The notes: generated from the sequence alone by a model not told the origin. A DNA stretch of 64,000 nt from Frondihabitans peucedani (GCF_039537585.1 NZ_BAABAU010000001.1:744001-808000), one strand, 5' to 3'. Shown: positions 1 to 64,000, counted from the stretch's first letter. Numbers and translations: made by a program.

Positions 1-653
1 GCGACCCCGACCTCTGGGTGGGCCTCCTGCACGCGAAGGGCGAGCACTTCACCGCGGGCCTCGACCTCGCGGACGTGGCGAAGGCGGTCACGCCGGAGGG
101 CCTCGACATCGTCCCCGAGGGCGGCATGAACCCGTGGCAGGTCGACGGCGCGCAGCTGTCGAAGCCGGTCGTCATGGCCGTCCAGGGCACCTGCCTCACC
201 CTCGGTGTCGAGCTGGCGCTCGTGAGCGACATCGTCATCTCGGCGAAGACCAGCCGCTTCGGCCAGATGGAGGTGCGACGAGGCATCCTGCCGTTCGGCG
301 GCGCGACGACGAGGTTCCCGGCGCGCGTCGGCTGGGGCAACGCGATGCGGTGGATGCTGACCGGCGAGACCTTCGACGCCAAGGAGGCGCTCAGGATCGG
401 ACTCGTGCAGGAGGTCGTCTTCAACGACCAGGTCTACAACCGCGCCTACGACCTCGCCCACCGGATCGCAGCCCAGGCGCCGCTGGCGGTGCAGGCGACT
501 CTCGCGAACGCGCGCCTGGCCGTCCGGGACGGAGAGGCGGCAGCCGAGAAGAGGCTCCAGCCGGAGCTCGTCCGACTGATGCAGACCGACGACGCCGGCC
601 TCGGCATGAAGTCGTTCCAGGCCCGCGGCGAGGCGGAGTTCACCGGCCGCTGA
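1..653 (+). CDS. Enoyl-CoA hydratase/isomerase (crotonase) family protein, 5' truncated by window edge
   Basis: The reading frame is open from the first bases of the window, so the true start lies upstream; 216 codons are present. The crotonase fold is recognisable from the stretch GTCLTLGVELALVSDIVI, which carries the oxyanion-hole and active-site region, followed by the usual FPARVGWGNAMRWMLTGE and DAKEALRIGLVQEVV segments. Family members hydrate or isomerise acyl-CoA thioesters in fatty-acid or amino-acid breakdown. The substrate cannot be deduced. It converges on the CsbD gene. An Arg-Ile pair near 391 is written AGG ATC, an example of the octamer bias described in the findings. Confidence 0.88.
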   Translation, partial: DPDLWVGLLHAKGEHFTAGLDLADVAKAVTPEGLDIVPEGGMNPWQVDGAQLSKPVVMAVQGTCLTLGVELALVSDIVISAKTSRFGQMEVRRGILPFGGATTRFPARVGWGNAMRWMLTGETFDAKEALRIGLVQEVVFNDQVYNRAYDLAHRIAAQAPLAVQATLANARLAVRDGEAAAEKRLQPELVRLMQTDDAGLGMKSFQARGEAEFTGR

Positions 654-708
654 CGCCGCCCGACCGGACTGCCGCAGACAGGACGATGGCCCGCGCAGGC
701 AGAGCGAA

Positions 709-735
709 GGCCCGCCACCTCGAGGGTGACGGGCC
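709..735 (-). terminator. Hairpin downstream of the CsbD gene
   Basis: GGCCCGCCACC and GGGTGACGGGCC face each other around a TCGA loop. One position is C/A on the plus strand but G-U when read from the minus strand, so the structure fits best as a terminator for the minus-strand CsbD transcript. No U-tract is present. Confidence 0.55.
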
Positions 736-752
736 GGACGCTGCAACGGGTG

Positions 753-926
753 TCAGGACTTGAAGACGTCCTTGACGTTCTCGCCCGCCTTCTTGGCGGA
801 TGCCTCGGCCTGGTCGCCGTGACCCTCTGCTTCGAGGTTCTCGTTGTCCGTGGCCTTGCCGGCTGCCTCTTTGGCCTTGCCGGCCGCATCCTGAGCAGCG
901 TTCTGGATCTTGTCGCCGATACCCAT
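753..926 (-). CDS. CsbD family stress-response protein
   Basis: This 57-residue, highly charged, Ala/Lys/Glu-rich protein begins MGIGDKIQNAAQDAAGKAKE and has the CsbD repeat pattern (AAGKAKEAAGKAT, then AEGHGDQAEASAKKAGENVKD). CsbD proteins are small general-stress proteins of unknown mechanism. I chose the ATG at 926 because AAGGAGGC lies 7 bases upstream; longer open-frame extensions upstream have no such signal and lack family similarity. A possible minus-strand -10 (TAGGGT, 976-981) would give a leader of about 45 nt. The gene is monocistronic and divergent from the neighbouring oxidoreductase operon. Confidence 0.88.
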   Translation of the reverse strand: MGIGDKIQNAAQDAAGKAKEAAGKATDNENLEAEGHGDQAEASAKKAGENVKDVFKS

Positions 927-1093
927 ACGAGCCTCCTTCTTTCGAGTTCGCGTCGCGGTTGCGCCGTCACGCAGCACCCTACGCGCCGTCCCGGGCCCCC
1001 TCCCAGGTTCCACCGAGGGAGATCGCGAGACTCCCGCCCCCGGATTCGCTGTGGCTGGGAACACCCGGGGGTGCCGGACGCTACCTTCAGATC

Positions 1094-2494
1094 ATGACGA
1101 CTTATGACCTGATCGTGATCGGTGCCGGAGCTGTCGGCGAGAACGTGGCCGACTACGCGACCCGCGGGGGCCTGAAGGTCGCCCTCGTCGAAGCCGAGCT
1201 CGTCGGCGGGGAGTGCTCCTACTGGGCCTGCATGCCGTCGAAGGCGCTCCTCATGAGCTCGACCGCCCTGAACGCGGCCCGCGCGGTCGGCGGGGCGCGG
1301 GAGGCCGTGACCGGCGAGCTCGACGTGCAGGCGGTGCTGAACCGCCGCGACTCCTTCACGAGCAACTGGGACGACTCGTCGCAGGCCGAGTGGGTCGCCG
1401 GCGCCGGGATCGACCTGATCCGCGGGCACGCCACCATCACCGGCGTCCGCGAGGTGACCGTCGACGGGCAGGTCCTGACCGCCACGCACGCGGTCGCCGC
1501 CGTCACCGGGTCGACCGCCCTGCTGCCCGACGTCCCGGGCCTCCGCGACGCCCGCCCCTGGACGAGCCGCGACGCGACGAGCGCCAAGGTGATCCCGCAG
1601 AGCCTGATGATCGTCGGCGGCGGCGTGGTCGCCGCCGAGATGGCGACGGCGTACCAGCAGCTCGGCGCGAAGGTCACCCTCGCTGCCCGCAGCGGACTCC
1701 TCGGCGGGCAGGAGCCCTTCGCCGGCGAGTTCGTGCGCGACGCGCTCACCGACCTCGGCGTCGACCTCCGACTGGGCGTCTCGCCGACCGAGGTCGTCCG
1801 CACCGAGCACGACCTCGTCGAGACGACCCTCTCCGACGGCACGACCGTCATCACCGACGAGATCCTGGTCGCCACCGGTCGTCTCCCCCGCACGGACGAC
1901 CTCGGCCTCGAGAACGTCGGCATCGAGCCGGGCGACTGGCTCCACGTCGACGACACGCTGCTCGTGCACGGCACCGACTGGCTGTACGGGGTGGGCGACG
2001 TCAACCACCGCGCCCTCCTGACCCACCAGGGCAAGTACCAGGCGAGGGCCGCCGGCGAGGTCATCGCCGCGCGCGCGCTCGGCAAGCCGCTCCAGACGGA
2101 GCCCTGGGGCGCCCACGTCGCGACCGCCGACCACGCCGCGGTCCCGCAGGTCACCTTCACCAGCCCCGAGGTCGCCAGCGTCGGCCTCACCGCCGACGCC
2201 GCCCAGAAGCAGGGCATCGACGTGCGCGTCGTCGACTACGACCTCGCCGCCCTCGCAGGATCGAGCCTCAAGTCCGACGTCTACAAGGGCCAGGCGCGCA
2301 TCGTCGTCGACGAGTCGCGGAAGGTCCTCGTCGGCGCCACCTTCGTCGGTCCCGAGGTCTCCGACCTCCTCCACGCGGCGACCATCGCCGTCGTCGGCGA
2401 GGTGCCGATCGACCGGCTCTGGCACGCCGTGCCGTCGTACCCGACGGTCAGCGAGATCTGGCTCCGCCTCCTCGACGCGTACGGCCGTCCGTGA
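1094..2494 (+). CDS. FAD-dependent pyridine nucleotide-disulfide oxidoreductase (mercuric reductase/lipoamide dehydrogenase-like)
   Basis: This is a 466-residue class I flavoprotein disulfide reductase. The FAD-binding GAGAVG starts near residue 10, the redox disulfide is C41-SYWA-C46 followed by MPSK, the NAD(P) site is VGGGVVAAEM near residue 176, and the second FAD motif GVGDVNH is near residue 298. The C-terminal catalytic His-Pro-Thr of true lipoamide dehydrogenases is replaced by YPTVSE, so a general or unknown disulfide substrate is likelier than lipoamide. TACCTT (1082-1087) ends 6 bases before the ATG and there is no ribosome-binding site, which suggests a leaderless transcript. First gene of a three-gene operon; the next start overlaps its stop. 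Confidence 0.85.
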   Translation: MTTYDLIVIGAGAVGENVADYATRGGLKVALVEAELVGGECSYWACMPSKALLMSSTALNAARAVGGAREAVTGELDVQAVLNRRDSFTSNWDDSSQAEWVAGAGIDLIRGHATITGVREVTVDGQVLTATHAVAAVTGSTALLPDVPGLRDARPWTSRDATSAKVIPQSLMIVGGGVVAAEMATAYQQLGAKVTLAARSGLLGGQEPFAGEFVRDALTDLGVDLRLGVSPTEVVRTEHDLVETTLSDGTTVITDEILVATGRLPRTDDLGLENVGIEPGDWLHVDDTLLVHGTDWLYGVGDVNHRALLTHQGKYQARAAGEVIAARALGKPLQTEPWGAHVATADHAAVPQVTFTSPEVASVGLTADAAQKQGIDVRVVDYDLAALAGSSLKSDVYKGQARIVVDESRKVLVGATFVGPEVSDLLHAATIAVVGEVPIDRLWHAVPSYPTVSEIWLRLLDAYGRP

Positions 2495-2847
2495 AGAACC
2501 CCCTCCTCGACTCGCCCGTCTCCCGTGCGGGCTGCGCCGTCGCGACGGCCGTGGGCCTGGCGATCGGCGCACCCCTCAGCACGGGCAGGATCCGGGTGGT
2601 CGGCGATCTGATCGTCTGCGCCGGGCTCCCCCGCTGGGCCTTCCGACGCGGCGGCACCTGTGTCGGCCGCGTGTACCTCACCCGCGACAACGACGGCGAC
2701 GACGTGCTCGAGCACGAGGCCGTCCACGTCGCGCAGTGGAAGAAGCACGGCATGCTCATGCCGCTGCTCTACGCCATCGCGGGCCGCGATGCGCTCACCA
2801 ATCGATTCGAGATCGAAGCCGGCCTCGAGAAAGGCGGCTACCGATGA
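2491..2847 (+). CDS. Small HExxH-containing protein of unknown function
   Basis: This 118-residue protein starts with GTG inside the GTGA stop-start overlap with the upstream gene and ends in an ATGA overlap with the downstream SDR, so it is translationally coupled on both sides. An Ala/Gly-rich N-terminal part could be one membrane segment or buried helix (residues 15-30). Residues 73-83 read VLEHEAVHVAQ, giving a zincin-type HEAVH at 75-79, followed by QWKKHG and a C-terminal helix. HExxH with a downstream acidic residue is typical of metallopeptidases, but no further catalytic domain is present. Relatives are often labelled Fe-S oxidoreductases, yet no cysteine cluster is visible here. Confidence 0.75.
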   Translation: MKNPLLDSPVSRAGCAVATAVGLAIGAPLSTGRIRVVGDLIVCAGLPRWAFRRGGTCVGRVYLTRDNDGDDVLEHEAVHVAQWKKHGMLMPLLYAIAGRDALTNRFEIEAGLEKGGYR

Positions 2848-3671
2848 CCTCGCCGCGCACCATCGTCCTCACCGGAGCATCCAGCGGGATCGGCCGCAAA
2901 GCCGCGATCGCCCTCGCCGAGGGCGGCGCCACCGTCGCCGTCGTCGGCCGGAACCCCGACCGCACGCGCGCCGTCGCCGAGCAGATCGGCGGAGTGTGGC
3001 ACGTCTGCGACTTCGACCGGCTCGACGACGTGCGGAGACTCGCCGACACCCTCCTCGAGCAGCACCCCCGGATCGACGTGCTGGCCAACAACGCCGGCGG
3101 TCTCGTCAGCCGGCGGGAGGTGACCGTCGACGGCTACGAGCGCACGGTCCAGTCCAACCACCTCGCGCCGTTCCTCCTGACGCGGCTCCTCCTCCCCCGC
3201 CTCCTCGAGAGCTCGGGTCGGGTCGTCTCGACCTCGAGCACCGCCAACCTCATGGGGCAGGTGCGGCTGGACGACCTCAACTGGAGCAAGCGGCTCTGGG
3301 TCGGCGGCTGGCGCGCCTACGGCACCAGCAAGCTGCTCACGAACATGTTCATCTCGCAGCTCGCCGCCCGGTCCGACATCGAGGCGTTCGCGTTCCACCC
3401 GGGCTTCGTCGCCACGGGCTTCGGCGGCGACTCGGCGTCGATGCGGATGGTGAACATGCTCACGAACGGCAACTACGGCATCTCCGCCGACGCCGGCGCG
3501 GTGCCGCTGATCCAGCTCGCCGGTCCCACCACGATCGGCGTGCCGAGCGGCACCTACTTCGACCAGTTGAAGCCGTTCGGGCGTCAGGCGCCGCAGGCTC
3601 GCGACACGCTGCTCGCCGAAGCGGTCTGGGACCGCACCTCGCAGCTGGTGGGCCTTCCCGCCGACCTGTAG
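2844..3671 (+). CDS. Short-chain dehydrogenase/reductase (SDR)
   Basis: This 275-residue Rossmann protein has the cofactor motif TGASSGIG (residues 10-17), NNAG (82-85), a Ser-rich strand before residue 132, and the catalytic YGTSK with Tyr159 and Lys163. Arg36 after the second strand (VVGRNPDR) suggests NADP(H) preference. It resembles the retinol-dehydrogenase/WWOX-like classical SDRs; the substrate is unknown. The start overlaps the stop of the HExxH protein gene by 4 bases, making it the third gene of the flavoprotein operon. Confidence 0.88.
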   Translation: MTSPRTIVLTGASSGIGRKAAIALAEGGATVAVVGRNPDRTRAVAEQIGGVWHVCDFDRLDDVRRLADTLLEQHPRIDVLANNAGGLVSRREVTVDGYERTVQSNHLAPFLLTRLLLPRLLESSGRVVSTSSTANLMGQVRLDDLNWSKRLWVGGWRAYGTSKLLTNMFISQLAARSDIEAFAFHPGFVATGFGGDSASMRMVNMLTNGNYGISADAGAVPLIQLAGPTTIGVPSGTYFDQLKPFGRQAPQARDTLLAEAVWDRTSQLVGLPADL

Positions 3672-3728
3672 CGCGCCTCGACCGGGCCGACTCGAGCGGC
3701 TGTCTCTCGACGCCGAGGAACCACGAGG

Positions 3729-3747
3729 TTAGGCATGCCATAGTTAG
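3729..3747 (+). promoter_or_regulatory. Imperfect DtxR/IdeR-type iron box overlapping a leaderless promoter
   Basis: TTAGGCATGCCATAGTTAG aligns to the 19-bp DtxR/IdeR consensus at about 11 positions and has a GGCATGCC palindromic core. It overlaps a possible -10 (CATAGT, 3739-3744) that ends 6 bases before the GTG of the siderophore-interacting gene. The match is weak, but its place in front of iron genes supports it. The downstream box at 8126 is much stronger. Confidence 0.45.
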
Positions 3748-3750
3748 GGT

Positions 3751-4674
3751 GTGCTTACTTCGACGAGAACGCCCCTCGCCCCCGGCATCTTCCCCGTGAC
3801 GGTGTCGCGGATCGACGTGCTCAGCCCGGGCTTCGTCCGCGTCACGTTCGAGGGCTCCGAGCTCGCCCACTTCGGCGACGCCGGGCTCGACCAGCGCCTC
3901 AAGGTCGTCCTCCCGCACCCCGACCACGGCCTCGAACGGTTCCCGGTCACGTCCGACTGGTGGTCGGCCTGGCGGCGTCAGAGCAACGCGGAGCGGAACG
4001 TCTTCCGCACCTTCACGGCCCGCGCGATCCGACCGCGGGAGCGCGAGGTCGACATCGACTTCGTCGCGCACGGCGACGCCGGGCCGGCGTCGGCCTGGGT
4101 GTCGAGCGCCGAGGTGGGCGACGAGCTGATCCTGGTCGGGCCCGACGTCCGGGGCGGCGCTCTGGGCGGCGGGATCGAGTGGAACCCCGCCGGGGCCGCG
4201 ACCGTGCTCCTGGCGGGCGACGAGACCGCCGTGCCGGCCGTCTCCGCGATCCTGGCCCAGCTCGAGAGCTCTGCCGTGGGCTGCGTCTTCCTCGAGGTGC
4301 CGACCCCCGACGACGTCCTCGACGTCATCGCTCCCGAGGGGGTGCACGTGCACTGGCTGCCCCGCTCGACGCGGCAGGCGCCGCACGGCGAGCTGCTGAT
4401 CGAGGCGGTGCGCGACTGGACCGCCCGCTTCGTGACCGCCGAGCACCACGGCGTGCCGTCCGATCCTGCGAGCCTCGTCGACGTCGACATCGACCACGAC
4501 ATCCTCTGGGAGGTCCCGGAGGGCGGCCGCCTCGCGGGCGAGTTCTACGCCTGGCTGGCCGGAGAGGCCGGGGCGATCAAGACCCTCCGCCGCTTCCTGG
4601 TCGGCGACCTCGGCATCGATCGGCAGCAGGTGGCCTTCATGGGCTACTGGCGGCTCGGGAAGGCCGAGAACTGA
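3751..4674 (+). CDS. Siderophore-interacting protein (FAD-dependent ferric-siderophore reductase)
   Basis: This 307-residue protein has the two-domain SIP layout: an N-terminal FAD-binding barrel with RTFTAR (86-91, the family's R-x-Y/F-T flavin motif) and a C-terminal SIP domain beginning at AGDETAVPAVSAIL (about 155-168) and ending FMGYWRLGKAEN. Such proteins reduce and release iron from imported ferric siderophores in the cytoplasm. The start is GTG with no ribosome-binding site, close behind a -10-like hexamer, consistent with leaderless translation. It leads a four-gene operon with two FecCD permeases and an ATPase. No siderophore-binding lipoprotein is encoded in this operon. Confidence 0.9.
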   Translation: MLTSTRTPLAPGIFPVTVSRIDVLSPGFVRVTFEGSELAHFGDAGLDQRLKVVLPHPDHGLERFPVTSDWWSAWRRQSNAERNVFRTFTARAIRPREREVDIDFVAHGDAGPASAWVSSAEVGDELILVGPDVRGGALGGGIEWNPAGAATVLLAGDETAVPAVSAILAQLESSAVGCVFLEVPTPDDVLDVIAPEGVHVHWLPRSTRQAPHGELLIEAVRDWTARFVTAEHHGVPSDPASLVDVDIDHDILWEVPEGGRLAGEFYAWLAGEAGAIKTLRRFLVGDLGIDRQQVAFMGYWRLGKAEN

Positions 4675-4693
4675 TGGCCGAGAGGCTCGCCGC

Positions 4694-5752
4694 GTGAGCC
4701 GGGCCTCGACGCTCGAGGCGACACCCCGAGCGACCGCGGCCCTCACCCGGCCGAGGGCTTCGCCGGGCGCGGCACGACTGCTCCCGGCCCTCGCCCTCGC
4801 GGCGGGCGTCCTCGTCCTCGCCGCTCTGCTGAGCATCGCGGTCGGCGCCCACCCGGTCCCGCTCGGGACGGTCTGGCAGGCTCTCGTCCACCCCGGCAGC
4901 AGCTACGACGACACGGTCGTGCAGTCGAGGATCCCGCGGACGGTCCTCGGCCTGCTCTGCGGGGCAGCACTCGCTGTCGCCGGCGTCGTCGTCCAGGGCC
5001 TGACCCGCAACCCGCTCGGCGACCCGGGCCTCCTCGGCGTGAACGTCGGCGCCAGCACGGCCATCGTCGTCGGCCTGACCTTCTTCGGCGTCGGCACCGG
5101 CAGCGCCCGCGTCTGGCTGGCCGTCCCCGGCGCCCTGCTCGCCGTCGTCGCCGTGCACGCCCTCGGGTCCGGTCGCCGCGGAGCCTCCCCGGTGCGGCTC
5201 GTGCTCGCCGGGGCCGTGGTCTCCGCGATCCTGGCCGCCGTCATCCAGGCCGTGACGCTCACCCACCCGGCGACCTTCGCCGACTACCGCTTCTGGGTGG
5301 TCGGCAGTCTCGCCGGCCGCGACCCCGGCGTCGTCTCTCAGGTGCTGCCCGTCCTGATCTCCGGCGGCGCGCTCACCCTCCTCCTGCCGGGGGCGCTCAA
5401 CGCGCTCGCCCTGGGCGACGACACGGCGACGGCGCTCGGCGTCGCGGTCGGCCGGACCAGGATCGTCGGCGCCCTGGCAGCGACACTCCTCTGCGCCGGA
5501 TCCACCGCAGCGATCGGGCCCATCGCCTTCGTCGGGCTGGCAGTGCCGCACATCGTCCGCGGATTCACGGGCGGCGACCACCGCTGGCTGCTGCCGTTCA
5601 GCGCCCTCCTGGGGCCGACGCTCCTCCTCCTGGCCGACGTCGTCGGCCGCGTCGTCGCGAGCCCGCAGGAGCTCTCCGTGGGCGTCGTCACCGCGTTCCT
5701 CGGCGCGCCCGTCCTGCTGCTCGCCGTGCGCAGGATGCGGGGCCGCGAGTGA
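4694..5752 (+). CDS. FecCD-type iron-siderophore ABC transporter permease (first subunit)
   Basis: This is a 352-residue polytopic membrane protein with about nine or ten hydrophobic segments after a 30-residue basic N-terminus. The hallmark FecCD stretch SRIPRTVLGLLCGAALAVAG is followed by VVQGLTRNPLGDPGLLGVN. Later come SLAGRD, IGPIAFVGLAVPHIVR and the C-terminal ADVVGRVV. It would form the transmembrane channel as a heterodimer with the next gene product. It starts with GTG, 19 bases after the SIP gene, behind GAGAGG, and overlaps the next gene by GTGA. Confidence 0.92.
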   Translation: MSRASTLEATPRATAALTRPRASPGAARLLPALALAAGVLVLAALLSIAVGAHPVPLGTVWQALVHPGSSYDDTVVQSRIPRTVLGLLCGAALAVAGVVVQGLTRNPLGDPGLLGVNVGASTAIVVGLTFFGVGTGSARVWLAVPGALLAVVAVHALGSGRRGASPVRLVLAGAVVSAILAAVIQAVTLTHPATFADYRFWVVGSLAGRDPGVVSQVLPVLISGGALTLLLPGALNALALGDDTATALGVAVGRTRIVGALAATLLCAGSTAAIGPIAFVGLAVPHIVRGFTGGDHRWLLPFSALLGPTLLLLADVVGRVVASPQELSVGVVTAFLGAPVLLLAVRRMRGRE

Positions 5753-6846
5753 CCGCGCGCGTCGCCGCGCCCCCGACCGGCAGCCGCCCGGAGGCCGCGG
5801 CTCTGCCTCGGCAGAACCCGGCGATCGTCCTCCGCGCCGGCACCTGGCTGAGCCTGCCCCTCCGGCGTCGCAGCGTCGTCGTCGGCGGACTCCTCGCGCT
5901 GGCCGTCCTCGCGCTTTCTGTCGGCACCCTGACCCTGGGGACCCTCGGCATCCCGCTCCTCGACCTGCCCGCGGCCGTGGTCTCCCCCGCTCCGGGCCGG
6001 ACCGAGTTCGTCCTGAACGTGCTGCGCGGGCCCCGCCTCGTCACCGCCCTCGGGGTCGGTGCAGCTCTGGGAGTCGCCGGCGCCCTCTTCCAGACCGTGA
6101 CCCGCAACCCGCTCGGCAGCCCCGACGTCATCGGTCTCGGCTCCGGCGCGAGCGCGGGAGCCGCGTTCTTCGGCCTGCTCGTGCCGGGCGTCCTGCCGAC
6201 CCCGCTCGGAGCCCTGGTCGGCGCGGGTGCCGCGATGGCGCTGGTCTGGCTGGGCACGGGCCGCGGCTTCTCCTCGCCGTCGCGGATGATCCTCGTCGGG
6301 ATCGGCGTCTCGGCGATGGCCGTCGCGTTCGTGCAGTTCGTGGTCACCCGGGTGAACCAGCAGGAGGCGACCGTGCTGTCCTCCTACATCAACGGCACGC
6401 TCGCCGACCGGTCGTGGTCCGACAGCCTGACGATCTGGATCCCCGTCGTGGTCCTGATCCCCTGCGCACTCGCGCTCGAGCGGCGCCTGGCCCTGGTCGA
6501 GATGGGCGACGAGCTGGCCGAGTCGCTGGGCGCGCGCGTCTTGGTGACCCGGACCCTCGTCATCCTGGTCGCCATCGGGCTCGGCGCCGCCTCGGTGGCA
6601 GCCGCGGGGCCGATCGCCTTCGTGTCTCTGACTGCGCCGCAGATCGCCCGGCGGCTCGCCAGGGCCCCGGGCGCCGGGATGCTCCTGTCGGCGCTCCTCG
6701 GCGCAGCCCTCCTCGTCTTCGCCGACCTCCTCGTCCAGCAGTCGCCCTTCGGGGCGCAGCTGCCCGTCGGCCTCCTGACCGCCGTCGTCGGCGGCGTCTA
6801 CCTCGGCTACCTGCTCGTCACCGAGTGGAAGAAAGGCACCCTCTGA
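5749..6846 (+). CDS. FecCD-type iron-siderophore ABC transporter permease (second subunit)
   Basis: This is a 365-residue membrane protein, paralogous to the preceding gene, with RGPRLVTALGVGAALGVAGA, then FQTVTRNPLGSPDVIGLGSG, and later AAAGPIAFVSLTAPQIARR. It has a 40-residue cytoplasmic lead before the first of about ten hydrophobic segments. It is the expected partner subunit of a ferric-siderophore importer. The GTG start lies in a 4-base overlap with the upstream permease, and its stop shares one base with the ATPase start. Confidence 0.92.
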   Translation: MTARVAAPPTGSRPEAAALPRQNPAIVLRAGTWLSLPLRRRSVVVGGLLALAVLALSVGTLTLGTLGIPLLDLPAAVVSPAPGRTEFVLNVLRGPRLVTALGVGAALGVAGALFQTVTRNPLGSPDVIGLGSGASAGAAFFGLLVPGVLPTPLGALVGAGAAMALVWLGTGRGFSSPSRMILVGIGVSAMAVAFVQFVVTRVNQQEATVLSSYINGTLADRSWSDSLTIWIPVVVLIPCALALERRLALVEMGDELAESLGARVLVTRTLVILVAIGLGAASVAAAGPIAFVSLTAPQIARRLARAPGAGMLLSALLGAALLVFADLLVQQSPFGAQLPVGLLTAVVGGVYLGYLLVTEWKKGTL

Positions 6847-7643
6847 TGTCCGGCGCCCCCTCGACCCTGTCCGCCCGAGGCCTGCGACTCGCCTACGACG
6901 ACCGCGTCGTCGCCGACGACCTCTCGTTCGACGTCCCCGACGGCGAGCTGACCGTCGTGATCGGGCCGAACGCCTGCGGCAAGTCGACCCTCCTGAAGGC
7001 GCTCGCCCGGACGCTGAAGCCGCGCGCCGGGACGGTGACGCTCGACGGCCGCCCCCTGCCGTCGTACCACTCGAAGGAGGTGGCGAAGCGCCTCGGAATG
7101 CTGCCGCAGAGCCCGATCGCACCGGAGGCCATCAGCGTCCGCGACCTCGTCGGACGAGGCCGGTTCCCGCACCAGGGGCTCTTCCGGCAGTGGTCCGCCG
7201 CCGACGAGGAGGCCGTCGCGCAGGCCCTCCTCGCGACCGACATCGTCGATCTCGCAGACCGCGGCGTCGCCGAGCTCTCGGGCGGGCAGCGCCAGCGCGC
7301 GTGGATCGCCATGGCCCTCGCCCAGCAGACCGAGCTGCTGCTGCTCGACGAGCCGACGACGTTCCTCGACATCGCGCACCAGTACGAGGTCCTCGAGCTC
7401 TGCGCACGGCTCCACCGCGAGGGGCGGACCCTCGTCGTCGTCCTTCACGACCTCAACCAGGCGGCCCGCTACGCCACACACCTCGTCGTGATGAAGGACG
7501 GCAGGATCGTCGCCCAGGGCACGGCGGGCGACGTGCTGACGGCGGACCTCGTGTCGGACGTCTTCGGCCTGCCCTGCGAGATCATCGACGACCCCCAGAC
7601 GCACACGCCGCTCGTGGTGCCGCTGTCGCGCGCCACCGCCTGA
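6846..7643 (+). CDS. Iron-siderophore ABC transporter ATP-binding protein
   Basis: This 265-residue ABC ATPase has Walker A GPNACGKST (about 40-48), Q-loop MLPQSP, signature LSGGQRQRAWIAMALAQQ, Walker B LLLLDEPTTFLD and switch histidine VVLHDLNQA. The FepC/FhuC-type spacing and VGRGRFPHQG segment fit the iron-siderophore subclass. It completes the SIP-permease-permease-ATPase operon. A tandem duplicated hairpin sequence lies immediately after its stop, between it and the convergent SIP-domain gene. Confidence 0.92.
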   Translation: MSGAPSTLSARGLRLAYDDRVVADDLSFDVPDGELTVVIGPNACGKSTLLKALARTLKPRAGTVTLDGRPLPSYHSKEVAKRLGMLPQSPIAPEAISVRDLVGRGRFPHQGLFRQWSAADEEAVAQALLATDIVDLADRGVAELSGGQRQRAWIAMALAQQTELLLLDEPTTFLDIAHQYEVLELCARLHREGRTLVVVLHDLNQAARYATHLVVMKDGRIVAQGTAGDVLTADLVSDVFGLPCEIIDDPQTHTPLVVPLSRATA

Positions 7644-7705
7644 GGCCGCGCCTCAGACGGAGGTCGCCTCAGCCGGGAGGCCGCGCCTCAGACGGAGGTC
7701 GCCTC
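7642..7705. repeat. Tandem 29-bp direct repeat with hairpins between convergent genes
   Basis: The same 29-base sequence (gaggccgcgcctcagacgga and 9 more bases) occurs at 7642-7670 and 7677-7705, a 35-bp period. Each copy begins with a GAGGC-CGC-GCCTC hairpin. The second copy contains the stop and last codons of the minus-strand SIP-domain gene; the first copy duplicates that gene end beyond the stop. The hairpins may serve as a bidirectional terminator. Confidence 0.8.
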
Positions 7706-8113
7706 GGCGTGGAACAACTCGGCGAGGTCGTGGCGGAGGTCGTACGCGAACGACGCGGCCCCACCGATCCAGAGGACGTAGTCGCTCGTGACGAGCGCCT
7801 CGCGGTCGACGAAGAACTCGCCGAGCCAGGCGCGGGCCGCACGCTCGAGGGCGACACCCGGGAGGCAGCGCTCACCGGTGCCGGGCCGACCGGAGCGGCG
7901 TGAGCGGTCGAGCCACGTGACGGTCACTCGACCCGGAGCCTCGACAGCGACGATCTCGCTCGGGTCGGCGACCTCGATGAAGACCTGACCCCGAGCGCAG
8001 ATCGGGAGCACCTCGAGCATCGACCGGATGTCGGAGACGGCCGAGGAGTCGCCGGCGAAGAACACGCGGAGTGCAGAGGGCTGGAGTTCGGGCTCGCGGC
8101 TTTCGAGGAACAT
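7688..8113 (-). CDS. Stand-alone SIP-domain (siderophore-interacting C-terminal domain) protein
   Basis: This 141-residue protein corresponds only to the C-terminal half of siderophore-interacting proteins: FFAGDSSAVSDIRSMLEVLP (18-37), RGQVFIEVAD (41-50), RVTVTWLDRS (62-71), and a C-terminal DYVLWIGGAASFAYDLRHDL resembling the SIP end. The FAD-binding barrel is absent, so it cannot act alone as a flavin reductase; it may bind NAD(P)H or partner with another protein. I chose the ATG at 8113 because TATATT (plus strand 8123-8128) lies 9 bases upstream and overlaps a strong iron box. An upstream open extension to 8278 would run through that promoter and is rejected. Confidence 0.82.
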   Translation of the reverse strand: MFLESREPELQPSALRVFFAGDSSAVSDIRSMLEVLPICARGQVFIEVADPSEIVAVEAPGRVTVTWLDRSRRSGRPGTGERCLPGVALERAARAWLGEFFVDREALVTSDYVLWIGGAASFAYDLRHDLAELFHAEATSV

Positions 8114-8122
8114 GATGATTCC

Positions 8123-8128
8123 AATATA
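8123..8128 (-). promoter_or_regulatory. -10 element of the SIP-domain gene
   Basis: TATATT on the minus strand lies 9 bases before the ATG at 8113. It overlaps the edge of the iron box, so a bound DtxR/IdeR repressor would block it. The very short gap predicts a leaderless or near-leaderless mRNA. Confidence 0.7.
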
Positions 8129-8144
8129 GGTAAGGCTTACCTGA
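8126..8144. promoter_or_regulatory. DtxR/IdeR-type iron box
   Basis: AGGTAAG-G-CTTACCT (8128-8142) is a perfect inverted repeat matching 13 of 15 core positions of the actinobacterial iron box AGGTTAGSCTAACCT. It sits in the 318-bp divergent region between the SIP-domain gene and the peptide-type ABC importer. It overlaps the -10 of the former, so iron repression of that gene is expected. Control of the rightward operon, whose start is 290 bp away, is uncertain. Confidence 0.85.
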
Positions 8145-8431
8145 GACGCCAGCGGCTCGGCGAACTCTCGGATTGACTCGGCGCGACTCAGGGACAGGAA
8201 TACCTCGGGTCCCGTGGTAATTTCTCTCCTGGCCACGGGTTCAGCAGCGACCCGCGGCGGGGGCGGTCCCTCGTTCACAAGCGACGAGCGGTTCCGCAGC
8301 GGCCCTGTTCACCAGCGACAGGCTCTCCCAGCATTCCGTGCTCACCGACGACACGGTCTCCTCCGTCCTGCGGTGAGCGCCGACCACGAATCGAGCCTGC
8401 CGCAGGGGTCAAGAAAGGTCTGCCCCCGCCC
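8145..8431. other. Divergent intergenic region upstream of the ABC importer
   Basis: This gap follows the iron box and precedes the solute-binding lipoprotein gene. It is locally less GC-rich around 8190-8228. I see a possible -10 (TAATTT, about 8218) without a convincing -35, and AAGAAAGG (about 8412) as ribosome-binding site. No RNA gene or further repeat is visible. Confidence 0.4.
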
Positions 8432-9940
8432 ATGCGCCCCGCCCGACTCGTCGCCGCTGCCTCGCTCGCCCTCGTCACCGCCCTGATCGCGGCGGGCTGC
8501 AGCTCGTCCGGCACCACGACCACCCAGACCGGCAAGCCCGACACCTCGGCCACGGTCAACGTCGGCCTCGTCCTCGAGCCGACCGACCTCGACATCCGGA
8601 CGACCGCCGGAATCGCACTCGACCAGGTCCTGATCGACAACGTCTACCAGGGCCTCGTCGGCCGCACCTCGACGAACGACGTCGTCGACGTCCTGGCGTC
8701 GAAGCACACGGTCTCGGCCGACGCGCTGACCTACACGTTCACGCTGCACAGCGGCGTCGTGTTCGACGACGGCCACGCCCTCAAGGCCTCCGACGTCGTG
8801 TGGTCGCTCGAGCAGGTCAAGAAGACGGCCACGTTCCAGAACTCCGCCGACCTCGCGAACGTCGCCTCGATCACCTCGCCGTCCGCCGACACGGTCGTCA
8901 TCACGCTGTCGAAGCCCGACTCGAACCTGCTCTGGGCCCTCAGCGGCCGGGCGGGCCTCGTGCTCGAGCAGGCCGCGACCAACGACCTCAAGACCACCGC
9001 GAACGGCACCGGGCCCTACCGCCTCGCCAGCTGGAAGCAGGGCGACAACATCCGCCTGACCCGCTTCGACGACTACTGGGGAAGCCGGGCCGAGGTCGCG
9101 GGCGTCGTCTTCAAGTACTACACGAGCCCCTCAGCCGGCATCAACGCCGTCATCTCGGGCGATGTCGACGTCCAGACGGCCGTCGACGCGACCCTCCAGT
9201 CGCAGCTGACCGGGGTCGACGGCATCTCGCTGAAGCGCGGGAAGACGACCGACAAGTACACGCTCGCCTTCAACGACGCCGAGGCGCCCTTCACCGACAT
9301 CCGGGTGCGGAAGGCGATCCGCGAGGCGATCGACAACAGGGCGATCATCAAGGCCCTCGGCGGCGCCGGCGTCACGCAGGGCGGACCGATCCCCGCTCTC
9401 GACCCCGGCTACGAGAACCTCTCGAGCGTCGACTCCTACGACCCGAGCGATGCGAAGAGGCTGCTGCGCGAGGCCGGCCACGCGAACCTGACCCTGAGCC
9501 TCACCTACGCCAACTTCTACCCGGCCTCGATCGGCGACCTCCTCGCCTCGCAGCTCAAGAGGGTCGGCATCACCCTGAAGGTCACGCAGACCGACTTCAC
9601 GACCTGGCTGAACAACGTCTACGTCGCCCACGACTACCAGCTCAGCATCGTGAACCACGCCGAGTCGCACGACTTCGGCAACTGGGCGAACCCCGACTAC
9701 TACTTCGGCTACGACAACGAGAAGGTGCAGTCCCTCTACGCGGAGTCCCTCGCCGCCACCGACCCGGCGGTCGTCGACGAGAAGCTGAAGCAGGCGGCCC
9801 GGATCGTGGCGGAGGACGCCCCCGCCGACTGGCTGTACACGGCGACCACGCTGACCGCCGTGCACGACGGGATCACCGGTTTCCCGACGTCGTCGACGTC
9901 GTCCCGCCTCGACCTGGCGAAGCTGCAGAAGTCGCAGTGA
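8432..9940 (+). CDS. ABC transporter substrate-binding lipoprotein (family 5, peptide/nickel/metallophore type)
   Basis: This 502-residue lipoprotein has a basic N-terminus, hydrophobic core and lipobox LIAAGC with Cys23 as the lipidation site. SBP family 5 motifs include VFDDGHALKASDVVWSLEQ, NGTGPYRLASWKQGDN, and VRKAIREAIDNRAIIKALGG. Such proteins bind oligopeptides, nickel chelates or metallophores outside the cell. The ligand is not predictable from sequence. It is the first gene of a complete five-gene importer operon. The position beside an iron box and siderophore-reductase genes makes a metal-chelate ligand worth considering, but ordinary peptides remain possible. Confidence 0.92.
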   Translation: MRPARLVAAASLALVTALIAAGCSSSGTTTTQTGKPDTSATVNVGLVLEPTDLDIRTTAGIALDQVLIDNVYQGLVGRTSTNDVVDVLASKHTVSADALTYTFTLHSGVVFDDGHALKASDVVWSLEQVKKTATFQNSADLANVASITSPSADTVVITLSKPDSNLLWALSGRAGLVLEQAATNDLKTTANGTGPYRLASWKQGDNIRLTRFDDYWGSRAEVAGVVFKYYTSPSAGINAVISGDVDVQTAVDATLQSQLTGVDGISLKRGKTTDKYTLAFNDAEAPFTDIRVRKAIREAIDNRAIIKALGGAGVTQGGPIPALDPGYENLSSVDSYDPSDAKRLLREAGHANLTLSLTYANFYPASIGDLLASQLKRVGITLKVTQTDFTTWLNNVYVAHDYQLSIVNHAESHDFGNWANPDYYFGYDNEKVQSLYAESLAATDPAVVDEKLKQAARIVAEDAPADWLYTATTLTAVHDGITGFPTSSTSSRLDLAKLQKSQ

Positions 9941-10890
9941 CCCGCTTCGTGCTCTCGCGCCTCGTGCTGCTCGTCCTCGGGCTGCTCGTGGCGAGTGCGC
10001 TGATCTTCTTCACGCTCCGTCTTCTGACGGGCGACGTGGCGCAGGTCATCGCGGGCACGCAGGGCACGGCCGACCAGGTCGCCGGGATCCGGAAGAGCCT
10101 CGGCCTCGACCGGCCGCTCCCGGTGCAGTACGCCGCCTGGCTCGGCGGCCTCCTCCACGGCGACCTCGGCAGGTCGCTCGTGACGGGTTCGTCCGTGTCG
10201 TCTCAGCTCGTCCAGAAGCTCTCCGTCACGCTGCCCCTCGCGGGCCTCTCCCTCGTGATCGGGCTCGTCCTCGGCATCCCCCTCGGCGTCGTCTCGGCGC
10301 TCCGCCGGCGCAGGATCAGCGGGACCGTCATCTCGGGCGTCGCCCAGGCCTTCGCAGCGGTCCCCGCGGTCTGGGGCGGGATGATCCTGATCGCGGTGTT
10401 CGGGGTCGCGATCCGGCTGTTCCCGACGCAGGGCTACCCGAGCGACGGGTGGGCCGACCCCGTGCAGGCGCTGCGGAGCCTGCTGCTGCCGGCCCTGACG
10501 ATCGGGGTGATCGAGGGGGCCGTGATCCTGCGCTTCACCCGCTCGGCGACGCTCGAGGCGATGTCGCAGGACTACGTGCGGACCGCGGCCGCCAAGGGGA
10601 TGACCCGCACCCGGGCGGTCGTCACCCACGGGCTCCCCAACGTGCTGCTCAGCGTCGTGTCGGTGCTCGGGGTGCAGCTGGCCGCCCTGCTCGTCGGCGC
10701 CGTGCTCGTGGAGCAGCTCTTCGCCCTGCCGGGGGTCGGCAGGATGCTCGTGCAGGACGTCGGGGTCCGCGACCTCACGAAGGTGCAGGGCGAGCTCCTC
10801 GCTCTCACCGGGCTGGTGCTGATCCTCGGCTTCGTGGTCGACCTGGTGCACCGGTCCGTCGATCCGCGCCTCCGGGAGCCGGGCGAGTGA
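9937..10890 (+). CDS. Peptide/nickel-type ABC transporter permease (DppB-like)
   Basis: This 317-residue protein with about six membrane spans has the DppB layout: an N-terminal span (LVLLVLGLLVASALIFF), the external segment LGLDRPLPVQYAAWLGGLLHG-D-LGRS, and the EAA loop DYVRTAAAKGMTRTRAVVTH (residues about 210-229) that contacts the ATPases. It pairs with the next permease. Start GTG overlaps the lipoprotein stop (GTGA). An RRI triplet near 10311 is written with AGG ATC. Confidence 0.92.
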   Translation: MTRFVLSRLVLLVLGLLVASALIFFTLRLLTGDVAQVIAGTQGTADQVAGIRKSLGLDRPLPVQYAAWLGGLLHGDLGRSLVTGSSVSSQLVQKLSVTLPLAGLSLVIGLVLGIPLGVVSALRRRRISGTVISGVAQAFAAVPAVWGGMILIAVFGVAIRLFPTQGYPSDGWADPVQALRSLLLPALTIGVIEGAVILRFTRSATLEAMSQDYVRTAAAKGMTRTRAVVTHGLPNVLLSVVSVLGVQLAALLVGAVLVEQLFALPGVGRMLVQDVGVRDLTKVQGELLALTGLVLILGFVVDLVHRSVDPRLREPGE

Positions 10891-11783
10891 GCGCCCTCGC
10901 GGGGCGGCCCGCGCGGCGCCGCACCTTGTTCATCGAGCTCCTCCGGAGGCCCGCGGGCGTGGCTGCTGCCGCCTGGATCGCCCTCCTCCTCGTCTCGGCC
11001 GTCGTGTCGAGCTTCTGGACTCCCGTCGACCCGTTCGCGACCGACCCGTACAGCGCCTGGAAGACGCCGTCGCTCCAGCACCTCTTCGGCACCGACAGCA
11101 TCGGCCGCGACATCTTCAGCTACGTCTTCGCCGCCACCCGCACGACGATGATCGTCGCCGTGCTCGCAGGCGTGCTGGCGTCGGTGGTCGGGATCGCCCT
11201 GGCGGCGCTCGGCTCCCTCACGACGCGGTGGGTGCGCGAGTCGACGGCCGTTCTGATCGACATCCTGATCGCCTTCCCGACGATCCTCATCGCGATGCTG
11301 CTGGCCTCGATCGTCGGCGGGTCGCTCGGCGTGGTCGTCACGGCCGTCGGCATCGGCTACGGCGTGAACATCGCGCGGGTGTCGAGGGGCGAGATCCGCA
11401 GGATCGGCCGCACCGACTACGTCCTGGCGGCGCGCGCTTCCGGCGTCGGCCCGGCGGGGGTCCTCCTCCGGCACCTGCTGCCGAACGTCGCGCCGACGTT
11501 CGTCGTCCAGCTGTCGCTCGCGATGGCGACGTCGATCCTCGCCGAGGCCGGCCTGTCGTACCTCGGCTTCGGGGCGTCCGCGTCGACGACCTCGTGGGGA
11601 CGACTCCTGAACGACCTGCAGGTCTACATCGCGATCCACCCCGGCAGCGTCGTCTGGCCGGGGCTCGCGATCACGCTCACCGTCCTGGCCTTCAACCTGC
11701 TCGGCGACGCGCTCCGCGACGCCTCCGACCCGCGGCTGCGGTCCTCGCGCCTCGCCCGCCTGACGACGGAGGAGACCCGATGA
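10887..11783 (+). CDS. Peptide/nickel-type ABC transporter permease (DppC-like)
   Basis: This is a 298-residue DppC-type permease with an N-terminal span, then LFGTDSIGRDIFSYVFAATR (about 69-88), the hallmark of this subunit. The EAA loop is DYVLAARASGVGPAGVLLRH, and the end carries AEAGLSYLGFGAS and WPGLAITLTVLAFNLLGDALRD. It forms the import channel with the preceding permease. Coupled by GTGA upstream and by an ATGA overlap downstream. Confidence 0.92.
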   Translation: MSALAGRPARRRTLFIELLRRPAGVAAAAWIALLLVSAVVSSFWTPVDPFATDPYSAWKTPSLQHLFGTDSIGRDIFSYVFAATRTTMIVAVLAGVLASVVGIALAALGSLTTRWVRESTAVLIDILIAFPTILIAMLLASIVGGSLGVVVTAVGIGYGVNIARVSRGEIRRIGRTDYVLAARASGVGPAGVLLRHLLPNVAPTFVVQLSLAMATSILAEAGLSYLGFGASASTTSWGRLLNDLQVYIAIHPGSVVWPGLAITLTVLAFNLLGDALRDASDPRLRSSRLARLTTEETR

Positions 11784-12559
11784 GCCTCGACGTGACAGGC
11801 CTCGCCGTCGAGATCGGCGGCCGCCGGGTGGTCGACGACCTCTCGTTCCGCGTCGGCGACGGCGCCCGCCTCGGCCTGATCGGCGAGTCGGGCTCCGGCA
11901 AGTCGCTGACAGTGCTCTCGGCGATCGGACTCGCCCCCGAGGAGGCCGTCGTGACCGGCAGCGTCCTGCTCGACGGCCGAGAGCTGATCGGGCTCCCCGA
12001 GCGCGAGCTCGCCCGCGTCCGCGGCTCGCAGATCGGCACGGTGTTCCAGGATCCCCTCTCCGCTCTGAACCCGCTGCACACGGTGGGTCGTCAGATCGCC
12101 GAGCCGCTCCGCCTCCACGAGCGCCTGCCGAAGCGCGAGGCCCGCCTCCGCGCGGTGGAGGCCGCGCGCGAGGTCGGGCTGCCGGACCCCGAGACCGTCG
12201 TCGACCTCTACCCGCACCAGCTCTCCGGCGGTCAGCGGCAGCGCGTCGGCATCGCCATCGCGCTCATCGCGAGACCGGCGCTCATCCTGGCCGACGAGCC
12301 CACCACCGCCCTCGACGTGACCACCCAGGAGGAGATCCTCGCGCTGTTCCGGCGCCTGGTCGACGAGCGCGGGGCGAGCCTCGTGTTCGTGACCCACGAC
12401 CTGGCGGTCCTGGCGCAGGTCACCGACGAGGTGGTCGTGCTCTCGGAGGGCCGGGCCGTGGAGCGGGGCCGGGTGGCGACGATCCTGCACGCCCCGGAGC
12501 ACCCCGTGACGCGCGGGCTCGTCGAGGCGGCCCGAGCGACCACCTGGAGCGCCTCGTGA
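11780..12559 (+). CDS. Peptide/nickel-type ABC transporter ATPase (DppD-like)
   Basis: This 259-residue ATPase has Walker A GESGSGKSLT, Q-loop VFQDPLSALNPLHTVG, signature LSGGQRQRVGIAIALIA, Walker B LILADEPTTALD and switch His in FVTHDLAVLAQ. DppD-type proteins usually carry a C-terminal oligopeptide-transporter extension with a cysteine cluster; this one is shorter and has none. It overlaps both neighbours by 4 bases. Confidence 0.92.
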   Translation: MSLDVTGLAVEIGGRRVVDDLSFRVGDGARLGLIGESGSGKSLTVLSAIGLAPEEAVVTGSVLLDGRELIGLPERELARVRGSQIGTVFQDPLSALNPLHTVGRQIAEPLRLHERLPKREARLRAVEAAREVGLPDPETVVDLYPHQLSGGQRQRVGIAIALIARPALILADEPTTALDVTTQEEILALFRRLVDERGASLVFVTHDLAVLAQVTDEVVVLSEGRAVERGRVATILHAPEHPVTRGLVEAARATTWSAS

Positions 12560-13374
12560 CCGGGCCCGCGCTCCTCGAGGCGCACGGTGTCGGCCGCGAC
12601 TTCGTGCTGCCCCGGCGCACGCTCTTCACCCCCGGCGTCGTGCGGCGCGGGGTCGTCGACGCCTCGCTCGCGGTCGGGGCGTCGGAGAGCGTCGGCCTGA
12701 TCGGCGAATCGGGGTCGGGCAAGTCGACGCTGGTGCGGATCCTGCTCGCGCTCGACCGCGCCACGACCGGCTCCGTGACGTTCGACGGCCGTCCCGTCGC
12801 CCCCGGCCGCGCCCGCGATCTGCGCTGGCTGCGGCGCGACACCGGGATCGTGCTGCAGGATCCCTACTCCTCGCTCGACCCCCGGATGCGCGTGCTCGAC
12901 ATCGTTGCCGAACCCCTCCGGGCGCTCGACGTGCCCGGCGACCACCGGGCCCTCGTCACCGCGATGCTCGACCGCGTCGGGCTCCCGACCGGCTCCGCCG
13001 CCGGGGTCCTCGACCGGTACCCGCACGAGTTCAGCGGCGGTCAGCGGCAGCGGATCGCCATCGCCCGCGCGCTCGTGCACTCGCCGCGGCTGCTCGTCGG
13101 CGACGAGCCGCTGAGTGCTCTTGATGTGACGGTCCGGGCGCAGATCCTGGAGCTCCTGGCGTCGCTCCGGCGCGAGCGCGGCCTCGCCCTCCTGATCGTG
13201 TCGCACGACCTGGGACTCGTGAACCACCTGTCGGACCGCGTCGCCGTCATGCACCAGGGGCGGATCGTCGAGCAGGGCACCACCCACGACGTGCTGCGGT
13301 CGCCGCAGGAGGACTACACGCGGCGGCTCATCGCCGCGGTGCCGACTCTCGACGTGGCGCCGCCGCCGGCGTAG
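12556..13374 (+). CDS. Peptide/nickel-type ABC transporter ATPase (DppF-like)
   Basis: This 272-residue ATPase pairs with the preceding one. It has Walker A GESGSGKST, Q-loop LQDPYSSLDPRMRV (the family's conserved Q-D-P-x-x-S-L-P/D), signature FSGGQRQRIAIARALVH, Walker B LLVGDEPLSALD and switch His VSHDLGLVNHLS. It ends the importer operon; a long perfect hairpin follows at 13461-13518. The LQDP Asp is encoded by GAT, uncommon here, creating another GCAGGATC octamer. Confidence 0.92.
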   Translation: MTGPALLEAHGVGRDFVLPRRTLFTPGVVRRGVVDASLAVGASESVGLIGESGSGKSTLVRILLALDRATTGSVTFDGRPVAPGRARDLRWLRRDTGIVLQDPYSSLDPRMRVLDIVAEPLRALDVPGDHRALVTAMLDRVGLPTGSAAGVLDRYPHEFSGGQRQRIAIARALVHSPRLLVGDEPLSALDVTVRAQILELLASLRRERGLALLIVSHDLGLVNHLSDRVAVMHQGRIVEQGTTHDVLRSPQEDYTRRLIAAVPTLDVAPPPA

Positions 13375-13460
13375 GGCTGCTCTGCTCGCGGCTGCGGTTT
13401 CGACGTGCTGGTCTGGTCGCGGCACCGGTCGCGGCGTGCTGTAGTGCTGCGGCGCTCCGC

Positions 13461-13518
13461 ACGCGCATTCCGGCCCGGGACACGCTTCGTCCGGCGTGAC
13501 TCGGGCCGGAATGCGCGT
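13461..13518. terminator. Long palindrome between convergent genes (17-bp perfect stem)
   Basis: ACGCGCATTCCGGCCCG (13461-13477) is the exact reverse complement of 13502-13518, with a 24-base loop. It lies between the ends of the ABC importer operon and the amidase gene, so it can act as a bidirectional terminator. Its arm resembles that of the palindrome at 30654-30713. Confidence 0.75.
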
Positions 13519-13537
13519 CGCGACCGAGCCGCGGCCC

Positions 13538-14959
13538 CTACCAGCCCGGCGGGTGCCGCCGCTGCCACCGGATGCGGCGCTCGAGCTGGGCCCCGATCGA
13601 GAGCAGGACGTCCTCGCGGCCCGGGCGGCCGATCAGCTGTACGCCGACGGGGAGGCCCTCATGCTCGTGGACGGGCAGCGAGATCGCCGGGAGCCCGGCG
13701 ACATTGACGAACGACGTGAACGGCGCGTAGAGGCACTGTTGCTCGAAGTTCCGCTCCGCGTCGGCGGCGTCGTACCAGCCGATCGGCCGCGGCGGGAGAG
13801 CCAGGGTCGGCGTCAGGACGGCGTCGAACGGGTCGAAGGCCTCGATCACGGAGGCCTCGAAGGCCGTGAGACCGGCCAGGGCCTCCCCCAGATCGCGGGC
13901 GGAGAGGGCACGGCCGCGCTCGACGAGCCAGCGCGTGATCGGCTCGAGGAGCTCGAGGTCGGCGCCCTCCGCGGGGATCGACGCGGCGCCCGCCTTCCAG
14001 AGGACGGTGAACCAGCGGCCGTAGTCGGAGGCGGGGAGCGTCGCGTCGTCGATCTCGTGGCCGACCGCTCCGAGGTGCTCGATCGTCAGCCGGAGCGCCT
14101 TGTCGACGGACGGGTCGATGCGCACGTCGTAGGTGTCGTCCCACGGCGAGCTCGTGGTCACGCCGATCCTGAACCGGCCCTCGCCTCGGACGGCCGACCC
14201 GAGGAACGAGCCCTCCGGGTTCTCGGGCGCCCGGAGCGCGTAGCGGTGGTGCGGCGGCAGGCCGTCGGGCGAGACGAGGGCGTCGAGGAGCATCCCCGCG
14301 TCGGCGACGGTGCGGGCCAGCGGTCCGCCGACGGCCAGTCCGCCGAGACTGGTCAGGCCCGACTGCGACGGCACGCGGCCGCGCGAGGGCTTGAGGCCGA
14401 CGAGGCCGGTGGCGGCGGCCGGGATGCGGATCGAGCCGCCGCCGTCCGATCCGGGAGCGAACGGCAGGAGCCCCGCCGCCACCGCCGCCGCCGCTCCCCC
14501 GCTGGAGCCTCCGGGACCGAGCGAGAGGTCGTAGGGGTTGCGGGTCGGCGGGCCCACGAGCGTCTCGGTGTACGAGGTGAGGCCGAACTCCGGTGTCGCC
14601 GTCTTGCCGAGGCTGATGGCGCCGGCGGTGTCGACGGCGTCGACGACGGCAGACGAGGAGGCGGGGACGCGCCCGCGGGAGAGCCGCGATCCTGCGCCCG
14701 TCGGGACGCCCCGACGATCGGTGAGGTCTTTGTCGGCCAGCGGCAGGCCCCAGAGCGGTGCGGGGCTGCGGCCCGCGGCTGCGAGCTCGTCGGCGCGAGC
14801 GCGGGCGGCGTCGGCCGTGACCGTGACGAACGAGCCGAGCGCAGGATCGAGACGCCCCACCCTCTCGAGGTAGTGGTCGACCAGCTCGCGCGGCGTGACC
14901 TCTCCCCGCCGGAGCCAGTCGTACTGCTCCTGCGCCGTCAGATGGTGGAGTTCGAACAT
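13538..14959 (-). CDS. Amidase (amidase signature family)
   Basis: This 473-residue protein has the complete amidase-signature triad: Lys77 in PLADKDLT, the cis-Ser at about 152 in PGGSSGGAAAAVAAG, and the nucleophile Ser176 in GSDGGGSIRIPAA. The C-terminal GLPAISLPV and GLPVGVQLIGRPGREDVLL are typical. No GatC or GatB genes are adjacent, and a solitary full-length enzyme of this type usually hydrolyses small amides rather than acting in tRNA transamidation. Start ATG at 14959 was chosen because similarity begins at MFELHHLTAQEQYDWLRRGE. An upstream open stretch overlaps the next gene's promoter. Confidence 0.9.
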   Translation of the reverse strand: MFELHHLTAQEQYDWLRRGEVTPRELVDHYLERVGRLDPALGSFVTVTADAARARADELAAAGRSPAPLWGLPLADKDLTDRRGVPTGAGSRLSRGRVPASSSAVVDAVDTAGAISLGKTATPEFGLTSYTETLVGPPTRNPYDLSLGPGGSSGGAAAAVAAGLLPFAPGSDGGGSIRIPAAATGLVGLKPSRGRVPSQSGLTSLGGLAVGGPLARTVADAGMLLDALVSPDGLPPHHRYALRAPENPEGSFLGSAVRGEGRFRIGVTTSSPWDDTYDVRIDPSVDKALRLTIEHLGAVGHEIDDATLPASDYGRWFTVLWKAGAASIPAEGADLELLEPITRWLVERGRALSARDLGEALAGLTAFEASVIEAFDPFDAVLTPTLALPPRPIGWYDAADAERNFEQQCLYAPFTSFVNVAGLPAISLPVHEHEGLPVGVQLIGRPGREDVLLSIGAQLERRIRWQRRHPPGW

Positions 14960-15017
14960 CGCGCCGAGCCTATCGCCCGGGCTCGGGGTACATCTCGGGC
15001 CATTCGGCCGGTTTGTG

Positions 15018-15046
15018 TTGCCGGGAGGTAGACCGAGGCGTACAGT
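15018..15046 (+). promoter_or_regulatory. Promoter of the secreted Ala/Val/Pro-rich protein gene
   Basis: TTGCCG (15018-15023) and TACAGT (15041-15046) are separated by 17 bases, a good housekeeping-type promoter. The leader of about 70 nt contains a small GGGCGG/CCGCCC hairpin and ends in GAGGTGA before the GTG start at 15123. Confidence 0.6.
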
Positions 15047-15122
15047 CTCGTCATCGGGCGGCAAACCACCGCCCCTCGAGGTCTTACCAGCTTCGACGCA
15101 CACGACACGCTGAGGTGACGCC

Positions 15123-16367
15123 GTGGATCAGACGGCCGCCGTGCCCCGCACGGCCGAGAACCCGCACCGGGCACGCGCACTCGCGCGCCGCCTGCTGCTC
15201 GCGGGTCTCGTGTCCGGCGGATTCGTGGTGCTCGGGGTGACCCTGGGGTCGCAGTCGGCGTCCGCGGCCACCGGGCCGGTGTCGTCGGTGTCGTCGGTCG
15301 CCGCTCACGTGTCGTCGGCCGCTCCCGCGGCTTCTGCACCTGCCGCATCGGCGCCTGCCGCCTCGGCGCCTACCGCTTCCGCGCCGGCCGCCTCCGGCTC
15401 CCGCCTGACCGGCTCCGTCTCGAAGATCGTCACGCGTGTCACCGCGCCGGTGCAGCACGTCACGACCCCCGTCGCGAAGAGCGTCGGATCGACCGCGACA
15501 GGTGCTCTCGGCGCTGCGACCAGGGCCACCGCCCCTGTCGCGCCCGTCCACCACGTGGTCGCGCAGGCGGCCCCCGTCGTGACGAAGACCCTCGACACGG
15601 TTGCCGCAACCCCCGTCCAGCACGTCGTGGCGCCGGTCGCCTCGACCGTCGACCACGTGGTCGCGAGCGTGCCCGTGGTCAGCGCCGTGACGGGCTCGAA
15701 GCCCGTCAGCACGGTCACCGCACCCGTCGCCTCGGCCGTCGACCAGACCGTCGGGGCCGTCGCCGAGGGGGCCGCATCGCCGTCCCTGCCCGGCGGCCCT
15801 GTCGTGATCGTGCCGCCCGTCGTGGTCCCGCCGGTGGTCGTCGGGCCGATCGGCGTCGGGCCGATCGACCTGCCCGGCACCAGCCCCGTCTCCGGCGGCA
15901 CGACACCGAGCGACCCTGTTGCGGGCGGCCCGGGAGTCGACGCCGGTGCGCTCGGCGGGGCCGACAACGGCCCGGCCGCGGCAGTCGAGGGCCTCGACGC
16001 GGAGGGCGTGAGCGCCCTGGCGGCGGGCACCAGCATCCTGGTCTCGTCCGGTTCTGACTCGGCCGTCTTCGGCCTCGGGGTCTCCCGCGCCGCCTCGTCG
16101 GCCGGCGCCGGATCGACGGCCGCACCCTCGTCGCCGGCCGGTCCGGCGATGCCGTTCTCGCCGGAGAAGGGCTCGCTCCCCGCGGCCCCCTCGAGTTCGG
16201 CGCAGTCCGGTTCGGCTGCCGGCTCCGGCTCGGCTGGCGGGGCATCCGCCGCCCTCGCCGGCGACTCGCTCTTCTGGGCCTCCGCTCTCCGCGGTGCCGC
16301 CCTGCACGACGTCGACGCGGCCGCTCTGGCCGCGCCCGCCTACGACTCCGACTCGACGCCCGACTGA
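15123..16367 (+). CDS. Secreted Ala/Val/Pro/Ser-rich low-complexity protein
   Basis: This 414-residue protein has a signal peptide (basic ARALARRLL, hydrophobic LLAGLVSGGFVVLGVTLG, cleavage near SASA-ATG, about residue 49). The mature region starts with repeated ASAP/AASAP units (about 68-90), followed by loosely repeated TAPVxHVV/APVASxVDxxV units, a VIVPPVVVPPVVV stretch, and a Ser/Gly/Ala-rich tail. No catalytic domain, cysteine, sortase motif or C-terminal anchor is visible. The repeated beta-prone APVxHVV units and position next to the chaplin-like protein suggest a surface or matrix role, which is inference. I do not recognise a named family. Confidence 0.75.
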   Translation: MDQTAAVPRTAENPHRARALARRLLLAGLVSGGFVVLGVTLGSQSASAATGPVSSVSSVAAHVSSAAPAASAPAASAPAASAPTASAPAASGSRLTGSVSKIVTRVTAPVQHVTTPVAKSVGSTATGALGAATRATAPVAPVHHVVAQAAPVVTKTLDTVAATPVQHVVAPVASTVDHVVASVPVVSAVTGSKPVSTVTAPVASAVDQTVGAVAEGAASPSLPGGPVVIVPPVVVPPVVVGPIGVGPIDLPGTSPVSGGTTPSDPVAGGPGVDAGALGGADNGPAAAVEGLDAEGVSALAAGTSILVSSGSDSAVFGLGVSRAASSAGAGSTAAPSSPAGPAMPFSPEKGSLPAAPSSSAQSGSAAGSGSAGGASAALAGDSLFWASALRGAALHDVDAAALAAPAYDSDSTPD

Positions 16368-16527
16368 CCGGGCCGCCGCTCCCCTCGACCCCCGTCGAGA
16401 GGTGAGCGGACAGGCCCCTCGGCTGCTCCGGCGGCCCGGCGGATCCGCGCATCCTGCGCTCCGTCGCACTCGGTCTCACGCTCGATCCGGGCATCACGCG
16501 CACTCGCGCTCCCGGACTCCGAGCACT

Positions 16528-16552
16528 CGAATCACGTGACGCACGCGATTCG
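16528..16552. promoter_or_regulatory. Inverted repeat upstream of the chaplin-like gene
   Basis: CGAATCACGTG and CACGCGATTCG face each other around ACG (one mismatch) about 30 bp before the start. A direct repeat CACTCGA[A/T]TC occurs at 16524-16533 and 16560-16569. These could be regulator sites or a 5' leader structure; no clear -10 was identified. Confidence 0.4.
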
Positions 16553-16582
16553 GTCGATCCACTCGATTCAGGAGTCATCACC

Positions 16583-18658
16583 ATGAACAAGTACGTCATC
16601 CGCGGGCTCGCAGGAGCCTGCTTCGTCGGGGGCCTCTGGGCCGTCGGCACGACCGCGGCCAGCGCCGCGACGACGACCGGGCACGACGGGCTGCTCTCGG
16701 GCACCCAGGTCGCGGCCGCCGTCTCGGCACCGGTCAAGGTCACGGGAACCGCAGTCTCGGGCATCGGGCACGCGGTCAGCCGCGGGTCTGTCGCTCCGGC
16801 TGCGCCTGCTGCGCCTGCTGCTCCTTCTGCTCCTGCTGCGCCTGCTCCTTCCTCGGCTCCGGCTGCGCCCGCTGCCGCTCCGCGCACCTCGGGCATCTCC
16901 GGGATCCTCTCCGGCACCCAGGGAATCGTCTCGGTGCACGTCCCGGTGACCGTCTCCGGGAACGCCGTCTCCGTGGTCGGCCACAGCTCGAGCGCGGGCA
17001 GCTCGTCGTCGGCTCCCGCCGCCTCGGTGCCGGCTGCTCCGGCACCCGCCCCGACCACCTCGGGCTCGCACGGTGTCGCCTCCGGCACGCAGGCCGCTCC
17101 CGTCGTGTCGGCTCCGGTGACGGTCTCCGGCAACAGCATCTCGGTGCTCGGCGACTCGTCCTCCACGGGGTCGAAGACCACGACCCCCGGCGCAGGATCA
17201 CCGGCCCCCACCACGGCCACGACCTCCGGCGACTCGTCGGTCGCCTCGGGCAGCCAGGCCCTCATCGGTCTCGACGTCCCGGTGACGCTCTCCGGCAACG
17301 GCATCTCGGTGCTCGGTGACTCGTCGTCGTCCGGGTCGTCGACGGCCGGCTCGTCGACCACGGCCCCGGCCGCTGGATCGGGTTCGGGTTCGGGCAGCTC
17401 GTCGCCCTCCACGTCGGGCTCCGGCTCGGTCGCGGGCGGCACGCAGGTCGTTCCGGGCGTCAGCGTCCCGGTGGCCGTCGGCGGCAATGCCGTCTCGGTG
17501 ATCGGCGACTCGCGCTCGTCGGGCAGCAGCACCTCGGTGCCCACCACGGGTAGCGATTCGACAGGTGCTGCGACTGGCACCGGTACCGGTAGCACCTCCG
17601 GCTCCGGCTCCGTCCTCGGCGGCACGCAGGTCGTCCCCGTCGTCGGGCTCCCCGTCACCGCGGGCGGCAACGCCGTCTCCGTGATCGGCGACTCGTCCTC
17701 CACCGGCAGCTCCACCACCGGCGGCACCACCACCGGCACCACGGGATCCGGCACCGGCACCACCACCACCGGGTCCGGCTCGGTCCTCGGCGGCACCCAG
17801 GTCGTCCCCGTCGTCGGCCTCCCCGTCATCGCGGGCGGCAACGCCGTCTCCGTGATCGGCGACTCGTCCTCCACCGGCAGCTCCACCACCGGCGGCGGCA
17901 CCGGCACCGGCACCACGGGATCCGGCACCACCGGCACCACCACTGGGACCGGCTCGTTCCTCGGCGGAACGCAGATCATCCCCGCCGTCGAGCTCCCCGT
18001 CACCGCGGGCGGCAACGCCGTCTCCGTGATCGGCGACTCGTCCTCCACCGGCAGCTCCACCACCGGCACCACGGGAACCGGCACCACGGGATCCGGCACC
18101 ACCGGCACCACCACCGGGTCCGGCTCGGTCCTCGGCGGAACGCAGATCATCCCCGTGATCTCGCTCCCCGTGACCGTCGGCGGCAACTCGGTCTCCGTCA
18201 TCGGCGACAGCGACACCACCGATCCGACGACCGGCACCGACCCCGCCGGGCCGACGGGACCCACCGGACCGACCGGACCGACCGACCCGACCATGCCGAC
18301 CGACCCGACTGTCCCCACGGACCCGACCGGCCCGACCGGACCCACGGACCCGACCAGCCCGACCGACCCCGGCACGCCCGTCATCACGACACCGTCCGGA
18401 CCGTCGAACACCGGCAACACCGGCTCCGGCACCAGCACCGGCACCACCTCGGGCACCGGCACCTCGGTGACCACCCGCGGGATCGACACCGCCGCCGCTG
18501 ACCTCACCACCGCCGGCCTGGCCGCCGGCACTGTTCCCGCAGCGGACGGCTCCCTCGCCTTCACCGGCAGCGCGTCGCCCGTCGCACCTCTGACGGCGGC
18601 GATCCTGCTGCTCCTCGGAGGGCTCGGACTGGTGCTGCGGCGCCGCCTGCGTCGGTGA
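16583..18658 (+). CDS. Multi-repeat chaplin-like secreted protein with LAXTG sortase signal
   Basis: This 691-residue protein has a signal peptide ending near ASA-ATT (about residue 28), nine chaplin-like repeats, a Pro/Thr/Asp-rich spacer (repeats of PTGPTDPT), and a cell-wall sorting signal at the C-terminus: LAFTG (658-662), a hydrophobic span, then RRRLRR. Each repeat reads like GSVLGGTQVVPVVGLPVTAG-GNAVSVIGDSSS, matching the chaplin core (LSGxQ, VPV, GNxVSVIG) but lacking the two cysteines of most Streptomyces chaplins. LAXTG is the class E sortase motif. Repeats 6-9 are nearly identical at DNA level with about 175-bp spacing, pointing to recent expansion. Start ATG is preceded by CAGGAG. 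Likely a wall-anchored hydrophobic or amyloid-forming surface protein. Confidence 0.85.
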   Translation: MNKYVIRGLAGACFVGGLWAVGTTAASAATTTGHDGLLSGTQVAAAVSAPVKVTGTAVSGIGHAVSRGSVAPAAPAAPAAPSAPAAPAPSSAPAAPAAAPRTSGISGILSGTQGIVSVHVPVTVSGNAVSVVGHSSSAGSSSSAPAASVPAAPAPAPTTSGSHGVASGTQAAPVVSAPVTVSGNSISVLGDSSSTGSKTTTPGAGSPAPTTATTSGDSSVASGSQALIGLDVPVTLSGNGISVLGDSSSSGSSTAGSSTTAPAAGSGSGSGSSSPSTSGSGSVAGGTQVVPGVSVPVAVGGNAVSVIGDSRSSGSSTSVPTTGSDSTGAATGTGTGSTSGSGSVLGGTQVVPVVGLPVTAGGNAVSVIGDSSSTGSSTTGGTTTGTTGSGTGTTTTGSGSVLGGTQVVPVVGLPVIAGGNAVSVIGDSSSTGSSTTGGGTGTGTTGSGTTGTTTGTGSFLGGTQIIPAVELPVTAGGNAVSVIGDSSSTGSSTTGTTGTGTTGSGTTGTTTGSGSVLGGTQIIPVISLPVTVGGNSVSVIGDSDTTDPTTGTDPAGPTGPTGPTGPTDPTMPTDPTVPTDPTGPTGPTDPTSPTDPGTPVITTPSGPSNTGNTGSGTSTGTTSGTGTSVTTRGIDTAAADLTTAGLAAGTVPAADGSLAFTGSASPVAPLTAAILLLLGGLGLVLRRRLRR
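17601..18210 (+). repeat. Near-identical tandem coding repeats inside the chaplin-like gene
   Basis: Four units of roughly 170-180 bp begin near 17605, 17778, 17953 and 18124. Long stretches such as the segment encoding AGGNAVSVIGDSSSTGSSTT recur almost base for base. Linkers between them vary in the number of GGCACC/ACCACC triplet pairs. This arrangement is prone to copy-number change by recombination or slippage. Confidence 0.85.
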
Positions 18659-18685
18659 TCAGTCTCCGCTGATCCTGCGCTCGCT

Positions 18686-18721
18686 CGAATCGGCTCGCCT
18701 CGCACGGGGCGGGTCGATTCG
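18686..18721. terminator. Hairpin after the chaplin-like gene
   Basis: CGAATCGGCTCGCC pairs with GGGCGGGTCGATTCG with two mismatches. A shorter GATCAG/CTGATC hairpin lies just before it, overlapping the stop region. Together they probably end the chaplin-like transcript before the SMR gene. Confidence 0.55.
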
Positions 18722-18817
18722 GCGCGCCCGCCCATCCCGCGTTCACCTGCCGCCACTACTCTCGGGACGCCGCCGACACCCGGACCGGCGCCCCCACCCC
18801 GACGGAGGACGACGCCC

Positions 18818-19156
18818 ATGGGATACCTGTTCCTCGCCCTGGCGATCGCGAGCGAGGTGGTCGCGACCACGTTCCTGCGCGTGGTGAGCGGGCCGAATGC
18901 TCCGTGGTGGCCCTACATCGTCGTGGCGGTCGGCTACGTGCTGTCGTTCGTGATGCTGTCGCAGACCCTGCGGGCGGGCGTGCCGCTGGGGATCGCCTAC
19001 GCCGTCTGGGCGGGGGTCGGGGTGGTCCTGGTCGCTCTGATCAGCTGGCTGGTGTTCCACGAGCCGCTCACCCTGCTGCAGATCGGCGGCGTCGTGCTCG
19101 TCATCGCGGGCGTCGGCCTGCTCGAGCTCGGTGGTGCGCGCCCCGCGCAATCCTGA
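18818..19156 (+). CDS. Small multidrug resistance (SMR) family transporter
   Basis: This is a 112-residue protein with four membrane spans. Glu13 in LALAIASEVVATTFLR is the membrane-embedded acidic residue that couples protons to substrate, and GIAYAVWAGVGVVLVALISW is the family signature of helix 3. SMR proteins work as dimers and export quaternary ammonium compounds, guanidinium or other small cations; a lone subunit argues for a homodimer. Start ATG has GGAGGA 8 bases upstream. No regulator gene is adjacent. Confidence 0.92.
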   Translation: MGYLFLALAIASEVVATTFLRVVSGPNAPWWPYIVVAVGYVLSFVMLSQTLRAGVPLGIAYAVWAGVGVVLVALISWLVFHEPLTLLQIGGVVLVIAGVGLLELGGARPAQS

Positions 19157-19178
19157 CGCCTGCCACCCCCCCTTCCGC

Positions 19179-19236
19179 CGAGATCGCACTACCTGTCGCC
19201 CGCGGGCACCCCGAGGCGACAGCTACTGCGATCTCG
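19179..19236. repeat. Intergenic imperfect palindrome, first of a pair
   Basis: Arms at 19179-19200 and 19215-19236 match at 20 of 22 positions; the two mismatches are C facing C. The outer arm is CGAGATCGCA/TGCGATCTCG, identical to that of the second palindrome 36 bp away. It lies between convergent genes and may terminate transcription. Confidence 0.7.
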
Positions 19237-19271
19237 ACGCAGGATGCACGCCCGACTACCCGCGCACACCC

Positions 19272-19328
19272 CGAGATCGCACTTCGACACACGAAACCCG
19301 GGCCGAACCCCGTCGAACTGCGATCTCG
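19272..19328. repeat. Intergenic imperfect palindrome, second of a pair
   Basis: CGAGATCGCACTTCGAC (19272-19288) and GTCGAACTGCGATCTCG (19312-19328) pair with a single C-C mismatch at the same place as in the neighbouring palindrome. A CA-rich, repetitive tail (accgaaccgaacc, agcaccgcac) follows up to about 19390. Confidence 0.7.
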
Positions 19329-19398
19329 AGCAACCAAACCGAACCGAACCAGCACCGCACAGCACCGCACCGCACAGCCACGACCACCCAGCCCGCAC

Positions 19399-19998
19399 CT
19401 ACCCCCGCGGCCTCTTCAGCTTCTTGAGCGACTTCTGCATCATGACGGTCCCGAGCCAGCGGTCGAACTTGAAGCCGACCCGGCCCATGCGGCCGACCTC
19501 CTTGAAGCCGTAGGAGGCGTGCAGCCGGATCGACGCGTCGGCGTTCTTGTCGGCGATGACGGCGATGATCTCGCGGATCCCGGCCTCGCGGCACGCCTCG
19601 ATGAGCGCGCCGAGCAGGGCCTTGCCGAGACCCTTGCCGGTCGATGCCGGCCCGAGGTAGATGCTGTCCTCGACGGTGTAGCGGTACGCGGCCTTCGCCT
19701 GCCACGGGAACACCATCGTGTACCCGAGCAGCTGCCCGGACGGCGACTCCGCGACCAGGATCGGCATCTCGAGCTGCTGCAGCCGAGCGTACTTGGCGCG
19801 CCAGTCGCGGATCGTCATCGCCTTCTCGTCGAACGTGACGGTCGAGTTCGCGACGTAGTGGTTGTAGATGTCGCGGATCGCGGGCAGGTCTTCGGGGACC
19901 GCTGGCCGGATCTCGAACGAGAACGGCGTCTCGGGTCGAGGCGCCGGCTGGAGGGCGCGCGGCAGTCGGCGTCGGGGCTGGTATTCCTCTTCGAGCAC
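19399..19998 (-). CDS. GNAT acetyltransferase, phosphinothricin/methionine-sulfone N-acetyltransferase-like
   Basis: This 199-residue protein carries a GNAT domain from about residue 28: FEIRPAVPEDLPAIRDIYNH, NSTVTFDE, the central YTVEDSIYLGPASTGKGLGK (acetyl-CoA pyrophosphate loop, here GKGLGKALL), and HASYGFKEVGRMGRVGFKF. This pattern is that of the PAT/Bar/MddA group, which acetylate phosphinothricin, methionine sulfone or related amino acids. It starts with GTG at 19998 and has a basic C-terminal KSLKKLKRPRG. Substrate assignment is only by family resemblance. Confidence 0.85.
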   Translation of the reverse strand: MLEEEYQPRRRLPRALQPAPRPETPFSFEIRPAVPEDLPAIRDIYNHYVANSTVTFDEKAMTIRDWRAKYARLQQLEMPILVAESPSGQLLGYTMVFPWQAKAAYRYTVEDSIYLGPASTGKGLGKALLGALIEACREAGIREIIAVIADKNADASIRLHASYGFKEVGRMGRVGFKFDRWLGTVMMQKSLKKLKRPRG

Positions 19999-20009
19999 GA
20001 TTCAGCCTG

Positions 20010-20726
20010 TCACGACCGCGGGGCGGACGCATCCGCAGGCAGCCGCCAGTCGACCGGCTCCCCGCCCTGCGCGACGAGCAGCTCATTCGCCCGGCTGAAC
20101 GGCTTCGACCCGAAGAACCCGCGCGACGCCGACAGCGGCGACGGGTGCGCCGACTCGACGGTGGGCACGTCGCCGAGCCGCGGCTTCAGCGACAGCGCGT
20201 CACGCCCCCACAGGATCGCGACGAGCGGGCCTCCGCGGGCGACCAGCGCGTCGATCGCCTGGTCGGTCACCGCCTCCCAGCCCTTGCCTCGATGGGACGC
20301 GGGCGTCCCGGGCCGGACGCTCAGCACCCGGTTGAGCAGCAGGACGCCGTTCTCGGCCCACGCCGTCAGGTCGCCGTGGGGCGCGGGCGGCACGCCGAGG
20401 TCGTCGCGGAGCTCGCGGTAGATGTTGCCGAGGCTCCGCGGCACGGGTCGGACGTGCGGGTCGACGGCGAACGAGAGGCCCACGGGGTGGCCCGGGGTGG
20501 GATACGGATCCTGCCCGACGATCAGCACCCGCACGTCGTCGAACGGGTAGGTGAAGGCGCGCAGGATCAGGTCGCCGGCCGGGAGGTACGCGTGACCCGC
20601 TGCCACCTCGCCCCGCAGGAACTCGCCCATCGCTGCGACCTGTCCGGCGACCGGCTCGAGAGCCCTCGCCCAGCCCGGGTCGACGAGGTCGGCGAGCGGT
20701 CGCGGGGCTGCGGGGGCGCTGCTCAC
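20010..20726 (-). CDS. ung: Uracil-DNA glycosylase, family 1
   Basis: This 238-residue enzyme removes uracil from DNA to start base-excision repair. The water-activating Asp73 is in [17 protein letters not shown] (70-86), and the C-terminal minor-groove loop is [15 protein letters not shown] with the catalytic His. The GTG start lies 7 bases after the S51 peptidase gene stop, so it is probably transcribed with that gene and the phosphoribosyltransferase. It is about the usual length for actinobacterial Ung. No LexA box is seen nearby. Confidence 0.94.
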
Positions 20727-20733
20727 GACGGGC

Positions 20734-21480
20734 TCACTCCACCGCGAGCGTGCCCACGGACACGCCGACGATCTCGCCCGACTCGTCGTCGATCTGCGGC
20801 TCGACGCGCCAGACGCTGCCGGTGCCGAGCACGACGAGGGCGCCCTCGCCGACGACCAGCGAGGTGTTCTCGTCGATCGCGACGCCGCCGGTGACCATGC
20901 CGGCCTCGGTGGCGGCGATGAGGCGCGTCAGCGTGCCCCACTGCGCGGCGTGGACGTCGATGGCCAGGTCGACGAGCCCGAGACCCTGCACGAGGGTGAC
21001 CTCGTCGAGGTCTTCGGAGGAGTCCTGCGGGCACACCTCGACGCCGCCGATCCGGTAGCCGCCGAGGATCGCCGTGTCGGCGGCGATCATGGCGCCGGCC
21101 GAGAAGCCGAGGTAGGGCAGGCCGTCGCCCACGAGGAGGCGGATCTGGTCGACGAGCGGCACGATCGCCTCGAAGTACGCCGGCGTCATCCCGCCGCCGA
21201 CGAGGAGCCCGTCGATGTCGGAGAGGACGGTCGTGTCGAAGACGTCGCTCGAGACGACCTCGGTGACGAGCGGCTCGCACGGCCCGATCGCGGCGAGGAG
21301 TGCGGGGAACCCGGTGCGGTAGTCCTCCGAGGGCACGTCGTCCTCGACCACGATGAGCACGGCGATCCTGGGCACCTGGCGGCCGACCCGGCCGGCGCGC
21401 GTCGCGGCCTCGGCGACGAACAGCTCGTAGACCTCGCTCTGGCCGCTCGACCAGCCGCCTCCGACGAGGTGGATGCTCAC
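20734..21480 (-). CDS. S51-family peptidase (cyanophycinase/dipeptidase E-like)
   Basis: This 248-residue protein starts [13 protein letters not shown], typical of the S51 clan, and has the nucleophile elbow LGFSAGAM with Ser127. Later comes [17 protein letters not shown], then [20 protein letters not shown]. Family enzymes cleave Asp-containing dipeptides or cyanophycin. No cyanophycin synthetase is in view, so a peptidase or amidotransferase-like role is more cautious. The GTG start overlaps the upstream phosphoribosyltransferase stop by 4 bases. Confidence 0.82.
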
Positions 21481-22019
21481 GTGGACACCGTCACCGGGGG
21501 CAGGGCGCTCCAGGGGAAGGTGATCCAGTCGGCCGTGTGGCGCCAGACGTGGTCGGGCTCGAGGATCGTGCGCGGCTTCGAGTAGAGGCAGACCGTGTGG
21601 ACGTCGGCGCCGTGGCCGCGCAGGATGTCGCGCACCAGCTCGAGGGTCCGGCCCGAGTCGGAGACGTCGTCGGCGAGCAGGACGCGCTTGCCGGCGAGGG
21701 CCGGGGCGTCGAGGGCCGGGGGCAGGATCACGGGGCGGTCGAGGACGCTGCCGACCCCGGTGTAGAACTCCACGTTGATGGAACCGCACATCTTGGTGTC
21801 GAGGGCGTACGCGATGCTGCCCGCGAGGACGAGGCCTCCGCGGGCGATGGCCACGACGACGTCGGGGCGGAAGCCCGAGGCGAGGACGTCTTGAGCGAGT
21901 TCTCGCGCCGCCTCTCCGAATTCGAGCCAGCCCAGGATCTCGCGCGAGGAGTCTCGCGAGGGGGCTTCAGGGGCTTCGGCGCCGGGTTCGAGCGGACTTT
22001 CGTCGGGAAGGAGAACCAT
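21477..22019 (-). CDS. Purine-type phosphoribosyltransferase
   Basis: This 180-residue PRTase has the PRPP-binding loop VLLADDVSDSGRTL (113-126) and the upstream VVVAIARGGLVLAGSIAYAL. It ends DWITFPWSALPPVT, seen in xanthine/guanine/hypoxanthine PRTase relatives of actinobacteria. It would salvage a purine base using PRPP; which base is undetermined. It heads a likely three-gene operon with the S51 peptidase and ung. The N-terminal 25 residues are acidic and low-complexity, so a later start is possible. Confidence 0.85.
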   Translation of the reverse strand: MVLLPDESPLEPGAEAPEAPSRDSSREILGWLEFGEAARELAQDVLASGFRPDVVVAIARGGLVLAGSIAYALDTKMCGSINVEFYTGVGSVLDRPVILPPALDAPALAGKRVLLADDVSDSGRTLELVRDILRGHGADVHTVCLYSKPRTILEPDHVWRHTADWITFPWSALPPVTVST

Positions 22020-22066
22020 CCCCCAACCGTAGTGGGAGGGACCGGATCGACGCGACGCCGGATGCT

Positions 22067-22705
22067 TCAGGCGGACCTCGACCAGAGCGGCCGGAACTGG
22101 ATGCTGATGCGCGGCCCGACGGCCCTCCGGGTCTTGGCGATCGAGTGCTCGTGGGTGCGCTGGGCACTGCCGCCCATGACGAGCAGGTCGCCGTGGCCGA
22201 GCGGGAACCGCCGCACCTCGCCTCCCGACCGGGAGCGCACGGCCAGCACCCGCTCAGCGCCGACCGACGCGATCGCGACCATGGTGTCGCGGTCGATCGC
22301 GTCGCCGACCTTGTCGCCGTGCCAGGCGATGCTGTCGTCGCCGGTGCGGTAGAAGCACAGTCCAGCGGTCTCGAAGACCTGCTGCGGCGGACGGCCGTAG
22401 TGGTCGTTCAGGGCCTCCTGCGCCTCGTGGAGCACCGGGTCGGGCAGCTCGGCCCCCGGCCCGAACCACGACACCAGCCGAGGCACGTCGACCACGCGGT
22501 CGTACATCTCGCGCCGGTCGGCCTTCCAGTCGACCCGGTCGACGAGGCGCTCGAACAGCGCGTCGGAGTTCTGCACCCAGCCCGGCCGGAGGTCGAGCCA
22601 GGCGCCCTCGCCGAGGTCGATCCGCTCGACGTCGGCGCCGAGCGGGCCGAGCTCGGGCTCGGCGTCGAGGTCGTCGAAGAGGGAGGTCTGGAAGGAGAGC
22701 GACAT
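22067..22705 (-). CDS. alkB: AlkB-like 2-oxoglutarate/Fe(II)-dependent DNA repair dioxygenase
   Basis: This 212-residue AlkB-family enzyme reverses N-alkyl base damage by oxidative demethylation. The iron ligands are His129 and Asp131 (WHGDKVG) and a His in THEHSI (185 or 187); the 2-oxoglutarate-binding Arg lies in GPRISIQFRP (Arg199/Arg205). The promoter TACACT (plus 22712-22717) ends 6 bases before the ATG, so the mRNA is probably leaderless. A perfect LexA box lies immediately upstream of that -10, so SOS induction is expected. Confidence 0.92.
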   Translation of the reverse strand: MSLSFQTSLFDDLDAEPELGPLGADVERIDLGEGAWLDLRPGWVQNSDALFERLVDRVDWKADRREMYDRVVDVPRLVSWFGPGAELPDPVLHEAQEALNDHYGRPPQQVFETAGLCFYRTGDDSIAWHGDKVGDAIDRDTMVAIASVGAERVLAVRSRSGGEVRRFPLGHGDLLVMGGSAQRTHEHSIAKTRRAVGPRISIQFRPLWSRSA

Positions 22706-22726
22706 GCTCCGAGTGTAGCCGATTGT

Positions 22727-22742
22727 TCGAACACGTGTTCGA
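22727..22742. promoter_or_regulatory. LexA (SOS) box upstream of alkB
   Basis: TCGAACACGTGTTCGA is an exact match to the actinobacterial SOS consensus TCGAAC-N4-GTTCGA. It extends to a 20-bp perfect palindrome (22725-22744). It is centred about 20 bp upstream of the alkB -10 (TACACT), placing it over the -35 region. The other flanking gene ends at this site, so the control is specific to alkB. Confidence 0.93.
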
Positions 22743-22751
22743 ACGACCGCC

Positions 22752-24332
22752 TCAGAGAAAGTGCGGCTGGCGGAAGACCGACGCGGCGTCCGTCGCCTTC
22801 CGGATGGACTGCATCCTGCTCAGGTTCGCTCCGAAGTAGCTCTCTCCGGGCGACGCGAGCGAGGCGTCGACGTAGTTCACGTAGGACGCCTCGCCCCACT
22901 CGGGCACGAGCGCCTCGCGGAACGACCGGACGTAGGCGTCGAAGCTCGACGGGTCGACCCCGTCGGCGAAGGTGGAGGTGTACTGAGCGCTCAGGATCGC
23001 GTCGCGGTGGACGAACGCGGTGTCGCCGGCCGCCACCCTCGAGACCGCTCCGCCGAGGGCGTCGAGCGAGATGCCGCCCTCGGTCAGGCCGACGACGTCC
23101 TGCGCCGCCTCGACCTTCGCGAGGAGCGTCTGGATGCCGTCGGCGGAGAGCGCGACGGTCGGCAGGCTCGATGCGCCCGACTCCGAGACGCGCTTCAGCA
23201 CGCCGCCGTCGCCGGTCGTGCAGGCCGACGCCTTCTGCCCGGCGCACCCCGCGTAGCGGAGCATCGCGTCGACGTAGTCGTGCGATGTCGCGACCGACGT
23301 CAGCGGCGCGGTGCCGACCGAGGTGAGGAAGGCGGACAGCTGGGCGCTCACGGGCCCGTCGCCGGTCCAGGTGCCGGAGACCGTGACGACCGGGCCTCGG
23401 GGATGCGTCTCGCCGCCGAGCAGCTTCAGGGTCGACCAGAGCCGCTCGTCGGCGGTCGGGGCCCACTGCTGCCACGCGGCCACGACGTCGGCGGCGGCCG
23501 ACCACGGGAACGTCAGAGCCCACATGTCGACCGTCGGCGCGGCCTGCGTCTGGAAGGTCAGTCTCGTCACGACGCCCACCGAGCCGCCGCCTCCGCCGCG
23601 GCACGCCCAGAAGAGGTCTGCGTCCTTCGCGGCCGAGGCCTGGTGCACGACGCCGTCGGCCGTGACGATCTCGACGCCGGTGAGCTGGTCGCAGGTGAGG
23701 CCGAACGACCGCGACAGGACCCCGACCCCGCCGCCCAGGGTGAGGCCTCCGACGGCGACGGTGCCGCAGGATCCTGCGCCGATCGCCCTGCCGCGGGCGC
23801 CCAGCGTCTCGTACACCAGCGCGAGGGGCGCTCCGGGGCCGATGTCGACGGTCGAGCCGTCGTCGGAGAGCGTGATGCTGCGGAGCCCGGCCGTGTCGAT
23901 GACGAGGGAGGGAGAGACGTCGGTGCCGCTCGCTCCCCCGGCGGACCAGCCGGCGTAGTTGTGGCCGCCGGAGCGGACGGCGAGGGGGGTCTTCGAGTTG
24001 CGGGCGAAGGCGAGGCCGGCGGCGACGTCGGCGGCCGAGGAGGCCAGCAGGATGCCGAGGGGTGCGGCGTCGTCGAAGCGGGGGTTCTCGGTGAGCTTCG
24101 CGGTGCCGTAGCCGACGCTCGACGGGCGGAGGAGGGTGCCGGTCGCCGCTGCTGCGAGGGCGGCCCAGGTGGAGGGGCCCCTGTCTGCAGCAGGGGTGGT
24201 GGAGGCGGCGGGCGAGGGGGCGCGGGTGGTGCAGCCGGCGAGGGCGAGGGTCCCGACTCCGGCGAGCGCGCCGAGCCCTGCGAGTCCGGTGACGAAGGTG
24301 CGGCGGCTGGGGCCGCTGGTGTCGAGGGGCAC
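22752..24332 (-). CDS. Tat-exported FAD-linked oxidoreductase (berberine-bridge-enzyme-like), probable lipoprotein
   Basis: This 526-residue flavoprotein begins with a twin-arginine signal (SRRTFVTGLAGLG, Arg10-Arg11) that also carries a lipobox LALAGC (Cys34). The PCMH-type FAD domain includes RSGGHNYAG with His124 and AIGAGSCGTVAVGGLTLGGG with Cys189. These are the two positions that bind FAD bicovalently in BBE-family enzymes. The C-terminal BBE substrate domain ends YFGANLSRMQSIRKATD. Such enzymes oxidise sugars, alkaloids or other alcohols. It would act folded on the outer face of the membrane. Its stop lies next to the alkB LexA box. Confidence 0.88.
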   Translation of the reverse strand: MPLDTSGPSRRTFVTGLAGLGALAGVGTLALAGCTTRAPSPAASTTPAADRGPSTWAALAAAATGTLLRPSSVGYGTAKLTENPRFDDAAPLGILLASSAADVAAGLAFARNSKTPLAVRSGGHNYAGWSAGGASGTDVSPSLVIDTAGLRSITLSDDGSTVDIGPGAPLALVYETLGARGRAIGAGSCGTVAVGGLTLGGGVGVLSRSFGLTCDQLTGVEIVTADGVVHQASAAKDADLFWACRGGGGGSVGVVTRLTFQTQAAPTVDMWALTFPWSAAADVVAAWQQWAPTADERLWSTLKLLGGETHPRGPVVTVSGTWTGDGPVSAQLSAFLTSVGTAPLTSVATSHDYVDAMLRYAGCAGQKASACTTGDGGVLKRVSESGASSLPTVALSADGIQTLLAKVEAAQDVVGLTEGGISLDALGGAVSRVAAGDTAFVHRDAILSAQYTSTFADGVDPSSFDAYVRSFREALVPEWGEASYVNYVDASLASPGESYFGANLSRMQSIRKATDAASVFRQPHFL

Positions 24333-24457
24333 GGGTGGTTCCTCACGCTGATCGGGTCTGGGGCTTCCGGCCCCGGCGTTCCGACCCTACGTCGGACGGC
24401 AGCGGCGGCCGGTTGCACGCGCCCGAATAGCATGAGGACATTCGGCGAGGGAGCGGC

Positions 24458-26038
24458 ATGGACGGCGACGGGACCAGGTGGGCGCCTCCGCGGCCCGGCC
24501 GGCCCTCGAGCCTCCGGGCTGTGCGCGATCCTGCGGGCTCGTCCGGCTCTGCCCTGCGGAGCGCAGCGGGGTCGGCGGCTGCACGGTCGGTGCGGGCGAG
24601 CCCACACCCGAGGCGCCGCCTGTCGACCGCGCGCCTGGTGCTCGTCGCCTACCTGGCGGGGGCGGCCGTGGTCGCGCTCGTCGTCGGGGGCGGAGCGGCG
24701 CTCCAGCCGGTGTACGGGTCGGACGAGCCGTACGGCGGGACGACGTTCCAGGAGGTCCGGCAGAGCCCGTCGCCGTCGGGCTGGTCGGTCCCGTTGGCGG
24801 AGGAGTTCGCGCCCGGCCTGCCGACCGACTGCCCGGGCTTCCGCGCCGGCGGCGTCGACGCCCGCCACGAGATCGTGACCGCGACGCTGCCGCCTGCGGG
24901 CTCGACGGGGTCGGATGCCGCCTGCGAGGTGTCGAGCCCGTCGACGCCCGGGCACCTCGTGATGATCGATCCTCAGACCGGCAGGATCACCTGGCGCCGC
25001 AGCCTCGAGCGCGACCTCGGGATGCAGGTCTTCTCCGTCGTCTGGCACGCGTCGCGCTCGGCGGGCGCGGTGGTGGTCGGCGTCGCCGGCTCGCGGGGCG
25101 ACTACCTGCTGTCGCTCGACACGGCCACCGGCCGGACCGTGAGCAGCACACGGGTCGACGCACCGGACGACGCGATCAACTTCGCGGTGTCCGGCCGGCT
25201 CGTCGTGAGTGTCGCGCCCGACATCGGCGGCGCGGTCAACACGTACAGCCTGCGCAGGATCGACCGGCTCGGCGACCGGCTCTGGAGCCGCTCGATCTCG
25301 TCGGTGCTGTTCCCGCAGCTGCTCCCCGACCGGCTCGTCGTGCCGCTCCCGGACCGGACGGTGTCTGTGGACGGCGCGACCGGGGCGGAGACGGCGTGGA
25401 AGCACGACCTCCGGGATCTCGAGGGGGTGCGGGTCTCGGGCGAGACGGTCGTGGCGCAGACGGTGCCGAAGGGCGTCGGGCTGCAGCCGTCGGTGGTGCT
25501 GCTGGACCGCACGGGGCGGACCCTCTGGTCGCGGCCCGCGCCGTCGATCTCGGGGCTGACCGTGTCGCGCGGCTGCGTCGTCCTGGAGACGGGCTCGGAG
25601 CGGGTGACCTGCCTCGATCCTGCAGACGGTCGGGCCCGGTGGTCGACCGCGGTCGCGGGCTCCGTCGTCGGGACGCCCGAGGGGTCGACGACGAGCGATG
25701 TCGAGACCATCGGCCCGGTGCACGCGAGAGACACGGCGCTGACCGTCTCGGAGCTCGACGGCGAGTCGGGGCGCGTCCGGTTCCAGACGTCGCTGCCGCG
25801 GGGGGCCGCGGTCGTCGGCCAGTCGACGGCGACGGGCTACGCGCTGGGCACGAGCTCCGCGACCGGCGCGTCGACACTCCTCGCGTTCGATCTCGCGTCG
25901 GGCCGGACCCTGTGGACCCTGTCGCGCGGACAGCTCGACGTCTGGGGCGGGCGGCCGGTCGAGATCACCCGCCGGGGCGTCGCACGGGAGCTCGTCGACG
26001 GCCGGGGCGAGCCGGGCCGTGGGATGCTCGTCGGATGA
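24458..26038 (+). CDS. Membrane-anchored PQQ-like beta-propeller protein
   Basis: This 526-residue protein has a basic, Pro/Ser-rich cytoplasmic N-terminus, one transmembrane helix (about 57-82, LVLVAYLAGAAVVALVVGGG), and a long extracytoplasmic region. That region has repeated propeller blades such as VMIDPQTGRITWRRSL, LLSLDTATGRTVSS, VVLLDRTGRTLWSRP and LLAFDLASGRTLWTL, the W-docking motif of PQQ/BamB-like propellers. The ligand is unknown. TAGCAT (24427-24432) is a plausible -10, giving a 25-nt leader with GCGAGGGAG. An ATGA overlap couples it to the transglutaminase-like gene. Confidence 0.82.
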   Translation: MDGDGTRWAPPRPGRPSSLRAVRDPAGSSGSALRSAAGSAAARSVRASPHPRRRLSTARLVLVAYLAGAAVVALVVGGGAALQPVYGSDEPYGGTTFQEVRQSPSPSGWSVPLAEEFAPGLPTDCPGFRAGGVDARHEIVTATLPPAGSTGSDAACEVSSPSTPGHLVMIDPQTGRITWRRSLERDLGMQVFSVVWHASRSAGAVVVGVAGSRGDYLLSLDTATGRTVSSTRVDAPDDAINFAVSGRLVVSVAPDIGGAVNTYSLRRIDRLGDRLWSRSISSVLFPQLLPDRLVVPLPDRTVSVDGATGAETAWKHDLRDLEGVRVSGETVVAQTVPKGVGLQPSVVLLDRTGRTLWSRPAPSISGLTVSRGCVVLETGSERVTCLDPADGRARWSTAVAGSVVGTPEGSTTSDVETIGPVHARDTALTVSELDGESGRVRFQTSLPRGAAVVGQSTATGYALGTSSATGASTLLAFDLASGRTLWTLSRGQLDVWGGRPVEITRRGVARELVDGRGEPGRGMLVG

Positions 26039-26826
26039 AGCGAAGCGCATTCTCCCGCCTGGTCGTGAACGCGCGTTCGGAGGCCGAGCTCGTGCTGTCG
26101 ATCGCCGCGAGCGAGGGTCAGGACATCCGGGAGGAGCTGTCGATCCGCGCGGGCGGCCGCACTCTCGAGCCGCGCGAGATCGTCGACGACCGCGGGACCC
26201 GCCTGCACGTGGTCCGGGTCGGGGCCGGGCGCGTCGAGATCGACTACCGGGTCGACGTCGAGGGCCGGCAGGATCCCATCGGCCTCGCCGACCTCGACGC
26301 CATCCAGTACCTCCGCCCCAGCCGCTACTGCGAGTCCGACACGCTCTTCCCGACGGCGAAGAGCGAGTTCGAGGGCCTGGAGGGCCGCGACCTGCTGTCG
26401 GCGGTGTCGTCGTGGGTCGGCACCCGCCTGTCGTACGTGCCCGGGGCGAGCGCGCCGACCGACGGCGCCGTGCAGACCTACCTCGACCGCCGGGGCGTCT
26501 GCCGCGACTACGCCCACCTCGTCATCGCCCTGCTGCGAGCGCGCGACGTCCCCGCTCGCCTGGTGTCGGTGTACGCGCCGGGGCTCGCGCCGATGGACTT
26601 CCACGCCGTCGCCGAGGCGCTCGTCGACGGGGCCTGGCACGTCGTCGACGCGACCGGGCTCGCTCCGAGGCAGACCCTGGTCAGGATCGCGACGGGTCGA
26701 GACGCCTCCGACACGGCGTTCCTGTCGTCCTCCGGCGGCTGGGTGCAGCTGCTGGAGCTCGAAGTGGGTGCCACTGCCGACGTGCTCCCCCGCGACGACG
26801 TGCGCGACTTCGTCTCGATCGGCTGA
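26035..26826 (+). CDS. Transglutaminase-like domain protein
   Basis: This 263-residue protein has an N-terminal beta region and a transglutaminase/cysteine-peptidase core: Cys156 in DRRGVCRDYAHLVIALLRA, His190 in APMDFHAVAEALVDG and Asp205 in WHVVDATGLAPR. The preceding YLRPSRYCESD is also conserved in bacterial members. There is no signal peptide, so it is likely cytoplasmic, and proteolytic or amide-forming activity is unproven. It is translationally coupled to the beta-propeller gene. Confidence 0.85.
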   Translation: MKRSAFSRLVVNARSEAELVLSIAASEGQDIREELSIRAGGRTLEPREIVDDRGTRLHVVRVGAGRVEIDYRVDVEGRQDPIGLADLDAIQYLRPSRYCESDTLFPTAKSEFEGLEGRDLLSAVSSWVGTRLSYVPGASAPTDGAVQTYLDRRGVCRDYAHLVIALLRARDVPARLVSVYAPGLAPMDFHAVAEALVDGAWHVVDATGLAPRQTLVRIATGRDASDTAFLSSSGGWVQLLELEVGATADVLPRDDVRDFVSIG

Positions 26827-26892
26827 GGTCGCCGATCCGGCGCTCCTCGCCGATGCGGCGGCCTCACCGGCGCCGTCGTCAGCTGCGCGTCA

Positions 26893-27690
26893 TCAGCCTC
26901 GCGTCGTCAGCTCGCCCCGGGTGAGCTTGTACGGCTGCGCCTGCGCGACGGGCTTGACCGTGACGAGGTCGAGGTTGACGTGCGGCGGCAGCTCGACCGC
27001 GTGGACGACGGCCTCGGCGACGTCGTCGGCGGTGAGCGGGGCGACGACGCCCTCGTACACGGCGTCGGCGCGGGCCTGGTCGCCGTCGAAGCGCACGAGC
27101 GAGAAGTCGGTCTTGACCATGCCGGGAGCGATCTCGACGACGCGCAGGGGCTCGCCGTTCAGCTCGAGCCGGAGAGCGGCGACGAGGGCGTGCTGGGCGA
27201 ACTTGGCCGCGTTGTAGCCGCCGCCCTTCTCGTAGGCGATGTGCCCCGCGATGGAGGTGATGGTCACGATGTCGCCGGAGCCCGCCTCGTCGGCCCCGCG
27301 CCGGAGCGAGGGCAGGAGGGCCGAGACGGCGCGTTTCGTGCCGAGGACGTTGACGTCGTACATGCGCTGCCAGTCGTCGAGCGAGCCCTCCTCGACGGTG
27401 TCGAGCCCGAAGGCGCCGCCGGCGTTGTTGACGAGGACGTGCAGCGGACCGGTCTCCTCGACGTGGCGCCGGAGGGCCTCGATGTCGGCGTCGCTCGTGA
27501 CGTCGGCGCGGAACCACGACGCCCCGGTCTCGTCGGCGAGCGCCCGGAGTCGGTCCTCGCGTCGGGCGACGGCGACGACCTCCCACCCGTGCTCGCGGAA
27601 GAGCCGGACGGTCGCCTCACCGATGCCCGAGCTCGCCCCGGTGACCAGTGCGCGCCTCGGCGCCGCCTTCTCTGCTGTCTGCTGCGTCAT
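26893..27690 (-). CDS. Short-chain dehydrogenase/reductase (SDR)
   Basis: This 265-residue protein has TGASSGIG (17-24), NNAG (88-91), Ser146, and YNAAK (Tyr159, Lys163). AVARREDR after the second strand suggests NADP(H). It resembles YdfG/serine-3-dehydrogenase-like SDRs. The ATG at 27690 is used because GAAGGAA lies upstream and the Rossmann motif follows directly; a longer open frame would run into the promoter. The promoter region holds an inverted repeat overlapping a possible -10. Confidence 0.87.
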   Translation of the reverse strand: MTQQTAEKAAPRRALVTGASSGIGEATVRLFREHGWEVVAVARREDRLRALADETGASWFRADVTSDADIEALRRHVEETGPLHVLVNNAGGAFGLDTVEEGSLDDWQRMYDVNVLGTKRAVSALLPSLRRGADEAGSGDIVTITSIAGHIAYEKGGGYNAAKFAQHALVAALRLELNGEPLRVVEIAPGMVKTDFSLVRFDGDQARADAVYEGVVAPLTADDVAEAVVHAVELPPHVNLDLVTVKPVAQAQPYKLTRGELTTRG

Positions 27691-27716
27691 CCTGCGCTGT
27701 TCCTTCCGCTGCCGTC

Positions 27717-27731
27717 CGTGTGGTTCACACG
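27717..27731. promoter_or_regulatory. Candidate operator in front of the SDR gene
   Basis: CGTGTG-GTT-CACACG is a perfect 6-bp inverted repeat. It overlaps a possible minus-strand -10, TAGCGT (plus strand 27729-27734), about 40 bp before the start. This position suits a local repressor, but none is encoded next door. Confidence 0.4.
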
Positions 27732-27797
27732 CTAGCGGTGCGAAAGGCAGCCCGTCCGCGCTCTCCACAAGCGGCCGTGGCAGCACGGGCGGCTGTG

Positions 27798-28337
27798 TCA
27801 GCCGACGCGGTAGCGGGTGTAGACGGTGCCGCCGGTGAAGCGCCGCTCGTCGAGGAGGGTGAGCGAGGACGAGAAGCCGTCGGGGAAGAAGCGGGTGCCG
27901 CCGCCCGCGAGGTGGGGCACGGCCAGGAGCTGGACCTCGTCGACGACGCCCGCCTCGAAGGCGGCTGCTGCGAGGGTCGGGCCGCCGATGGACGCGACGC
28001 CCGGCAGCTCTGTGACGAGCGACGGGTCGAAGGAGCGCACGAGCGTCGTCCGTGGGGCGTCGACCGCCTCGAGGGTGGTCGAGACGACGATCTTGTCGGC
28101 CTCCCGCCAGCCGGCGGCGAACTCCGCGGCGACGTCCGAGAGGCCCTCCGGCGGGGCGTCCCAGAACGACATCACCTCGTAGAGCCGCCGGCCGCAGAGG
28201 TATGTCGACACCTGCCGCTCGAGGGCGTTGACGAACGCGTGGACCTCGTCGTCGGGCTCAGCCCAGGCGAAGGAGCCGGAGGCGTCTACGACATACCCGT
28301 CCGCCGAGAGGATGCCGGTGGCGACGAGGGCGGCCAC
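27798..28337 (-). CDS. Dihydrofolate reductase/RibD C-terminal-like family protein
   Basis: This 179-residue protein of the DHFR-like RibD-C family opens with a strand-helix GILSADGYVVDASG, then STYLCGRRLYEVMSFW, IVVSTTLEA, and closes GVVDEVQLLAVPHLAGGGTR. Family members are stand-alone NADP(H)-binding reductases; true folate activity is not implied. It starts with GTG only 9 bases after the aldo/keto reductase stop on the same strand, so the two are probably cotranscribed. Confidence 0.85.
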   Translation of the reverse strand: MAALVATGILSADGYVVDASGSFAWAEPDDEVHAFVNALERQVSTYLCGRRLYEVMSFWDAPPEGLSDVAAEFAAGWREADKIVVSTTLEAVDAPRTTLVRSFDPSLVTELPGVASIGGPTLAAAAFEAGVVDEVQLLAVPHLAGGGTRFFPDGFSSSLTLLDERRFTGGTVYTRYRVG

Positions 28338-28346
28338 GATCCGCGC

Positions 28347-29168
28347 CTAGGCCTCGGTGTCGACGAGCGAGTCGAGGGTCTCGAGATCCTGCGCCTCGAT
28401 CTCGAAGTCGACGTCGGCGTTCTCGACGATGCGCGACGGCGTCGTCGACTTCGGGAGCGGCAGGACGTCGTGCTCGAGCAGGTAGCGGATGCACACCTGG
28501 GCGACCGAGCGGTCGTACTTCGCGGCGATCCTGGTCAGTTCCGGGTGGTCGAGGATGGCGCCGGTCGCGAGCGGCGAGTAGCCCTCGACGAGGATGTTCC
28601 AGGTCGTGCAGTACGCCGTCGTGTCGGGCTGCGTGTTGCCGACGAACCAGCGGATCTGGTTGACGTGGGGCACCACCTCGGTGGCGTCGGTGAGCGACTC
28701 GAGATCGGCGACGTCGAAGTTCGACACCCCGATGGAGCGGCTGCGGCCGTCGGCGTAGATCTCCTCCATCGCCTTCCAGACGGCGATGTTGCCGTCGCGG
28801 TGGTCGGAGCCCATGTCCGACCACGGCCACGGCGCGTGGATCAGGTAGAGGTCGACAGGGCCGACGTCGAGCAGCGACATCGTCTTCTCGAAGCTCGCCT
28901 TCGCCTGGTCGTGGTCCTTGATCTCGGCCGGGAGCTTCGTCGTCACGAAGATGTCGTCGCGCGGGATGCCGCTGTCGCGGATCGCACGGCCGACGCTCTG
29001 CTCGTTGCCGTAGGCCGAGGCGGTGTCGATGTGGCGGTAGCCCGCCTCGAGGGCCGTGGTCACGGAGTCGTAGGCGGGAGCGCCGTCCGGGATCTGCCAG
29101 GTGCCGAAGCCGATCCTCGGGATGAGGACGCCGTTGGAGAGCGTGAAGGTGTCGGTGAGAGCTGTCAT
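28347..29168 (-). CDS. Aldo/keto reductase
   Basis: This 273-residue TIM-barrel enzyme carries the complete AKR tetrad: Asp48 and Tyr53 in HIDTASAYGNE, Lys78 in VTTKLP and His111 in YLIHAPW. The NADPH-binding C-terminal stretch is LPKSTTPSRIVENADV. It is of the 2,5-diketo-gluconate reductase type (AKR5-like). The ATG at 29168 fits the family start. It is divergent from metY, with a 145-bp shared promoter region. Confidence 0.9.
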   Translation of the reverse strand: MTALTDTFTLSNGVLIPRIGFGTWQIPDGAPAYDSVTTALEAGYRHIDTASAYGNEQSVGRAIRDSGIPRDDIFVTTKLPAEIKDHDQAKASFEKTMSLLDVGPVDLYLIHAPWPWSDMGSDHRDGNIAVWKAMEEIYADGRSRSIGVSNFDVADLESLTDATEVVPHVNQIRWFVGNTQPDTTAYCTTWNILVEGYSPLATGAILDHPELTRIAAKYDRSVAQVCIRYLLEHDVLPLPKSTTPSRIVENADVDFEIEAQDLETLDSLVDTEA

Positions 29169-29212
29169 GCGGGCGACGCTACTCGCGGGCGTTACGCCCC
29201 GTGTCACCGCCG

Positions 29213-29241
29213 TTGCGGCCCCGAGGCCCCCTCCCTAGGCT
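29213..29241 (+). promoter_or_regulatory. Promoter of metY
   Basis: TTGCGG (29213-29218) and TAGGCT (29236-29241) are 17 bases apart. The leader of about 66 nt contains GAGGAG just before the start. No SAM-riboswitch signature is visible in it. TAGGCT recurs as a likely -10 elsewhere in the window. Confidence 0.6.
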
Positions 29242-29313
29242 CTCCGGCGACGGCCCGATCGACGCGGACGGGCAGGAGTCACCCGAGAGACCACCCGACC
29301 CGAGGAGCACACC

Positions 29314-30645
29314 ATGGCCGACCACAGTGCCGACTGGAAGTTCGAGACCCAGCAGATCCACGCCGGGGCGCAGCCCGACCCGACGACGCACGCGCGCGCC
29401 ACTCCCATCTACAAGACGACCTCGTACGTCTTCGACAACTCCCAGCACGCGAAGAACCTCTTCGCGCTCGCCGAGTTCGGCAACATCTACTCGCGCATCA
29501 TGAACCCCACCCACGACGTCGTGGAGCAGCGGATCGCGACGCTCGAGGGCGGCTCCGGAGCCCTCCTGGTGTCGTCCGGTCAGGCGGCCGAGACCCTCGC
29601 CGTCCTGAACATCGCCCAGGCCGGCGACCACATCGTGTCGTCGTCGTCGATCTACGGCGGCACCTACAACCTGTTCAAGTACACCCTCGCTAAGCTCGGC
29701 ATCGAGACGACGTTCGTCGAGAACCAGGACGACGCCGACGAGTGGCACCGCGCCGTCCGGCCTAACACGAAGCTGTTCTTCGCCGAGACCATCGGCAACC
29801 CGAAGATCAACATCCTCGACATCTCGCTGGTGTCGTCGATCGCTCACGAGAACGGCGTCCCGCTGATCGTCGACAACACGATCGCCACCCCGTACCTCAT
29901 CCGCCCGTTCGAGCACGGCGCCGACATCGTCGTCCACTCGGCGACGAAGTTCCTCGGCGGCCACGGCACCGTCATCGGCGGCCTCATCGTCGACGGCGGC
30001 CGGTTCGAGTGGTCGAAGAACGTCGAGAAGTTCCCCGAGCTCACCGTGCCCGATCCCTCGTACCACGGCGCCAGCTACACCGGCGCGGTCGGCGACCCGC
30101 TGGCCTACATCATCAAGGCCCGCGTCCAGCTGCTCCGCGACCTCGGCTCGTCGAACTCGGCCGACACCGCGTTCGCGCTCATCCAGGGCATCGAGACGCT
30201 GTCGCTCAGGATCGAGAGGCACGTCCAGAACGCGCAGGAGATCGCGGAGTGGCTCGACAGCCGCGACGACGTCGCCAACGTGTTCTACGCGGGCCTCCCG
30301 ACGAGCCCCTGGTTCGCCGCCGCCGGCAAGTACGCCCCGAGGGGCGTCGGTGCCGTGCTCTCGTTCGAGCTCAAGGGCGGGGTCGACGCGGGAGCCGCCC
30401 TCGTCGACAGCCTGAGCCTCTTCAGCCACCTGGCGAACATCGGCGACGTCCGCTCGCTCGTCATCCACCCCGCCTCCACGACGCACTCGCAGCTCACCCC
30501 CGAGCAGCAGCTCACCACCGGCGTCACCCCCGGCCTCGTGCGGCTCTCGATCGGCCTCGAGAACGTCGACGACCTGAAGGCCGACCTCGCGGCCGGCTTC
30601 GAGGCAGCCGCGTCCGCGACCGCGGCGTCCCTCCGCAGCAGCTAG
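29314..30645 (+). CDS. metY: O-acetylhomoserine aminocarboxypropyltransferase/sulfhydrylase
   Basis: This 443-residue PLP enzyme of the Cys/Met metabolism family converts O-acetylhomoserine and sulfide to homocysteine. The Schiff-base lysine is Lys212 in VVHSATKFLGGHGT. Other hallmarks are NIYSRIMNPT (57-66), SSGQAAETLA, and DNTIATPYL. Its length and the insertions around 230-260 fit MetY rather than MetB. It lies directly upstream of metX, with a palindrome between them, so the two genes are neighbours but possibly separate transcripts. Confidence 0.94.
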   Translation: MADHSADWKFETQQIHAGAQPDPTTHARATPIYKTTSYVFDNSQHAKNLFALAEFGNIYSRIMNPTHDVVEQRIATLEGGSGALLVSSGQAAETLAVLNIAQAGDHIVSSSSIYGGTYNLFKYTLAKLGIETTFVENQDDADEWHRAVRPNTKLFFAETIGNPKINILDISLVSSIAHENGVPLIVDNTIATPYLIRPFEHGADIVVHSATKFLGGHGTVIGGLIVDGGRFEWSKNVEKFPELTVPDPSYHGASYTGAVGDPLAYIIKARVQLLRDLGSSNSADTAFALIQGIETLSLRIERHVQNAQEIAEWLDSRDDVANVFYAGLPTSPWFAAAGKYAPRGVGAVLSFELKGGVDAGAALVDSLSLFSHLANIGDVRSLVIHPASTTHSQLTPEQQLTTGVTPGLVRLSIGLENVDDLKADLAAGFEAAASATAASLRSS

Positions 30646-30653
30646 GCGTCCGG

Positions 30654-30713
30654 CACACGCACTTCGGCCCGAGACCCGCGTTCCCCGCGGCGACTCGGGC
30701 CGAACTGCGTGTG
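30654..30713. terminator. Long imperfect palindrome between metY and metX
   Basis: CACACGCACTTCGGCCCGAG (30654-30673) pairs with 30694-30713 with a single C-C mismatch. The loop itself holds a CCGCG/CGCGG hairpin. It begins 9 bases after the metY stop, so it probably terminates that transcript. Its arms resemble those at 13461-13518. Confidence 0.7.
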
Positions 30714-30775
30714 CGACCGCCCACGTGACGTAACAGTCAGGCGAGCGCTGGCCGTTGTTGCCATGCTTGAGCCAA

Positions 30776-31981
30776 ATGGACTGGCAGACGACCCCCGAAG
30801 ACACCGTCCCGTCGAGAGTCATCACGGAGCCGGCCCGGATGGCCATGCTCGGCAAGCCTCCGGTCACCGGGGCCTGGCGGGAGGGCGACCCGGTCGGCGG
30901 ACGCCTCTTCGTCACGCTCGACGACCTGCGTCTCGAGAGCGGCGAGATCCTGCCGAAGCCCCGGATCGCCTACGAGACCTTCGGCCGACGCGCCGCCGAC
31001 GACTCGAACGTGGTGCTCGTGCTCCACGCGCTCACCGGCGACAGCCACCTCGCCGGCCCTCCGGGCGACGGGCACGCGACCGCAGGATGGTGGCCCGGCA
31101 TCGTTGGCCCCGGCCTCGCGATCGACACCGACCGCTGGTTCGTCGTCGCCCCCAACATGCTCGGCGGCTGCCAGGGCTCGACCGGTCCGGCCTCGCTCGC
31201 CCCCGACGGCGTCGAGTGGGGCTCCAGGTTCCCGCGCCTGACGATCCGCGACCAGGTCGAGGCACAGGCGCGCTTCTCGGACGCCCTCGGCATCGACCGC
31301 TGGCAGGCCGTCGTCGGCGGCTCGATGGGCGGCATGCACGCCCTCGAGTGGGCCGTCACCCACCCCTCCCGCGTCGAGCGGCTCGCTGCGCTGTCGACCA
31401 CGGCCCTGTCGAGCGCCGACCAGATCGCGCTCAACACCGTGCAGATCGAGGCGATCCACATGGACCCGGGCTACGAGGGCGGCGACTACTACGACGCCCC
31501 CGGCGGCGAGGGCCCCTACCGCGGCCTCGCCCTGGCCCGCAGGATGGCGCTGCTCAACTACCGCTCCCCCGACGAGCTCAACGCGCGCTTCGGGCGCACC
31601 TGGCAGAGCGAGCTGTCGCCGCTGACCGGGCGGGGCCGGTTCGCCGTGGCGAGCTACCTCGACTTCCACGGCAACAAGTTCACCCGCCGATTCGACGCCA
31701 ACAGCTACATCGCCCTCGTCGGTGCGATGAACTCGCACGACCTCGGTCGGGACCGCGGCGGGGTACAGTCGGCGCTCCAGCGGATCACGGCCCGAGCGCT
31801 GATCCTGGGCATCGACAGCGACCGGCTGTTCCCTCCGGACGACCAGCGCAGGATCGCGGACGGCCTGCGTCCGTCGTCGAGCCCCGGAGCAGTCGTCATC
31901 TCGAGCGAGTTCGGCCACGACGGGTTCCTGATCGAGAACGAGGTGGTCGGCGACAACCTTCGAGCACTGCTTGAAAGGTGA
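30776..31981 (+). CDS. metX: Homoserine O-acetyltransferase
   Basis: This 401-residue alpha/beta-hydrolase-fold acyltransferase makes O-acetylhomoserine, the MetY substrate. The nucleophile is Ser183 in VVGGSMGGMHALEW; LHALTGDSHLAGP forms the oxyanion region; the acid and base are in ILGIDSDRLFPPDDQ and EFGHDGFLIENE. I prefer the ATG at 30776 (MDWQTTPED); a TTG 21 bases upstream is also open. There is no Shine-Dalgarno sequence, so translation may be leaderless, although no good -10 is seen. Confidence 0.93.
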   Translation: MDWQTTPEDTVPSRVITEPARMAMLGKPPVTGAWREGDPVGGRLFVTLDDLRLESGEILPKPRIAYETFGRRAADDSNVVLVLHALTGDSHLAGPPGDGHATAGWWPGIVGPGLAIDTDRWFVVAPNMLGGCQGSTGPASLAPDGVEWGSRFPRLTIRDQVEAQARFSDALGIDRWQAVVGGSMGGMHALEWAVTHPSRVERLAALSTTALSSADQIALNTVQIEAIHMDPGYEGGDYYDAPGGEGPYRGLALARRMALLNYRSPDELNARFGRTWQSELSPLTGRGRFAVASYLDFHGNKFTRRFDANSYIALVGAMNSHDLGRDRGGVQSALQRITARALILGIDSDRLFPPDDQRRIADGLRPSSSPGAVVISSEFGHDGFLIENEVVGDNLRALLER

Positions 31982-32088
31982 AATCTCCTCGCGGCTTGCG
32001 CGCCGCGACCCCAGCAGGGGGACAACTTGTGGAACGATGGGTCTAGGCGCCCCCTCGGGCGCCCCTCCTCACCATCCCTTGGACTCGC

Positions 32089-33240
32089 ATGGACCTCTTC
32101 GCCCAGGAGCGTGATCGCCTCCTCCGGACGACGACACGCTTTCTCGGCATCGCGTGCACCGTGGTGTCTCTCGTCGCGCTGAGCTATCCCGGCGTCGCCG
32201 ACCTGCCCCGCCAGCTGATCGTGACCGCGGTGTGCCTCGTCATGATCGCGATGCTCGTCATGATCGGCCGGAGCGGCAGGATGCTCTGGGTCGTGCTCGG
32301 AATGGCCACCGGCCTGGTCGCGGGCGGCGTCGCCCTGGTCCCCGGCGGCATCGACGGTCCCCTGGCGACCGCGGTCATCCCGCTGGTCGGCGGAGCGATC
32401 GCCTCGTTCACCCTCCTCCTGTCGTCGTCGACGAAGCGCGTCGTCCTCGCGGCCGTCACCGCCGCCATCGTCGTCGCCGAGGTCGTCGTCGGCACCGGCA
32501 GCATCCTCAACGTCCAGGTCGCCGCGGTCCTCCTCGGCTGGGTCCTCTGCTTCGTCGCCGGCTTCTGGATCGGCAACAGCGTCCCCCGCGCCGCCCGCCG
32601 CATCTACTCCATCGGCAATGCGCACCGCGCTGAGCGCCAGGCCTCCGAGACCGAGGCGCAGCGCCGCCAGGGCGCGAGACTCCTCCACGACACGGTCCTC
32701 GCCACCCTGACCCTCCTCGCCCACTCCGGGTTCGGCGTCACGCCCGACGCCCTCCGCGCGCAGGCCGCCGAAGACGCCCGCCTGCTCCGTCACCTCCGCC
32801 TCGGCTCGACGCCCCAGCCGCAGTCGTCCGGCGACTACAACCTCGACACCACCGAGGAGAGCCCCCTCGGCCAGACCCTCGAGTCGGTGAAGCAGCGCTT
32901 CGGCCGGATGGGCCTCGAGGTCAGCTGGCACGGGACCGGCCAGGTGCTGCTCCCGACGCACGTGCTCGACGCGTTCCTGCTGGCCCTCGCCGAGTGCCTC
33001 GAGAACGTCCGCCGGCACGCCGGGGTCACCGAGGCCCACGTCACGATCATCCACGACGAGACCATGGTCCGGGCGATGGTCACCGATGCCGGCGTCGGCT
33101 TCGAGCTCGGCGGCATCTCCGAGGAGCGCCTCGGCTTCAAGGAGAGCGTCGTCAACCGGCTCCGCGAGGTCGGGGGCGGCGCCCGCCTGTTCTCGGCGCC
33201 GGGTGCCGGCACCACCGTCGTCCTGGAGGCCCCGCGTTGA
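32089..33240 (+). CDS. Sensor histidine kinase, NarL/DesK type
   Basis: This 383-residue kinase has six or so membrane spans (about 18-165) and then a cytoplasmic dimerisation helix with the phospho-acceptor His200 in GARLLHDTVLATLTLL. The ATPase domain shows ECLENVRRHAGV (N box) and TDAGVGFEL (G1). HisKA_3-type kinases pair with NarL/LuxR regulators, and one is encoded two genes downstream. There is no large extracytoplasmic sensor domain, so the signal is probably sensed in the membrane. A TTGA overlap couples it to the next gene. Confidence 0.88.
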   Translation: MDLFAQERDRLLRTTTRFLGIACTVVSLVALSYPGVADLPRQLIVTAVCLVMIAMLVMIGRSGRMLWVVLGMATGLVAGGVALVPGGIDGPLATAVIPLVGGAIASFTLLLSSSTKRVVLAAVTAAIVVAEVVVGTGSILNVQVAAVLLGWVLCFVAGFWIGNSVPRAARRIYSIGNAHRAERQASETEAQRRQGARLLHDTVLATLTLLAHSGFGVTPDALRAQAAEDARLLRHLRLGSTPQPQSSGDYNLDTTEESPLGQTLESVKQRFGRMGLEVSWHGTGQVLLPTHVLDAFLLALAECLENVRRHAGVTEAHVTIIHDETMVRAMVTDAGVGFELGGISEERLGFKESVVNRLREVGGGARLFSAPGAGTTVVLEAPR

Positions 33241-34493
33241 GCATCGACGAGAACACCCTCGGAGTCCCGCGTCACCGGCGCGCCGCACGCGGACTCCCCA
33301 CCTCGTCGACGGGAGCGCGCTCGCTCCGCCAGGCCCAGCAGGCCGGCGCGACCCTCGGCACCGGCTACCTCGGCATGGGCGCTGCCGCCGTCGCAGCCGT
33401 GCAGGCCATCTACGGCCTCATCTTCTTCCTGGTGCACCTCTCGCAGTACCCGGTGGCCGCGCCCGCGATCATCGCCTGGCTGATCTACCTGGCCGCGTTC
33501 ATCGGGGTCGTCGCCCTCGTCGCGATCCAGGGCGAGCGGCTGACCGGCGTCGTCATGATCGGCCTCTGCGCCGCCCTGGCGCTCGTGGTCGTGCTCGACT
33601 TCGTCGCGATCTGGCCGCTCCACGACATCGGCGCCTACGCGACAGCGAGCGTCTCCGTCGGCTTCGGGCTCCTCCCCCTGGTCACGCTCCGGCCCGCCCG
33701 CGAGCTCGCGATCGCGGCCGGTGTGCTCCTCGTCCTGTTCGTGGTCGCGGTCGCGCTGACCACGCCGCTCACGCGCGAGACGTTCCCGCAGCAGGTGTCG
33801 GTGATCGCGATCGCGATCCTGCCCTCTGCCATCGCCATCTACGCGGTGCAGCGGTTCCGGCACATGGTGCAGATCGAGCTCGACCGCGTGCTCGTGCAGT
33901 CGACCGTCACCCAGCCCCGGTTCGCCGTCGGCATGCTCGCCAGCGACGAGCTGGCCCGCCTCGACCTCGCCGCCGAGAAGCTCCTCGACGGCGTGGCGAC
34001 CGGCGACGTGCCGCTCCCCCTCGAGCCCCAGGTCGCCTCGACCGCCGCCTCGCTCGCGACCGAGCTGCGCCTCCACCTCATCGAGGGCCGCCGCGAGACG
34101 TGGCTCTACCACGCCGTGACCGAGTCCGAGTACCTCGGCCGCGCCGTCAAGCTCGCCGACCCCTCCTCGCTCGCAGGGCTCCTGACGCCGGAGCAGCGCG
34201 ACGGCCTCCTGCAGGCCGTCTGGCTCCTCCTCGGCGACCGCCGCACCCGCGCGACCGGCACGAGCATCACGCTCACCCTCGGCCCCATCGGCACGGCGAA
34301 CTCGATCGCGTCGCTGGCCGGCCGCACCGTCGAGGTGCCGATCGACCTGACCTCCACCGGCCTCCGACGCAACCGGGTCACGCCCGCCGCCTGGAACGCG
34401 CTCGGCCGGGTCGGCGACTTCCAGACGTCGACGCACCAGGGCAGTTTGCGGCTCGCCATCCGGTGTTCGGTCGAGAACCCCGCCGACTCGTAG
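33237..34493 (+). CDS. Membrane protein of unknown function, possible degenerate histidine kinase partner
   Basis: This 418-residue protein is encoded between a kinase and its regulator and starts with TTG inside a stop-start overlap. After a 40-residue basic N-terminus it has about six membrane spans (about 45-205). A cytoplasmic part of about 210 residues follows. Its helical RRETWLYHAVTESEYLGRAV and DGLLQAVWLLLGDR resemble the helices around a kinase N box, and SITLTLGPIG the following strand. No phospho-acceptor His box and no Asp-x-Gly ATP motif is visible. I read it as a pseudokinase-like accessory of the two-component system; this is inference. Confidence 0.7.
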   Translation: MSIDENTLGVPRHRRAARGLPTSSTGARSLRQAQQAGATLGTGYLGMGAAAVAAVQAIYGLIFFLVHLSQYPVAAPAIIAWLIYLAAFIGVVALVAIQGERLTGVVMIGLCAALALVVVLDFVAIWPLHDIGAYATASVSVGFGLLPLVTLRPARELAIAAGVLLVLFVVAVALTTPLTRETFPQQVSVIAIAILPSAIAIYAVQRFRHMVQIELDRVLVQSTVTQPRFAVGMLASDELARLDLAAEKLLDGVATGDVPLPLEPQVASTAASLATELRLHLIEGRRETWLYHAVTESEYLGRAVKLADPSSLAGLLTPEQRDGLLQAVWLLLGDRRTRATGTSITLTLGPIGTANSIASLAGRTVEVPIDLTSTGLRRNRVTPAAWNALGRVGDFQTSTHQGSLRLAIRCSVENPADS

Positions 34494-34527
34494 CATTAGC
34501 CAACTCCTCATCGAAAGAGAGACACCC

Positions 34528-35205
34528 GTGCCTGACTCCGAAGGACGCATCCGCCTCGCCCTCGTCGACGACCACAAGATGCTGCTCGGTGCCCTCAGCG
34601 AGTGGATCCGAGGCGCCGCCAGCGACATCTCCATGGTCTGCGCCGTCGCGTCCTGGCCCGAGCTGCTGACCCACCCCGAATTCCCCGTCGACGTCGTCCT
34701 CCTCGACCTCGACCTCAAAGACAACCTGCCGATCTCGCTCAAGATCTCGACCCTCAAGACCGCCGGCGTGAAGACGGTGCTCATGAGCACCTACTCCGAG
34801 CCCAACGTCGTCCGCGAGGCCCTCGCGGCCGGCGCCCTCGGCTACCTCGTCAAGAGCGAGGACGCCGAGATGATCGTCGAGGCGATCCGCACCGCGTCGA
34901 ACGGCGAGTCGTACATCTCGGCCGAGCTCGACCTGGCCCTGAACGCGGCCGAGGTCGGCGGCGTGCCGAAGCTCTCCGCGCAGGAGCGCCGCGTCATGGC
35001 CCTCTACGGCGGCGGCGAGCCCGTCAAGGCCGTCGCGTACCAGCTCGGCATCTCGGAAGAGACCGCCAAGTCGTACCTCAAGCGCATCCGCGAGAAGTAC
35101 CGCGTCGCCGGCTACGACGTCGGCACCAAGGTGGCCCTGCGGAAGCGCGCCATCCAGGACGGAATCCTGCTGCAGACGGACGACGCCGCTCCGGCCGGGT
35201 TCTGA
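34528..35205 (+). CDS. Response regulator, NarL/LuxR-type HTH
   Basis: This 225-residue regulator has a receiver domain with acidic pocket VDDH (13-16), phospho-acceptor Asp60 in VVLLDLDLKDN and Lys109 in GYLVKSED. The C-terminal LuxR-like HTH (about 146-205) is LSAQERRVMALYGGGEPVKA, then GISEETAKSYLKRIREKYRV. GTG start follows GAAAGAGAG. It is the output of the kinase at 32089. A strong hairpin terminator lies 25 bases after its stop. Target genes cannot be deduced. Confidence 0.92.
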   Translation: MPDSEGRIRLALVDDHKMLLGALSEWIRGAASDISMVCAVASWPELLTHPEFPVDVVLLDLDLKDNLPISLKISTLKTAGVKTVLMSTYSEPNVVREALAAGALGYLVKSEDAEMIVEAIRTASNGESYISAELDLALNAAEVGGVPKLSAQERRVMALYGGGEPVKAVAYQLGISEETAKSYLKRIREKYRVAGYDVGTKVALRKRAIQDGILLQTDDAAPAGF

Positions 35206-35229
35206 CCGCAGGATCAGCCCCGCGCACCC

Positions 35230-35273
35230 CACGAGGGCCCGCCCCGCGCTCCGGCGTCGGGCGGGCCCTCGTG
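35230..35273 (+). terminator. Hairpin terminator after the response regulator
   Basis: CACGAGGGCCCGCCC (35230-35244) and GGGCGGGCCCTCGTG (35259-35273) form a 15-bp perfect stem with a 14-base loop, 24 bases downstream of the stop. There is no T-tract, as is usual in high-GC actinobacteria. Confidence 0.75.
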
Positions 35274-35316
35274 CGTGTGCGCGTGCGTGGTCGTGTTCGC
35301 GTCGCGAGCTCGGGTG

Positions 35317-35378
35317 GGCGGGTGCTCGCCGCATCCGGCGGGCCTCCGGAGACCCGCCTACTGCTGCGAGCACCCGCC
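35317..35378. repeat. Nested palindromic intergenic element, copy 1
   Basis: Outer arms GGCGGGTGCTCGC/GCGAGCACCCGCC (13 bp perfect) enclose an inner hairpin GGCGGG-C-CTCCGGAG-A-CCCGCC. A 43-bp core (35336-35378) matches 57743-57785 at 38 positions, so this is a dispersed element rather than a chance hairpin. Confidence 0.75.
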
Positions 35379-35425
35379 AACGCACCGCCGCGCGCCGGGC
35401 GCGATCCCGAGCGCGCCCGCGCCCG

Positions 35426-36670
35426 CTACGCCCGCACGGTCCGGATCGCGTCGGTCGCCGACGCCACGGCCTCGGGCCGCCGGCGCTGCACGGCGAAGCT
35501 CACCACGGTCAGCACCACGCCGAGCACGGCGAGCGCGACGCCGACCCAGGCCGGCGCCCCCACCCCGAGGCCCGCGCCGATGACGGCGCCGCCGAGGTAG
35601 GCGCCGAAGCTGTTGCCGATGTTGAACGCCGAGTGGTTGAGGGCGGCCGCGATGATCTGGCTGTCGCCCGCCACGCGCATGAGGCGCGTCTGGATGGCGG
35701 GCGAGATCATCGACGAGGTGAGGCCCAGGAGGAACGCGAAGAAGAAGATCCCGACGAGCGAGTGGGCGGTCAGCCCGTAGCCGACGAGCGCCACGAGCAG
35801 GCCGGCGAACCCGATGAAGATCGTGTTCCGGATGCTCTTGTCGGCACCCCAGCCGCCCAGGAGGTTGCCGATCGTCATCCCGACGCCGACCCCGACCAGG
35901 ACGAACGGCACGACCGACTCCGACGAGCCCGTCCCGACGGTCACCGCGGTCGCGATGTAGCTGTAGACGGCGAAGAAGCCGCCGAAGCCGATCGCGCCGA
36001 TCCCCATCACCAGCCACACCTGCGGCTTCGTGAACGCGTTGAGCTCGCGCCGGATCGACGCCCCCTCCGACGCGGGCTGCGGCGGCAGGGCGAGCGCGAC
36101 GGCGGCGAAGGTCGCTGCGAAGATGAGGGCGACCGCGACGTAGGCGACGCGCCATCCTGCCGCCTGTCCGAGCGCCGTGATCAGCGGAACGCCCACGATG
36201 TTCGAGATCGTGAGCCCCGACAGGACGAACGCCACGCCCTTGCCCTTGTTGCCCGGGCCCATGAGCGACGCAGCGGCGAGCGAGGCGATGCCGAAGTACG
36301 CGCCGTGCGGGAGCCCCGCCGCGAACCGGGCCAGGAGCACGAGGCCGAAGGTCGGCAGGATCGCTGACGCCACCGTCCCGACCACGAACGCCGCCAGGAG
36401 GCAGAGCAGCAGCTTCTTCCGCGGCACGTGCGACGTGGTCGCGGCGATCGTGGGCGCGCCGACGACGACGCCGAGGGCGTAGGCGCTGATCAGGAGGCCC
36501 GCGTGGGCGGTCGTGGCCTCGGCGGACTGCGCGTAGGCGGTCGGCATGAGGTCGCGGGCGATGTTCGGCAGGAGCCCCATGGCGACGAACTCGGTGGCGC
36601 CGATGGCGAAGCCGCCGAGAGCGAGCGAGACGAGCGCGAGGCGCCGGCGGCGCGCGGAGACAGGAGGCAC
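35426..36670 (-). CDS. MFS exporter (AraJ/drug:H+ antiporter-1 type)
   Basis: This 414-residue protein has 12 membrane spans. The DHA1-type helix 1 reads LALGGFAIGATEFVAMGLLP, followed by LLISAYALGVVVGAPTIAA and RFAAGLPHGAYFGIASLAAA. These motifs mark the AraJ/YdhP-like sugar-or-drug efflux group. I chose GTG at 36670 because AAAAGG precedes it and the first helix begins 14 residues later; upstream in-frame extension has no membrane character. Substrate is unknown. It is divergent from the GH25 lysozyme gene. Confidence 0.87.
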   Translation of the reverse strand: MPPVSARRRRLALVSLALGGFAIGATEFVAMGLLPNIARDLMPTAYAQSAEATTAHAGLLISAYALGVVVGAPTIAATTSHVPRKKLLLCLLAAFVVGTVASAILPTFGLVLLARFAAGLPHGAYFGIASLAAASLMGPGNKGKGVAFVLSGLTISNIVGVPLITALGQAAGWRVAYVAVALIFAATFAAVALALPPQPASEGASIRRELNAFTKPQVWLVMGIGAIGFGGFFAVYSYIATAVTVGTGSSESVVPFVLVGVGVGMTIGNLLGGWGADKSIRNTIFIGFAGLLVALVGYGLTAHSLVGIFFFAFLLGLTSSMISPAIQTRLMRVAGDSQIIAAALNHSAFNIGNSFGAYLGGAVIGAGLGVGAPAWVGVALAVLGVVLTVVSFAVQRRRPEAVASATDAIRTVRA

Positions 36671-36881
36671 GGCGAGACCTTTTCGTCGAAGAGGGAGGTG
36701 GGGAACGGCTCTTCGTCGAGTCGTACGAGGCGATCCGGTCGGCGGACGGCGCCCTTTCATCCTAGGTCGGCCGAGCGATGTATTTGTTCCCGTGCTCCAC
36801 GAAATGGCGGCGCGAGTGCCTAGGCTCGTCTCCGACGGCGCTTCCGACCACGGCGCCGCGCGACCTCCTGGGGGCTCCACC

Positions 36882-38570
36882 ATGTCTGTGATCCGTCGAA
36901 GCCGCGCCACCCGCGCGGCTGCCAGCACTCTCGCCCTCGCGGCGCTCACCGGCGGCCTGCTCGTCTCGGTGCCTCTGTCGGCCTCGGCGGCGCCTGCGCC
37001 CTCCGCCGTCCCGTCGTCAGCTCAGCTCGCGCGCTCGGGTGCCGGAGCAGCGGGCATCTCGCCCGCGCTCTCGAAGACGGCCGCCGCGGCCGCGCCCCTG
37101 GCTCGCCCCGCCGGCGTCCCGGGCTTCGACATCTACGAGGGGTCGGTCGGCAAGACCGGCAAGGCTCTCACCGCAGCCGACTTCACCGCCGCCGCCGCGA
37201 ACGGGGCGAAGTTCGCCTACATCAAGGCCAGCGGCGGGATCGTCCGGACGAACGCCCAGTTCGATGCGCAGTACGCCGGCGCAAAGGCCGCCGGCCTGCT
37301 CGTCGGCACCTACTTCAAGGTGGCGCCGAACACCTCGAGCGGCGCCGCCCAGGCCGACTTCTTCGCCGCCCACGATGGCCAGTGGCATAAGGGCGGCTGG
37401 ACGCTGCCGCCGATGATCGACATCGAGGTCAACGATCCGTCCGGCAAGAACAACGGCCAGAAGGGCGTCCCCGCCTGCTACGGCCTCGCTCCCGCCGCGA
37501 TGCTCGCCTGGATCAAGGCCGCCGCGACCGAGACGGCCGCGAAGACCGGCCGAGCCCCGGTGCTCTACGTCGGCAAGGACTTCGCCGACCAGTGCCTCGG
37601 CGCGACCACCGGCCTCAGCGCCTACCAGCTCTTCGCGCCGAACTACTCCGAGAGCCCGGCCGCGGCAGGCCTTCCCGCGTCGTGGGCCTCGTTCAGCTTC
37701 TGGCAGTTCTCGCAGGCCGAGAACTCCCCGCTCCCCGGCGACCAGGACGTCTTCAACGGAAGCCTCACCTCACTGCACCTGCTCGCCGACCCCACCTGGG
37801 GCAGCGGCACGAAGACCTCGGTCCGGAAGCACGACTACTCGGGCGACGGGAAGGCCGACGTCCTGACCCGCTACGGCGACACGCTCCGCATGTACCGCGG
37901 CAACGGCAAGGGCGGCTTCATCAACTACGCCACCGTGCTCTCCAACGTCAAGAGCCTCACCGCGCTCGTGGCGCCCGGCGACCTGAACGGCGACGGCGTG
38001 CCCGACCTGCTCGACCGCCGCAGCAACGGCGCGAGCTACTTCTACGCCGGCAAGAAGGCCGGCGGATTCCTCGCCCCGAAGGCCGCGGCCACCGGCATGA
38101 ACACGATGAACCTCCTCACCGGCGTCGGCGACTTCAACGGCGACGGGAAGGCCGACCTCCTCACCCGCGACACGAAGGGCGTCCTCTGGCTCTACGTCGG
38201 CAACGGCGCCGGGCAGTTCTCCGGACGCGTGCAGATCGGCTCCGGACAGGCCTCGGTGAAGCAGATCGTCGGCGTCGACAGCTTCGGCAGCGGTCACGCC
38301 AAGGGGATCGTCACGAACGACAGCAGCGGCACCGTCCGCTTCTACCCCCGCACCGCCACCGGCTTCGGGACGAGCACCGTCATCGGCACCGGCTGGACCG
38401 TCTACAACACGCTGGTCTCCCCCGGCGACCTCACCGGCGACGGAGTGAGCGACCTCCTCGTGCGGCGCTCGTCGGGCGAGATGTCGCTCTACGCCGGCAC
38501 CGGCGCCGGCAAGCTCAAGGCCCGCGCCGTCGTCGCGACCGGCTGGAGCCCGTTCACCTGGATCGGCTGA
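36882..38570 (+). CDS. Secreted GH25 lysozyme-like protein with FG-GAP/VCBS repeats
   Basis: This 562-residue secreted protein has a signal peptide (1-36, cleavage near ASA-APA). A glycoside hydrolase 25 domain follows (about 78-290), with Asp83 in GFDIYEGS and the catalytic pair Asp180/Glu182 in PPMIDIEVND. It ends WASFSFWQFSQAEN. Four or more FG-GAP-type calcium-binding repeats come next: DYSGDGKADVL, DLNGDGVPDLL, DFNGDGKADLL and DLTGDGVSDLL. GH25 enzymes cleave the muramic-acid bond of peptidoglycan; the repeats probably form a propeller for wall or substrate binding. A TAGGCT hexamer at 36821 may be the -10. Confidence 0.88.
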   Translation: MSVIRRSRATRAAASTLALAALTGGLLVSVPLSASAAPAPSAVPSSAQLARSGAGAAGISPALSKTAAAAAPLARPAGVPGFDIYEGSVGKTGKALTAADFTAAAANGAKFAYIKASGGIVRTNAQFDAQYAGAKAAGLLVGTYFKVAPNTSSGAAQADFFAAHDGQWHKGGWTLPPMIDIEVNDPSGKNNGQKGVPACYGLAPAAMLAWIKAAATETAAKTGRAPVLYVGKDFADQCLGATTGLSAYQLFAPNYSESPAAAGLPASWASFSFWQFSQAENSPLPGDQDVFNGSLTSLHLLADPTWGSGTKTSVRKHDYSGDGKADVLTRYGDTLRMYRGNGKGGFINYATVLSNVKSLTALVAPGDLNGDGVPDLLDRRSNGASYFYAGKKAGGFLAPKAAATGMNTMNLLTGVGDFNGDGKADLLTRDTKGVLWLYVGNGAGQFSGRVQIGSGQASVKQIVGVDSFGSGHAKGIVTNDSSGTVRFYPRTATGFGTSTVIGTGWTVYNTLVSPGDLTGDGVSDLLVRRSSGEMSLYAGTGAGKLKARAVVATGWSPFTWIG

Positions 38571-38602
38571 TCCGGGCGGCTCCCCCGCTCCCGACCGCGA
38601 AA

Positions 38603-38640
38603 ACGGCTCCCGACCAGCACCATCTGTGGTCGTGAGCCGT
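38603..38640 (+). terminator. Hairpin terminator after the GH25 gene
   Basis: ACGGCTCCCGACCA and TGGTCGTGAGCCGT form a 14-bp stem with one central mismatch around a 10-base loop, 32 bases downstream of the stop. A run of four A precedes it on the plus strand, so it could also serve the opposing minus-strand gene. Confidence 0.65.
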
Positions 38641-38674
38641 CTTCGTGGTCGGAGCCCCCGGCCGAACGGCCGAG

Positions 38675-38992
38675 CTATGAGCGGTCGCGCAGCGCCCGCT
38701 CCAGCCGCTCGACCTTGCCGTCCAGCTCGCCGCTGTGCCCGGGCCGGATGTCGGCCTTCAGCACCAGCGAGACGCGGCTGCCGTAGGCGCCGACGGCCTC
38801 CGCGGCCGCCTTCACGACGGCCATGACCTCGTCCCACTCGCCCTCGATCTCGGTGAACATCGACGAGGTGCGGTTGGGCAGCCCCGAGTCGCGGACGACC
38901 CGGACGGCGGCAGCGACGGCATCGTGGACGGAGTCGGGCTCACTCCCCGCGGGAGCTCCCCCGCTGGGCGACAGGCTGAAGGCGACGATCAT
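38675..38992 (-). CDS. MTH1187/YqgV family thiamine-binding protein
   Basis: This 105-residue ferredoxin-fold protein starts MIVAFSLSPSG and has SVHDAVAAAVRVVRDSGLPN followed by SSMFTEIEGEWDEVMAVVKA, the pattern of the UPF0045 thiamine-binding family. It probably binds thiamine or a related metabolite; its cellular role is poorly defined. Its first 53 bases overlap the end of the GT87 gene in another frame on the same strand, an unusually long overlap that implies translational coupling. Confidence 0.85.
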   Translation of the reverse strand: MIVAFSLSPSGGAPAGSEPDSVHDAVAAAVRVVRDSGLPNRTSSMFTEIEGEWDEVMAVVKAAAEAVGAYGSRVSLVLKADIRPGHSGELDGKVERLERALRDRS

Positions 38993-40226
38993 GGCTCGAT
39001 CCTGCCACCCCCGGCGCCGCGTCGCGCCCGGCGCGGACGACGCCCGCCACCGCCACCGCGAGGAGTGCGGCGAGCAGCCCGTTCCGTGCCGTGATGACGA
39101 GCACCATCCAGCGCTCCGCGAGCACGAGCGCGTCGTAGCCCCACGGGTAGATCACCTGAGTCAGGGCGGCGATCAGGCCGGTCAGGATCGCGGGCACCGC
39201 GAACGACCGGCCGCCCTCCCGGGCGAGCACCAGGCCCAGGATCACGGGCACCGCCAGCCACCCCTCGTACTGCGGCGACCCCACCTTGTTCGTCACGATG
39301 AAGGCCGTCGTCAGAGCGAGCGAGAGCGGCGCGAGGAGCTCGAGGGCCGACGCGCCACGCCGGGTGGCCCACGCCCCCGCGGCGACGACGCCGAGGAGGA
39401 CGACGGCCATCACCGGAGTCATCAGTGCGGCCGTCGTCGCCGTGCCGGGGCCCGACACCTGGTAGGTGAGCAGCCGCCGGTCGAACGCGGTGGAGACCCC
39501 GGACGCTCCCACGGCCTCCAGCCACAGCCAGAACGTCGTCACCGGAGCCTCGAGCTGCAGGCCGCGGCCGGTCTGCTGCCCGACGAACCCCGTGATCACG
39601 CGCCAGGTGCCACCCACCGCGAGGGCCGCGAGGACGACGACGACGCTCGTGCCGAGGGCGCCGGCGGCAGCCGCGATCCTGCGCTTCGACGCGATCAGGA
39701 CGGCGAGCAGCAGCGCCGCGGGCCAGACCTTGATCCAGGTGGCCAGGGCCAGCAGGATGCCAGCCAGCACCGGCCGGCGAGACAGGGCGAGCATCCCGGC
39801 GAGCGCCAGCGGGATCGTGATGCTGTCGATCCTGCCCACCGCGATCGGTCCGAGGAGGAGCAGGAACGCGAGCCACCACCAGCCGACCGCGAGGGTCCGG
39901 GTGCCGCCGCGCGTGAGGAGCGCGAGCGCGAGGGCGTCGAGGACCGCGACGAGCAGCAGCCAGGTCGCCGAGTAGTGCGCGATCCCGAACGCGGCGGCGA
40001 GGAGCATCGGCAGGAGGGCGACGGTCGGGTACACCCACACGTGCTGGAGTCCGACCCAGCCGCTGCCGGCGGTGCCGGCCGCGATCCAGTCTCGGTAGAC
40101 GGTCGAGACGTCGTTCAGCGGGGTGTGTGGTCCGGTGAGGACGGCGACCGAGAGCCACAGGTGAACCGCGACGAAGCCGAGCCAGAGGGCGGCCGCTCGG
40201 ACGGCGGGGCGGTCGGCGAACGGCAT
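38940..40226 (-). CDS. GT87-like membrane mannosyltransferase family protein (DUF2029)
   Basis: This 428-residue protein has about ten or eleven membrane spans. The early external loop carries DVSTVYRDWIAAG, including the acidic residue position expected for polyprenyl-phosphate-sugar transferases. Later come TWIKVWPAALLLA and NKVGSPQYEGWLAVPVI, typical of the GT87/alpha-1,2-mannosyltransferase family that decorates lipoglycans in actinobacteria. ATG at 40226 is supported by TACCCT (plus 40234-40239) 7 bases upstream, a leaderless arrangement; a GTG 6 bases earlier is also possible. It overlaps the thiamine-binding gene by 53 bases. Confidence 0.8.
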   Translation of the reverse strand: MPFADRPAVRAAALWLGFVAVHLWLSVAVLTGPHTPLNDVSTVYRDWIAAGTAGSGWVGLQHVWVYPTVALLPMLLAAAFGIAHYSATWLLLVAVLDALALALLTRGGTRTLAVGWWWLAFLLLLGPIAVGRIDSITIPLALAGMLALSRRPVLAGILLALATWIKVWPAALLLAVLIASKRRIAAAAGALGTSVVVVLAALAVGGTWRVITGFVGQQTGRGLQLEAPVTTFWLWLEAVGASGVSTAFDRRLLTYQVSGPGTATTAALMTPVMAVVLLGVVAAGAWATRRGASALELLAPLSLALTTAFIVTNKVGSPQYEGWLAVPVILGLVLAREGGRSFAVPAILTGLIAALTQVIYPWGYDALVLAERWMVLVITARNGLLAALLAVAVAGVVRAGRDAAPGVAGSSHDRRLQPVAQRGSSRGE

Positions 40227-40302
40227 GCGCACCAGGGTACCGAGAAGTGCACGCTGCGAACGTTCCCAGGGCCCGGCAAGCGGGACGCGCCACCGTTGAG
40301 GC

Positions 40303-40992
40303 ATGAAGAAGAAGACAGGAATCCTCCTCGGGGCCGGGATCGCCGTCGTGGTGCTCGGGACGACGGCCGCCATCGCGGGTCCGATCTTCTACCGCGACGT
40401 CGTCGTCGGGAAGCCCGCGGCCGCTCCGACCGTCGCGGTCACCCCCGGCTCGTCGAGCCTCACCGCTGCCGATCTCACCGGTTCCTGGGACGTCGCCTCG
40501 GGAAGCACGGCCGGCTACCGCGTCAAGGAGGTCCTGAACGGCACCGACGTGACCGTGGTCGGCACCACCTCGAAGGTCGACGGCACCGTGACGTTCGACT
40601 CGGGGTCGATCTCCGCCGCCGATGTGACCGTGTCGGTCAAGGACATCGCCACCGACAGCAGCAGCCGCGACGAGTACTTCCGGACCTCCGCCATGGAGAC
40701 CGACATCTACCCCGATGCGACCTTCCGACTGACCTCGCCCGTCTCCGACACCGGGCTCACCTCCGGCAAGGTGTCCTCCTTCACGGCGACCGGCACGCTG
40801 ACCCTCCACGGCGTCACCAGGGAGGTCGAGGTGCCGATGAAGGCGGCCCTCGCCGGCACGGGCGCCGAGGTGAGCGGCTCGGTGCCGATCACGTTCTCCG
40901 ACTACAAGGTGACCGCGCCGAGCCTCGGCTTCGTCACCGTCCAGAAGACCGGCTCGGTGGAGTTCCTCGTCAAGGCGCGACCCGCCTCCTGA
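40303..40992 (+). CDS. YceI family protein, membrane-anchored
   Basis: This 229-residue protein has a short KKK N-terminus and a hydrophobic helix (5-27) serving as signal anchor. A YceI lipocalin-like barrel follows from about residue 57: LTGSWDVASGSTAGYRVKEV, SRDEYFRTSAMETDIYPDAT, and TGTLTLHGVTREVEVPMKA. YceI proteins bind isoprenoid lipids in a hydrophobic pocket; the physiological ligand here is unknown. The gene is divergent from the GT87 gene. CACCGT ends 6 bases before the ATG and TTGAGG overlaps, so either leaderless or weakly led translation is possible. Confidence 0.88.
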   Translation: MKKKTGILLGAGIAVVVLGTTAAIAGPIFYRDVVVGKPAAAPTVAVTPGSSSLTAADLTGSWDVASGSTAGYRVKEVLNGTDVTVVGTTSKVDGTVTFDSGSISAADVTVSVKDIATDSSSRDEYFRTSAMETDIYPDATFRLTSPVSDTGLTSGKVSSFTATGTLTLHGVTREVEVPMKAALAGTGAEVSGSVPITFSDYKVTAPSLGFVTVQKTGSVEFLVKARPAS

Positions 40993-41036
40993 TCCGTGCG
41001 GTGCCGGGCTCGGCCCACCGGCCTCTAGGCTGCACC

Positions 41037-42203
41037 ATGACCGAAACGGAAACCCCGACGACCCTGCTGCGCCTCGGCGTGCTGGCCTCGTCCCGTAAGC
41101 CCGACGAGCGCCGCGTGCCGATCCACCCGGCGCACCTCGAGCGCATCGACGCAGACCTCCGGGCCCGCATGGTCCTGGAGCGCGGCTACGGACTCCGCTT
41201 CGGGGTGCCGGACTCCGACCTCGAGCCCCTCGTCGGTGCCATGGTCGACCGCGACGAGGTCATCGCGCTGTCCGACGTCGTGCTCCTGCCCAAGCCGCAG
41301 GCCTCCGATCTCGAAGACCTCCGCGACGGCCAGGTGCTCTGGGGCTGGCCCCACTGCGTGCAGGATCGCGAGATCACGCAGCTCGCCATCGACAAGAGAC
41401 TCACCCTCATCGCCTGGGAGGCGATGAACCACTGGCAGGCCGACGGCGGCTTCGGCCTCCACGTCTTCCACAAGAACAACGAGCTCGCCGGCTACTGCTC
41501 GGTGATTCACGCCCTGCAGCTCTGCGGCTCGACGGGCGACTACGGCCGCCGCCTCAGCGCCGTCGTCATCGGCTTCGGCGCGACCGCGCGCGGTGCCGTC
41601 ACGGCCCTCAATGCGCACGGCATCCACGACGTCCGGGTGCTGACGAACCGCGGCATCGCTGCGGTCGGCGCACCGATCCCCTCCGTCGACATCATCACCT
41701 TCGAGCACGACGACGAGAACCCCTTCGACAGCACGGTCCACGCCGAGGACGGCCCGCGGCCTCTCGCGCCGTACCTCGCCGAGAACGACATCGTGGTCAA
41801 CTGCACGCTGCAGGATCCGAACGCGCCGCTCACCTACCTCCGGACCTCCGACCTCGGCGCGTTCCGCCCCGGCAGCCTCATCGTCGACGTCTCCATCGAC
41901 GAGGGCATGGGCTTCGAGTGGGCGACGACGACCACGTTCCGCGAGCCGATGATCACGGTCGGCGAGACCACCAACTACTACGCGGTCGACCACAGCCCGT
42001 CCCTCCTCTGGAACTCCACCTCGTGGGAGATCAGCGAGGCCCTCCTGCCGTTCCTCCGCGTCGTGATGGAGGGCAGGACCTCCTGGGCCTCCTCCGAGAC
42101 GATCCGCCGCGCGATCGAGATCGACGAGGGGATCGTGCAGAACGAGGCGATCCTGACCTTCCAGCACCGCGGCCCCGACTACCCCTACGAGGCGCGAGAC
42201 TGA
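41037..42203 (+). CDS. N5-(carboxyethyl)ornithine synthase-like / alanine-dehydrogenase-family protein
   Basis: This 388-residue protein belongs to the alanine dehydrogenase/PNT family. The N-terminal substrate part is RKPDERRVPIHPAHLERI (about 20-37), and the nucleotide site is SAVVIGFGATARGAVTALNA (GxGxxxxG, about 179-198). The pattern best fits N5-(carboxyethyl)ornithine synthase, which reductively joins pyruvate to ornithine, but saccharopine-type or other opine substrates cannot be excluded. TAGGCT (41026-41031) ends 5 bases before the ATG without a Shine-Dalgarno sequence, suggesting a leaderless mRNA. A GNAT gene follows after 4 bases. Confidence 0.78.
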   Translation: MTETETPTTLLRLGVLASSRKPDERRVPIHPAHLERIDADLRARMVLERGYGLRFGVPDSDLEPLVGAMVDRDEVIALSDVVLLPKPQASDLEDLRDGQVLWGWPHCVQDREITQLAIDKRLTLIAWEAMNHWQADGGFGLHVFHKNNELAGYCSVIHALQLCGSTGDYGRRLSAVVIGFGATARGAVTALNAHGIHDVRVLTNRGIAAVGAPIPSVDIITFEHDDENPFDSTVHAEDGPRPLAPYLAENDIVVNCTLQDPNAPLTYLRTSDLGAFRPGSLIVDVSIDEGMGFEWATTTTFREPMITVGETTNYYAVDHSPSLLWNSTSWEISEALLPFLRVVMEGRTSWASSETIRRAIEIDEGIVQNEAILTFQHRGPDYPYEARD

Positions 42204-42207
42204 GGGG

Positions 42208-43032
42208 ATGACCGAGACGCAGACGACACCCGAGGCCAGGCGGAAAGCCCTCCTCGCCGCCTACGACGCCGAGCTCCGCACCGACGCCGAGACCCCGAGC
42301 GCGATCGACGTGACCCGGCTCGGCCCGCTCCGACTCGTCACGTTCGCGGGCGGCCGCGGCTTCGTGACCTACGCCGACCTCGACGGCGCCGGGGCGGACG
42401 CCGTCCGCGATCTCGTCCGCCAGGGCCTCGCCCACTTCGAGCAGGACCCCGGGATCGAGCGCGTGGAGTGGAAGACCCGCGGCCACGACGCGGCTCCCGG
42501 CCTCCACGAGGCGCTCCTCGGAGCAGGCTTCGAGGCGGAGGAGACCGAGTCGGTCATGATCGGCGAGATCTCCGCCCTCGCGGTCGACGTCGATCTGCCC
42601 GACGGGGTCACCCTCCGGCGGATCACCGAGGAGGCCGACGTCCGGGCGATGAGCGCCATGCAGGACGAGGTCTTCGGCGACCCGGTGTCAGAGCAGGGGG
42701 CCGAGGCGCTCCTCCGCCGACTGGCCCGGGACGACGGCATGCAGCTGTGGATCGCCGAGGCCGACGGCGAGATCGTCACCGCCGGCCGCCTCGAGCCGGT
42801 CGCCGGGTCGACCTTCGCCGGCGTCTGGGGCGGCGCGACCCGGGAGCCGTGGCGGGGCCGCGGCATCTACCGCGCGCTGACGTCCGCTCGCGCGCGGGCA
42901 GCCCTCGAGCTCGGCAAGACGCTCGTCCACAGCGACTCGACCGAGTACTCCCGGCCGATCCTCGAGCGCTCAGGCCTGGTCAAGGTCTCGACGACGACCC
43001 CGTATCTCTGGAGTCGTCCCGCCAATGCATGA
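42208..43032 (+). CDS. GNAT family acetyltransferase
   Basis: This 274-residue protein has a divergent N-terminal half and a C-terminal GNAT domain (about 130-270): TLRRITEEADVRAMSAMQDE, LWIAEADGEIVTAGRLEPV, the acetyl-CoA loop REPWRGRGIYRALTSARARA, and YSRPILERSGLVKVSTTTPY. The substrate is unknown. GAGGGG abuts the ATG, 4 bases after the preceding stop, so it is probably cotranscribed with the carboxyethylornithine synthase-like gene and might act on its product. The stop codon lies inside the left arm of a palindrome. Confidence 0.85.
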   Translation: MTETQTTPEARRKALLAAYDAELRTDAETPSAIDVTRLGPLRLVTFAGGRGFVTYADLDGAGADAVRDLVRQGLAHFEQDPGIERVEWKTRGHDAAPGLHEALLGAGFEAEETESVMIGEISALAVDVDLPDGVTLRRITEEADVRAMSAMQDEVFGDPVSEQGAEALLRRLARDDGMQLWIAEADGEIVTAGRLEPVAGSTFAGVWGGATREPWRGRGIYRALTSARARAALELGKTLVHSDSTEYSRPILERSGLVKVSTTTPYLWSRPANA

Positions 43033-43095
43033 GATTCTCCGCCACGCGACCGATCCATGCGGATCGGGAGGGGTCGCCGCGAGAATCTCCTGCAT
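43025..43095. terminator. Palindrome whose arms overlap both convergent stop codons
   Basis: ATGCATGAGATTCTC (43025-43039) and GAGAATCTCCTGCAT (43081-43095) pair with one mismatch. An inner GATCC-ATGC-GGATC hairpin with flanking CGACC/GGTCG lies between. The left arm includes the GNAT stop codon and the right arm touches the nnrD stop, so the 71-bp element fills the whole gap and probably ends both transcripts. Confidence 0.7.
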
Positions 43096-43931
43096 CAGCG
43101 CGAGCCCGACCGGCTGACGAGCCCCGCGATCGTCGCCGGCACCGCCTCGATCAGCCCGAGCACCGTCAGCGGACCGCCGCCCGACGCCCGGGCGGCGGCG
43201 AGCCCGTGCACGACGCTCGCCGTCGCTGCCAGTCGGGCCAGGGCGTCCTCGTCGTTCGCGATCTCGTCCGAGTGCGTCGCGACGAGAGCCCCCAGGATCC
43301 CGCCCAGCGCATCACCGGCCCCCGCCGTGGCGAGCCACGACGGCGCACTCGAGGCCACGAGCCCGAGGCCCGACGGCGAGGCCACGTAGGTGCGGTGCCC
43401 CTTCAGCAGCACGGTCGCCTGCCACTCGTCGGCGGCCCGGGCGGCGGCCCCGGCAGGATCGGCAGCGACCTCGTCGAGCTTCCACCCGGCCGCCTTCGAC
43501 AGCTCGCGGAAGTGGGGCGTCAGGACGACGGGTCCGCTCGTCTGCTCCCGGACCTCCAGAGCGCCAGCGTCGAGAACGATGGGCAGGCCCGAGCCGGCCG
43601 CGACCCGGAAGCGGTCGGTGGTGACGCCGTCGAGGTTCGACGGGTCGATGCCGGACCCGAGGAGCCACGCCTGCACCCGGCCCGGGCTGGTCACGGCCTC
43701 GGGGCGACGCTGCAGCACGAACGACGCAGCCCGCTCCGGCCCGAGGTAGCGGAGCATCCCGAGGCCCGTGTGCAGGGCGGCCTCCGCGCCGAGGACCGCC
43801 GCGCCCGGGTACTGGTCGGAGCCGGTCACCATGCCGAGGACCCCGCGCCTGTACTTGTCGTCGTCCTCGCGCGGCACGGCGATCCAGGCTGCTGCGTCGT
43901 CCGGGGTCCAGGGGGTGTAGTCGCGCGTCAT
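43095..43931 (-). CDS. nnrD: ADP-dependent NAD(P)H-hydrate dehydratase
   Basis: This 278-residue ribokinase-fold repair enzyme dehydrates damaged NADHX/NADPHX using ADP or ATP. The diagnostic SWLATAGAGDALGGILGAL holds the catalytic Asp207, and VLLKGHRTYVASP and VVLTPHFRELSK are also conserved. The N-terminal epimerase domain (NnrE) found fused in many bacteria is absent. ATG at 43931 is preceded by TATCGT (plus 43939-43944) with a 7-base gap, so the mRNA is probably leaderless. It is divergent from the HAD hydrolase across 37 bp. Confidence 0.9.
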   Translation of the reverse strand: MTRDYTPWTPDDAAAWIAVPREDDDKYRRGVLGMVTGSDQYPGAAVLGAEAALHTGLGMLRYLGPERAASFVLQRRPEAVTSPGRVQAWLLGSGIDPSNLDGVTTDRFRVAAGSGLPIVLDAGALEVREQTSGPVVLTPHFRELSKAAGWKLDEVAADPAGAAARAADEWQATVLLKGHRTYVASPSGLGLVASSAPSWLATAGAGDALGGILGALVATHSDEIANDEDALARLAATASVVHGLAAARASGGGPLTVLGLIEAVPATIAGLVSRSGSR

Positions 43932-43968
43932 GCCGTTCACGATAGGCGGGCGGGCTACCGTGGGGCGC
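43932..43968. promoter_or_regulatory. 37-bp divergent leaderless promoter pair
   Basis: On the minus strand TATCGT (43939-43944) ends 7 bases before the nnrD ATG. On the plus strand TACCGT (43956-43961) ends 7 bases before the HAD ATG. The two -10 elements are only 11 bp apart, so the two polymerases must compete for overlapping DNA. Confidence 0.65.
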
Positions 43969-44589
43969 ATGACTCTCTCGCTGCCGGGCCGCACCGTCGT
44001 CTTCGACTACGGCGAGGTGATCAGCAGGAGCCCCGCCGAGAGCTTCCGGCAGCGCCTCGAGGAGATCGCCGGTGTCGACCCCGCGCCCTTCTGGGAGAGC
44101 TACGGCCGGAACCGCGGGCCCCTCGACGGCGGCGACCTCTCCGTCGTCGACTACTGGCAGGCCGTCGCACGCGACTCGGGCGCGACCTGGAGCCTCAGCA
44201 CGATCCACCGGCTCTGGGCGGTCGACTTCCCGAGCTGGATCGACCCCGAGCCCGGCACCGTCGACATCATCGAGGAGCTCCACGACGGCGGCACCCGCCT
44301 CGCGATCTTGTCGAACGCCGGCTTCGACTTCGCCTCGCCGCTCCGCCACTCCCCCGTCGGCAGCCTGTTCGAGCGCGCCTTCGTCAGCGCCGAGCTGCAC
44401 GACCTCAAGCCGAGTGCGTCGATCTACCGCGCGGTGCTCGACGGGCTCGGCATCACGCCCGACGACATGGTCTTCATCGACAACAAGCGCGAGAACGTCG
44501 AGGGCGCCGAAGCGCTCGGCATCACGGGGCACGTGTTCACCACGCCCGCCCTGCTGCGGGAGTTCCTCGTGTCGCTCGGGGCGGAATGA
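43969..44589 (+). CDS. HAD-superfamily hydrolase (YihX-like subfamily)
   Basis: This 206-residue HAD phosphatase has motif I VVFDYGEVI with nucleophile Asp13, motif II AILSNAGFDF, the Lys in HDLKPSASIYRAVL, and motif IV MVFIDNKRENVEGAEALG. Gly replaces the usual second motif-I Asp, as is common in the FDxG (IA-v3, YihX/epoxide-hydrolase-N) subgroup. The substrate is unknown. ATG at 43969 is chosen because TACCGT lies 7 bases upstream; a longer frame would overlap nnrD. Confidence 0.86.
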   Translation: MTLSLPGRTVVFDYGEVISRSPAESFRQRLEEIAGVDPAPFWESYGRNRGPLDGGDLSVVDYWQAVARDSGATWSLSTIHRLWAVDFPSWIDPEPGTVDIIEELHDGGTRLAILSNAGFDFASPLRHSPVGSLFERAFVSAELHDLKPSASIYRAVLDGLGITPDDMVFIDNKRENVEGAEALGITGHVFTTPALLREFLVSLGAE

Positions 44590-44616
44590 TCCTGCCCGCT
44601 GATCGTTGTCTCTGAC

Positions 44617-45711
44617 ATGACCTCTGCGCTCTTCACGCCGATCACCCTCCGCACGACCACCTTCCGCAACCGCCTCTGGGTGCCGGCCATGTGCCAGTAC
44701 TCGGCCGAGAACTTCGACGGCATGCCGAACGACTGGCACCTCGTGCACCTCGGCTCGTTCGCCCGCGGCGGCGCCGGTGCCATCATCACCGAGGCCACCG
44801 CGGTGGTCCCCGAGGGCAGGATCTCGCCCCAGGATCTCGGCATCTGGAACGACGCGCAGCGCGACGCGTTCCGCCCCATCGTCGACTTCGTCCACTCGCA
44901 GGGCGCGAAGATCGGCGTCCAGCTGGCCCACGCCGGCCGCAAGGCCTCGACCCCGCGCACCTGGGATCCGCAGAACGGCACCCTCGACGAGTCGCAGCAC
45001 GGCTGGCCGGTCGTCGGCCCGTCGGCCATCGCCTTCGAGGGCTACGACACTCCTCGCACGCTCACCGTGCCCGAGATCGAGGCCGTCGTCGACGCGTTCG
45101 TCGCCAGCGCCGTCCGCTCGCAGGAGGCCGGCTTCGACCTCGTCGAGCTGCACGCCGCCCACGGGTACCTCATGCACCAGTTCCTGTCGCCGCTCAGCAA
45201 CGACCGCACCGACGAGTACGGCGGGTCGCTCGAGAACCGGGCCAGGATCGTCATCGACTCGGTCCGCAGGATCCGCGAGGCCACCGGCCCCGATTTCCCC
45301 ATCTTCGTCCGCTTCTCCGCCACCGACTGGGTCGAGGGCGGCTGGGACGAGGCCTCGACCGCTCAGGTCGCCCGCTGGGCCGAGGAGGCCGGCGCCGACC
45401 TGTTCGACATCTCGTCGGGCGGCATCGCTGCCACGGCGTCGATCCCCGTCGGCCTCGGCTACCAGGTGCCGCTCGCCGCTTCCGTCAAGAACGACGGCGA
45501 CGTCACGACCGGCGCGGTCGGACTCATCGTGGGCGCCGAGCAGGCGGAGGAGATCGTCTCGTCGGGCCGTGCGGACGTCGTCTTCGTCGGCCGCGAGTTC
45601 CTCCGCGACCCGCACTTCGCGCTCCGTGCCGCGTTCGAGCTCGGCGTCGACCTGTCGTACTACCCGCAGCAGTACCACCGCGCGCCGTTCCACGCGCCCG
45701 TGCCCGCCTAG
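44617..45711 (+). CDS. NADH:flavin oxidoreductase, old yellow enzyme (YqjM-like)
   Basis: This 364-residue FMN TIM-barrel enzyme has the YqjM-type Cys26 in PAMCQYSAEN, HLVHLGSFARGGAGAIITEA, QLAHAGRKAS, the catalytic His pair in LHAAHGYLMHQFLSPLSNDR and TDEYGGSLENR, and FVGREFLRDPHF near the end. YqjM-like old yellow enzymes reduce activated C=C bonds using NADPH and are often part of oxidative-stress responses. It starts 28 bases after the HAD gene. A perfect 32-bp palindrome ends the transcript. Confidence 0.92.
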   Translation: MTSALFTPITLRTTTFRNRLWVPAMCQYSAENFDGMPNDWHLVHLGSFARGGAGAIITEATAVVPEGRISPQDLGIWNDAQRDAFRPIVDFVHSQGAKIGVQLAHAGRKASTPRTWDPQNGTLDESQHGWPVVGPSAIAFEGYDTPRTLTVPEIEAVVDAFVASAVRSQEAGFDLVELHAAHGYLMHQFLSPLSNDRTDEYGGSLENRARIVIDSVRRIREATGPDFPIFVRFSATDWVEGGWDEASTAQVARWAEEAGADLFDISSGGIAATASIPVGLGYQVPLAASVKNDGDVTTGAVGLIVGAEQAEEIVSSGRADVVFVGREFLRDPHFALRAAFELGVDLSYYPQQYHRAPFHAPVPA

Positions 45712-45730
45712 GCACGACGTCAGACACGAC

Positions 45731-45762
45731 AACCGCCCCCGGCCGATCGGCCGGGGGCGGTT
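45731..45762. terminator. Bidirectional intrinsic terminator
   Basis: A perfect 32-bp palindrome (arms AACCGCCCCCGGCCGA and its complement) lies between the convergent old yellow enzyme and CNNM genes. Short AA/TT ends give the classical hairpin-plus-U form on both strands. Confidence 0.9.
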
Positions 45763-45796
45763 CTCGTGCGCGGTCCTCGAGAGGCGCGGCCGAGGC

Positions 45797-46837
45797 TCAG
45801 GCGCGACGCGTGGCGTCCTGCACCTCGCCGATCAGCTCCTCGATGATGTCCTCCAGGAACAGCACCCCGCGGGTCGTGCCCTGCTCGTCGAACGAGCGGG
45901 CCACGTGCACCCCGGCGCGACGCATGGTCGCGAGGGCGTCCTCGAGCTCGGTGCGCTCGAAGATCGAGATGAGCTGACGGATGCGCTTCGGCGGCACCGG
46001 CTCGAAGGTCTCGTCGGGGTCGAGGTCGATGACGTCCTTCAGGTGCAGGTAGCCCGTGGGCTCGCCGCGGTCGTCAACGAGGACGTACCGCGAGAAGCCG
46101 TTCTGCGCGACCGCGCGCTCGACGTCGAAGGGCGTCGCCGCCTCGTCGAGGGTCACCAGGGAGTCCATCGTCACCGCGATGTCGAGCACGCGCTTCTCGG
46201 TGAACTCGAATGCCGCCCGCAGCGTGCCGGTGGTGTCGAGCAGGACGCCCTCGCGCTGCGACTGCGCGACGATCGTCTGCACCTCCTCGACCGTGAAGGC
46301 GCTCGTGGCCTCGTTCTTCGGGGTGACGCCGAACGCCTTGACGACCGCGTTGGTCAGCCAGTTGAGCGCGACGATGAACACGCGGAAGACGCGGGCGATG
46401 AACACCAGCGGCGGAGCGAGGAGCAGGGCCGCGCGGTCGGGCACCGAGAACGAGAGGTTCTTCGGGACCATCTCGCCGAACACCACGTGCAGGAACGACA
46501 CGAGCAGCAGCGTGATGACGAAGCCGACCGTCTCGACCAGACCGTCGGTGAGGCCGGTGAGGTGCAGCGGCCCCTCGAGGAGGTGGTGGATCGACGGCTC
46601 GGAGACGTTCAGGATCAGCAGGGAGCACACCGTGATGCCGAGCTGGCTGGTCGCCAGCATGAGCGTCGCGTGCTCCATCGCGAAGAGCGTCGTCTTCGCG
46701 GCCCGGTTGCCCGCCTCGGCCTTCGGCTCGATCGACGAGCGGCGCGCTGAGATGACGGCGAACTCTGCGCCGACGAAGAAGGCGTTGCCGAGCAGCAGCA
46801 CGACGAGCCAGACGATGCCCCACCAGTCGCTGCTCAT
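45797..46837 (-). CDS. CNNM/hemolysin-C family membrane protein with CBS pair (short form)
   Basis: This 346-residue protein has an N-terminal CNNM/DUF21 domain of four membrane segments (about 5-145, with GNAFFVGAEFAVISARR and FGEMVPKNLSFSVPDRAA) and a cytosolic CBS pair (about 200-335, including FSRYVLVDDRGEPTGYLHLK and RGVLFLEDIIEELIGEVQDA). The CorC/HlyC C-terminal domain is missing, unlike the paralogue upstream. The family is implicated in Mg2+/Co2+ or Na+ transport. It overlaps the upstream paralogue by ATGA and probably works with it. Confidence 0.9.
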   Translation of the reverse strand: MSSDWWGIVWLVVLLLGNAFFVGAEFAVISARRSSIEPKAEAGNRAAKTTLFAMEHATLMLATSQLGITVCSLLILNVSEPSIHHLLEGPLHLTGLTDGLVETVGFVITLLLVSFLHVVFGEMVPKNLSFSVPDRAALLLAPPLVFIARVFRVFIVALNWLTNAVVKAFGVTPKNEATSAFTVEEVQTIVAQSQREGVLLDTTGTLRAAFEFTEKRVLDIAVTMDSLVTLDEAATPFDVERAVAQNGFSRYVLVDDRGEPTGYLHLKDVIDLDPDETFEPVPPKRIRQLISIFERTELEDALATMRRAGVHVARSFDEQGTTRGVLFLEDIIEELIGEVQDATRRA

Positions 46838-48225
46838 CGGGCGTCCTGCCTCTCGCGCTTGCGCCGGGGCGTCGCGGAAGCGGACTCCCGCGCCTCGACG
46901 GCGGCGGCGACGTCTTCAGCCGCGACCGAGTCGTCGACGACCGGGGTGAAGCGCACGCGGTCGATCCTGCGCCCGTCGAGCCGCTCGACCCGGAACACGC
47001 CGGCCTCGGTCTCGACGGTGTCGCCGACCGCGGGGAGGCGGCCCAGCTCGCTCATGATCCAGCCGCCGACGGTCTCGTACGGACCCTCGTCGGTCACCTT
47101 GACCCCGGCACGCTCGAGCAGCTCGTCGGGGCGGAGGAGGCCGGGGAACGTCAGCCAGTCGCGGGAGCGGACGACGTCGACGCGGGAGCGGTCGTGCTCG
47201 TCGGACACCTCGCCGACGAGCTCCTCGATCAGGTCTTCGAGGGTGACCACGCCGGCGGTCCCGCCGTACTCGTCGACGACGACGGCCATCTGGTAGCCCT
47301 TGCCGCGGACCTCGCTGAGGAGGCTGTCGAGCTTCATGGTCTCGGGCACGCGGATCGCCTCGGTCTGGAGCGCCGACACGGGCACCTCCGACCGCTTCTC
47401 GCGCGGGACCGACACGGCCTGCTTGACGTGCACGAGGCCCACGATGTCGTCGATGTCGTCGTCGGTCACCGGGAACCGCGAGTACCCGGTGCTCCGCGCC
47501 CGCTCGAGCACCGTCTCGGCGCTGTCGGTGCGCCGGACGCTCGTGATGCGGGGCCGCGGGGTCATGACGTCGGAGGCGGTGTGGTCGCTGAAGACCAGCG
47601 TGCGGGCGAGGAGGGTCGCCGTGTCGAGGTCGAGGCTGCCCTCGAAGGCCGACCGCCGCACGAGCGACGAGAGCTCCTCCGCGGTGCGCGCCCCCGACAG
47701 CTCCTCCTTCGGCTCGATGCCGATGGAGCGCAGGATCGCGTTCGCCGTGCCGTTGAGGACGGCCACCGCCGGCCGGAACACCGTGGTGAAGCCGACCTGG
47801 AACGGCATCACGAGGCGCGCCGTGGCCAGGGGCAGCGCCAGGGCGAAGTTCTTCGGGACGAGCTCGCCGATGATCATCGACAGCAGCGTCGCCAGCACGA
47901 TCGACACGATCGGGGCGACCACGTCGACCACCGTGAGATCGGCGCCGAACTGCCGGAACGGGTCTTCGAGGAGCGTCGAGATCGCCGGCTCCATCGTGTA
48001 GCCGGTGAGGAGCGTGGTCAGCGTGATGCCGAGCTGCGCGCTCGAGAGGTGCGTCGAGGTGACCTTGAGGGCGCCGATCGTGGTCGACAGCCGCTTCTCA
48101 CCTCGATCGCGTCGAGCCTCGAGATCCGCACGGTCGAGGTTCACCAGCGAGAACTCGCTCGCGACGAACAGGCCGGTGCCGAGCGTGAGCAGCAGGCCGA
48201 TGGCGAGGAGGAGCCACTCGTTCAT
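46834..48225 (-). CDS. CNNM/hemolysin-C family membrane protein with CBS pair and CorC_HlyC domain
   Basis: This 463-residue, full-length family member has the CNNM membrane domain (about 5-180; FVASEFSLVNLDRADLEARR, IGELVPKNFALALPLATA), a CBS pair (about 200-345; FPVTDDDIDDIVGLVHVK, VVVDEYGGTAGVVTLEDLI), and a C-terminal CorC_HlyC domain (about 365-435). An arginine-rich tail ends the protein. It probably acts in magnesium or divalent-cation transport. The promoter is CGGACA-N17-TAGATT on the minus strand (TAGATT at plus 48283-48288), followed by a leader with a strong hairpin. Confidence 0.92.
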   Translation of the reverse strand: MNEWLLLAIGLLLTLGTGLFVASEFSLVNLDRADLEARRDRGEKRLSTTIGALKVTSTHLSSAQLGITLTTLLTGYTMEPAISTLLEDPFRQFGADLTVVDVVAPIVSIVLATLLSMIIGELVPKNFALALPLATARLVMPFQVGFTTVFRPAVAVLNGTANAILRSIGIEPKEELSGARTAEELSSLVRRSAFEGSLDLDTATLLARTLVFSDHTASDVMTPRPRITSVRRTDSAETVLERARSTGYSRFPVTDDDIDDIVGLVHVKQAVSVPREKRSEVPVSALQTEAIRVPETMKLDSLLSEVRGKGYQMAVVVDEYGGTAGVVTLEDLIEELVGEVSDEHDRSRVDVVRSRDWLTFPGLLRPDELLERAGVKVTDEGPYETVGGWIMSELGRLPAVGDTVETEAGVFRVERLDGRRIDRVRFTPVVDDSVAAEDVAAAVEARESASATPRRKRERQDAR

Positions 48226-48246
48226 GCCGCGGGGCTCTCGTGGGGG

Positions 48247-48267
48247 GCGCCGCCTCGGAGGCGGCGC
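48247..48267 (-). promoter_or_regulatory. Hairpin in the 5' leader of the CNNM pair
   Basis: GCGCCGCC-TCGGA-GGCGGCGC forms an 8-bp GC stem about 20 bp before the start codon. It lies within the predicted leader downstream of the TAGATT promoter. Effects on translation or transcript stability are possible; it does not resemble a known Mg2+ riboswitch, being far too short. Confidence 0.4.
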
Positions 48268-48360
48268 GTCGTGGGCGAGAAGAATCTATGAGGGGGGTCG
48301 TCCATTGTCCGGCCAGTTTACGGGACGCGCTCGGCGGCCTCCACGCTGTCAGCCGGGAAT

Positions 48361-49800
48361 TCACCAGGAGACGGGCAGCGCCTTGCCCTCTTCGTACCCC
48401 GCCGCCGACTGCACGCCGACGAGGGCCCGCTCGGAGAACTCGGCCAGCGACCGCGCCCCCGCGTAGGTGAACGAGCTCCGGACACCGGAGGTGATCATGT
48501 CGAGGAGGTCCTCGAGCGACGGCCGGAGCGGGTCGAGGTAGATCCGCGACGACGAGATGCCCTCGGCGAAGAGCGTCTTCCGGGCGAGCTCGTACGGGTC
48601 GAGCCGCTCGAAGCGGCCCTGGACCGCCTTCGTCGATGCCATGCCCCAGCTCTCCTTGTAGGTGCGGCCCGACTCGTCGGCGTCGAGCTCCCCGGGCGCC
48701 TCGATGGTGCCGGCGAACCACGAGCCGATCATGACGCTCGCAGCGCCGGCCGCGAGGGCGAGGGCGACGTCGCGCGGGTAGCGGACGCCTCCGTCGGCCC
48801 AGACGTGGGCGCCGAGGGCTCGGGCCGCGTCGGCCGTCTCGAGCACCGCGGAGAACTGCGGGCGCCCGACCGCGGTCATCATCCGCGTCGTGCACATGGC
48901 GCCCGGGCCGACGCCGACCTTGACGATGTCCGCGCCCGCCCCGACGAGGTGGCGGACCGCCTCGGCGGTGACCACGTTCCCGGCGACGATCGGGAGCCCG
49001 AGTCCGAGGGACGCGACCGTCTTCACCGCGGCGATCATCGCCTCCTGGTGTCCGTGGGCGGTGTCGAGCACGAGGACGTCGACGCCCGCCGCGGCCAGCG
49101 CCCGCGCCTTCTCGGCGACGTCGCCGTTGACGCCCACCGCCGCGGCGACCCGTAGCCGGCCCGAGGAGTCGACCGCCGGCTGGTAGAGGTTCGACCGCAG
49201 GGCGCTCTTGCGGCTCAGCGTGCCGATGACGTGGCCCTGGTGCAGGACCGGCGCGAAGTCGAGGTCGGCCGCGACCAGGAGGTCGAAGGCGGCCCTCGGG
49301 CCCGCGATGTCGTCGGCGTCGATGCTGGCGAGGGGCCCGTGCAGGAGGTCGCCGAGCACGGCGCCGCTCACGGCCTTGGCGAGGCGGGTCGCGGGGATGC
49401 AGCCGACGTAGGCGCCGTCGTCGCCGTGCAGGACGATGCCCTGCCCCTCGACCGCGGGCAGCTTCCGGAGGGCCTCCTCGACGGTGTCGCCGGGCGACAT
49501 CGCGTAGGGGGTGTCGTAGGCGACCGGCTGGGCCTTGACCCAGCGGATCGCCGCGTCGAGATCCTGCAGGTGCATGTCCTGGGGCAGGACGCCGAGACCG
49601 CCTCGGCGGGCGAGCGTCGCCGCGAGCCTCGGGCCGGTCACGGAGTTCATGTTCGCGGACACGATGGGGATGGTCTGTCCGGTCCCGTCGCCCGGAGCCA
49701 GAGACACGTCGAGCCTGCTCGACACGCCCGAACGGCTGGGCACCAGGAACACGTCGGAGTACGTCAGATCGTGGGTCGGAGTCGTCTCGTAGTACCGCAT
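48361..49800 (-). CDS. guaB1: GuaB1 family IMP dehydrogenase-related protein (probable GMP reductase)
   Basis: This 479-residue TIM-barrel protein has inserted CBS modules (about 95-205). The catalytic cysteine is Cys303 in [18 protein letters not shown], where IMPDH has a flap region nearby. [24 protein letters not shown] and [20 protein letters not shown] are conserved. The actinobacterial GuaB1 subgroup acts as a GMP reductase in purine recycling rather than in IMP oxidation. ATG at 49800 is preceded by TAGGTT (plus 49808-49813) with a 7-base gap, so leaderless; a TTG 9 bases earlier is less likely. Confidence 0.9.
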
Positions 49801-49941
49801 GCCACTCAACCTATTCCCTGTGGAAGGTCACCACGGGGGCATGTCGGAGCGATTAGGCTGGACGTCGAGCAGGCGGCCCCGCCCCGAGGGCGCGCGTCGC
49901 CCGCCACGGATCAACAATCAACGGAGAGTGGGCGATCGGCT

Positions 49942-52900
49942 GTGTCTAGCCACGTGACCGGAACGACAGACGAAGGGGCCGCTGAGTTCGGCGCCAACGA
50001 ATGGCTGGTCGACGAACTGTACGAGCAGTACGTCGTCGACAAGAACTCGGTCGACAAGTCGTGGTGGCCCGTCCTCGAGAGCTACAAGCAGAGCGATTCG
50101 GGCGCAGGATCAGCGCCCGCCGTCGCACCCGCTCCCTCCGACGCGGTGCGACCCGCCCCCACCGCCGCCCAGGCCTCCCCCGCTCCCGCCAGCGCGACCG
50201 CCAGCCCCGTGGTCGCCGCCCGCACCACCTCCGCGCCGCCGAAAGAGAAGCCGATCCCGGCCGAGGCCCCGACGCAGGCCGCGAAGAAGAAGGCCGTCGA
50301 CGGCGAGCAGCCGCAGGCCGAGCCCGAGAATGTCGTGCAGCCTCTCCGCGGCATGGCGAAGAGCCTCGCGACGAACATGGACGCCAGCCTCAGCGTCCCG
50401 ACGGCGACGAGCGTCCGGACCATCCCGGCGAAGCTCCTGATCGACAATCGCATCGTCATCAACAGCAACCTGAAGCGCGCCCGCGGCGGCAAGGTCTCGT
50501 TCACGCATCTGATCGGCTGGGCGCTCGTCCAGGCGCTCAAGAAGTTCCCGAGCCAGAACGTCTACTACGACGTCGTCGACGGCAAGCCCTCGGTCGTGAC
50601 GCCGGCGCACATCAACCTCGGCCTCGCCATCGACATCCCGAAGCCCGACGGCACCCGCGCGCTGCTCGTGCCCGGCATCAAGAAGTGCGAGACGATGACG
50701 TTCGCGCAGTTCGTCGCCGCCTACGAAGACGTGGTGAAGCGCGCCCGCGCCAACAAGCTCACCGCCGACGACTTCTCCGGCAACACGATCTCGCTGACGA
50801 ACCCCGGCGGCATCGGCACCGAGCACAGCGTGCCGCGCCTCATGAAGGGCGCAGGCTCGATCATCGGCGCCGGCGCCCTCGAGTACCCGGCCGAGTTCCA
50901 GGGCTCCTCCCCCAAGACCCTGGTCGAGCTCGGCATCGGCAAGACGATCACGCTCACCTCGACCTACGACCACCGGGTCATCCAGGGCGCGGGCTCCGGC
51001 GAGTTCCTCAAGATCGTCCACTCGATGCTCATCGGCGAGGACGGCTTCTACGAAGACGTCTTCCGGGCCCTCCGCATCCCGTACGCGCCGATCCACTGGA
51101 ACCCCGACATCAACGTCAACCTGGCCGAGCGCGTCGGCAAGACCGCCCGCGTCCAGGAGCTGATCAACAGCTACCGGGTCCGCGGCCACCTGATGGCCGA
51201 CATCGACCCGCTCGAGTACCGCCAGCGCACGCACCCCGACCTCGAGATCGAGCGTCACGGCCTGACCTTCTGGGACCTCGACCGCGAGTTCGTCACGGGC
51301 GGCTTCGGCGGGAAGCCGGCCATGCTCCTCCGCGACGTCCTCGGCGTCCTGCGCGACTCGTACTGCCGTCACATCGGCATCGAGTACATGCACATCCAAG
51401 ACCCGGCGCAGCGGCGCTGGGTGCAGGAGCACATCGAGGTGCCCTACACGAAGCCGACCCACGACGAGCAGATGCGGATCCTGGCGAAGCTCAACGAGGC
51501 CGAGGCCTTCGAGACCTTCCTCCAGACGAAGTACGTCGGCCAGAAGCGCTTCAGCCTCGAGGGCGGCGAGTCGGCGATCTCGCTCCTCGACACGATCATC
51601 CAGGACGCCGCCTCGGCGGGCCTCCAGGAGGTCGCGATCGGCATGGCCCACCGCGGCCGCCTCAACGTCCTGACCAACATCGCGGGCAAGACGTACGGCC
51701 AGATCTTCCGCGAGTTCGAGGGCACCCAAGACCCGAAGACGGTCCAGGGCTCCGGCGACGTGAAGTACCACCTCGGCACCGAGGGCGAGTTCACGAGCGC
51801 CTCCGGCAAGACGATCCCGGTCTACCTCGCCGCGAACCCGTCGCACCTCGAGGCCGGCGACGGCGTGCTCGAGGGCATCGTGCGCGCCAAGCAGGATCGC
51901 GGGGTGCCGATGTCGTTCGCCGTCCTGCCGATCCTCGTGCACGGCGACGCCGCCATGGCCGGCCAGGGCGTGGTCGTCGAGACGATGCAGATGTCGCAGC
52001 TGCGCGGCTACCGCGTGGGCGGCACCATCCACATCGTGATCAACAACCAGATCGGCTTCACCACGTCGCCCTCCGAGGGCCGGTCGTCGATCTACTCGAC
52101 CGACGTCGCCAAGACGATCCAGGCGCCGATCTTCCACGTCAACGGCGACGACCCCGAGGCCGTGGCCCGGGTCGCCGAGCTCGCCTTCGCGTACCGCCAG
52201 GAGTTCAAGCGCGACGTGGTCATCGACCTCATCTGCTACCGCCGGCGCGGGCACAACGAGGGCGACGACCCCTCGATGACGCAGCCCATGATGTACAGCC
52301 TCATCGAGAACAAGCGGAGCGTCCGCACCCTCTACACCGAGGCGCTCGTCGGCCGCGGCGACATCACCGAGGAGGAGTACGAGGGCGCGCACCGCGACTT
52401 CCAGGACCGCCTCGAGCAGGCCTTCGGCGAGACGCACGCCGCTCAGACGGGGTCGATCCCGGTCGTGACCGGCGACGGCGGAGCCGTCAGAGACCTGGAG
52501 CGCCCCGTGGCGCAGCAGCACGACGAGTCGACCCCCGACGGGTTCCAGACCGCTGTCGACGCGAGCCTCATCACGTCGATCGGCGACGCCTTCGACAACC
52601 CGCCCGCCGGGTTCTCCGTGCACCCGAAGCTGCAGCAGCTGCTGAAGAAGCGCTACGAGATGAGCCGCAGCGGCCAGATCGACTGGGCGTTCGGCGAGCT
52701 CCTCGCCCTCGGCTCGGTGCTCACGGAGGGCACGCCCGTCCGCTTCGCCGGGCAGGACTCCCGCCGTGGCACGTTCGTGCAGCGCCACGCGGTCCTGCAC
52801 GACCGCGAGAACGGCCAGGAGTGGATCCCGCTCCAGAACGTCACCGACAACCAGGCCAAGCTCTGGATCTACGACTCGCTCCTCAGCGAGTACGCCGCCA

Positions 52901-53700
52901 TGGGCTTCGAGTACGGCTACTCGGTCGAGCGGGCCGACGCCCTCGTGCTCTGGGAGGCCCAGTTCGGCGACTTCGCCAACGGCGCGCAGACGATCGTCGA
53001 CGAGTTCATCTCGAGCGCCGAGCAGAAGTGGGGCCAGCGCTCCAGCGTCGTGCTGCTCCTGCCGCACGGCTACGAGGGCCAGGGCCCCGACCACTCGTCG
53101 GCCCGGATCGAGCGCTACCTGCAGCTCTGCGCCGAGAACAACATGACCGTGGCGCGCCCGTCGACGCCGGCGTCGTACTTCCACCTGCTCCGCCGCCAGG
53201 CCTACGCCCGGCCGCGCCGCCCGCTGATCGTCTTCACGCCGAAGGCGATGCTGCGCCTCCGCGGGGCGACCAGCGAGGTGGACGCGTTCACGAGCGGCCG
53301 GTTCGAGCCGGTCCTCGACTGCACGCGCGTCGGCGATCCTGCTGCCACGAAGCGGATCGTCCTGCACTCGGGCAAGATCCACTACGACCTCTCGGCCGAG
53401 CTCGACAAGCGCGGCGTCGGCGACGACATCGCGCTGGTCCGCCTCGAGCAGCTGTACCCGCTGCCGGTCGACGAGATCCGCGCCGTGCTCGACCGCTACC
53501 CGTCCGCCGACCTGGTCTGGGCTCAGGAGGAGCCCGAGAACCAGGGCGCGTGGCCGTTCATCGCGCTCGAGCTGGCTCCGAAGCTGGGCCGGACCATCAC
53601 GGTCGCCTCGCGGCCCGCGTCGGCCTCGCCGGCCGCTGGCTCGTCGAAGCGGAGTGCCGCCGAGCTGACCGCCCTGCTCGACCGGGCGCTGACGCTCTAG
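49942..53700 (+). CDS. kgd: Multifunctional 2-oxoglutarate decarboxylase/dehydrogenase (E2-E1 fusion, Kgd/OdhA)
   Basis: This 1252-residue enzyme is the actinobacterial fused oxoglutarate dehydrogenase. Residues 13-45 ([17 protein letters not shown]) form the flexible N-terminal segment, followed by an Ala/Pro/Lys linker. The E2 succinyltransferase domain spans about 125-345 (catalytic [17 protein letters not shown]) and has no lipoyl domain. The ThDP-dependent E1 domain spans about 390-1240: [42 protein letters not shown], and [15 protein letters not shown]. It links the TCA cycle and glutamate synthesis; in relatives the FHA protein GarA/OdhI regulates it. Start GTG follows GGAGAG at a long 13-base spacing. 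Confidence 0.96.
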
Positions 53701-53726
53701 CGGTCGCGCCGGCAGGCGGAGCCGCG

Positions 53727-54167
53727 TCAGCCGAGCTTGGTGTAGCGCGTCCCCGAGTCGTGGTACCCGCGCTTCTGGTAGAAGCGGTGGGCGCTGTCCG
53801 TCGCGGCGGCCGACACGGCCGTGAGGCTGGATGCCCCGTGCGAGCGGGCCCAGGCCTCGAAGTGGCCGAGCAGCTGCGAACCGACACCGTCGCGGCGCCC
53901 GTCGGGGCGGACGACGAGGAGCAGCAGCTGCGCCATGGGCGAGTCGGAGTTGTAGGCCCACATGACGTGGGCCCCGGCTACGGCGCGGATCCGGCGGGCC
54001 TCGTCTCGGACCACCCACGTCTCGTGGCCCGCCTCGGCAGTCAACCGCGCAAGGCGGACTCGGAGACCGTCGGCGTCGAGGCTGTAGCCGAGCGAGCGGA
54101 TGAGGAGGACGAGGTCGTCGAGGTCAGCGGCGTCGGCCGTGCCCAGCGGCTCCACGGTGGCAGTCAT
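53727..54167 (-). CDS. GNAT family acetyltransferase
   Basis: This 146-residue single-domain GNAT protein starts VEPLGTADAADLDDLVLLIR. The acetyl-CoA loop is LLLVVRPDGRRDGVGSQLLG, and the C-terminal AATDSAHRFYQKRGYHDSG is characteristic of aminoglycoside-6'-like and general small-molecule acetyltransferases. The substrate is unknown. It converges on kgd with only 26 bases between, and there is no obvious terminator. Confidence 0.88.
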   Translation of the reverse strand: MTATVEPLGTADAADLDDLVLLIRSLGYSLDADGLRVRLARLTAEAGHETWVVRDEARRIRAVAGAHVMWAYNSDSPMAQLLLLVVRPDGRRDGVGSQLLGHFEAWARSHGASSLTAVSAAATDSAHRFYQKRGYHDSGTRYTKLG

Positions 54168-54197
54168 GCCCCGAAGCTACCGCAGGATCGAGAGGTG

Positions 54198-54449
54198 TTA
54201 CGCGCTCTCGTGCGTCGACTGGAGATCGCGCAGCCGGGTCAGCACCTGCAGCCGGAGGTCTTCCGGCGCCGCCTCCTTGCAGGCCCGCTTCACGGCCTCG
54301 GTCATGACGACGTTGACGTGGAACTCGCTCGAGCAGTCGGAGCAGTGCTCCATGTGCTCGCGGATGTCTCTCGCGTCGTCGCGAGCGAGTTCGTTGTGCA
54401 GGTACTCCTCGAGCTCTGCCTTCGCTTTGTCGCAACCGCAGTCGGTCAT
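54198..54449 (-). CDS. rsrA: Zinc-binding anti-sigma factor, RsrA-like
   Basis: This 83-residue protein has the ZAS motif His32-x3-Cys36-x2-Cys39 ([10 protein letters not shown]) plus an N-terminal Cys pair (Cys4, Cys6) that supplies the remaining zinc ligand. In RsrA/RshA proteins oxidation of these thiols ejects zinc and frees the partner sigma factor. Its ATG overlaps the sigma-factor stop (ATGA), the usual sigH-rsrA arrangement. It is expected to sense disulfide stress in a mycothiol-using cell. Confidence 0.92.
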
Positions 54450-55105
54450 TTCTTGCTGCCCTTCGCTGTCGTCTTGCCGGCGCCCGTGGGGGCCGGCACC
54501 GCGATGCCTCGATCGCGGGCGTAGTCGCCCAGGAGCTCGCGGAGAAGTCGGCGCCCTCGGTGGAGCCGGCTCATCACCGTGCCGACGGGCGTCTTCATGA
54601 TGTCGGCTATCTCCTGGTAGGAGAAGCCCTCGACGTCGGCCAGGTAGACGGCCAGACGGAAGTCTTCGGGGACCTTCTGCAGCGCGTCTTTGACGGCGCT
54701 GTCGGGCAGGTGGTCGATCGCCTCGGCCTCGGCGGAGCGCGACGTGGTCGACAGCGTCGCCGAGGTGGCGCCGCCCATCTGCCAGTCTTCGAGCTCGTCG
54801 ATCGTGCCCTGGTAGGGATCGCGCTGCTTCTTGCGGTAGGTGTTGATGAACGTGTTCGTCAGGATGCGGTACAGCCACGCCTTGAGGTTCGTGCCCTGCG
54901 TGAACTGCGAGAAGGCGGCGAACGCCTTGACGTACGTCTCCTGCACGAGGTCGGCGGCGTCGGCGGGATTGCGCGTCATGCGCATGCCGGCGGCGTACAG
55001 CTGGTCCATGAACGGGAGCGCCTGCTCCTCGAAGAGGGCGCGCGGGTCGGGCACCTCGGTCAGGTCGAGGTCGGGTGCGGAGGAAACGCCGTCGGGAGTG
55101 CTCAT
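54446..55105 (-). CDS. sigH: RNA polymerase ECF sigma factor SigH/SigR
   Basis: This 219-residue group 4 sigma factor has region 2 ([20 protein letters not shown], then [30 protein letters not shown]) and region 4 ([31 protein letters not shown]). Both are nearly diagnostic of the disulfide-stress sigma SigH/SigR. I prefer ATG at 55105; TAGAAT (plus 55114-55119) lies 8 bases upstream. A longer open frame exists but would overlap the promoter. The target promoter consensus in relatives is GGAAT/GTT; no such site was found in front of this gene. Confidence 0.93.
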
Positions 55106-55213
55106 CAGCGCCAATTCTAGTTCGGCGACGGTGTGCGCATCAGAGGGTGCTTCCGGGGTGCAGACGAGTGCCACGGGTGCTCCTTGCGTTGCTTGCATTA
55201 CCCTTGACAACCG

Positions 55214-56629
55214 ATGCAGGTATTCAGGTATTCCGGCCCGGAGTTCAGCCCCTACGAGACCGATCGGGAGCCCGAGGTCGACGAGGGCTTCTGGGTGGCG
55301 CCCACCGCGGCCGCGCCCGTCTCGGCCGAGCTGTCGCTGCCGGGATCGAAGTCGCTGACGAACCGCGAGCTGGTGCTGTCGGCCCTGGCGACCGGCCCCT
55401 CGATCCTGCGCCTGCCCCTGCACTCGCGCGACTCCGCGCTGATGGTCGAGGCGCTCCGCTCCCTCGGCACCACCATCAGCGAGGTGCCGAACGACGAGCC
55501 GTTCGGGCCCGACCTCGAGATCGTCCCGCAGGCATTCACCGGCGGCGTCTCGGTCGACTGCGGGCTCGCCGGCACGGTGATGCGCTTCCTGCCGCCGCTC
55601 GCCGCCCTCGCCACCGGCCCGGTCACCTTCGACGGCGACGAGGGCGCCCGGCGCCGCCCGATGCGGACCACCATCGAGTCGCTTCGGGCCCTCGGGGTCG
55701 ACGTCGACGACGACGGGCGCTCCGCCCTCCCCTTCAGCCTCCACGGCACCGGCGAGGTCGAGGGCGGCGAGGTCTCGATCGACGCGTCGGCCTCGAGCCA
55801 GTTCGTCTCGGGCCTGCTCCTCTCGGCACCGCGCTTCGCGAACGGGCTGACGCTGCGGCACACGGGCGAGAAGCTGCCGAGCCTTCCCCACATCGAGATG
55901 ACCATCGACGCGCTCGCGTCGCGCGGCGTCACCGTCTCTTCGCCCGAGACGGGTGTCTGGGTGGTCCCTCCGGGGCCGATCGCCGCGCGCGAGGTCACCA
56001 TCGAGCCCGACCTGTCGAACGCCGCGCCGTTCCTCGCCGCGGCTCTGGTCGCCGGCGGCCGCGTGTCGATCCGGCACTGGCCGCACGACACCACGCAGGT
56101 CGGCGACGACCTCCTCGACCTGCTGCCCCTGTGGGGCGCGACCGTGACGAGAGACGGCGACACCGTGACGATCGACGGCGGCGACGGCCTTCTCGGAGGC
56201 GGCTCGCTGCCCGGCGTCGACGTCGACCTCTCGCGCGGCGGCGAGCTAGCCCCCGCCCTCGTCGCCCTCGCAGCCCTCGCCTCCGGCCCGAGCACCATCA
56301 CCGGCATCGCCCACCTCCGCGGGCACGAGACCGACCGCCTCGCCGCCCTCGTCGCCGAGATCAACGGCCTCGGCGGCCGCGCGACCGAGCTCGACGACGG
56401 CATCCGCCTCGAGCCCTCCCCGCTCCACGCGGGCAAGTGGAAGACCTACGGCGACCACAGGATGGCGCACGCCGCGGCGATCATCGGCCTCGCCGTCCCC
56501 GACGTCGAGCTCGACGACGTCAGAGTCGTGTCGAAGACCCTCCCCGAGTTCGTCGCCCTCTGGGACGACCTGCTCGGCCGCACCGTCACCACGAGCCCGG
56601 CCGACACCAGCCTGCTCGGGTTCCTCTAG
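55214..56629 (+). CDS. aroA: 3-phosphoshikimate 1-carboxyvinyltransferase (EPSP synthase)
   Basis: This 471-residue enzyme catalyses the sixth step of the shikimate pathway, joining PEP to shikimate-3-phosphate. Motifs include [18 protein letters not shown] (about 43-60), [13 protein letters not shown] (the GNAGT loop, here LAGT), [27 protein letters not shown] and [17 protein letters not shown] 35-residue N-terminal extension makes it longer than the E. coli enzyme, typical of actinobacteria. TACCCT (55199-55204) lies 9 bases before the ATG. rsgA follows after 9 bases, in the order aroA-rsgA-hisN. Confidence 0.95.
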
Positions 56630-56638
56630 GCGCCGCGG

Positions 56639-57715
56639 ATGTCCTGGTGGAGTGACGGCGACGACGCCGACGGTGCAGACGACGAGCGCGAGTACGGCGA
56701 GTACGACGAGAGCTCGGTGCGGGTCCGGCCGAATCCCAAGGGGAACCGCCCGCGCACCAAGCAGCGACCCGCCTACGACGAGGCGGTCGAGGGGGTCGTC
56801 TGGACCGTCGACCGCGGACGCTACGGCGTCCTCCTCGACGCCGGAACCCCCGACGAGCGCGAGATCACGACCGCCCGAGCCCGCGAGCTCGGCAAGAAGT
56901 CGGTGGTGACCGGCGACCGCGTCGACGTCGTCGGCGACACCACCGGGGCCGAGGGCTCGCTCGCCCGCATCGTGCGGGTTCACGAGCGGACCACGCTCCT
57001 CCGTCGGAGCGCCGACGACTCCGACGCCGTCGAGCGAGTCATCGTGGCGAATGCCGACCAGATGCTCATCGTCGTCGCGGCAGCCGACCCGGAGCCGCGG
57101 TCGCGCCTCGTCGACCGCTACATGGTGGCCGCGTTCGATGCCGGGGTGGAGCCGATCCTGGTCATCACGAAGACCGACCTCGCCGATCCTGCGCCGTTCG
57201 CCGCCCACTTCTCGTGCCTCGACCTCCGGATCCTCACCTCGACCTCCGACGCGTTCACGTCGTCGGACGGCGAGGAGTCGGCCTCGCTCCGCGAGCTCCG
57301 GAGCGTCCTGGCCGACCACGTGACCGTGACGGTGGGGCACTCCGGCGTCGGCAAATCGACGCTCGTCAACGCGCTGACCGGCTCCAATCGGGCCGTCGGC
57401 GTCGTCAACACCGTCACGGGCCGCGGCCGCCACACGTCGTCGTCGACCGTGTCGTTCAAGGTGCCCTCGGGCGGCTGGATCATCGACACCCCGGGCGTCC
57501 GCTCGTTCGGCCTGGGGCACGTGAACCCCGAGAATATCCTCCAGTCGTTCGCGTCGCACGCGGTGTTCCCGGAGGGGTACGAGCCGGTGGACGGCATCCC
57601 GCTCGATCAGGCCCACGACTGGGAGATCGTCGACCGCGTCGAGGCCGGCGAGCTCGGCGACGTCGGCCGTGAGCGGCTGGAGTCGCTGCAGGCGCTGCTG
57701 GTGTCGAAGGGCTGA
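56639..57715 (+). CDS. rsgA: Ribosome small-subunit-dependent GTPase A
   Basis: This 358-residue circularly permuted GTPase assists late 30S maturation. An OB-fold N-terminus (about 45-120) is followed by G4 TKTD (177-180), G1 GHSGVGKST (233-241) and G3 DTPG (283-286), the permuted order of YjeQ/RsgA. The C-terminal zinc domain normally has a C-x-C-x-H-x-C cluster; here the region VNPENILQSFASHAVFPEGY to the end contains no cysteine. The N-terminus is acidic and then very basic (RPNPKGNRPRTKQRP). It is cotranscribed with aroA. Confidence 0.92.
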   Translation: MSWWSDGDDADGADDEREYGEYDESSVRVRPNPKGNRPRTKQRPAYDEAVEGVVWTVDRGRYGVLLDAGTPDEREITTARARELGKKSVVTGDRVDVVGDTTGAEGSLARIVRVHERTTLLRRSADDSDAVERVIVANADQMLIVVAAADPEPRSRLVDRYMVAAFDAGVEPILVITKTDLADPAPFAAHFSCLDLRILTSTSDAFTSSDGEESASLRELRSVLADHVTVTVGHSGVGKSTLVNALTGSNRAVGVVNTVTGRGRHTSSSTVSFKVPSGGWIIDTPGVRSFGLGHVNPENILQSFASHAVFPEGYEPVDGIPLDQAHDWEIVDRVEAGELGDVGRERLESLQALLVSKG

Positions 57716-57722
57716 CGCGCTC

Positions 57723-57786
57723 GGGCGGGCGCTGGCAGGCGTCGGCGGGTCTCCGGAGAGGGGCCTTCTGCTGCGAGCACCCGCCC
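57723..57786. repeat. Nested palindromic intergenic element, copy 2
   Basis: Outer arms GGGCGGGCGCTGGC/GCGAGCACCCGCCC match at 12 of 14 positions around an inner TCTCCGGAGA. The segment 57743-57785 is 38/43 identical to 35336-35378. It lies between rsgA and the leaderless hisN promoter. Confidence 0.75.
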
Positions 57787-57835
57787 ACTGCCGCACGAGC
57801 CTCACAGCCCGCCGGCCCCTCGCTACGCTTGCCGA

Positions 57836-58636
57836 GTGCCCTACGAAGACGACCTCGCTCTCGCCCTGACCCTTGCCGACATCGCCGACGCGATCTCCGC
57901 CGAGCGGTTCCACGCGGCCGATCTCGACGTGTCTCTGAAGGCCGATCACACGCACGTGACCGACGCCGACCGGGCCGTCGAGCAGGCGATCCGGTCGCGG
58001 CTCGTCGCGGAGCGCCCGGGCGACGCGTTCTACGGCGAGGAGTCGGGCCGGACCGAGGGGGCGTCGCGCGAGTGGATCGTCGATCCGATCGACGGCACGG
58101 CGAACTTCCTGCGCGGGGTCCCCATCTGGGCGACGCTCGTCTCGCTCGTCGTCGACGGCGTGCCGGTCGTCGGCGTGGTCAGCGCACCCGCGCTGCACCG
58201 GCGGTGGTGGGCCGCCGCGGGCCTCGGGGCGTTCTCGCTCGACGGGCCGCTGCACGTCTCGGGCGTCGACCGGCTCGCCGACGCCTCGCTGAGCTACAAC
58301 GGCCTCCAGTACTGGATGGAGGCCGGCCGCGTCGAGCAGCTCCTCTCCCTCGCCGGGCAGGTCTGGCGCACGAGGGCGTTCGGCGACTTCTGGTCGTACA
58401 TGCTCGTCGCCGAGGGCGCCGTCGACATCTCGGGCGAGTTCGATCTCAAGCCCTACGACATGGCTGCACTCTACCCGATCGTCACCGAGGCGGGCGGCCG
58501 CTTCGGCGGGCTCGACGGGGGCGACGGCATCTGGGAGGGCAGCGCCCTGGCGACGAACGGGCTGCTGCACGACGCGGTGGTCGCGGCGGTGGCGCCCGGT
58601 GCTCCGGGCGCGGCAGCCGCTCGCGGGAGTCGCTGA
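57836..58636 (+). CDS. hisN: Histidinol-phosphatase, inositol-monophosphatase family
   Basis: This 266-residue metal-dependent phosphatase has Glu68/Glu69 (FYGEESG), WIVDPIDGTANFLRGVPIWA with Asp83 and Asp86, and DFWSYMLVAEGAVDISGEF near the substrate pocket. The RGVPIWATLVSL sequence is that of actinobacterial HisN, which dephosphorylates histidinol phosphate in histidine synthesis; a general inositol phosphatase is less likely. TACGCT (57824-57829) ends 6 bases before the GTG, so it is leaderless and separate from the aroA-rsgA transcript. Confidence 0.88.
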   Translation: MPYEDDLALALTLADIADAISAERFHAADLDVSLKADHTHVTDADRAVEQAIRSRLVAERPGDAFYGEESGRTEGASREWIVDPIDGTANFLRGVPIWATLVSLVVDGVPVVGVVSAPALHRRWWAAAGLGAFSLDGPLHVSGVDRLADASLSYNGLQYWMEAGRVEQLLSLAGQVWRTRAFGDFWSYMLVAEGAVDISGEFDLKPYDMAALYPIVTEAGGRFGGLDGGDGIWEGSALATNGLLHDAVVAAVAPGAPGAAAARGSR

Positions 58637-58682
58637 CCGCGGCGGGCCGGGCCGCAGGGGCAGCGCGTCTCGCGGCACGCAG

Positions 58683-58706
58683 CGCGTCCCGCCAGGGCAG
58701 GACGCG
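58683..58706 (+). terminator. Possible terminator hairpin after hisN
   Basis: CGCGTCC and GGACGCG form a 7-bp stem with a 10-base loop in a repetitive GCG-rich stretch between convergent hisN and the permease gene. It is a weak candidate. Confidence 0.4.
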
Positions 58707-58754
58707 GTGCGTCAGGCGCGACGCGGTGCGGGCACGGTGGGCAACCCGCCCGGA

Positions 58755-59951
58755 TCAGTGGTGGTGGTGGGCGTGGGCGTGATCCTGCTCACCGCCGTCG
58801 TCGGACGGACCGGCGGGAGCGCCGCCCATCATCCGGAGCATCGACCAGCTCCCGGAGCGCACGAAGACGACGAGCAGCACCGCCGCGAGGGCGAGGAAGG
58901 CGATGTTGAGGAACGTGGTGTAGTTCCACGAGATGCCGGTGTCGACGATCGCGACGTCGCGGTTCGACGGCACGAGGCCGAGCGGCGTGAAGATCAGCTC
59001 GACGGCGTAACCGGCCACGACCATGGCGCCGTAGAAGACCGCCGTGATGCGGAGGGCGGCCCGGCCGCCGTAGTAGCGGCGGTAGATCAGGATGATCGGC
59101 ACGATGATGAGGTCGGCGAAGATGAAGCTGATGACGCCGCCGAACGAGATGCCGCCGTTCCAGAGCACCGCGGCGAGCGGCACGTTGCCCACCGAGCAGA
59201 CGAAGCTGACCATGGCCAGGATCGGCCCGACCAGCGGCCCGATCACGAACGAGACGCTGGGCGACGACTCGAAGAAGACGGCCTGCAGCCACTCCTTCGG
59301 CACCCAGGCGTCGAAGGCCCCGGCGATGAGGAGCCCGATGACGATGTCGCGGAGCACCGCCGCCCAGTCCATGACGAAGTACTGAGAGACCGAGGTCACG
59401 CCGCGCCGCGACAGCAGGCGACGGAAGAAGCCGTCGTCGCCGTGCACCGACATGTCCATGCCCGCGTGCCCCTCCATCTGACCGGCGAGCCCCTTCTCGG
59501 CCTGCTCTCGGGCGGCCTCGACGATGCGGCCGCGCATCCAGAGCCGGAACCCCAGGGCGATGAGCAGGATCATGATCGGCCCGCCGACGAACTCGGCGAG
59601 CGTGAACTGCCACCCGAGCACGAACGCGAGGATCAGACCGAGCTCGACCACGAGGTTCGTCGACGCGACCTCGAACGCCATGGCCGACGAGAACGACGCG
59701 CCCTTGCGGAACAGCGCCCGTGCCAGCGCGACAGCCGCGTACGAGCACGACGACGACAGCGCGCCGAACCCGGTCGCCACCCCGAGAGCGCGGGGCGAGT
59801 CGTCGCTCATCAGGCGGGTGATCCGCTCGGTGCGGATGACGGCCTGGATGACCCCCGAGAGCGTGAATCCGAGGACGAGGGGCCACAGGATCTGCCACCC
59901 CATCGCTCCTGCTGCGGCGAGGGCGCGGCCGACGGCATCGAGAATGAACAT
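58755..59951 (-). CDS. UPF0718/ArsP_1-family permease with His-rich C-terminus
   Basis: This 398-residue permease has about eight to ten membrane spans. The repeated motifs GFGALSSSCSYAAVALARAL (about 62-81) and VCSVGNVPLAAVLWNGGISF face each other in the two halves, as in the DUF318/ArsP_1 family. A cytosolic loop contains GQMEGHAGMDMSVHGDDG (Met/His-rich), and the protein ends EQDHAHAHHHH, both suited to metal binding. TATAAG (plus 59960-59965) lies 8 bases before the ATG and is overlapped by a CsoR-like operator. Copper or a related metal is therefore a plausible signal or substrate. Confidence 0.85.
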   Translation of the reverse strand: MFILDAVGRALAAAGAMGWQILWPLVLGFTLSGVIQAVIRTERITRLMSDDSPRALGVATGFGALSSSCSYAAVALARALFRKGASFSSAMAFEVASTNLVVELGLILAFVLGWQFTLAEFVGGPIMILLIALGFRLWMRGRIVEAAREQAEKGLAGQMEGHAGMDMSVHGDDGFFRRLLSRRGVTSVSQYFVMDWAAVLRDIVIGLLIAGAFDAWVPKEWLQAVFFESSPSVSFVIGPLVGPILAMVSFVCSVGNVPLAAVLWNGGISFGGVISFIFADLIIVPIILIYRRYYGGRAALRITAVFYGAMVVAGYAVELIFTPLGLVPSNRDVAIVDTGISWNYTTFLNIAFLALAAVLLVVFVRSGSWSMLRMMGGAPAGPSDDGGEQDHAHAHHHH

Positions 59952-59962
59952 GCGTCGACCTT

Positions 59963-59979
59963 ATACCCCCCTGGGGTAT
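59963..59979. promoter_or_regulatory. CsoR-like copper operator overlapping the permease -10
   Basis: ATACCCC-CCT-GGGGTAT has perfect 7-bp inverted arms, matching the TACCCC/GGGGTA form bound by CsoR/RcnR-family regulators. It covers the minus-strand -10 TATAAG, so binding would repress the permease gene. No csoR gene lies in the window. The rightward response-regulator promoter is 60 bp away. Confidence 0.72.
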
Positions 59980-60052
59980 GCCAGGCCGCTCCCGAATCAC
60001 GGCACGGACCCGCCTTGGCGGATTCTGAGTGCTGGTCGCTACCCTCGGGAGC

Positions 60053-60718
60053 ATGGATCGTTCCGTGCGGCTGCGGCTGCTCCTCATCGAGGACGACCCG
60101 GCGCTCGGGCCCCTCATCGAGGAGGTCCTCGCCGAGGTCTACGACGTCGACCGGCAGACCGACGGGCGGGCGGGCCTCATCCGCGCGCTCGACGGGGACT
60201 TCGACGTGCTGGTGGTCGACCGCAGGCTCCCGTCGCTCGACGGGCTCGGGATCGTCGAGGCGCTCCGACGAGGCCGCGTGACGGCGCCGGTCCTGATGCT
60301 GACCGCCCTCGGCACCACGAGCGACCGCGTCGAGGGCCTCGACGCCGGAGCGGACGACTACCTGGTCAAGCCGTTCGAGTTCGACGAGCTGCTGGCGAGG
60401 CTCCGCGCCCTCACCCGCACCTTCGACGGTGGTGTCACGCTGCCGGTGGGCGATTGGCGGTTCGCGCCCGACGACCGCATCCTGTCGTCCCCCTACGGCG
60501 GCCGCGTCGTCCTGACCGATCGCGAGTCCGAGCTCCTCGCCGTGCTGGCCCGCGAGCCCGACACGACGTTCTCGCGGGAGCACCTGCTGCGGGTCGTCTT
60601 CCCCGCCGGCGAGAAGCCCGGCACCGTCGACACGTACGTGCACTACCTCCGCCGCAAGTCGGAGCCCGAGATCGTGCTGACCGTGCGCGGCCGCGGCTAT
60701 CGGCTGGGCGCGCTGTGA
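60053..60718 (+). CDS. Response regulator, OmpR/PhoB family
   Basis: This 221-residue regulator has acidic residues IEDD (12-15), phospho-acceptor Asp56 in VLVVDRRLPSLDG, Thr/Ala switch (LTALG) and Lys106 in YLVKPFEFDELL. A winged helix follows (VVLTDRESELLAVLAREPDT, HYLRRKSEPEIVLTVRGRGY). TACCCT (60040-60045) ends 7 bases before the ATG, consistent with a leaderless start. It overlaps the kinase gene by GTGA. It is divergent from the CsoR-box permease. Confidence 0.92.
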   Translation: MDRSVRLRLLLIEDDPALGPLIEEVLAEVYDVDRQTDGRAGLIRALDGDFDVLVVDRRLPSLDGLGIVEALRRGRVTAPVLMLTALGTTSDRVEGLDAGADDYLVKPFEFDELLARLRALTRTFDGGVTLPVGDWRFAPDDRILSSPYGGRVVLTDRESELLAVLAREPDTTFSREHLLRVVFPAGEKPGTVDTYVHYLRRKSEPEIVLTVRGRGYRLGAL

Positions 60719-61740
60719 GCCGCCGACGGGGCAGTCGCCCGGCGCCGCGGGCGACCGTGCACCCGGACGACCGCGACGCCCACGACACCCGCCGCGCGGC
60801 CCTGTCGATCGGCTGGCAGATCATGCTCGCCTCGGCTGTCCTGGTGCTCGGGATCGTCGTGATCGCGATCGTCTTCGTGCTGCACCAGGCTCTGCCCCGG
60901 GAGCAGCTCGAGGCGACGCGGGCCGGCAGCAGCCACATCTACGTCGACTCGAACGACATCCTGCAGGCCCTGATCCTGCTCGGCCTCGGCGCCGTCGTGT
61001 TCGCGGGCGTGGTCAGCTGGATCATCGCCCGCCGCGCGGTCCAGCCCCTCGGCGACGCCCTCCGGCTCCAGCGGCAGTTCGTCGCCGACGCCAGCCACGA
61101 GCTCCGGACGCCCCTCGCCGTCCTCGACGCCCGACTGCAGGTCGTCCAGCGCCGGCAGCAGAACGGCACCGGGGTCACTCCCGAGGCGCTCAACGAGCTC
61201 CGGGCCGACACCCGCGCGCTCATCGACATCGTCGGCGACCTCCTCCTCGCGGCCGGCGGCGACGGAGGGCCGACGGAGGTCATCGACGCAGGCCCGGTCG
61301 TCGCCGAAGCTGCGTCGTCGCTGGCGATCCTGGCGCAGGATCGCGGGGTCGTCGTCACGACCGCCGTCGACGGCCGCCACCCCGTCGCCATCCCGGCCAC
61401 GAGTCTCCGTCGGAGCGTCGTCGCGCTGGTCGACAACGCGATCGCGCACTCCCCCGCGGGCGGCACGGTGACTGTCGCGCTGCAGCTCGAGGGCGGCCGG
61501 GTCGCCCTGACGGTGGCCGACGAGGGCCCCGGTATCACGGGCATCGAGCCCGACCGCGTCTTCGACCGCTTCGCGCACACCGAGCCCGCAGCCGGCGACA
61601 CCCGGCGCCCGGGGTTCGGCATCGGGCTGGCCCTGGTCCGCGAGCTCGCCAGCCGGCAGGGAGGCTCGGTGCGTGTTGCCTCGACCTCGGAGCAGGGCAC
61701 CGTGTTCCGCCTCGAGCTCCCCGCGGCCGCACCGGCGTGA
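60715..61740 (+). CDS. Sensor histidine kinase (partner of the OmpR-type regulator)
   Basis: This 341-residue kinase has two membrane spans (about 34-57 and 83-105) around a very short, 25-residue external loop. A HisKA domain follows with His128 in QFVADASHELRTPLAVLDA, then an HATPase domain (VALVDNAIAHSPAGG, VADEGPGITGI, FGIGLALVRELASRQGG). The tiny sensor loop resembles intramembrane-sensing or stress kinases. It is coupled on both sides by 4-base overlaps: GTGA with the regulator and GTGA with the FetB-like permease. Confidence 0.92.
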   Translation: MSRRRGSRPAPRATVHPDDRDAHDTRRAALSIGWQIMLASAVLVLGIVVIAIVFVLHQALPREQLEATRAGSSHIYVDSNDILQALILLGLGAVVFAGVVSWIIARRAVQPLGDALRLQRQFVADASHELRTPLAVLDARLQVVQRRQQNGTGVTPEALNELRADTRALIDIVGDLLLAAGGDGGPTEVIDAGPVVAEAASSLAILAQDRGVVVTTAVDGRHPVAIPATSLRRSVVALVDNAIAHSPAGGTVTVALQLEGGRVALTVADEGPGITGIEPDRVFDRFAHTEPAAGDTRRPGFGIGLALVRELASRQGGSVRVASTSEQGTVFRLELPAAAPA

Positions 61741-62483
61741 CCGCTGTCACGACCCTGATCGCCGTCGCCGTCCTGGTGGCGGTGACGACCGCCGTCGTCG
61801 CGGGCCTCCGGCTGGAGCGCCCGTGGCTGCAGCCGTGGGCGATCCTCCGCGCGGTCGTCCAGCTCGGCCTCCTGAGCGTCATCCTGCTCGGGGTCGTCTC
61901 GAGCCCGGTCTGGGTGGGCGTGTTCCTGGTCGCGATGGTCGTGGCGGCCTCCTGGACCGTCTTCACGCGGCTCGGTGTCGCCCGCTCGACGCTGCCGTTC
62001 CTGGTGCTCGTGGTGGCTGTCGCCTCCGCGGTGCCCGTCGTGATCGTGTTCTCGCTCGGCGCCGTCGACCTCAGCCCGCGCTACGTGCTCGCCGTCGGCG
62101 GCATCGTCGTCGGCAACGTGATGACCGTGTCCACCCTGTTCGGCCGCCTGCTGGCCGCGCAGCTCGTCGCCGAGCGCGACCAGATCGAGGGCTGGCTGGC
62201 GCTCGGGGCGACACCGCGGCAGGCATCCGCGACCGTGACGCGGACGGCGGCCTCGTCGGCGATCATCCCGTCGACCGACCAGACCCGGACCACCGGCATC
62301 GTGACCCTGCCGGGCGCGTTCGTCGGCGCGGTCTTCGGCGGGGCGTCGCCTCTGGCCGCCGCGGAGTTCCAGCTCGTCGTGCTGGCGTCGATCCTGGCCG
62401 CAGGATCCGTCGCCCTGGCGCTGCTCACCTGGCGCTTCGGCGCGCCCGTCCGCCTGCCGACCGAGGCCGCGCCGCTCGCCTGA
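61737..62483 (+). CDS. FetB/UPF0014-family ABC transporter permease
   Basis: This 248-residue protein has about seven membrane spans and the UPF0014 core RAVVQLGLLSVILLGVV, SPRYVLAVGGIVVGNVMTV and the loop ERDQIEGWLALGATPRQASA, ending with TDQTRTTGIVTLPGAFVGAV. In E. coli FetAB exports iron and protects against peroxide. The usual FetA ATPase gene is not adjacent. It is translationally coupled to the kinase, so the two-component system may control it directly. Confidence 0.87.
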   Translation: MTAVTTLIAVAVLVAVTTAVVAGLRLERPWLQPWAILRAVVQLGLLSVILLGVVSSPVWVGVFLVAMVVAASWTVFTRLGVARSTLPFLVLVVAVASAVPVVIVFSLGAVDLSPRYVLAVGGIVVGNVMTVSTLFGRLLAAQLVAERDQIEGWLALGATPRQASATVTRTAASSAIIPSTDQTRTTGIVTLPGAFVGAVFGGASPLAAAEFQLVVLASILAAGSVALALLTWRFGAPVRLPTEAAPLA

Positions 62484-62567
62484 CCGAGCGACGGCCGCCG
62501 GCGAGGAACCGGATTCCGGACGGCGTCGCGGTGCCGCGGCGCTGTGCGGCGTCCGGAGACGCGGTCG

Positions 62568-63224
62568 CTATTCGGCGTCGACGGCGTCGACCCTGTCGGT
62601 GGTGGCGGAGGTGTCGACAGCTGCCAGGCGCTTGGCCTTCGACCGCTCCACGAGGGCGTGGATCAGGATCGGCACGACCGAGATGATCACGATGACGATG
62701 GCGAGCACGTCGATGTGCTCGGTGATGAACGGGAAGCCGCTGAGGAGCGAGCCGATGATCGTGAGGCCGCCGGCCCAGAGCGCGGCGCCGGTGACGTTCC
62801 AGAGGAGGAACCGACGGTAGGTGTAGCCGCTGGCGCCGGCCGCGAGGGGCACGTAGGTGCGGACGATCGGCACGAAGCGCCCGAGGATGAGCGCCGGACC
62901 GCCGTAGCGGGCGTAGAAGGCCTCGGCCCTCTCGAGGTACTCGGTCTTCAGGATGCGGGCGTCGGGCTTGAAGAGGCGCCGTCCGAACCGGTTGCCGAGG
63001 AAGTAGCCCGCCGAGTCGCCGAGCACGGCGGCGATGAAGCCGCAGAGGGCGATCAGCGCCACCGACAACCCGAGGTGCTCGTGCAGCAGCCCCGCCGTGA
63101 CGAGGAGCGAGTCGCCCGGCAGGAACGGGAAGAGGACGCCGGACTCGATGAAGATCATCAGCGACAGACCGCCGAGAGCCCACGGCCCCAGGCCGTTGAG
63201 GATGGTTTCGGGATCGAGGATCAT
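62568..63224 (-). CDS. DedA family membrane protein
   Basis: This 218-residue DedA/SNARE-associated protein has about five or six membrane segments. The family signature FIESGVLFPFLPGDSLLVTAG is followed by GDSAGYFLGNRFGRRLFK, then GRFVPIVRTYVPLAAGAS. DedA proteins are needed for membrane lipid scrambling (undecaprenyl phosphate or phospholipid) and envelope integrity. I chose the ATG at 63224 (MILDPETILNGLGPWALGG) as the common family start; an open extension to 63293 adds 23 hydrophobic residues and cannot be excluded. Confidence 0.87.
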   Translation of the reverse strand: MILDPETILNGLGPWALGGLSLMIFIESGVLFPFLPGDSLLVTAGLLHEHLGLSVALIALCGFIAAVLGDSAGYFLGNRFGRRLFKPDARILKTEYLERAEAFYARYGGPALILGRFVPIVRTYVPLAAGASGYTYRRFLLWNVTGAALWAGGLTIIGSLLSGFPFITEHIDVLAIVIVIISVVPILIHALVERSKAKRLAAVDTSATTDRVDAVDAE

Positions 63225-63309
63225 GCCGACGATCGTGGCAGCCGGGCCTAGGAGAAGCCACAGAAGCTGCAGGCTCTGCAGGCCGAGATGCACGGCCAGG
63301 GACGACTCG

Positions 63310-63326
63310 CACAGAGCAAGAACAGA
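63310..63326. repeat. Inverted repeat flanking tmRNA (3' side)
   Basis: CACAGAGCAAGAACAGA is the exact reverse complement of 63722-63738 on the other side of the tmRNA gene. It begins 6 bases beyond the CCA end. GGCC follows on both sides (63327-63330, 63717-63720), extending the pairing with one bulged base. Confidence 0.85.
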
Positions 63327-63332
63327 GGCCGG

Positions 63333-63710
63333 TGGTGGAGATGGGGGGAATTGAACCCCCGTCCGACGCTGAGATTGTACGCATTCTACGGGTGTAGCCG
63401 GATGAGTCGTTCTACTCGGCCCCCACCTTTGCTACCGGCATCTAGGTGGACGGGCCCAGCCCGAGTGCAAGTCCCGTGTCACCCTCAGACGTAGTGACAC
63501 AGCAAGCCCTCTAGATGACGTCAGGGTCCGGATAGAGAGCAGTCTCCGGTCTGACGGACTTCATGTGGCTCTACTGCTTACGCAGCGAGAGCGAAGTCAG
63601 TGCGCTTGGAATTGGCACTTGTTGTTTTCCAGAGATCGTTTACGAGATAACCCTGGATCCTCGACCCGCTTCTCGTTCGCACACAGGCGCCGTCGAAACC
63701 GATCATCCCC
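63333..63710 (-). ncRNA. ssrA: Transfer-messenger RNA (tmRNA)
   Basis: About 378 nt on the minus strand. The 5' end GGGGATGATCGGTTTCGACG and the 3' end CATCTCCACCA form the 7-bp acceptor stem (one G-U), the CCA is encoded, and the T-arm reads GGGGGTTCAATTCCCCC. The tag reading frame encodes ANSKRTDFALAA followed by TAA. tmRNA rescues stalled ribosomes with SmpB, whose gene lies immediately upstream. The 5' end is placed by pairing; one further G is possible. Confidence 0.96.
63578..63616 (-). other. tmRNA-encoded proteolysis tag reading frame
   Basis: GCC AAT TCC AAG CGC ACT, then GAC TTC GCT CTC GCT GCG and TAA, gives ANSKRTDFALAA. The ALAA end directs tagged proteins to ClpXP-type proteases. 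The resume codon is GCC. Confidence 0.93.
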
Positions 63711-63721
63711 CTGAGGGGCCT

Positions 63722-63738
63722 TCTGTTCTTGCTCTGTG
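63722..63738. repeat. Inverted repeat flanking tmRNA (5' side)
   Basis: TCTGTTCTTGCTCTGTG is the exact reverse complement of 63310-63326. It lies 11 bases upstream of the tmRNA 5' end on the minus strand, within the smpB-ssrA gap. Transcribed together, the two copies would extend the acceptor stem. Confidence 0.85.
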
Positions 63739-63807
63739 GAGTTGTTCTGATACGTGCTCGCCGCCCTGCGGGAGCCCTCTATCTTATGCCCGAGGGCCCT
63801 CGCCCCG

Positions 63808-64000
63808 CTAGTCGCCGAGGTTCTTGCGGGCGGCCATGGCACGGTCGGCCTCGCGGCGGTCGGTGCGCTCGCGCAGCGTCTGGCGCTTGTCGTACTCGCG
63901 CTTGCCCTTGGCGACGGCGAGTTCGACCTTCGCCCGCCCGTCGGAGAAGTAGATCTTGAGAGGGACGAGCGTGTAGCCGCCCTCCTTCGTCTTGTGGCTG
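63808..64000 (-). CDS. smpB: SsrA-binding protein SmpB, 5' part outside the window
   Basis: The last 63 codons of SmpB are present: [20 protein letters not shown] (end of the OB-fold core), then [20 protein letters not shown] and the basic tail [19 protein letters not shown]. SmpB binds the tRNA-like part of tmRNA and mimics an anticodon stem; the basic KGKREYDKR tail enters the mRNA channel. It lies about 100 bases upstream of ssrA on the same strand, so the two may share a transcript. Confidence 0.95.

Follow-up and report, generated by a model that had tools for sequence, protein, structure and literature searches.

A Frondihabitans chromosome carries one octamer about once per 1000 bases, at the expense of its usual codons, in species spellings that look most like a self-recognition mark

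One octamer, GCAGGATC, occurs about once per 1000 bases of the Frondihabitans chromosome at the expense of the usual codons, and its spellings in sister species look most like the self-recognition mark known from two other bacterial families. In the 64,000-nt stretch that we analysed (the window), which lies in the genome of Frondihabitans peucedani (G000), exact matching found 29 copies of GCAGGATC and 25 of GATCCTGC, its form on the opposite strand. The initial annotation had counted the same 54 by eye, and the positions it cited were correct to within 1-2 bases. The whole genome (3.69 Mb) holds 3208 copies (1579 GCAGGATC and 1629 GATCCTGC), one per 1151 bases. Base composition predicts 2.1 copies in the window (2.14, in line with the 2 or 3 forecast beforehand), an enrichment of about 25-fold, and a third-order Markov chain predicts 10.0. 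Chains of order 5 (41 copies predicted) and order 6 (54) include the motif's own 6- and 7-mers and are therefore unfair nulls. As a null we permuted each gene's codons among synonymous positions, keeping proteins and codon usage fixed; the codon-pair-preserving null named earlier would absorb the motif itself. Genes of the window carry 49 copies against 4.8 +/- 2.0 after shuffling (maximum 11 in 1000 shuffles), and in 404 kb of G000 GCAGGATC ranks first of all octamers (299 copies against 35.2). The excess over a synonymous null is upheld in these 404 kb, and these results confirm that it is real and larger than is visible from the window alone.

Synonymous codon choice is bent towards the motif, as had been proposed. 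In G000, GAT supplies 7% of Asp, CCT 5% of Pro and AGG 6% of Arg codons; in the 404 kb, Asp-Pro-Ala is spelt GATCCTGCn in 68 of 112 cases and Arg-Ile following nGC is AGG ATC in 68 of 103, against 0/59 and 1/30 in 12 comparison loci (11 from Curtobacterium and one from Lacisediminihabitans). In the window, by simple gene calls, Arg-Ile is AGG ATC in the plus-strand copies at 10310..10317 (gene 9937-10890, +; also in G087), 11398..11405 (gene 10887-11783, +) and 31848..31855 (gene 30776-31981, +). Gln-Asp is CAG GAT in those at 12855..12862 (gene 12556-13374, +; also in G285, G087 and G150), 41360..41367 and 41810..41817 (gene 41037-42203, +) and 51891..51898 (gene 49942-53700, +), and Asp-Pro-Ala is GAT CCT GC in the minus-strand copies, read as GATCCTGC on the plus strand, at 25616..25623 (gene 24638-26038, +; also in G285), 53335..53342 (gene 49942-53700, +) and 57185..57192 (gene 56639-57715, +).

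The other copies within genes fall on either strand of genes in either direction (brackets give the gene and the relatives that also have the copy). Plus-strand copies in plus-strand genes lie at 2255..2262 (1094-2494; G285), 2585..2592 (2491-2847), 7501..7508 (6846-7643; G087), 17192..17199 (16583-18658), 24981..24988 and 25254..25261 (24638-26038), 26268..26275 (26035-26826; G285 and G004, with GCAGGAGC in G087), 44816..44823 and 45266..45273 (44617-45711), 50104..50111 (49942-53700), 61335..61342 (60757-61740) and 62400..62407 (61737-62483), and those in minus-strand genes at 14841..14848 (13538-14959), 20561..20568 (20010-20726), 21722..21729 (21477-22019; G285), 36355..36362 (35426-36670; G285 and G246), 43453..43460 (43095-43940; G087), 47730..47737 (46834-48225) and 59564..59571 (58755-59951). 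Minus-strand copies stand in plus-strand genes at 4462..4469 (3796-4674), 10524..10531 (9937-10890; G285, G087 and G201), 12481..12488 (11780-12559; G285, with GCAGGATG in G150 and G201), 12738..12745 (12556-13374; G087 and G201, with GCAGGATG in G150 and GAAGGATC in G004), 18601..18608 (16583-18658), 30946..30953 (30776-31981), 33815..33822 (33237-34493; G246), 55402..55409 (55214-56629) and 60972..60979 (60757-61740), while another, at 44588..44595, spans the end of gene 43969-44589 (+). Those in minus-strand genes are at 14688..14695 (13538-14959), 20507..20514 (20010-20726; G201 and G004), 28385..28392 (28347-29168), 38998..39005, 39675..39682 (G246 and G087, with GAAGGATC in G004) and 39828..39835 (G285), all three in 38940-40226, 46963..46970 (46834-48225), 49560..49567 (48361-49800) and 58781..58788 (58755-59951). 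The fused GCAGGATCCTGC reported at 23766-23777 is present, its left half a plus-strand copy (23766..23773, gene 22752-24332, -) and its right half a minus-strand one (23770..23777); it recurs in G246, and 404 kb of G000 contain five such fusions.

An explanation at the protein level is insufficient, as the initial annotation had argued. In a 20-piece sample of G000, five of the six classes of gene frame and strand are enriched (68 copies against 0.8 expected, 35 against 0.5, 68 against 6.4, 38 against 2.7 and 91 against 24.5), and the sixth holds one copy against 0.08. Short intergenic gaps carry 22 copies in 28.6 kb against 1.9 expected. The three window copies described as intergenic, at 18671..18678 (-), 35208..35215 (+) and 54182..54189 (+), do lie between called genes, and so does a further one at 24527..24534 (-).

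The motif differs in spelling between species. We compared seven Frondihabitans genomes, of which G000, G285 and G246 use GCAGGATC and four have other or additional spellings (GCAGGAGC, GCAGGATG, GCAGGAAC and MAGGATCC). Expressed as observed/expected, G087 combines GCAGGATC (111/16.2) with GCAGGAGC (120/33.6), G150 has GCAGGATC (56/11.6), GCAGGATG (68/15.5) and GCAGGAGC (107/30.1), G201 has GCAGGAAC (86/16.6) and GCAGGATC (62/13.9), and G004 has CAGGATCC (88/11.7) and AAGGATCC (36/3.2). Genome G014 is moderately enriched (19 against 4.2 in 80 kb of genes). Conservation follows the spelling. Across stretches of up to about 40 kb each, relatives with GCAGGATC as their top word have the G000 octamer unchanged at 21 of 53 aligned sites (9/20 in G285, 5/10 in G246, 7/23 in G087) and the others at 6 of 48 (1/11 in G150, 3/13 in G201, 2/24 in G004; p 0.003), a grouping by top word alone, since the latter three still use GCAGGATC at 4.4-4.8 fold. 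Rare codons of G000 are kept in 20 of 37 cases inside the motif against 38 of 306 outside it in the first group (p 3e-8), and in 8 of 38 against 32 of 264 in the second (p 0.13). The expected conservation at orthologous sites beyond the synonymous background is therefore borne out among species that share a top spelling.

These data bear on the idea that the octamer has no function and stems from ordinary bias in codon, codon-pair or oligonucleotide usage in GC-rich DNA. Loci of Frigoribacterium, Curtobacterium and Microbacterium do show a weak excess, 1.8-2.1 fold over the codon shuffle, so that part of the signal is background. However, enrichment in five of six frames and between genes, the picking of rare codons to make the motif, conservation tied to a shared top word and the scarcity of copies on plasmid-like contigs from these genomes make such a bias extremely improbable, and the synonymous shuffle refutes its simple form in G000, G285, G246, G087 and G047.

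The plasmid-like contigs that we sampled hold 3 copies against 33.6 expected, 1 against 27.1 (on a contig 450 kb long) and 12 against 44. Together with the dialects and the spelling-tied conservation, this depletion is best fitted by an uptake-type sequence. We tentatively read GCAGGATC, with its core CAGGATC, as a genome-wide chromosomal self-label functioning like the uptake sequences of Neisseria and Haemophilus. A sequence-specific receptor on a DNA-import machine (a type IV pilus, then ComEA/ComEC) would prefer fragments carrying the motif, and these, once recombined, would displace chromosomal stretches without it. The motif would then build up on either strand wherever the protein code permits and be re-supplied against mutation, and a drift of receptor specificity in a species would carry its genome to a new dialect. 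We infer the receptor, uptake as the driving step and the competence of the species from the genomic pattern, and we know of no experiment on competence or DNA uptake in Frondihabitans. Against the uptake reading, 5 of 7 Gln-Asp contexts on G246's plasmid-like contigs are converted, and one-mismatch forms reach just 1.3-1.6 times expectation. Under a simpler null, the one-mismatch excess given in PMC1939737 is 3.0 fold for Haemophilus and 5.8 fold for Neisseria.

Genes for such machinery are present. In G000, comEA (SLBB and helix-hairpin-helix) adjoins comEC, and all seven genus genomes and G047 have a strong full-length match to a T2SSE-family (pilus-type) ATPase and a second one adjacent; G014 has a weaker ATPase match only, despite its moderate enrichment, and in G246 comEC is split across two frames, yet the motif is enriched. 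All 12 family genomes tested have ComEC, whether they are enriched or not, and more than 100 of 299 family genomes give a strong PilB-like ATPase match, most of them without GCAGGATC enrichment; the machinery therefore does not single out enriched species.

The distribution of copies also weighs on the uptake-type reading. Gaps between G000 copies are random (CV 0.997 against 0.990), with no regular spacing and 20 gaps below 50 bases against 13.5 expected (sd 3.6). Permissive peptide contexts are written as the motif in 31 of 54 cases with a neighbouring copy within 150 bases and in 19 of 26 with the nearest other copy beyond 1200 bases, that is, as frequently beside another copy as far from one. 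Both results argue against uptake, because uptake of kilobase fragments is expected to space copies. Karlin et al., cited in PMC1939737, described Haemophilus uptake sequences as evenly spaced, and the discussion in PMC1939737 itself finds them less even than compaction would require.

Accumulation regardless of neighbours suits a local process such as that proposed for the cyanobacterial palindrome HIP1, in which a methyltransferase or biased mismatch-repair step recognising the site or part of it (GATC, GGATC) would convert or protect sequences towards the motif. Alternate HIP sequences are described in PMC4390886, and an N6/N4 methyltransferase (PF01555) occurs in 12 of 12 genomes tested, with a second in G000. 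However, the PF01555 enzyme common to these genomes retains 88-94% identity across dialects (six genus genomes, G004 left out), PF01555 matches also occur in low-GCAGGATC genomes such as G090, the octamer is not a palindrome, and depletion is seen on plasmid-like contigs from the enriched genomes themselves. C5 methylase (PF00145) and Vsr (PF03852) gave no match in G000, G285, G246, G201, G004 and G047, which argues against that form of the idea. We consider methylation- or repair-driven accumulation unlikely.

Strand polarity separates further candidates. Thirteen pieces along 808 kb of one G000 contig hold 131 forward and 132 reverse copies, in agreement with the earlier remark that strong polarity was lacking, and 18 pieces together show no polarity either (p 0.98): a bias of 75:25, its sign left free for every piece, is 25 log units poorer in fit than 50:50. 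This speaks against KOPS and against an E. coli-style oriented Chi. Clear polarity is also absent in G285, G246, G087 and G047. The biased model fits better in G150 (by 6.9 log units; chi-square p 0.075), G201 (3.2), G014 (2.3) and G004 (1.0), so these four may be weakly polar. Such polarity would suit a Chi-like recombination signal read by a nuclease of the RecBCD, AddAB or AdnAB type, to which plasmid-like depletion and dialects can also be fitted. Chi sites are abundant, species-variable and sometimes degenerate chromosomal octamers that look like GC(A/T)GG; E. coli Chi is oriented, however, and with the even strand balance of G000 a Chi-like role seems rather improbable. If the motif were bound by a protein that organises or segregates the main chromosome, coating it and not plasmids, this would account for the depletion and for the indifference to genes, strand and spacing. 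The density of about one per kb, the lack of the polarity that KOPS-type guides require and the lack of a candidate protein leave this reading improbable. Among the four functions that the initial annotation had listed unranked, then, the G000 data speak against the KOPS, oriented Chi and C5-methylase/Vsr forms, and the uptake-type sequence fits best.

Like Chi (GCTGGTGG) and Chi-like octamers, GCAGGATC is an abundant chromosomal octamer that differs between species; unlike Chi, it has no strand polarity in G000 and stands about 25-fold over base composition, the E. coli figures for Chi in PMC1939737 being 1008 against 151. With HIP1 (GCGATCGC), as presented in PMC4390886, it shares extreme over-representation, an internal GATC and replacement by other words in some species; HIP1, however, is a palindrome linked there to methyltransferases recognising the GATC and CGATCG within it, whereas GCAGGATC is non-palindromic and could be linked to no methyltransferase. 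From the Pasteurellaceae USS it differs in its random spacing, in showing no long flanking consensus and in that uptake is here putative. The two resemble each other in copy density. They also agree in the absence of a chromosomal orientation bias, by the accounts in PMC1939737 and PMC2346458, and in a reverse complement commoner on coding strands, seen here in 8 of 9 sets and predicted by codon preference alone. The Neisseriaceae DUS differs in sequence and host, Frondihabitans being a single-membrane actinobacterium of about 70% GC without demonstrated competence, an identified ComP-like receptor or the inverted intergenic pairs typical of DUS: among 22 pairs less than 60 bases apart in 404 kb of G000 there was none, 21 overlapping called genes and the single intergenic pair being a direct repeat. 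The likeness to the DUS as portrayed in PMC3630211, with about 1900 meningococcal copies in 2.2-2.3 Mb and variants around a fixed core, lies in thousands of non-palindromic copies, about one per kb, in coding and non-coding DNA alike, and in dialects that vary from species to species about a constant core, a single genome at times combining two spellings.

An exact match count in the window yielded 29 copies of the octamer GCAGGATC and 25 of its reverse-strand form GATCCTGC, the very figures that the initial annotation had read by eye (about 54 copies), while base composition predicts 2.1, as against the two or three it had estimated. The enrichment extends to the whole genome of Frondihabitans peucedani (3.69 Mb in 12 contigs), which contains 1579 forward and 1629 reverse copies, that is, 3208 copies or one every 1151 bases. 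The initial annotation had called for a null model that preserves codon use. We permuted synonymous codons within each gene (codon shuffle), which leaves 4.8 ± 2.0 expected copies against 49 observed in the window genes, with a maximum of 11 in 1000 shuffles; these are 60 genes called with a simple codon-model script, covering 92% of the window with approximate borders. Over 18 presumably chromosomal pieces of the genome (404 kb), 299 copies were observed versus 35.2 expected, and the runners-up among octamers are shifted words overlapping the motif (CAGGATCG, 250 versus 36; CGCAGGAT, 201 versus 27). GCAGGATC ranks first of all octamers over the codon shuffle in F. peucedani, in its congeners F. 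sucicola NBRC 108728, G246 and G087, and in two further family genomes, G047 (a motif-rich genome of another genus) and G014. In a sample of 20 pieces (444 kb), two of them from the plasmid-like contig C2, counts for the three sense frames were 35 versus 0.5, 68 versus 6.4 and 38 versus 2.7, and for the antisense frames 68 versus 0.8, 1 versus 0.08 and 91 versus 24.5. Intergenic gaps shorter than 600 bases held 22 copies in 28.6 kb versus 1.9 expected from a second-order chain. Copies are hence enriched in five of six frame and strand classes and between genes, in line with the several frames and the intergenic copies that the initial annotation had pointed out. Markov chains of orders 5 and 6 were rejected as nulls, for they account for the motif count only by containing its own sub-words. 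A reversed-pattern control (12 + 10 copies in F. peucedani) was likewise discarded because it contains CTAG, which is rare in genomes of this type.

Two other features of the window are a tmRNA gene (63333-63710, minus strand, 165.8 bits) and a gene for a 691-aa protein with two chaplin-type stretches (ChpA-C, PF03777; 16583-18658, plus strand). The chaplin family is best known from Streptomyces aerial hyphae.

High copy numbers are confined to few genomes. The seven Frondihabitans genomes carry 3208 (3.69 Mb), 2980 (4.7 Mb), 2135 (4.0 Mb), 2092 (4.8 Mb), 1013 (3.4 Mb), 919 (3.5 Mb) and 844 (3.8 Mb) copies, and G047 carries 1559 in 2.9 Mb. As read by eye from the table, the other 291 of 299 family genomes have at most about 230 per Mb (for example, 620 in 2.7 Mb in G158), which is the level of Frondihabitans sp. 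PhB188, whose top word differs; so do all genomes but F. peucedani in an order-wide sample of 297. A weak, roughly two-fold excess relative to the codon shuffle was found in Frigoribacterium, Curtobacterium (11 loci plus one of Lacisediminihabitans) and Microbacterium loci, which are not independent, since each was drawn from around an ortholog of the same window gene. The excess was 4.5-fold in G014 (19 versus 4.2), and two Leifsonia/Okibacterium loci showed none (1 versus 1.1). For ten Microbacterium loci (L080, L086, L087, L090, L091, L093, L095-L098), the octamer most enriched against the codon shuffle is CGGCATCC/GGATGCCG (192 versus 46.7), which may be a further genus-specific word, although these loci, being orthologous, are not independent.

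The initial annotation had further proposed that codon choice bends to make the word at Arg-Ile, Gln-Asp and Asp-Pro-Ala, and our counts bear this out. In F. peucedani, nGC-Arg-Ile is written AGG ATC in 68 of 103 cases, G-Gln-Asp-C is written CAG GAT in 37 of 48 and Asp-Pro-Ala is written GATCCTGCn in 68 of 112, versus 0/14, 2/33 and 1/52 in 12 Frigoribacterium loci. Ala-Gly-Ser is written GCAGGATCn in 35/120 (0/57 in Frigoribacterium) and G-Ile-Leu-C is written ATC CTG in 90/96 (16/25), a choice favoured by codon preference anyway. The motif is therefore present at about six in ten of the possible Asp-Pro-Ala and Arg-Ile places. Conversion of these two contexts does not follow the distance to the nearest copy (31/54 below 150 bases, then 34/46, 22/42, 30/47 and 19/26 above 1200; Spearman p 0.51 for distance to the next copy), and no significant trend was found in F. 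sucicola, G246 or G087 either. Gaps between copies in F. peucedani have a coefficient of variation of 0.997 versus 0.990 for random placement; gaps under 100 bases number 27 versus 27.0, and those under 50 bases 20 versus 13.5 (s.d. 3.6). Regular spacing, as for a once-per-kb function, was thus not found in this genome, and copies seem to be gained and kept singly rather than to fill a spacing requirement.

Around the octamer in F. peucedani, C before it (171 versus 93) and G after it (152 versus 115) are enriched, possibly as a result of CpG preference. About 13-23 bases 3′ of GCAGGATC in coding regions, the sequence is rich in C and poor in G (maximum z of 5.0 for C at +16, minimum z of -3.7 for G at +17, with some offsets non-significant), and frame-aware base composition fails to account for this. 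One-mismatch forms occur 736 times versus 501 (1.5-fold), the excess lying chiefly in changes of the first and last base. Among them, those with A, C or T as first base (182 versus 62) and GCAGGATG (82 versus 31.5) exceed expectation most, so that the strict core is CAGGATC. Another one-mismatch word, GGAGGATC, is depleted in coding regions (10 versus 42 expected) and lies below expectation in all nine genome sets compared by codon shuffle, perhaps through avoidance of the internal ribosome-binding-like GGAGG.

Spelling varies within the genus. In a codon-shuffle survey of 180-404 kb per genus genome, GCAGGATC is favoured in F. peucedani (8.5-fold), F. sucicola (7.0) and G246 (5.4), and four of the seven genomes have another or an additional spelling. 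G087 combines GCAGGATC (111 versus 16.2) with GCAGGAGC (120 versus 33.6), and G150 has GCAGGATC (56 versus 11.6), GCAGGATG (68 versus 15.5) and GCAGGAGC (107 versus 30.1). Frondihabitans sp. PhB188 (G201) has GCAGGAAC (86 versus 16.6) and GCAGGATC (62 versus 13.9), and sp. Leaf304 (G004) has CAGGATCC (88 versus 11.7), AAGGATCC (36 versus 3.2), AGGATCCG (96 versus 12.8) and GCAGGATC (48 versus 10.9). The protein tree, built from partly overlapping orthologs, is ((F. peucedani,F. sucicola),(G201,G004),(G150,(G246,G087))). Given this tree, and because G047 uses GCAGGATC too, this spelling is probably ancestral.

Conservation at orthologous sites in relatives, which had been proposed as a check, was assessed by codon-aligning the 60 window genes with their orthologs in roughly 40 kb each of F. 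sucicola (31 aligned), G246 (16), G087 (29) and G004 (34) and roughly 20 kb each of G150 (14) and G201 (18). The F. peucedani octamer is identical in 9/20 sites of F. sucicola, its nearest relative, 5/10 of G246 and 7/23 of G087, and in 1/11 of G150, 3/13 of G201 and 2/24 of G004. Pooled, without correction for phylogeny and excluding sites gapped in the relative, this gives 21/53 where GCAGGATC is the top word versus 6/48 in the others (p 0.003), although G087 of the first group has a second spelling and the second group uses GCAGGATC at 4.4-4.8 fold. G087 and G004 are equally distant from F. peucedani (amino-acid identity 0.77 and 0.78), and in a smaller alignment the agreement with F. peucedani at fourfold-degenerate sites is as low as 0.53-0.59 for every relative. 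Where the amino acid is unchanged, rare codons (AGG, GCA, GGA, CCT and GAT) are kept in 20/37 cases within the motif versus 38/306 outside in the first group, and in 8/38 versus 32/264 in the second. At some sites a relative has its own dialect form in the same place: at position 12738, GCAGGATC stands in F. peucedani, G087 and G201, GCAGGATG in G150 and GAAGGATC in G004. In sum, the motif is a genuine, genome-wide and lineage-specific feature, conserved above the synonymous background.

The orientation balance that the initial annotation had held against a polar KOPS signal in the window is found genome-wide and along 808 kb of contig C1, where 13 pieces give 131 forward and 132 reverse copies. 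A test of equality over 18 pieces gives a chi-square of 8.2 (p 0.98), and 50:50 fits better by 25 log units than a 75:25 bias whose sign may differ from piece to piece. A KOPS-like guide is thereby excluded in F. peucedani. A Chi-like recombination signal is improbable on the same evidence: E. coli Chi is typically oriented relative to replication, an orientation that may not extend to all Chi sites, and the lack of polarity makes an E. coli-like Chi unlikely here. The piece-by-piece test revealed no clear polarity in F. sucicola, G246, G087 or G047, was borderline for G150 (p 0.075, with the free-sign bias favoured by 6.9 log units) and carries no information for G201, G004 and G014. GC skew per piece, tried as a leading-strand proxy (180:159 in F. 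peucedani), was dropped from this test because it mirrors gene direction (0/18 agreement with the plus-gene majority). Antisense copies outnumber sense copies in eight of nine sets (for example, 44:18 in G201 and 67:44 in G087). The codon shuffle foresees this excess too (24.6 versus 10.6 in F. peucedani, 11.1 versus 2.8 in G201), and a gene-sense preference was rejected.

The motif is scarce on contigs that we infer to be plasmids from their size and lower GC (0.64 in F. peucedani, 0.68 in F. sucicola, 0.64 in G246). Sampled pieces hold fewer copies than the chromosomal density predicts: 3 versus 33.6 on the 94-kb contig C2 of F. peucedani (two pieces), 1 versus 27.1 on the 450-kb contig C2 of F. 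sucicola (two pieces) and 12 versus 44 on contigs C2-C4 of G246 (five pieces). The five peptide contexts, pooled, carry the motif in 3/22, 1/13 and 8/59 cases, respectively; a clean absence is disfavoured because the eight on the G246 contigs include 5/7 Gln-Asp contexts. A purely local mutation bias should mark long-resident plasmids too, so the depletion favours a process specific to the chromosome, provided that the plasmids are not recent arrivals. A chromosome-binding protein that recognizes the motif is, in our estimate, marginally less probable even than a Chi-like signal.

Accumulation driven by methylation or repair is unlikely, if less so than these two. In Elhai's model for HIP1, the methyltransferase that recognizes part of the word reportedly methylates C. 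No C5 methylase (PF00145) matched in F. peucedani, F. sucicola, G246, G201, G004, G047 or the family genomes G009, G051 and G090; G087 and G150 have one match each, and the family is also present in G014. Vsr matched only in G087 and G014 of 12 genomes, with no match in the other six Frondihabitans genomes. In G087, C5 methyltransferase and Vsr endonuclease genes lie close together (G087:C1:612523-613968). The N6/N4 family PF01555 is found in 12/12 genomes; the shared PF01555 methylase was rejected as dialect determinant, being too conserved (88-94% identity across the six sequences recovered from the genus).

The machinery needed for uptake appears to be present in F. peucedani. At about 624-627 kb of its contig C1, comEA (SLBB and helix-hairpin-helix) lies immediately ahead of comEC (Competence and metallo-beta-lactamase domains), and ComEC is present in 12/12 genomes tested. 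In G246, comEC matched as two adjacent pieces in different frames (G246:C1:2981383-2982173), which reflects either disruption of a competence gene in a species that bears the motif or a fault in the assembly. A T2SSE-family ATPase matched over its full length in all seven Frondihabitans and in G047 (E about 1e-137 to 1e-139), each time adjoined by a second match, a pair suggestive of a pilB-pilT arrangement. The 450-kb plasmid-like contig of F. sucicola has its own pair of such matches (G285:C2:143902-146036). A PilB-like ATPase permits the motif without predicting it, because more than 100 of 299 family genomes have such a match, non-enriched ones included. TadE matched weakly in 6/12 genomes, F. 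peucedani not among them. Among actinobacteria, Flp/tad-pilus-dependent competence is documented for Micrococcus luteus (PMC4322843).

We prefer to read the motif as an uptake-type self-recognition sequence with dialects, to which we give a little less than an even chance, because this explains density, non-polarity, plasmid-like depletion, dialects and spelling-tied conservation together. Against it stand random spacing, the lack of intergenic inverted pairs and the wide occurrence of the machinery in species without enrichment. In 404 kb of F. peucedani, 22 pairs lie less than 60 bases apart, of which 21 overlap called genes and the other is a direct pair; intergenic inverted pairs are typical of DUS, the uptake sequences of Neisseriaceae, and are not a defining trait. 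More tentatively still, Frondihabitans and at least one further genus (G047, by ancestry or independently) might carry a genome-wide, chromosome-biased, dialect-bearing self-recognition sequence that would be the first uptake-type sequence in Actinobacteria and in any single-membrane bacterium and a mating barrier between sister species, accumulating site by site, with some six in ten Asp-Pro-Ala and Arg-Ile contexts filled whatever the distance of the nearest copy. We know of no report of such filling regardless of neighbouring copies for any uptake sequence. The families with known uptake sequences are, to our knowledge, Pasteurellaceae and Neisseriaceae, both Gram-negative. PMC1939737 describes them from these two families as of 2007. 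In full-text searches on the octamer and on uptake sequences of Actinobacteria or Microbacteriaceae, no paper among the matches listed (20 of 1,432 for the octamer alone) reports the GCAGGATC motif. The literature drawn on comprises PMC3630211, PMC4390886, PMC1939737, PMC2346458, PMC6370729, PMC4322843 and PMC2843746. Were the uptake-type reading true, sequence-based mate recognition would have arisen elsewhere too, in a high-GC Gram-positive genus and at the same density; natural competence would be indicated in a large actinobacterial family; and seven genomes with at least four spellings would offer a tractable system on whether uptake drive, biased repair or selection spreads such motifs. 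Even without uptake, something sequence-specific wrote some three thousand copies of a word into a genome.

Among known systems, the motif is unlike HIP1 of cyanobacteria in that GCAGGATC is not palindromic, and unlike Chi in having no replication-type orientation in F. peucedani, a property of Chi known from E. coli and perhaps not universal. KOPS and other segregation guides differ from it by arm-wise strand bias, the F. peucedani counts being balanced piece by piece, and DUS by terminator-like inverted pairs between genes, not seen for the Frondihabitans motif. Like DUS and USS (the latter of Pasteurellaceae), it is accompanied by ComEA, ComEC and a pilus-type ATPase pair, encoded in non-enriched genomes as well; it is free of chromosomal orientation bias in F. 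peucedani and scarce on contigs taken for plasmids from size and GC; it has species dialects around one core (180-404 kb samples); and, with 3208 copies in F. peucedani, it is the top over-represented word of its length there and in the five other genomes named above (F. sucicola, G246, G087, G047 and G014).
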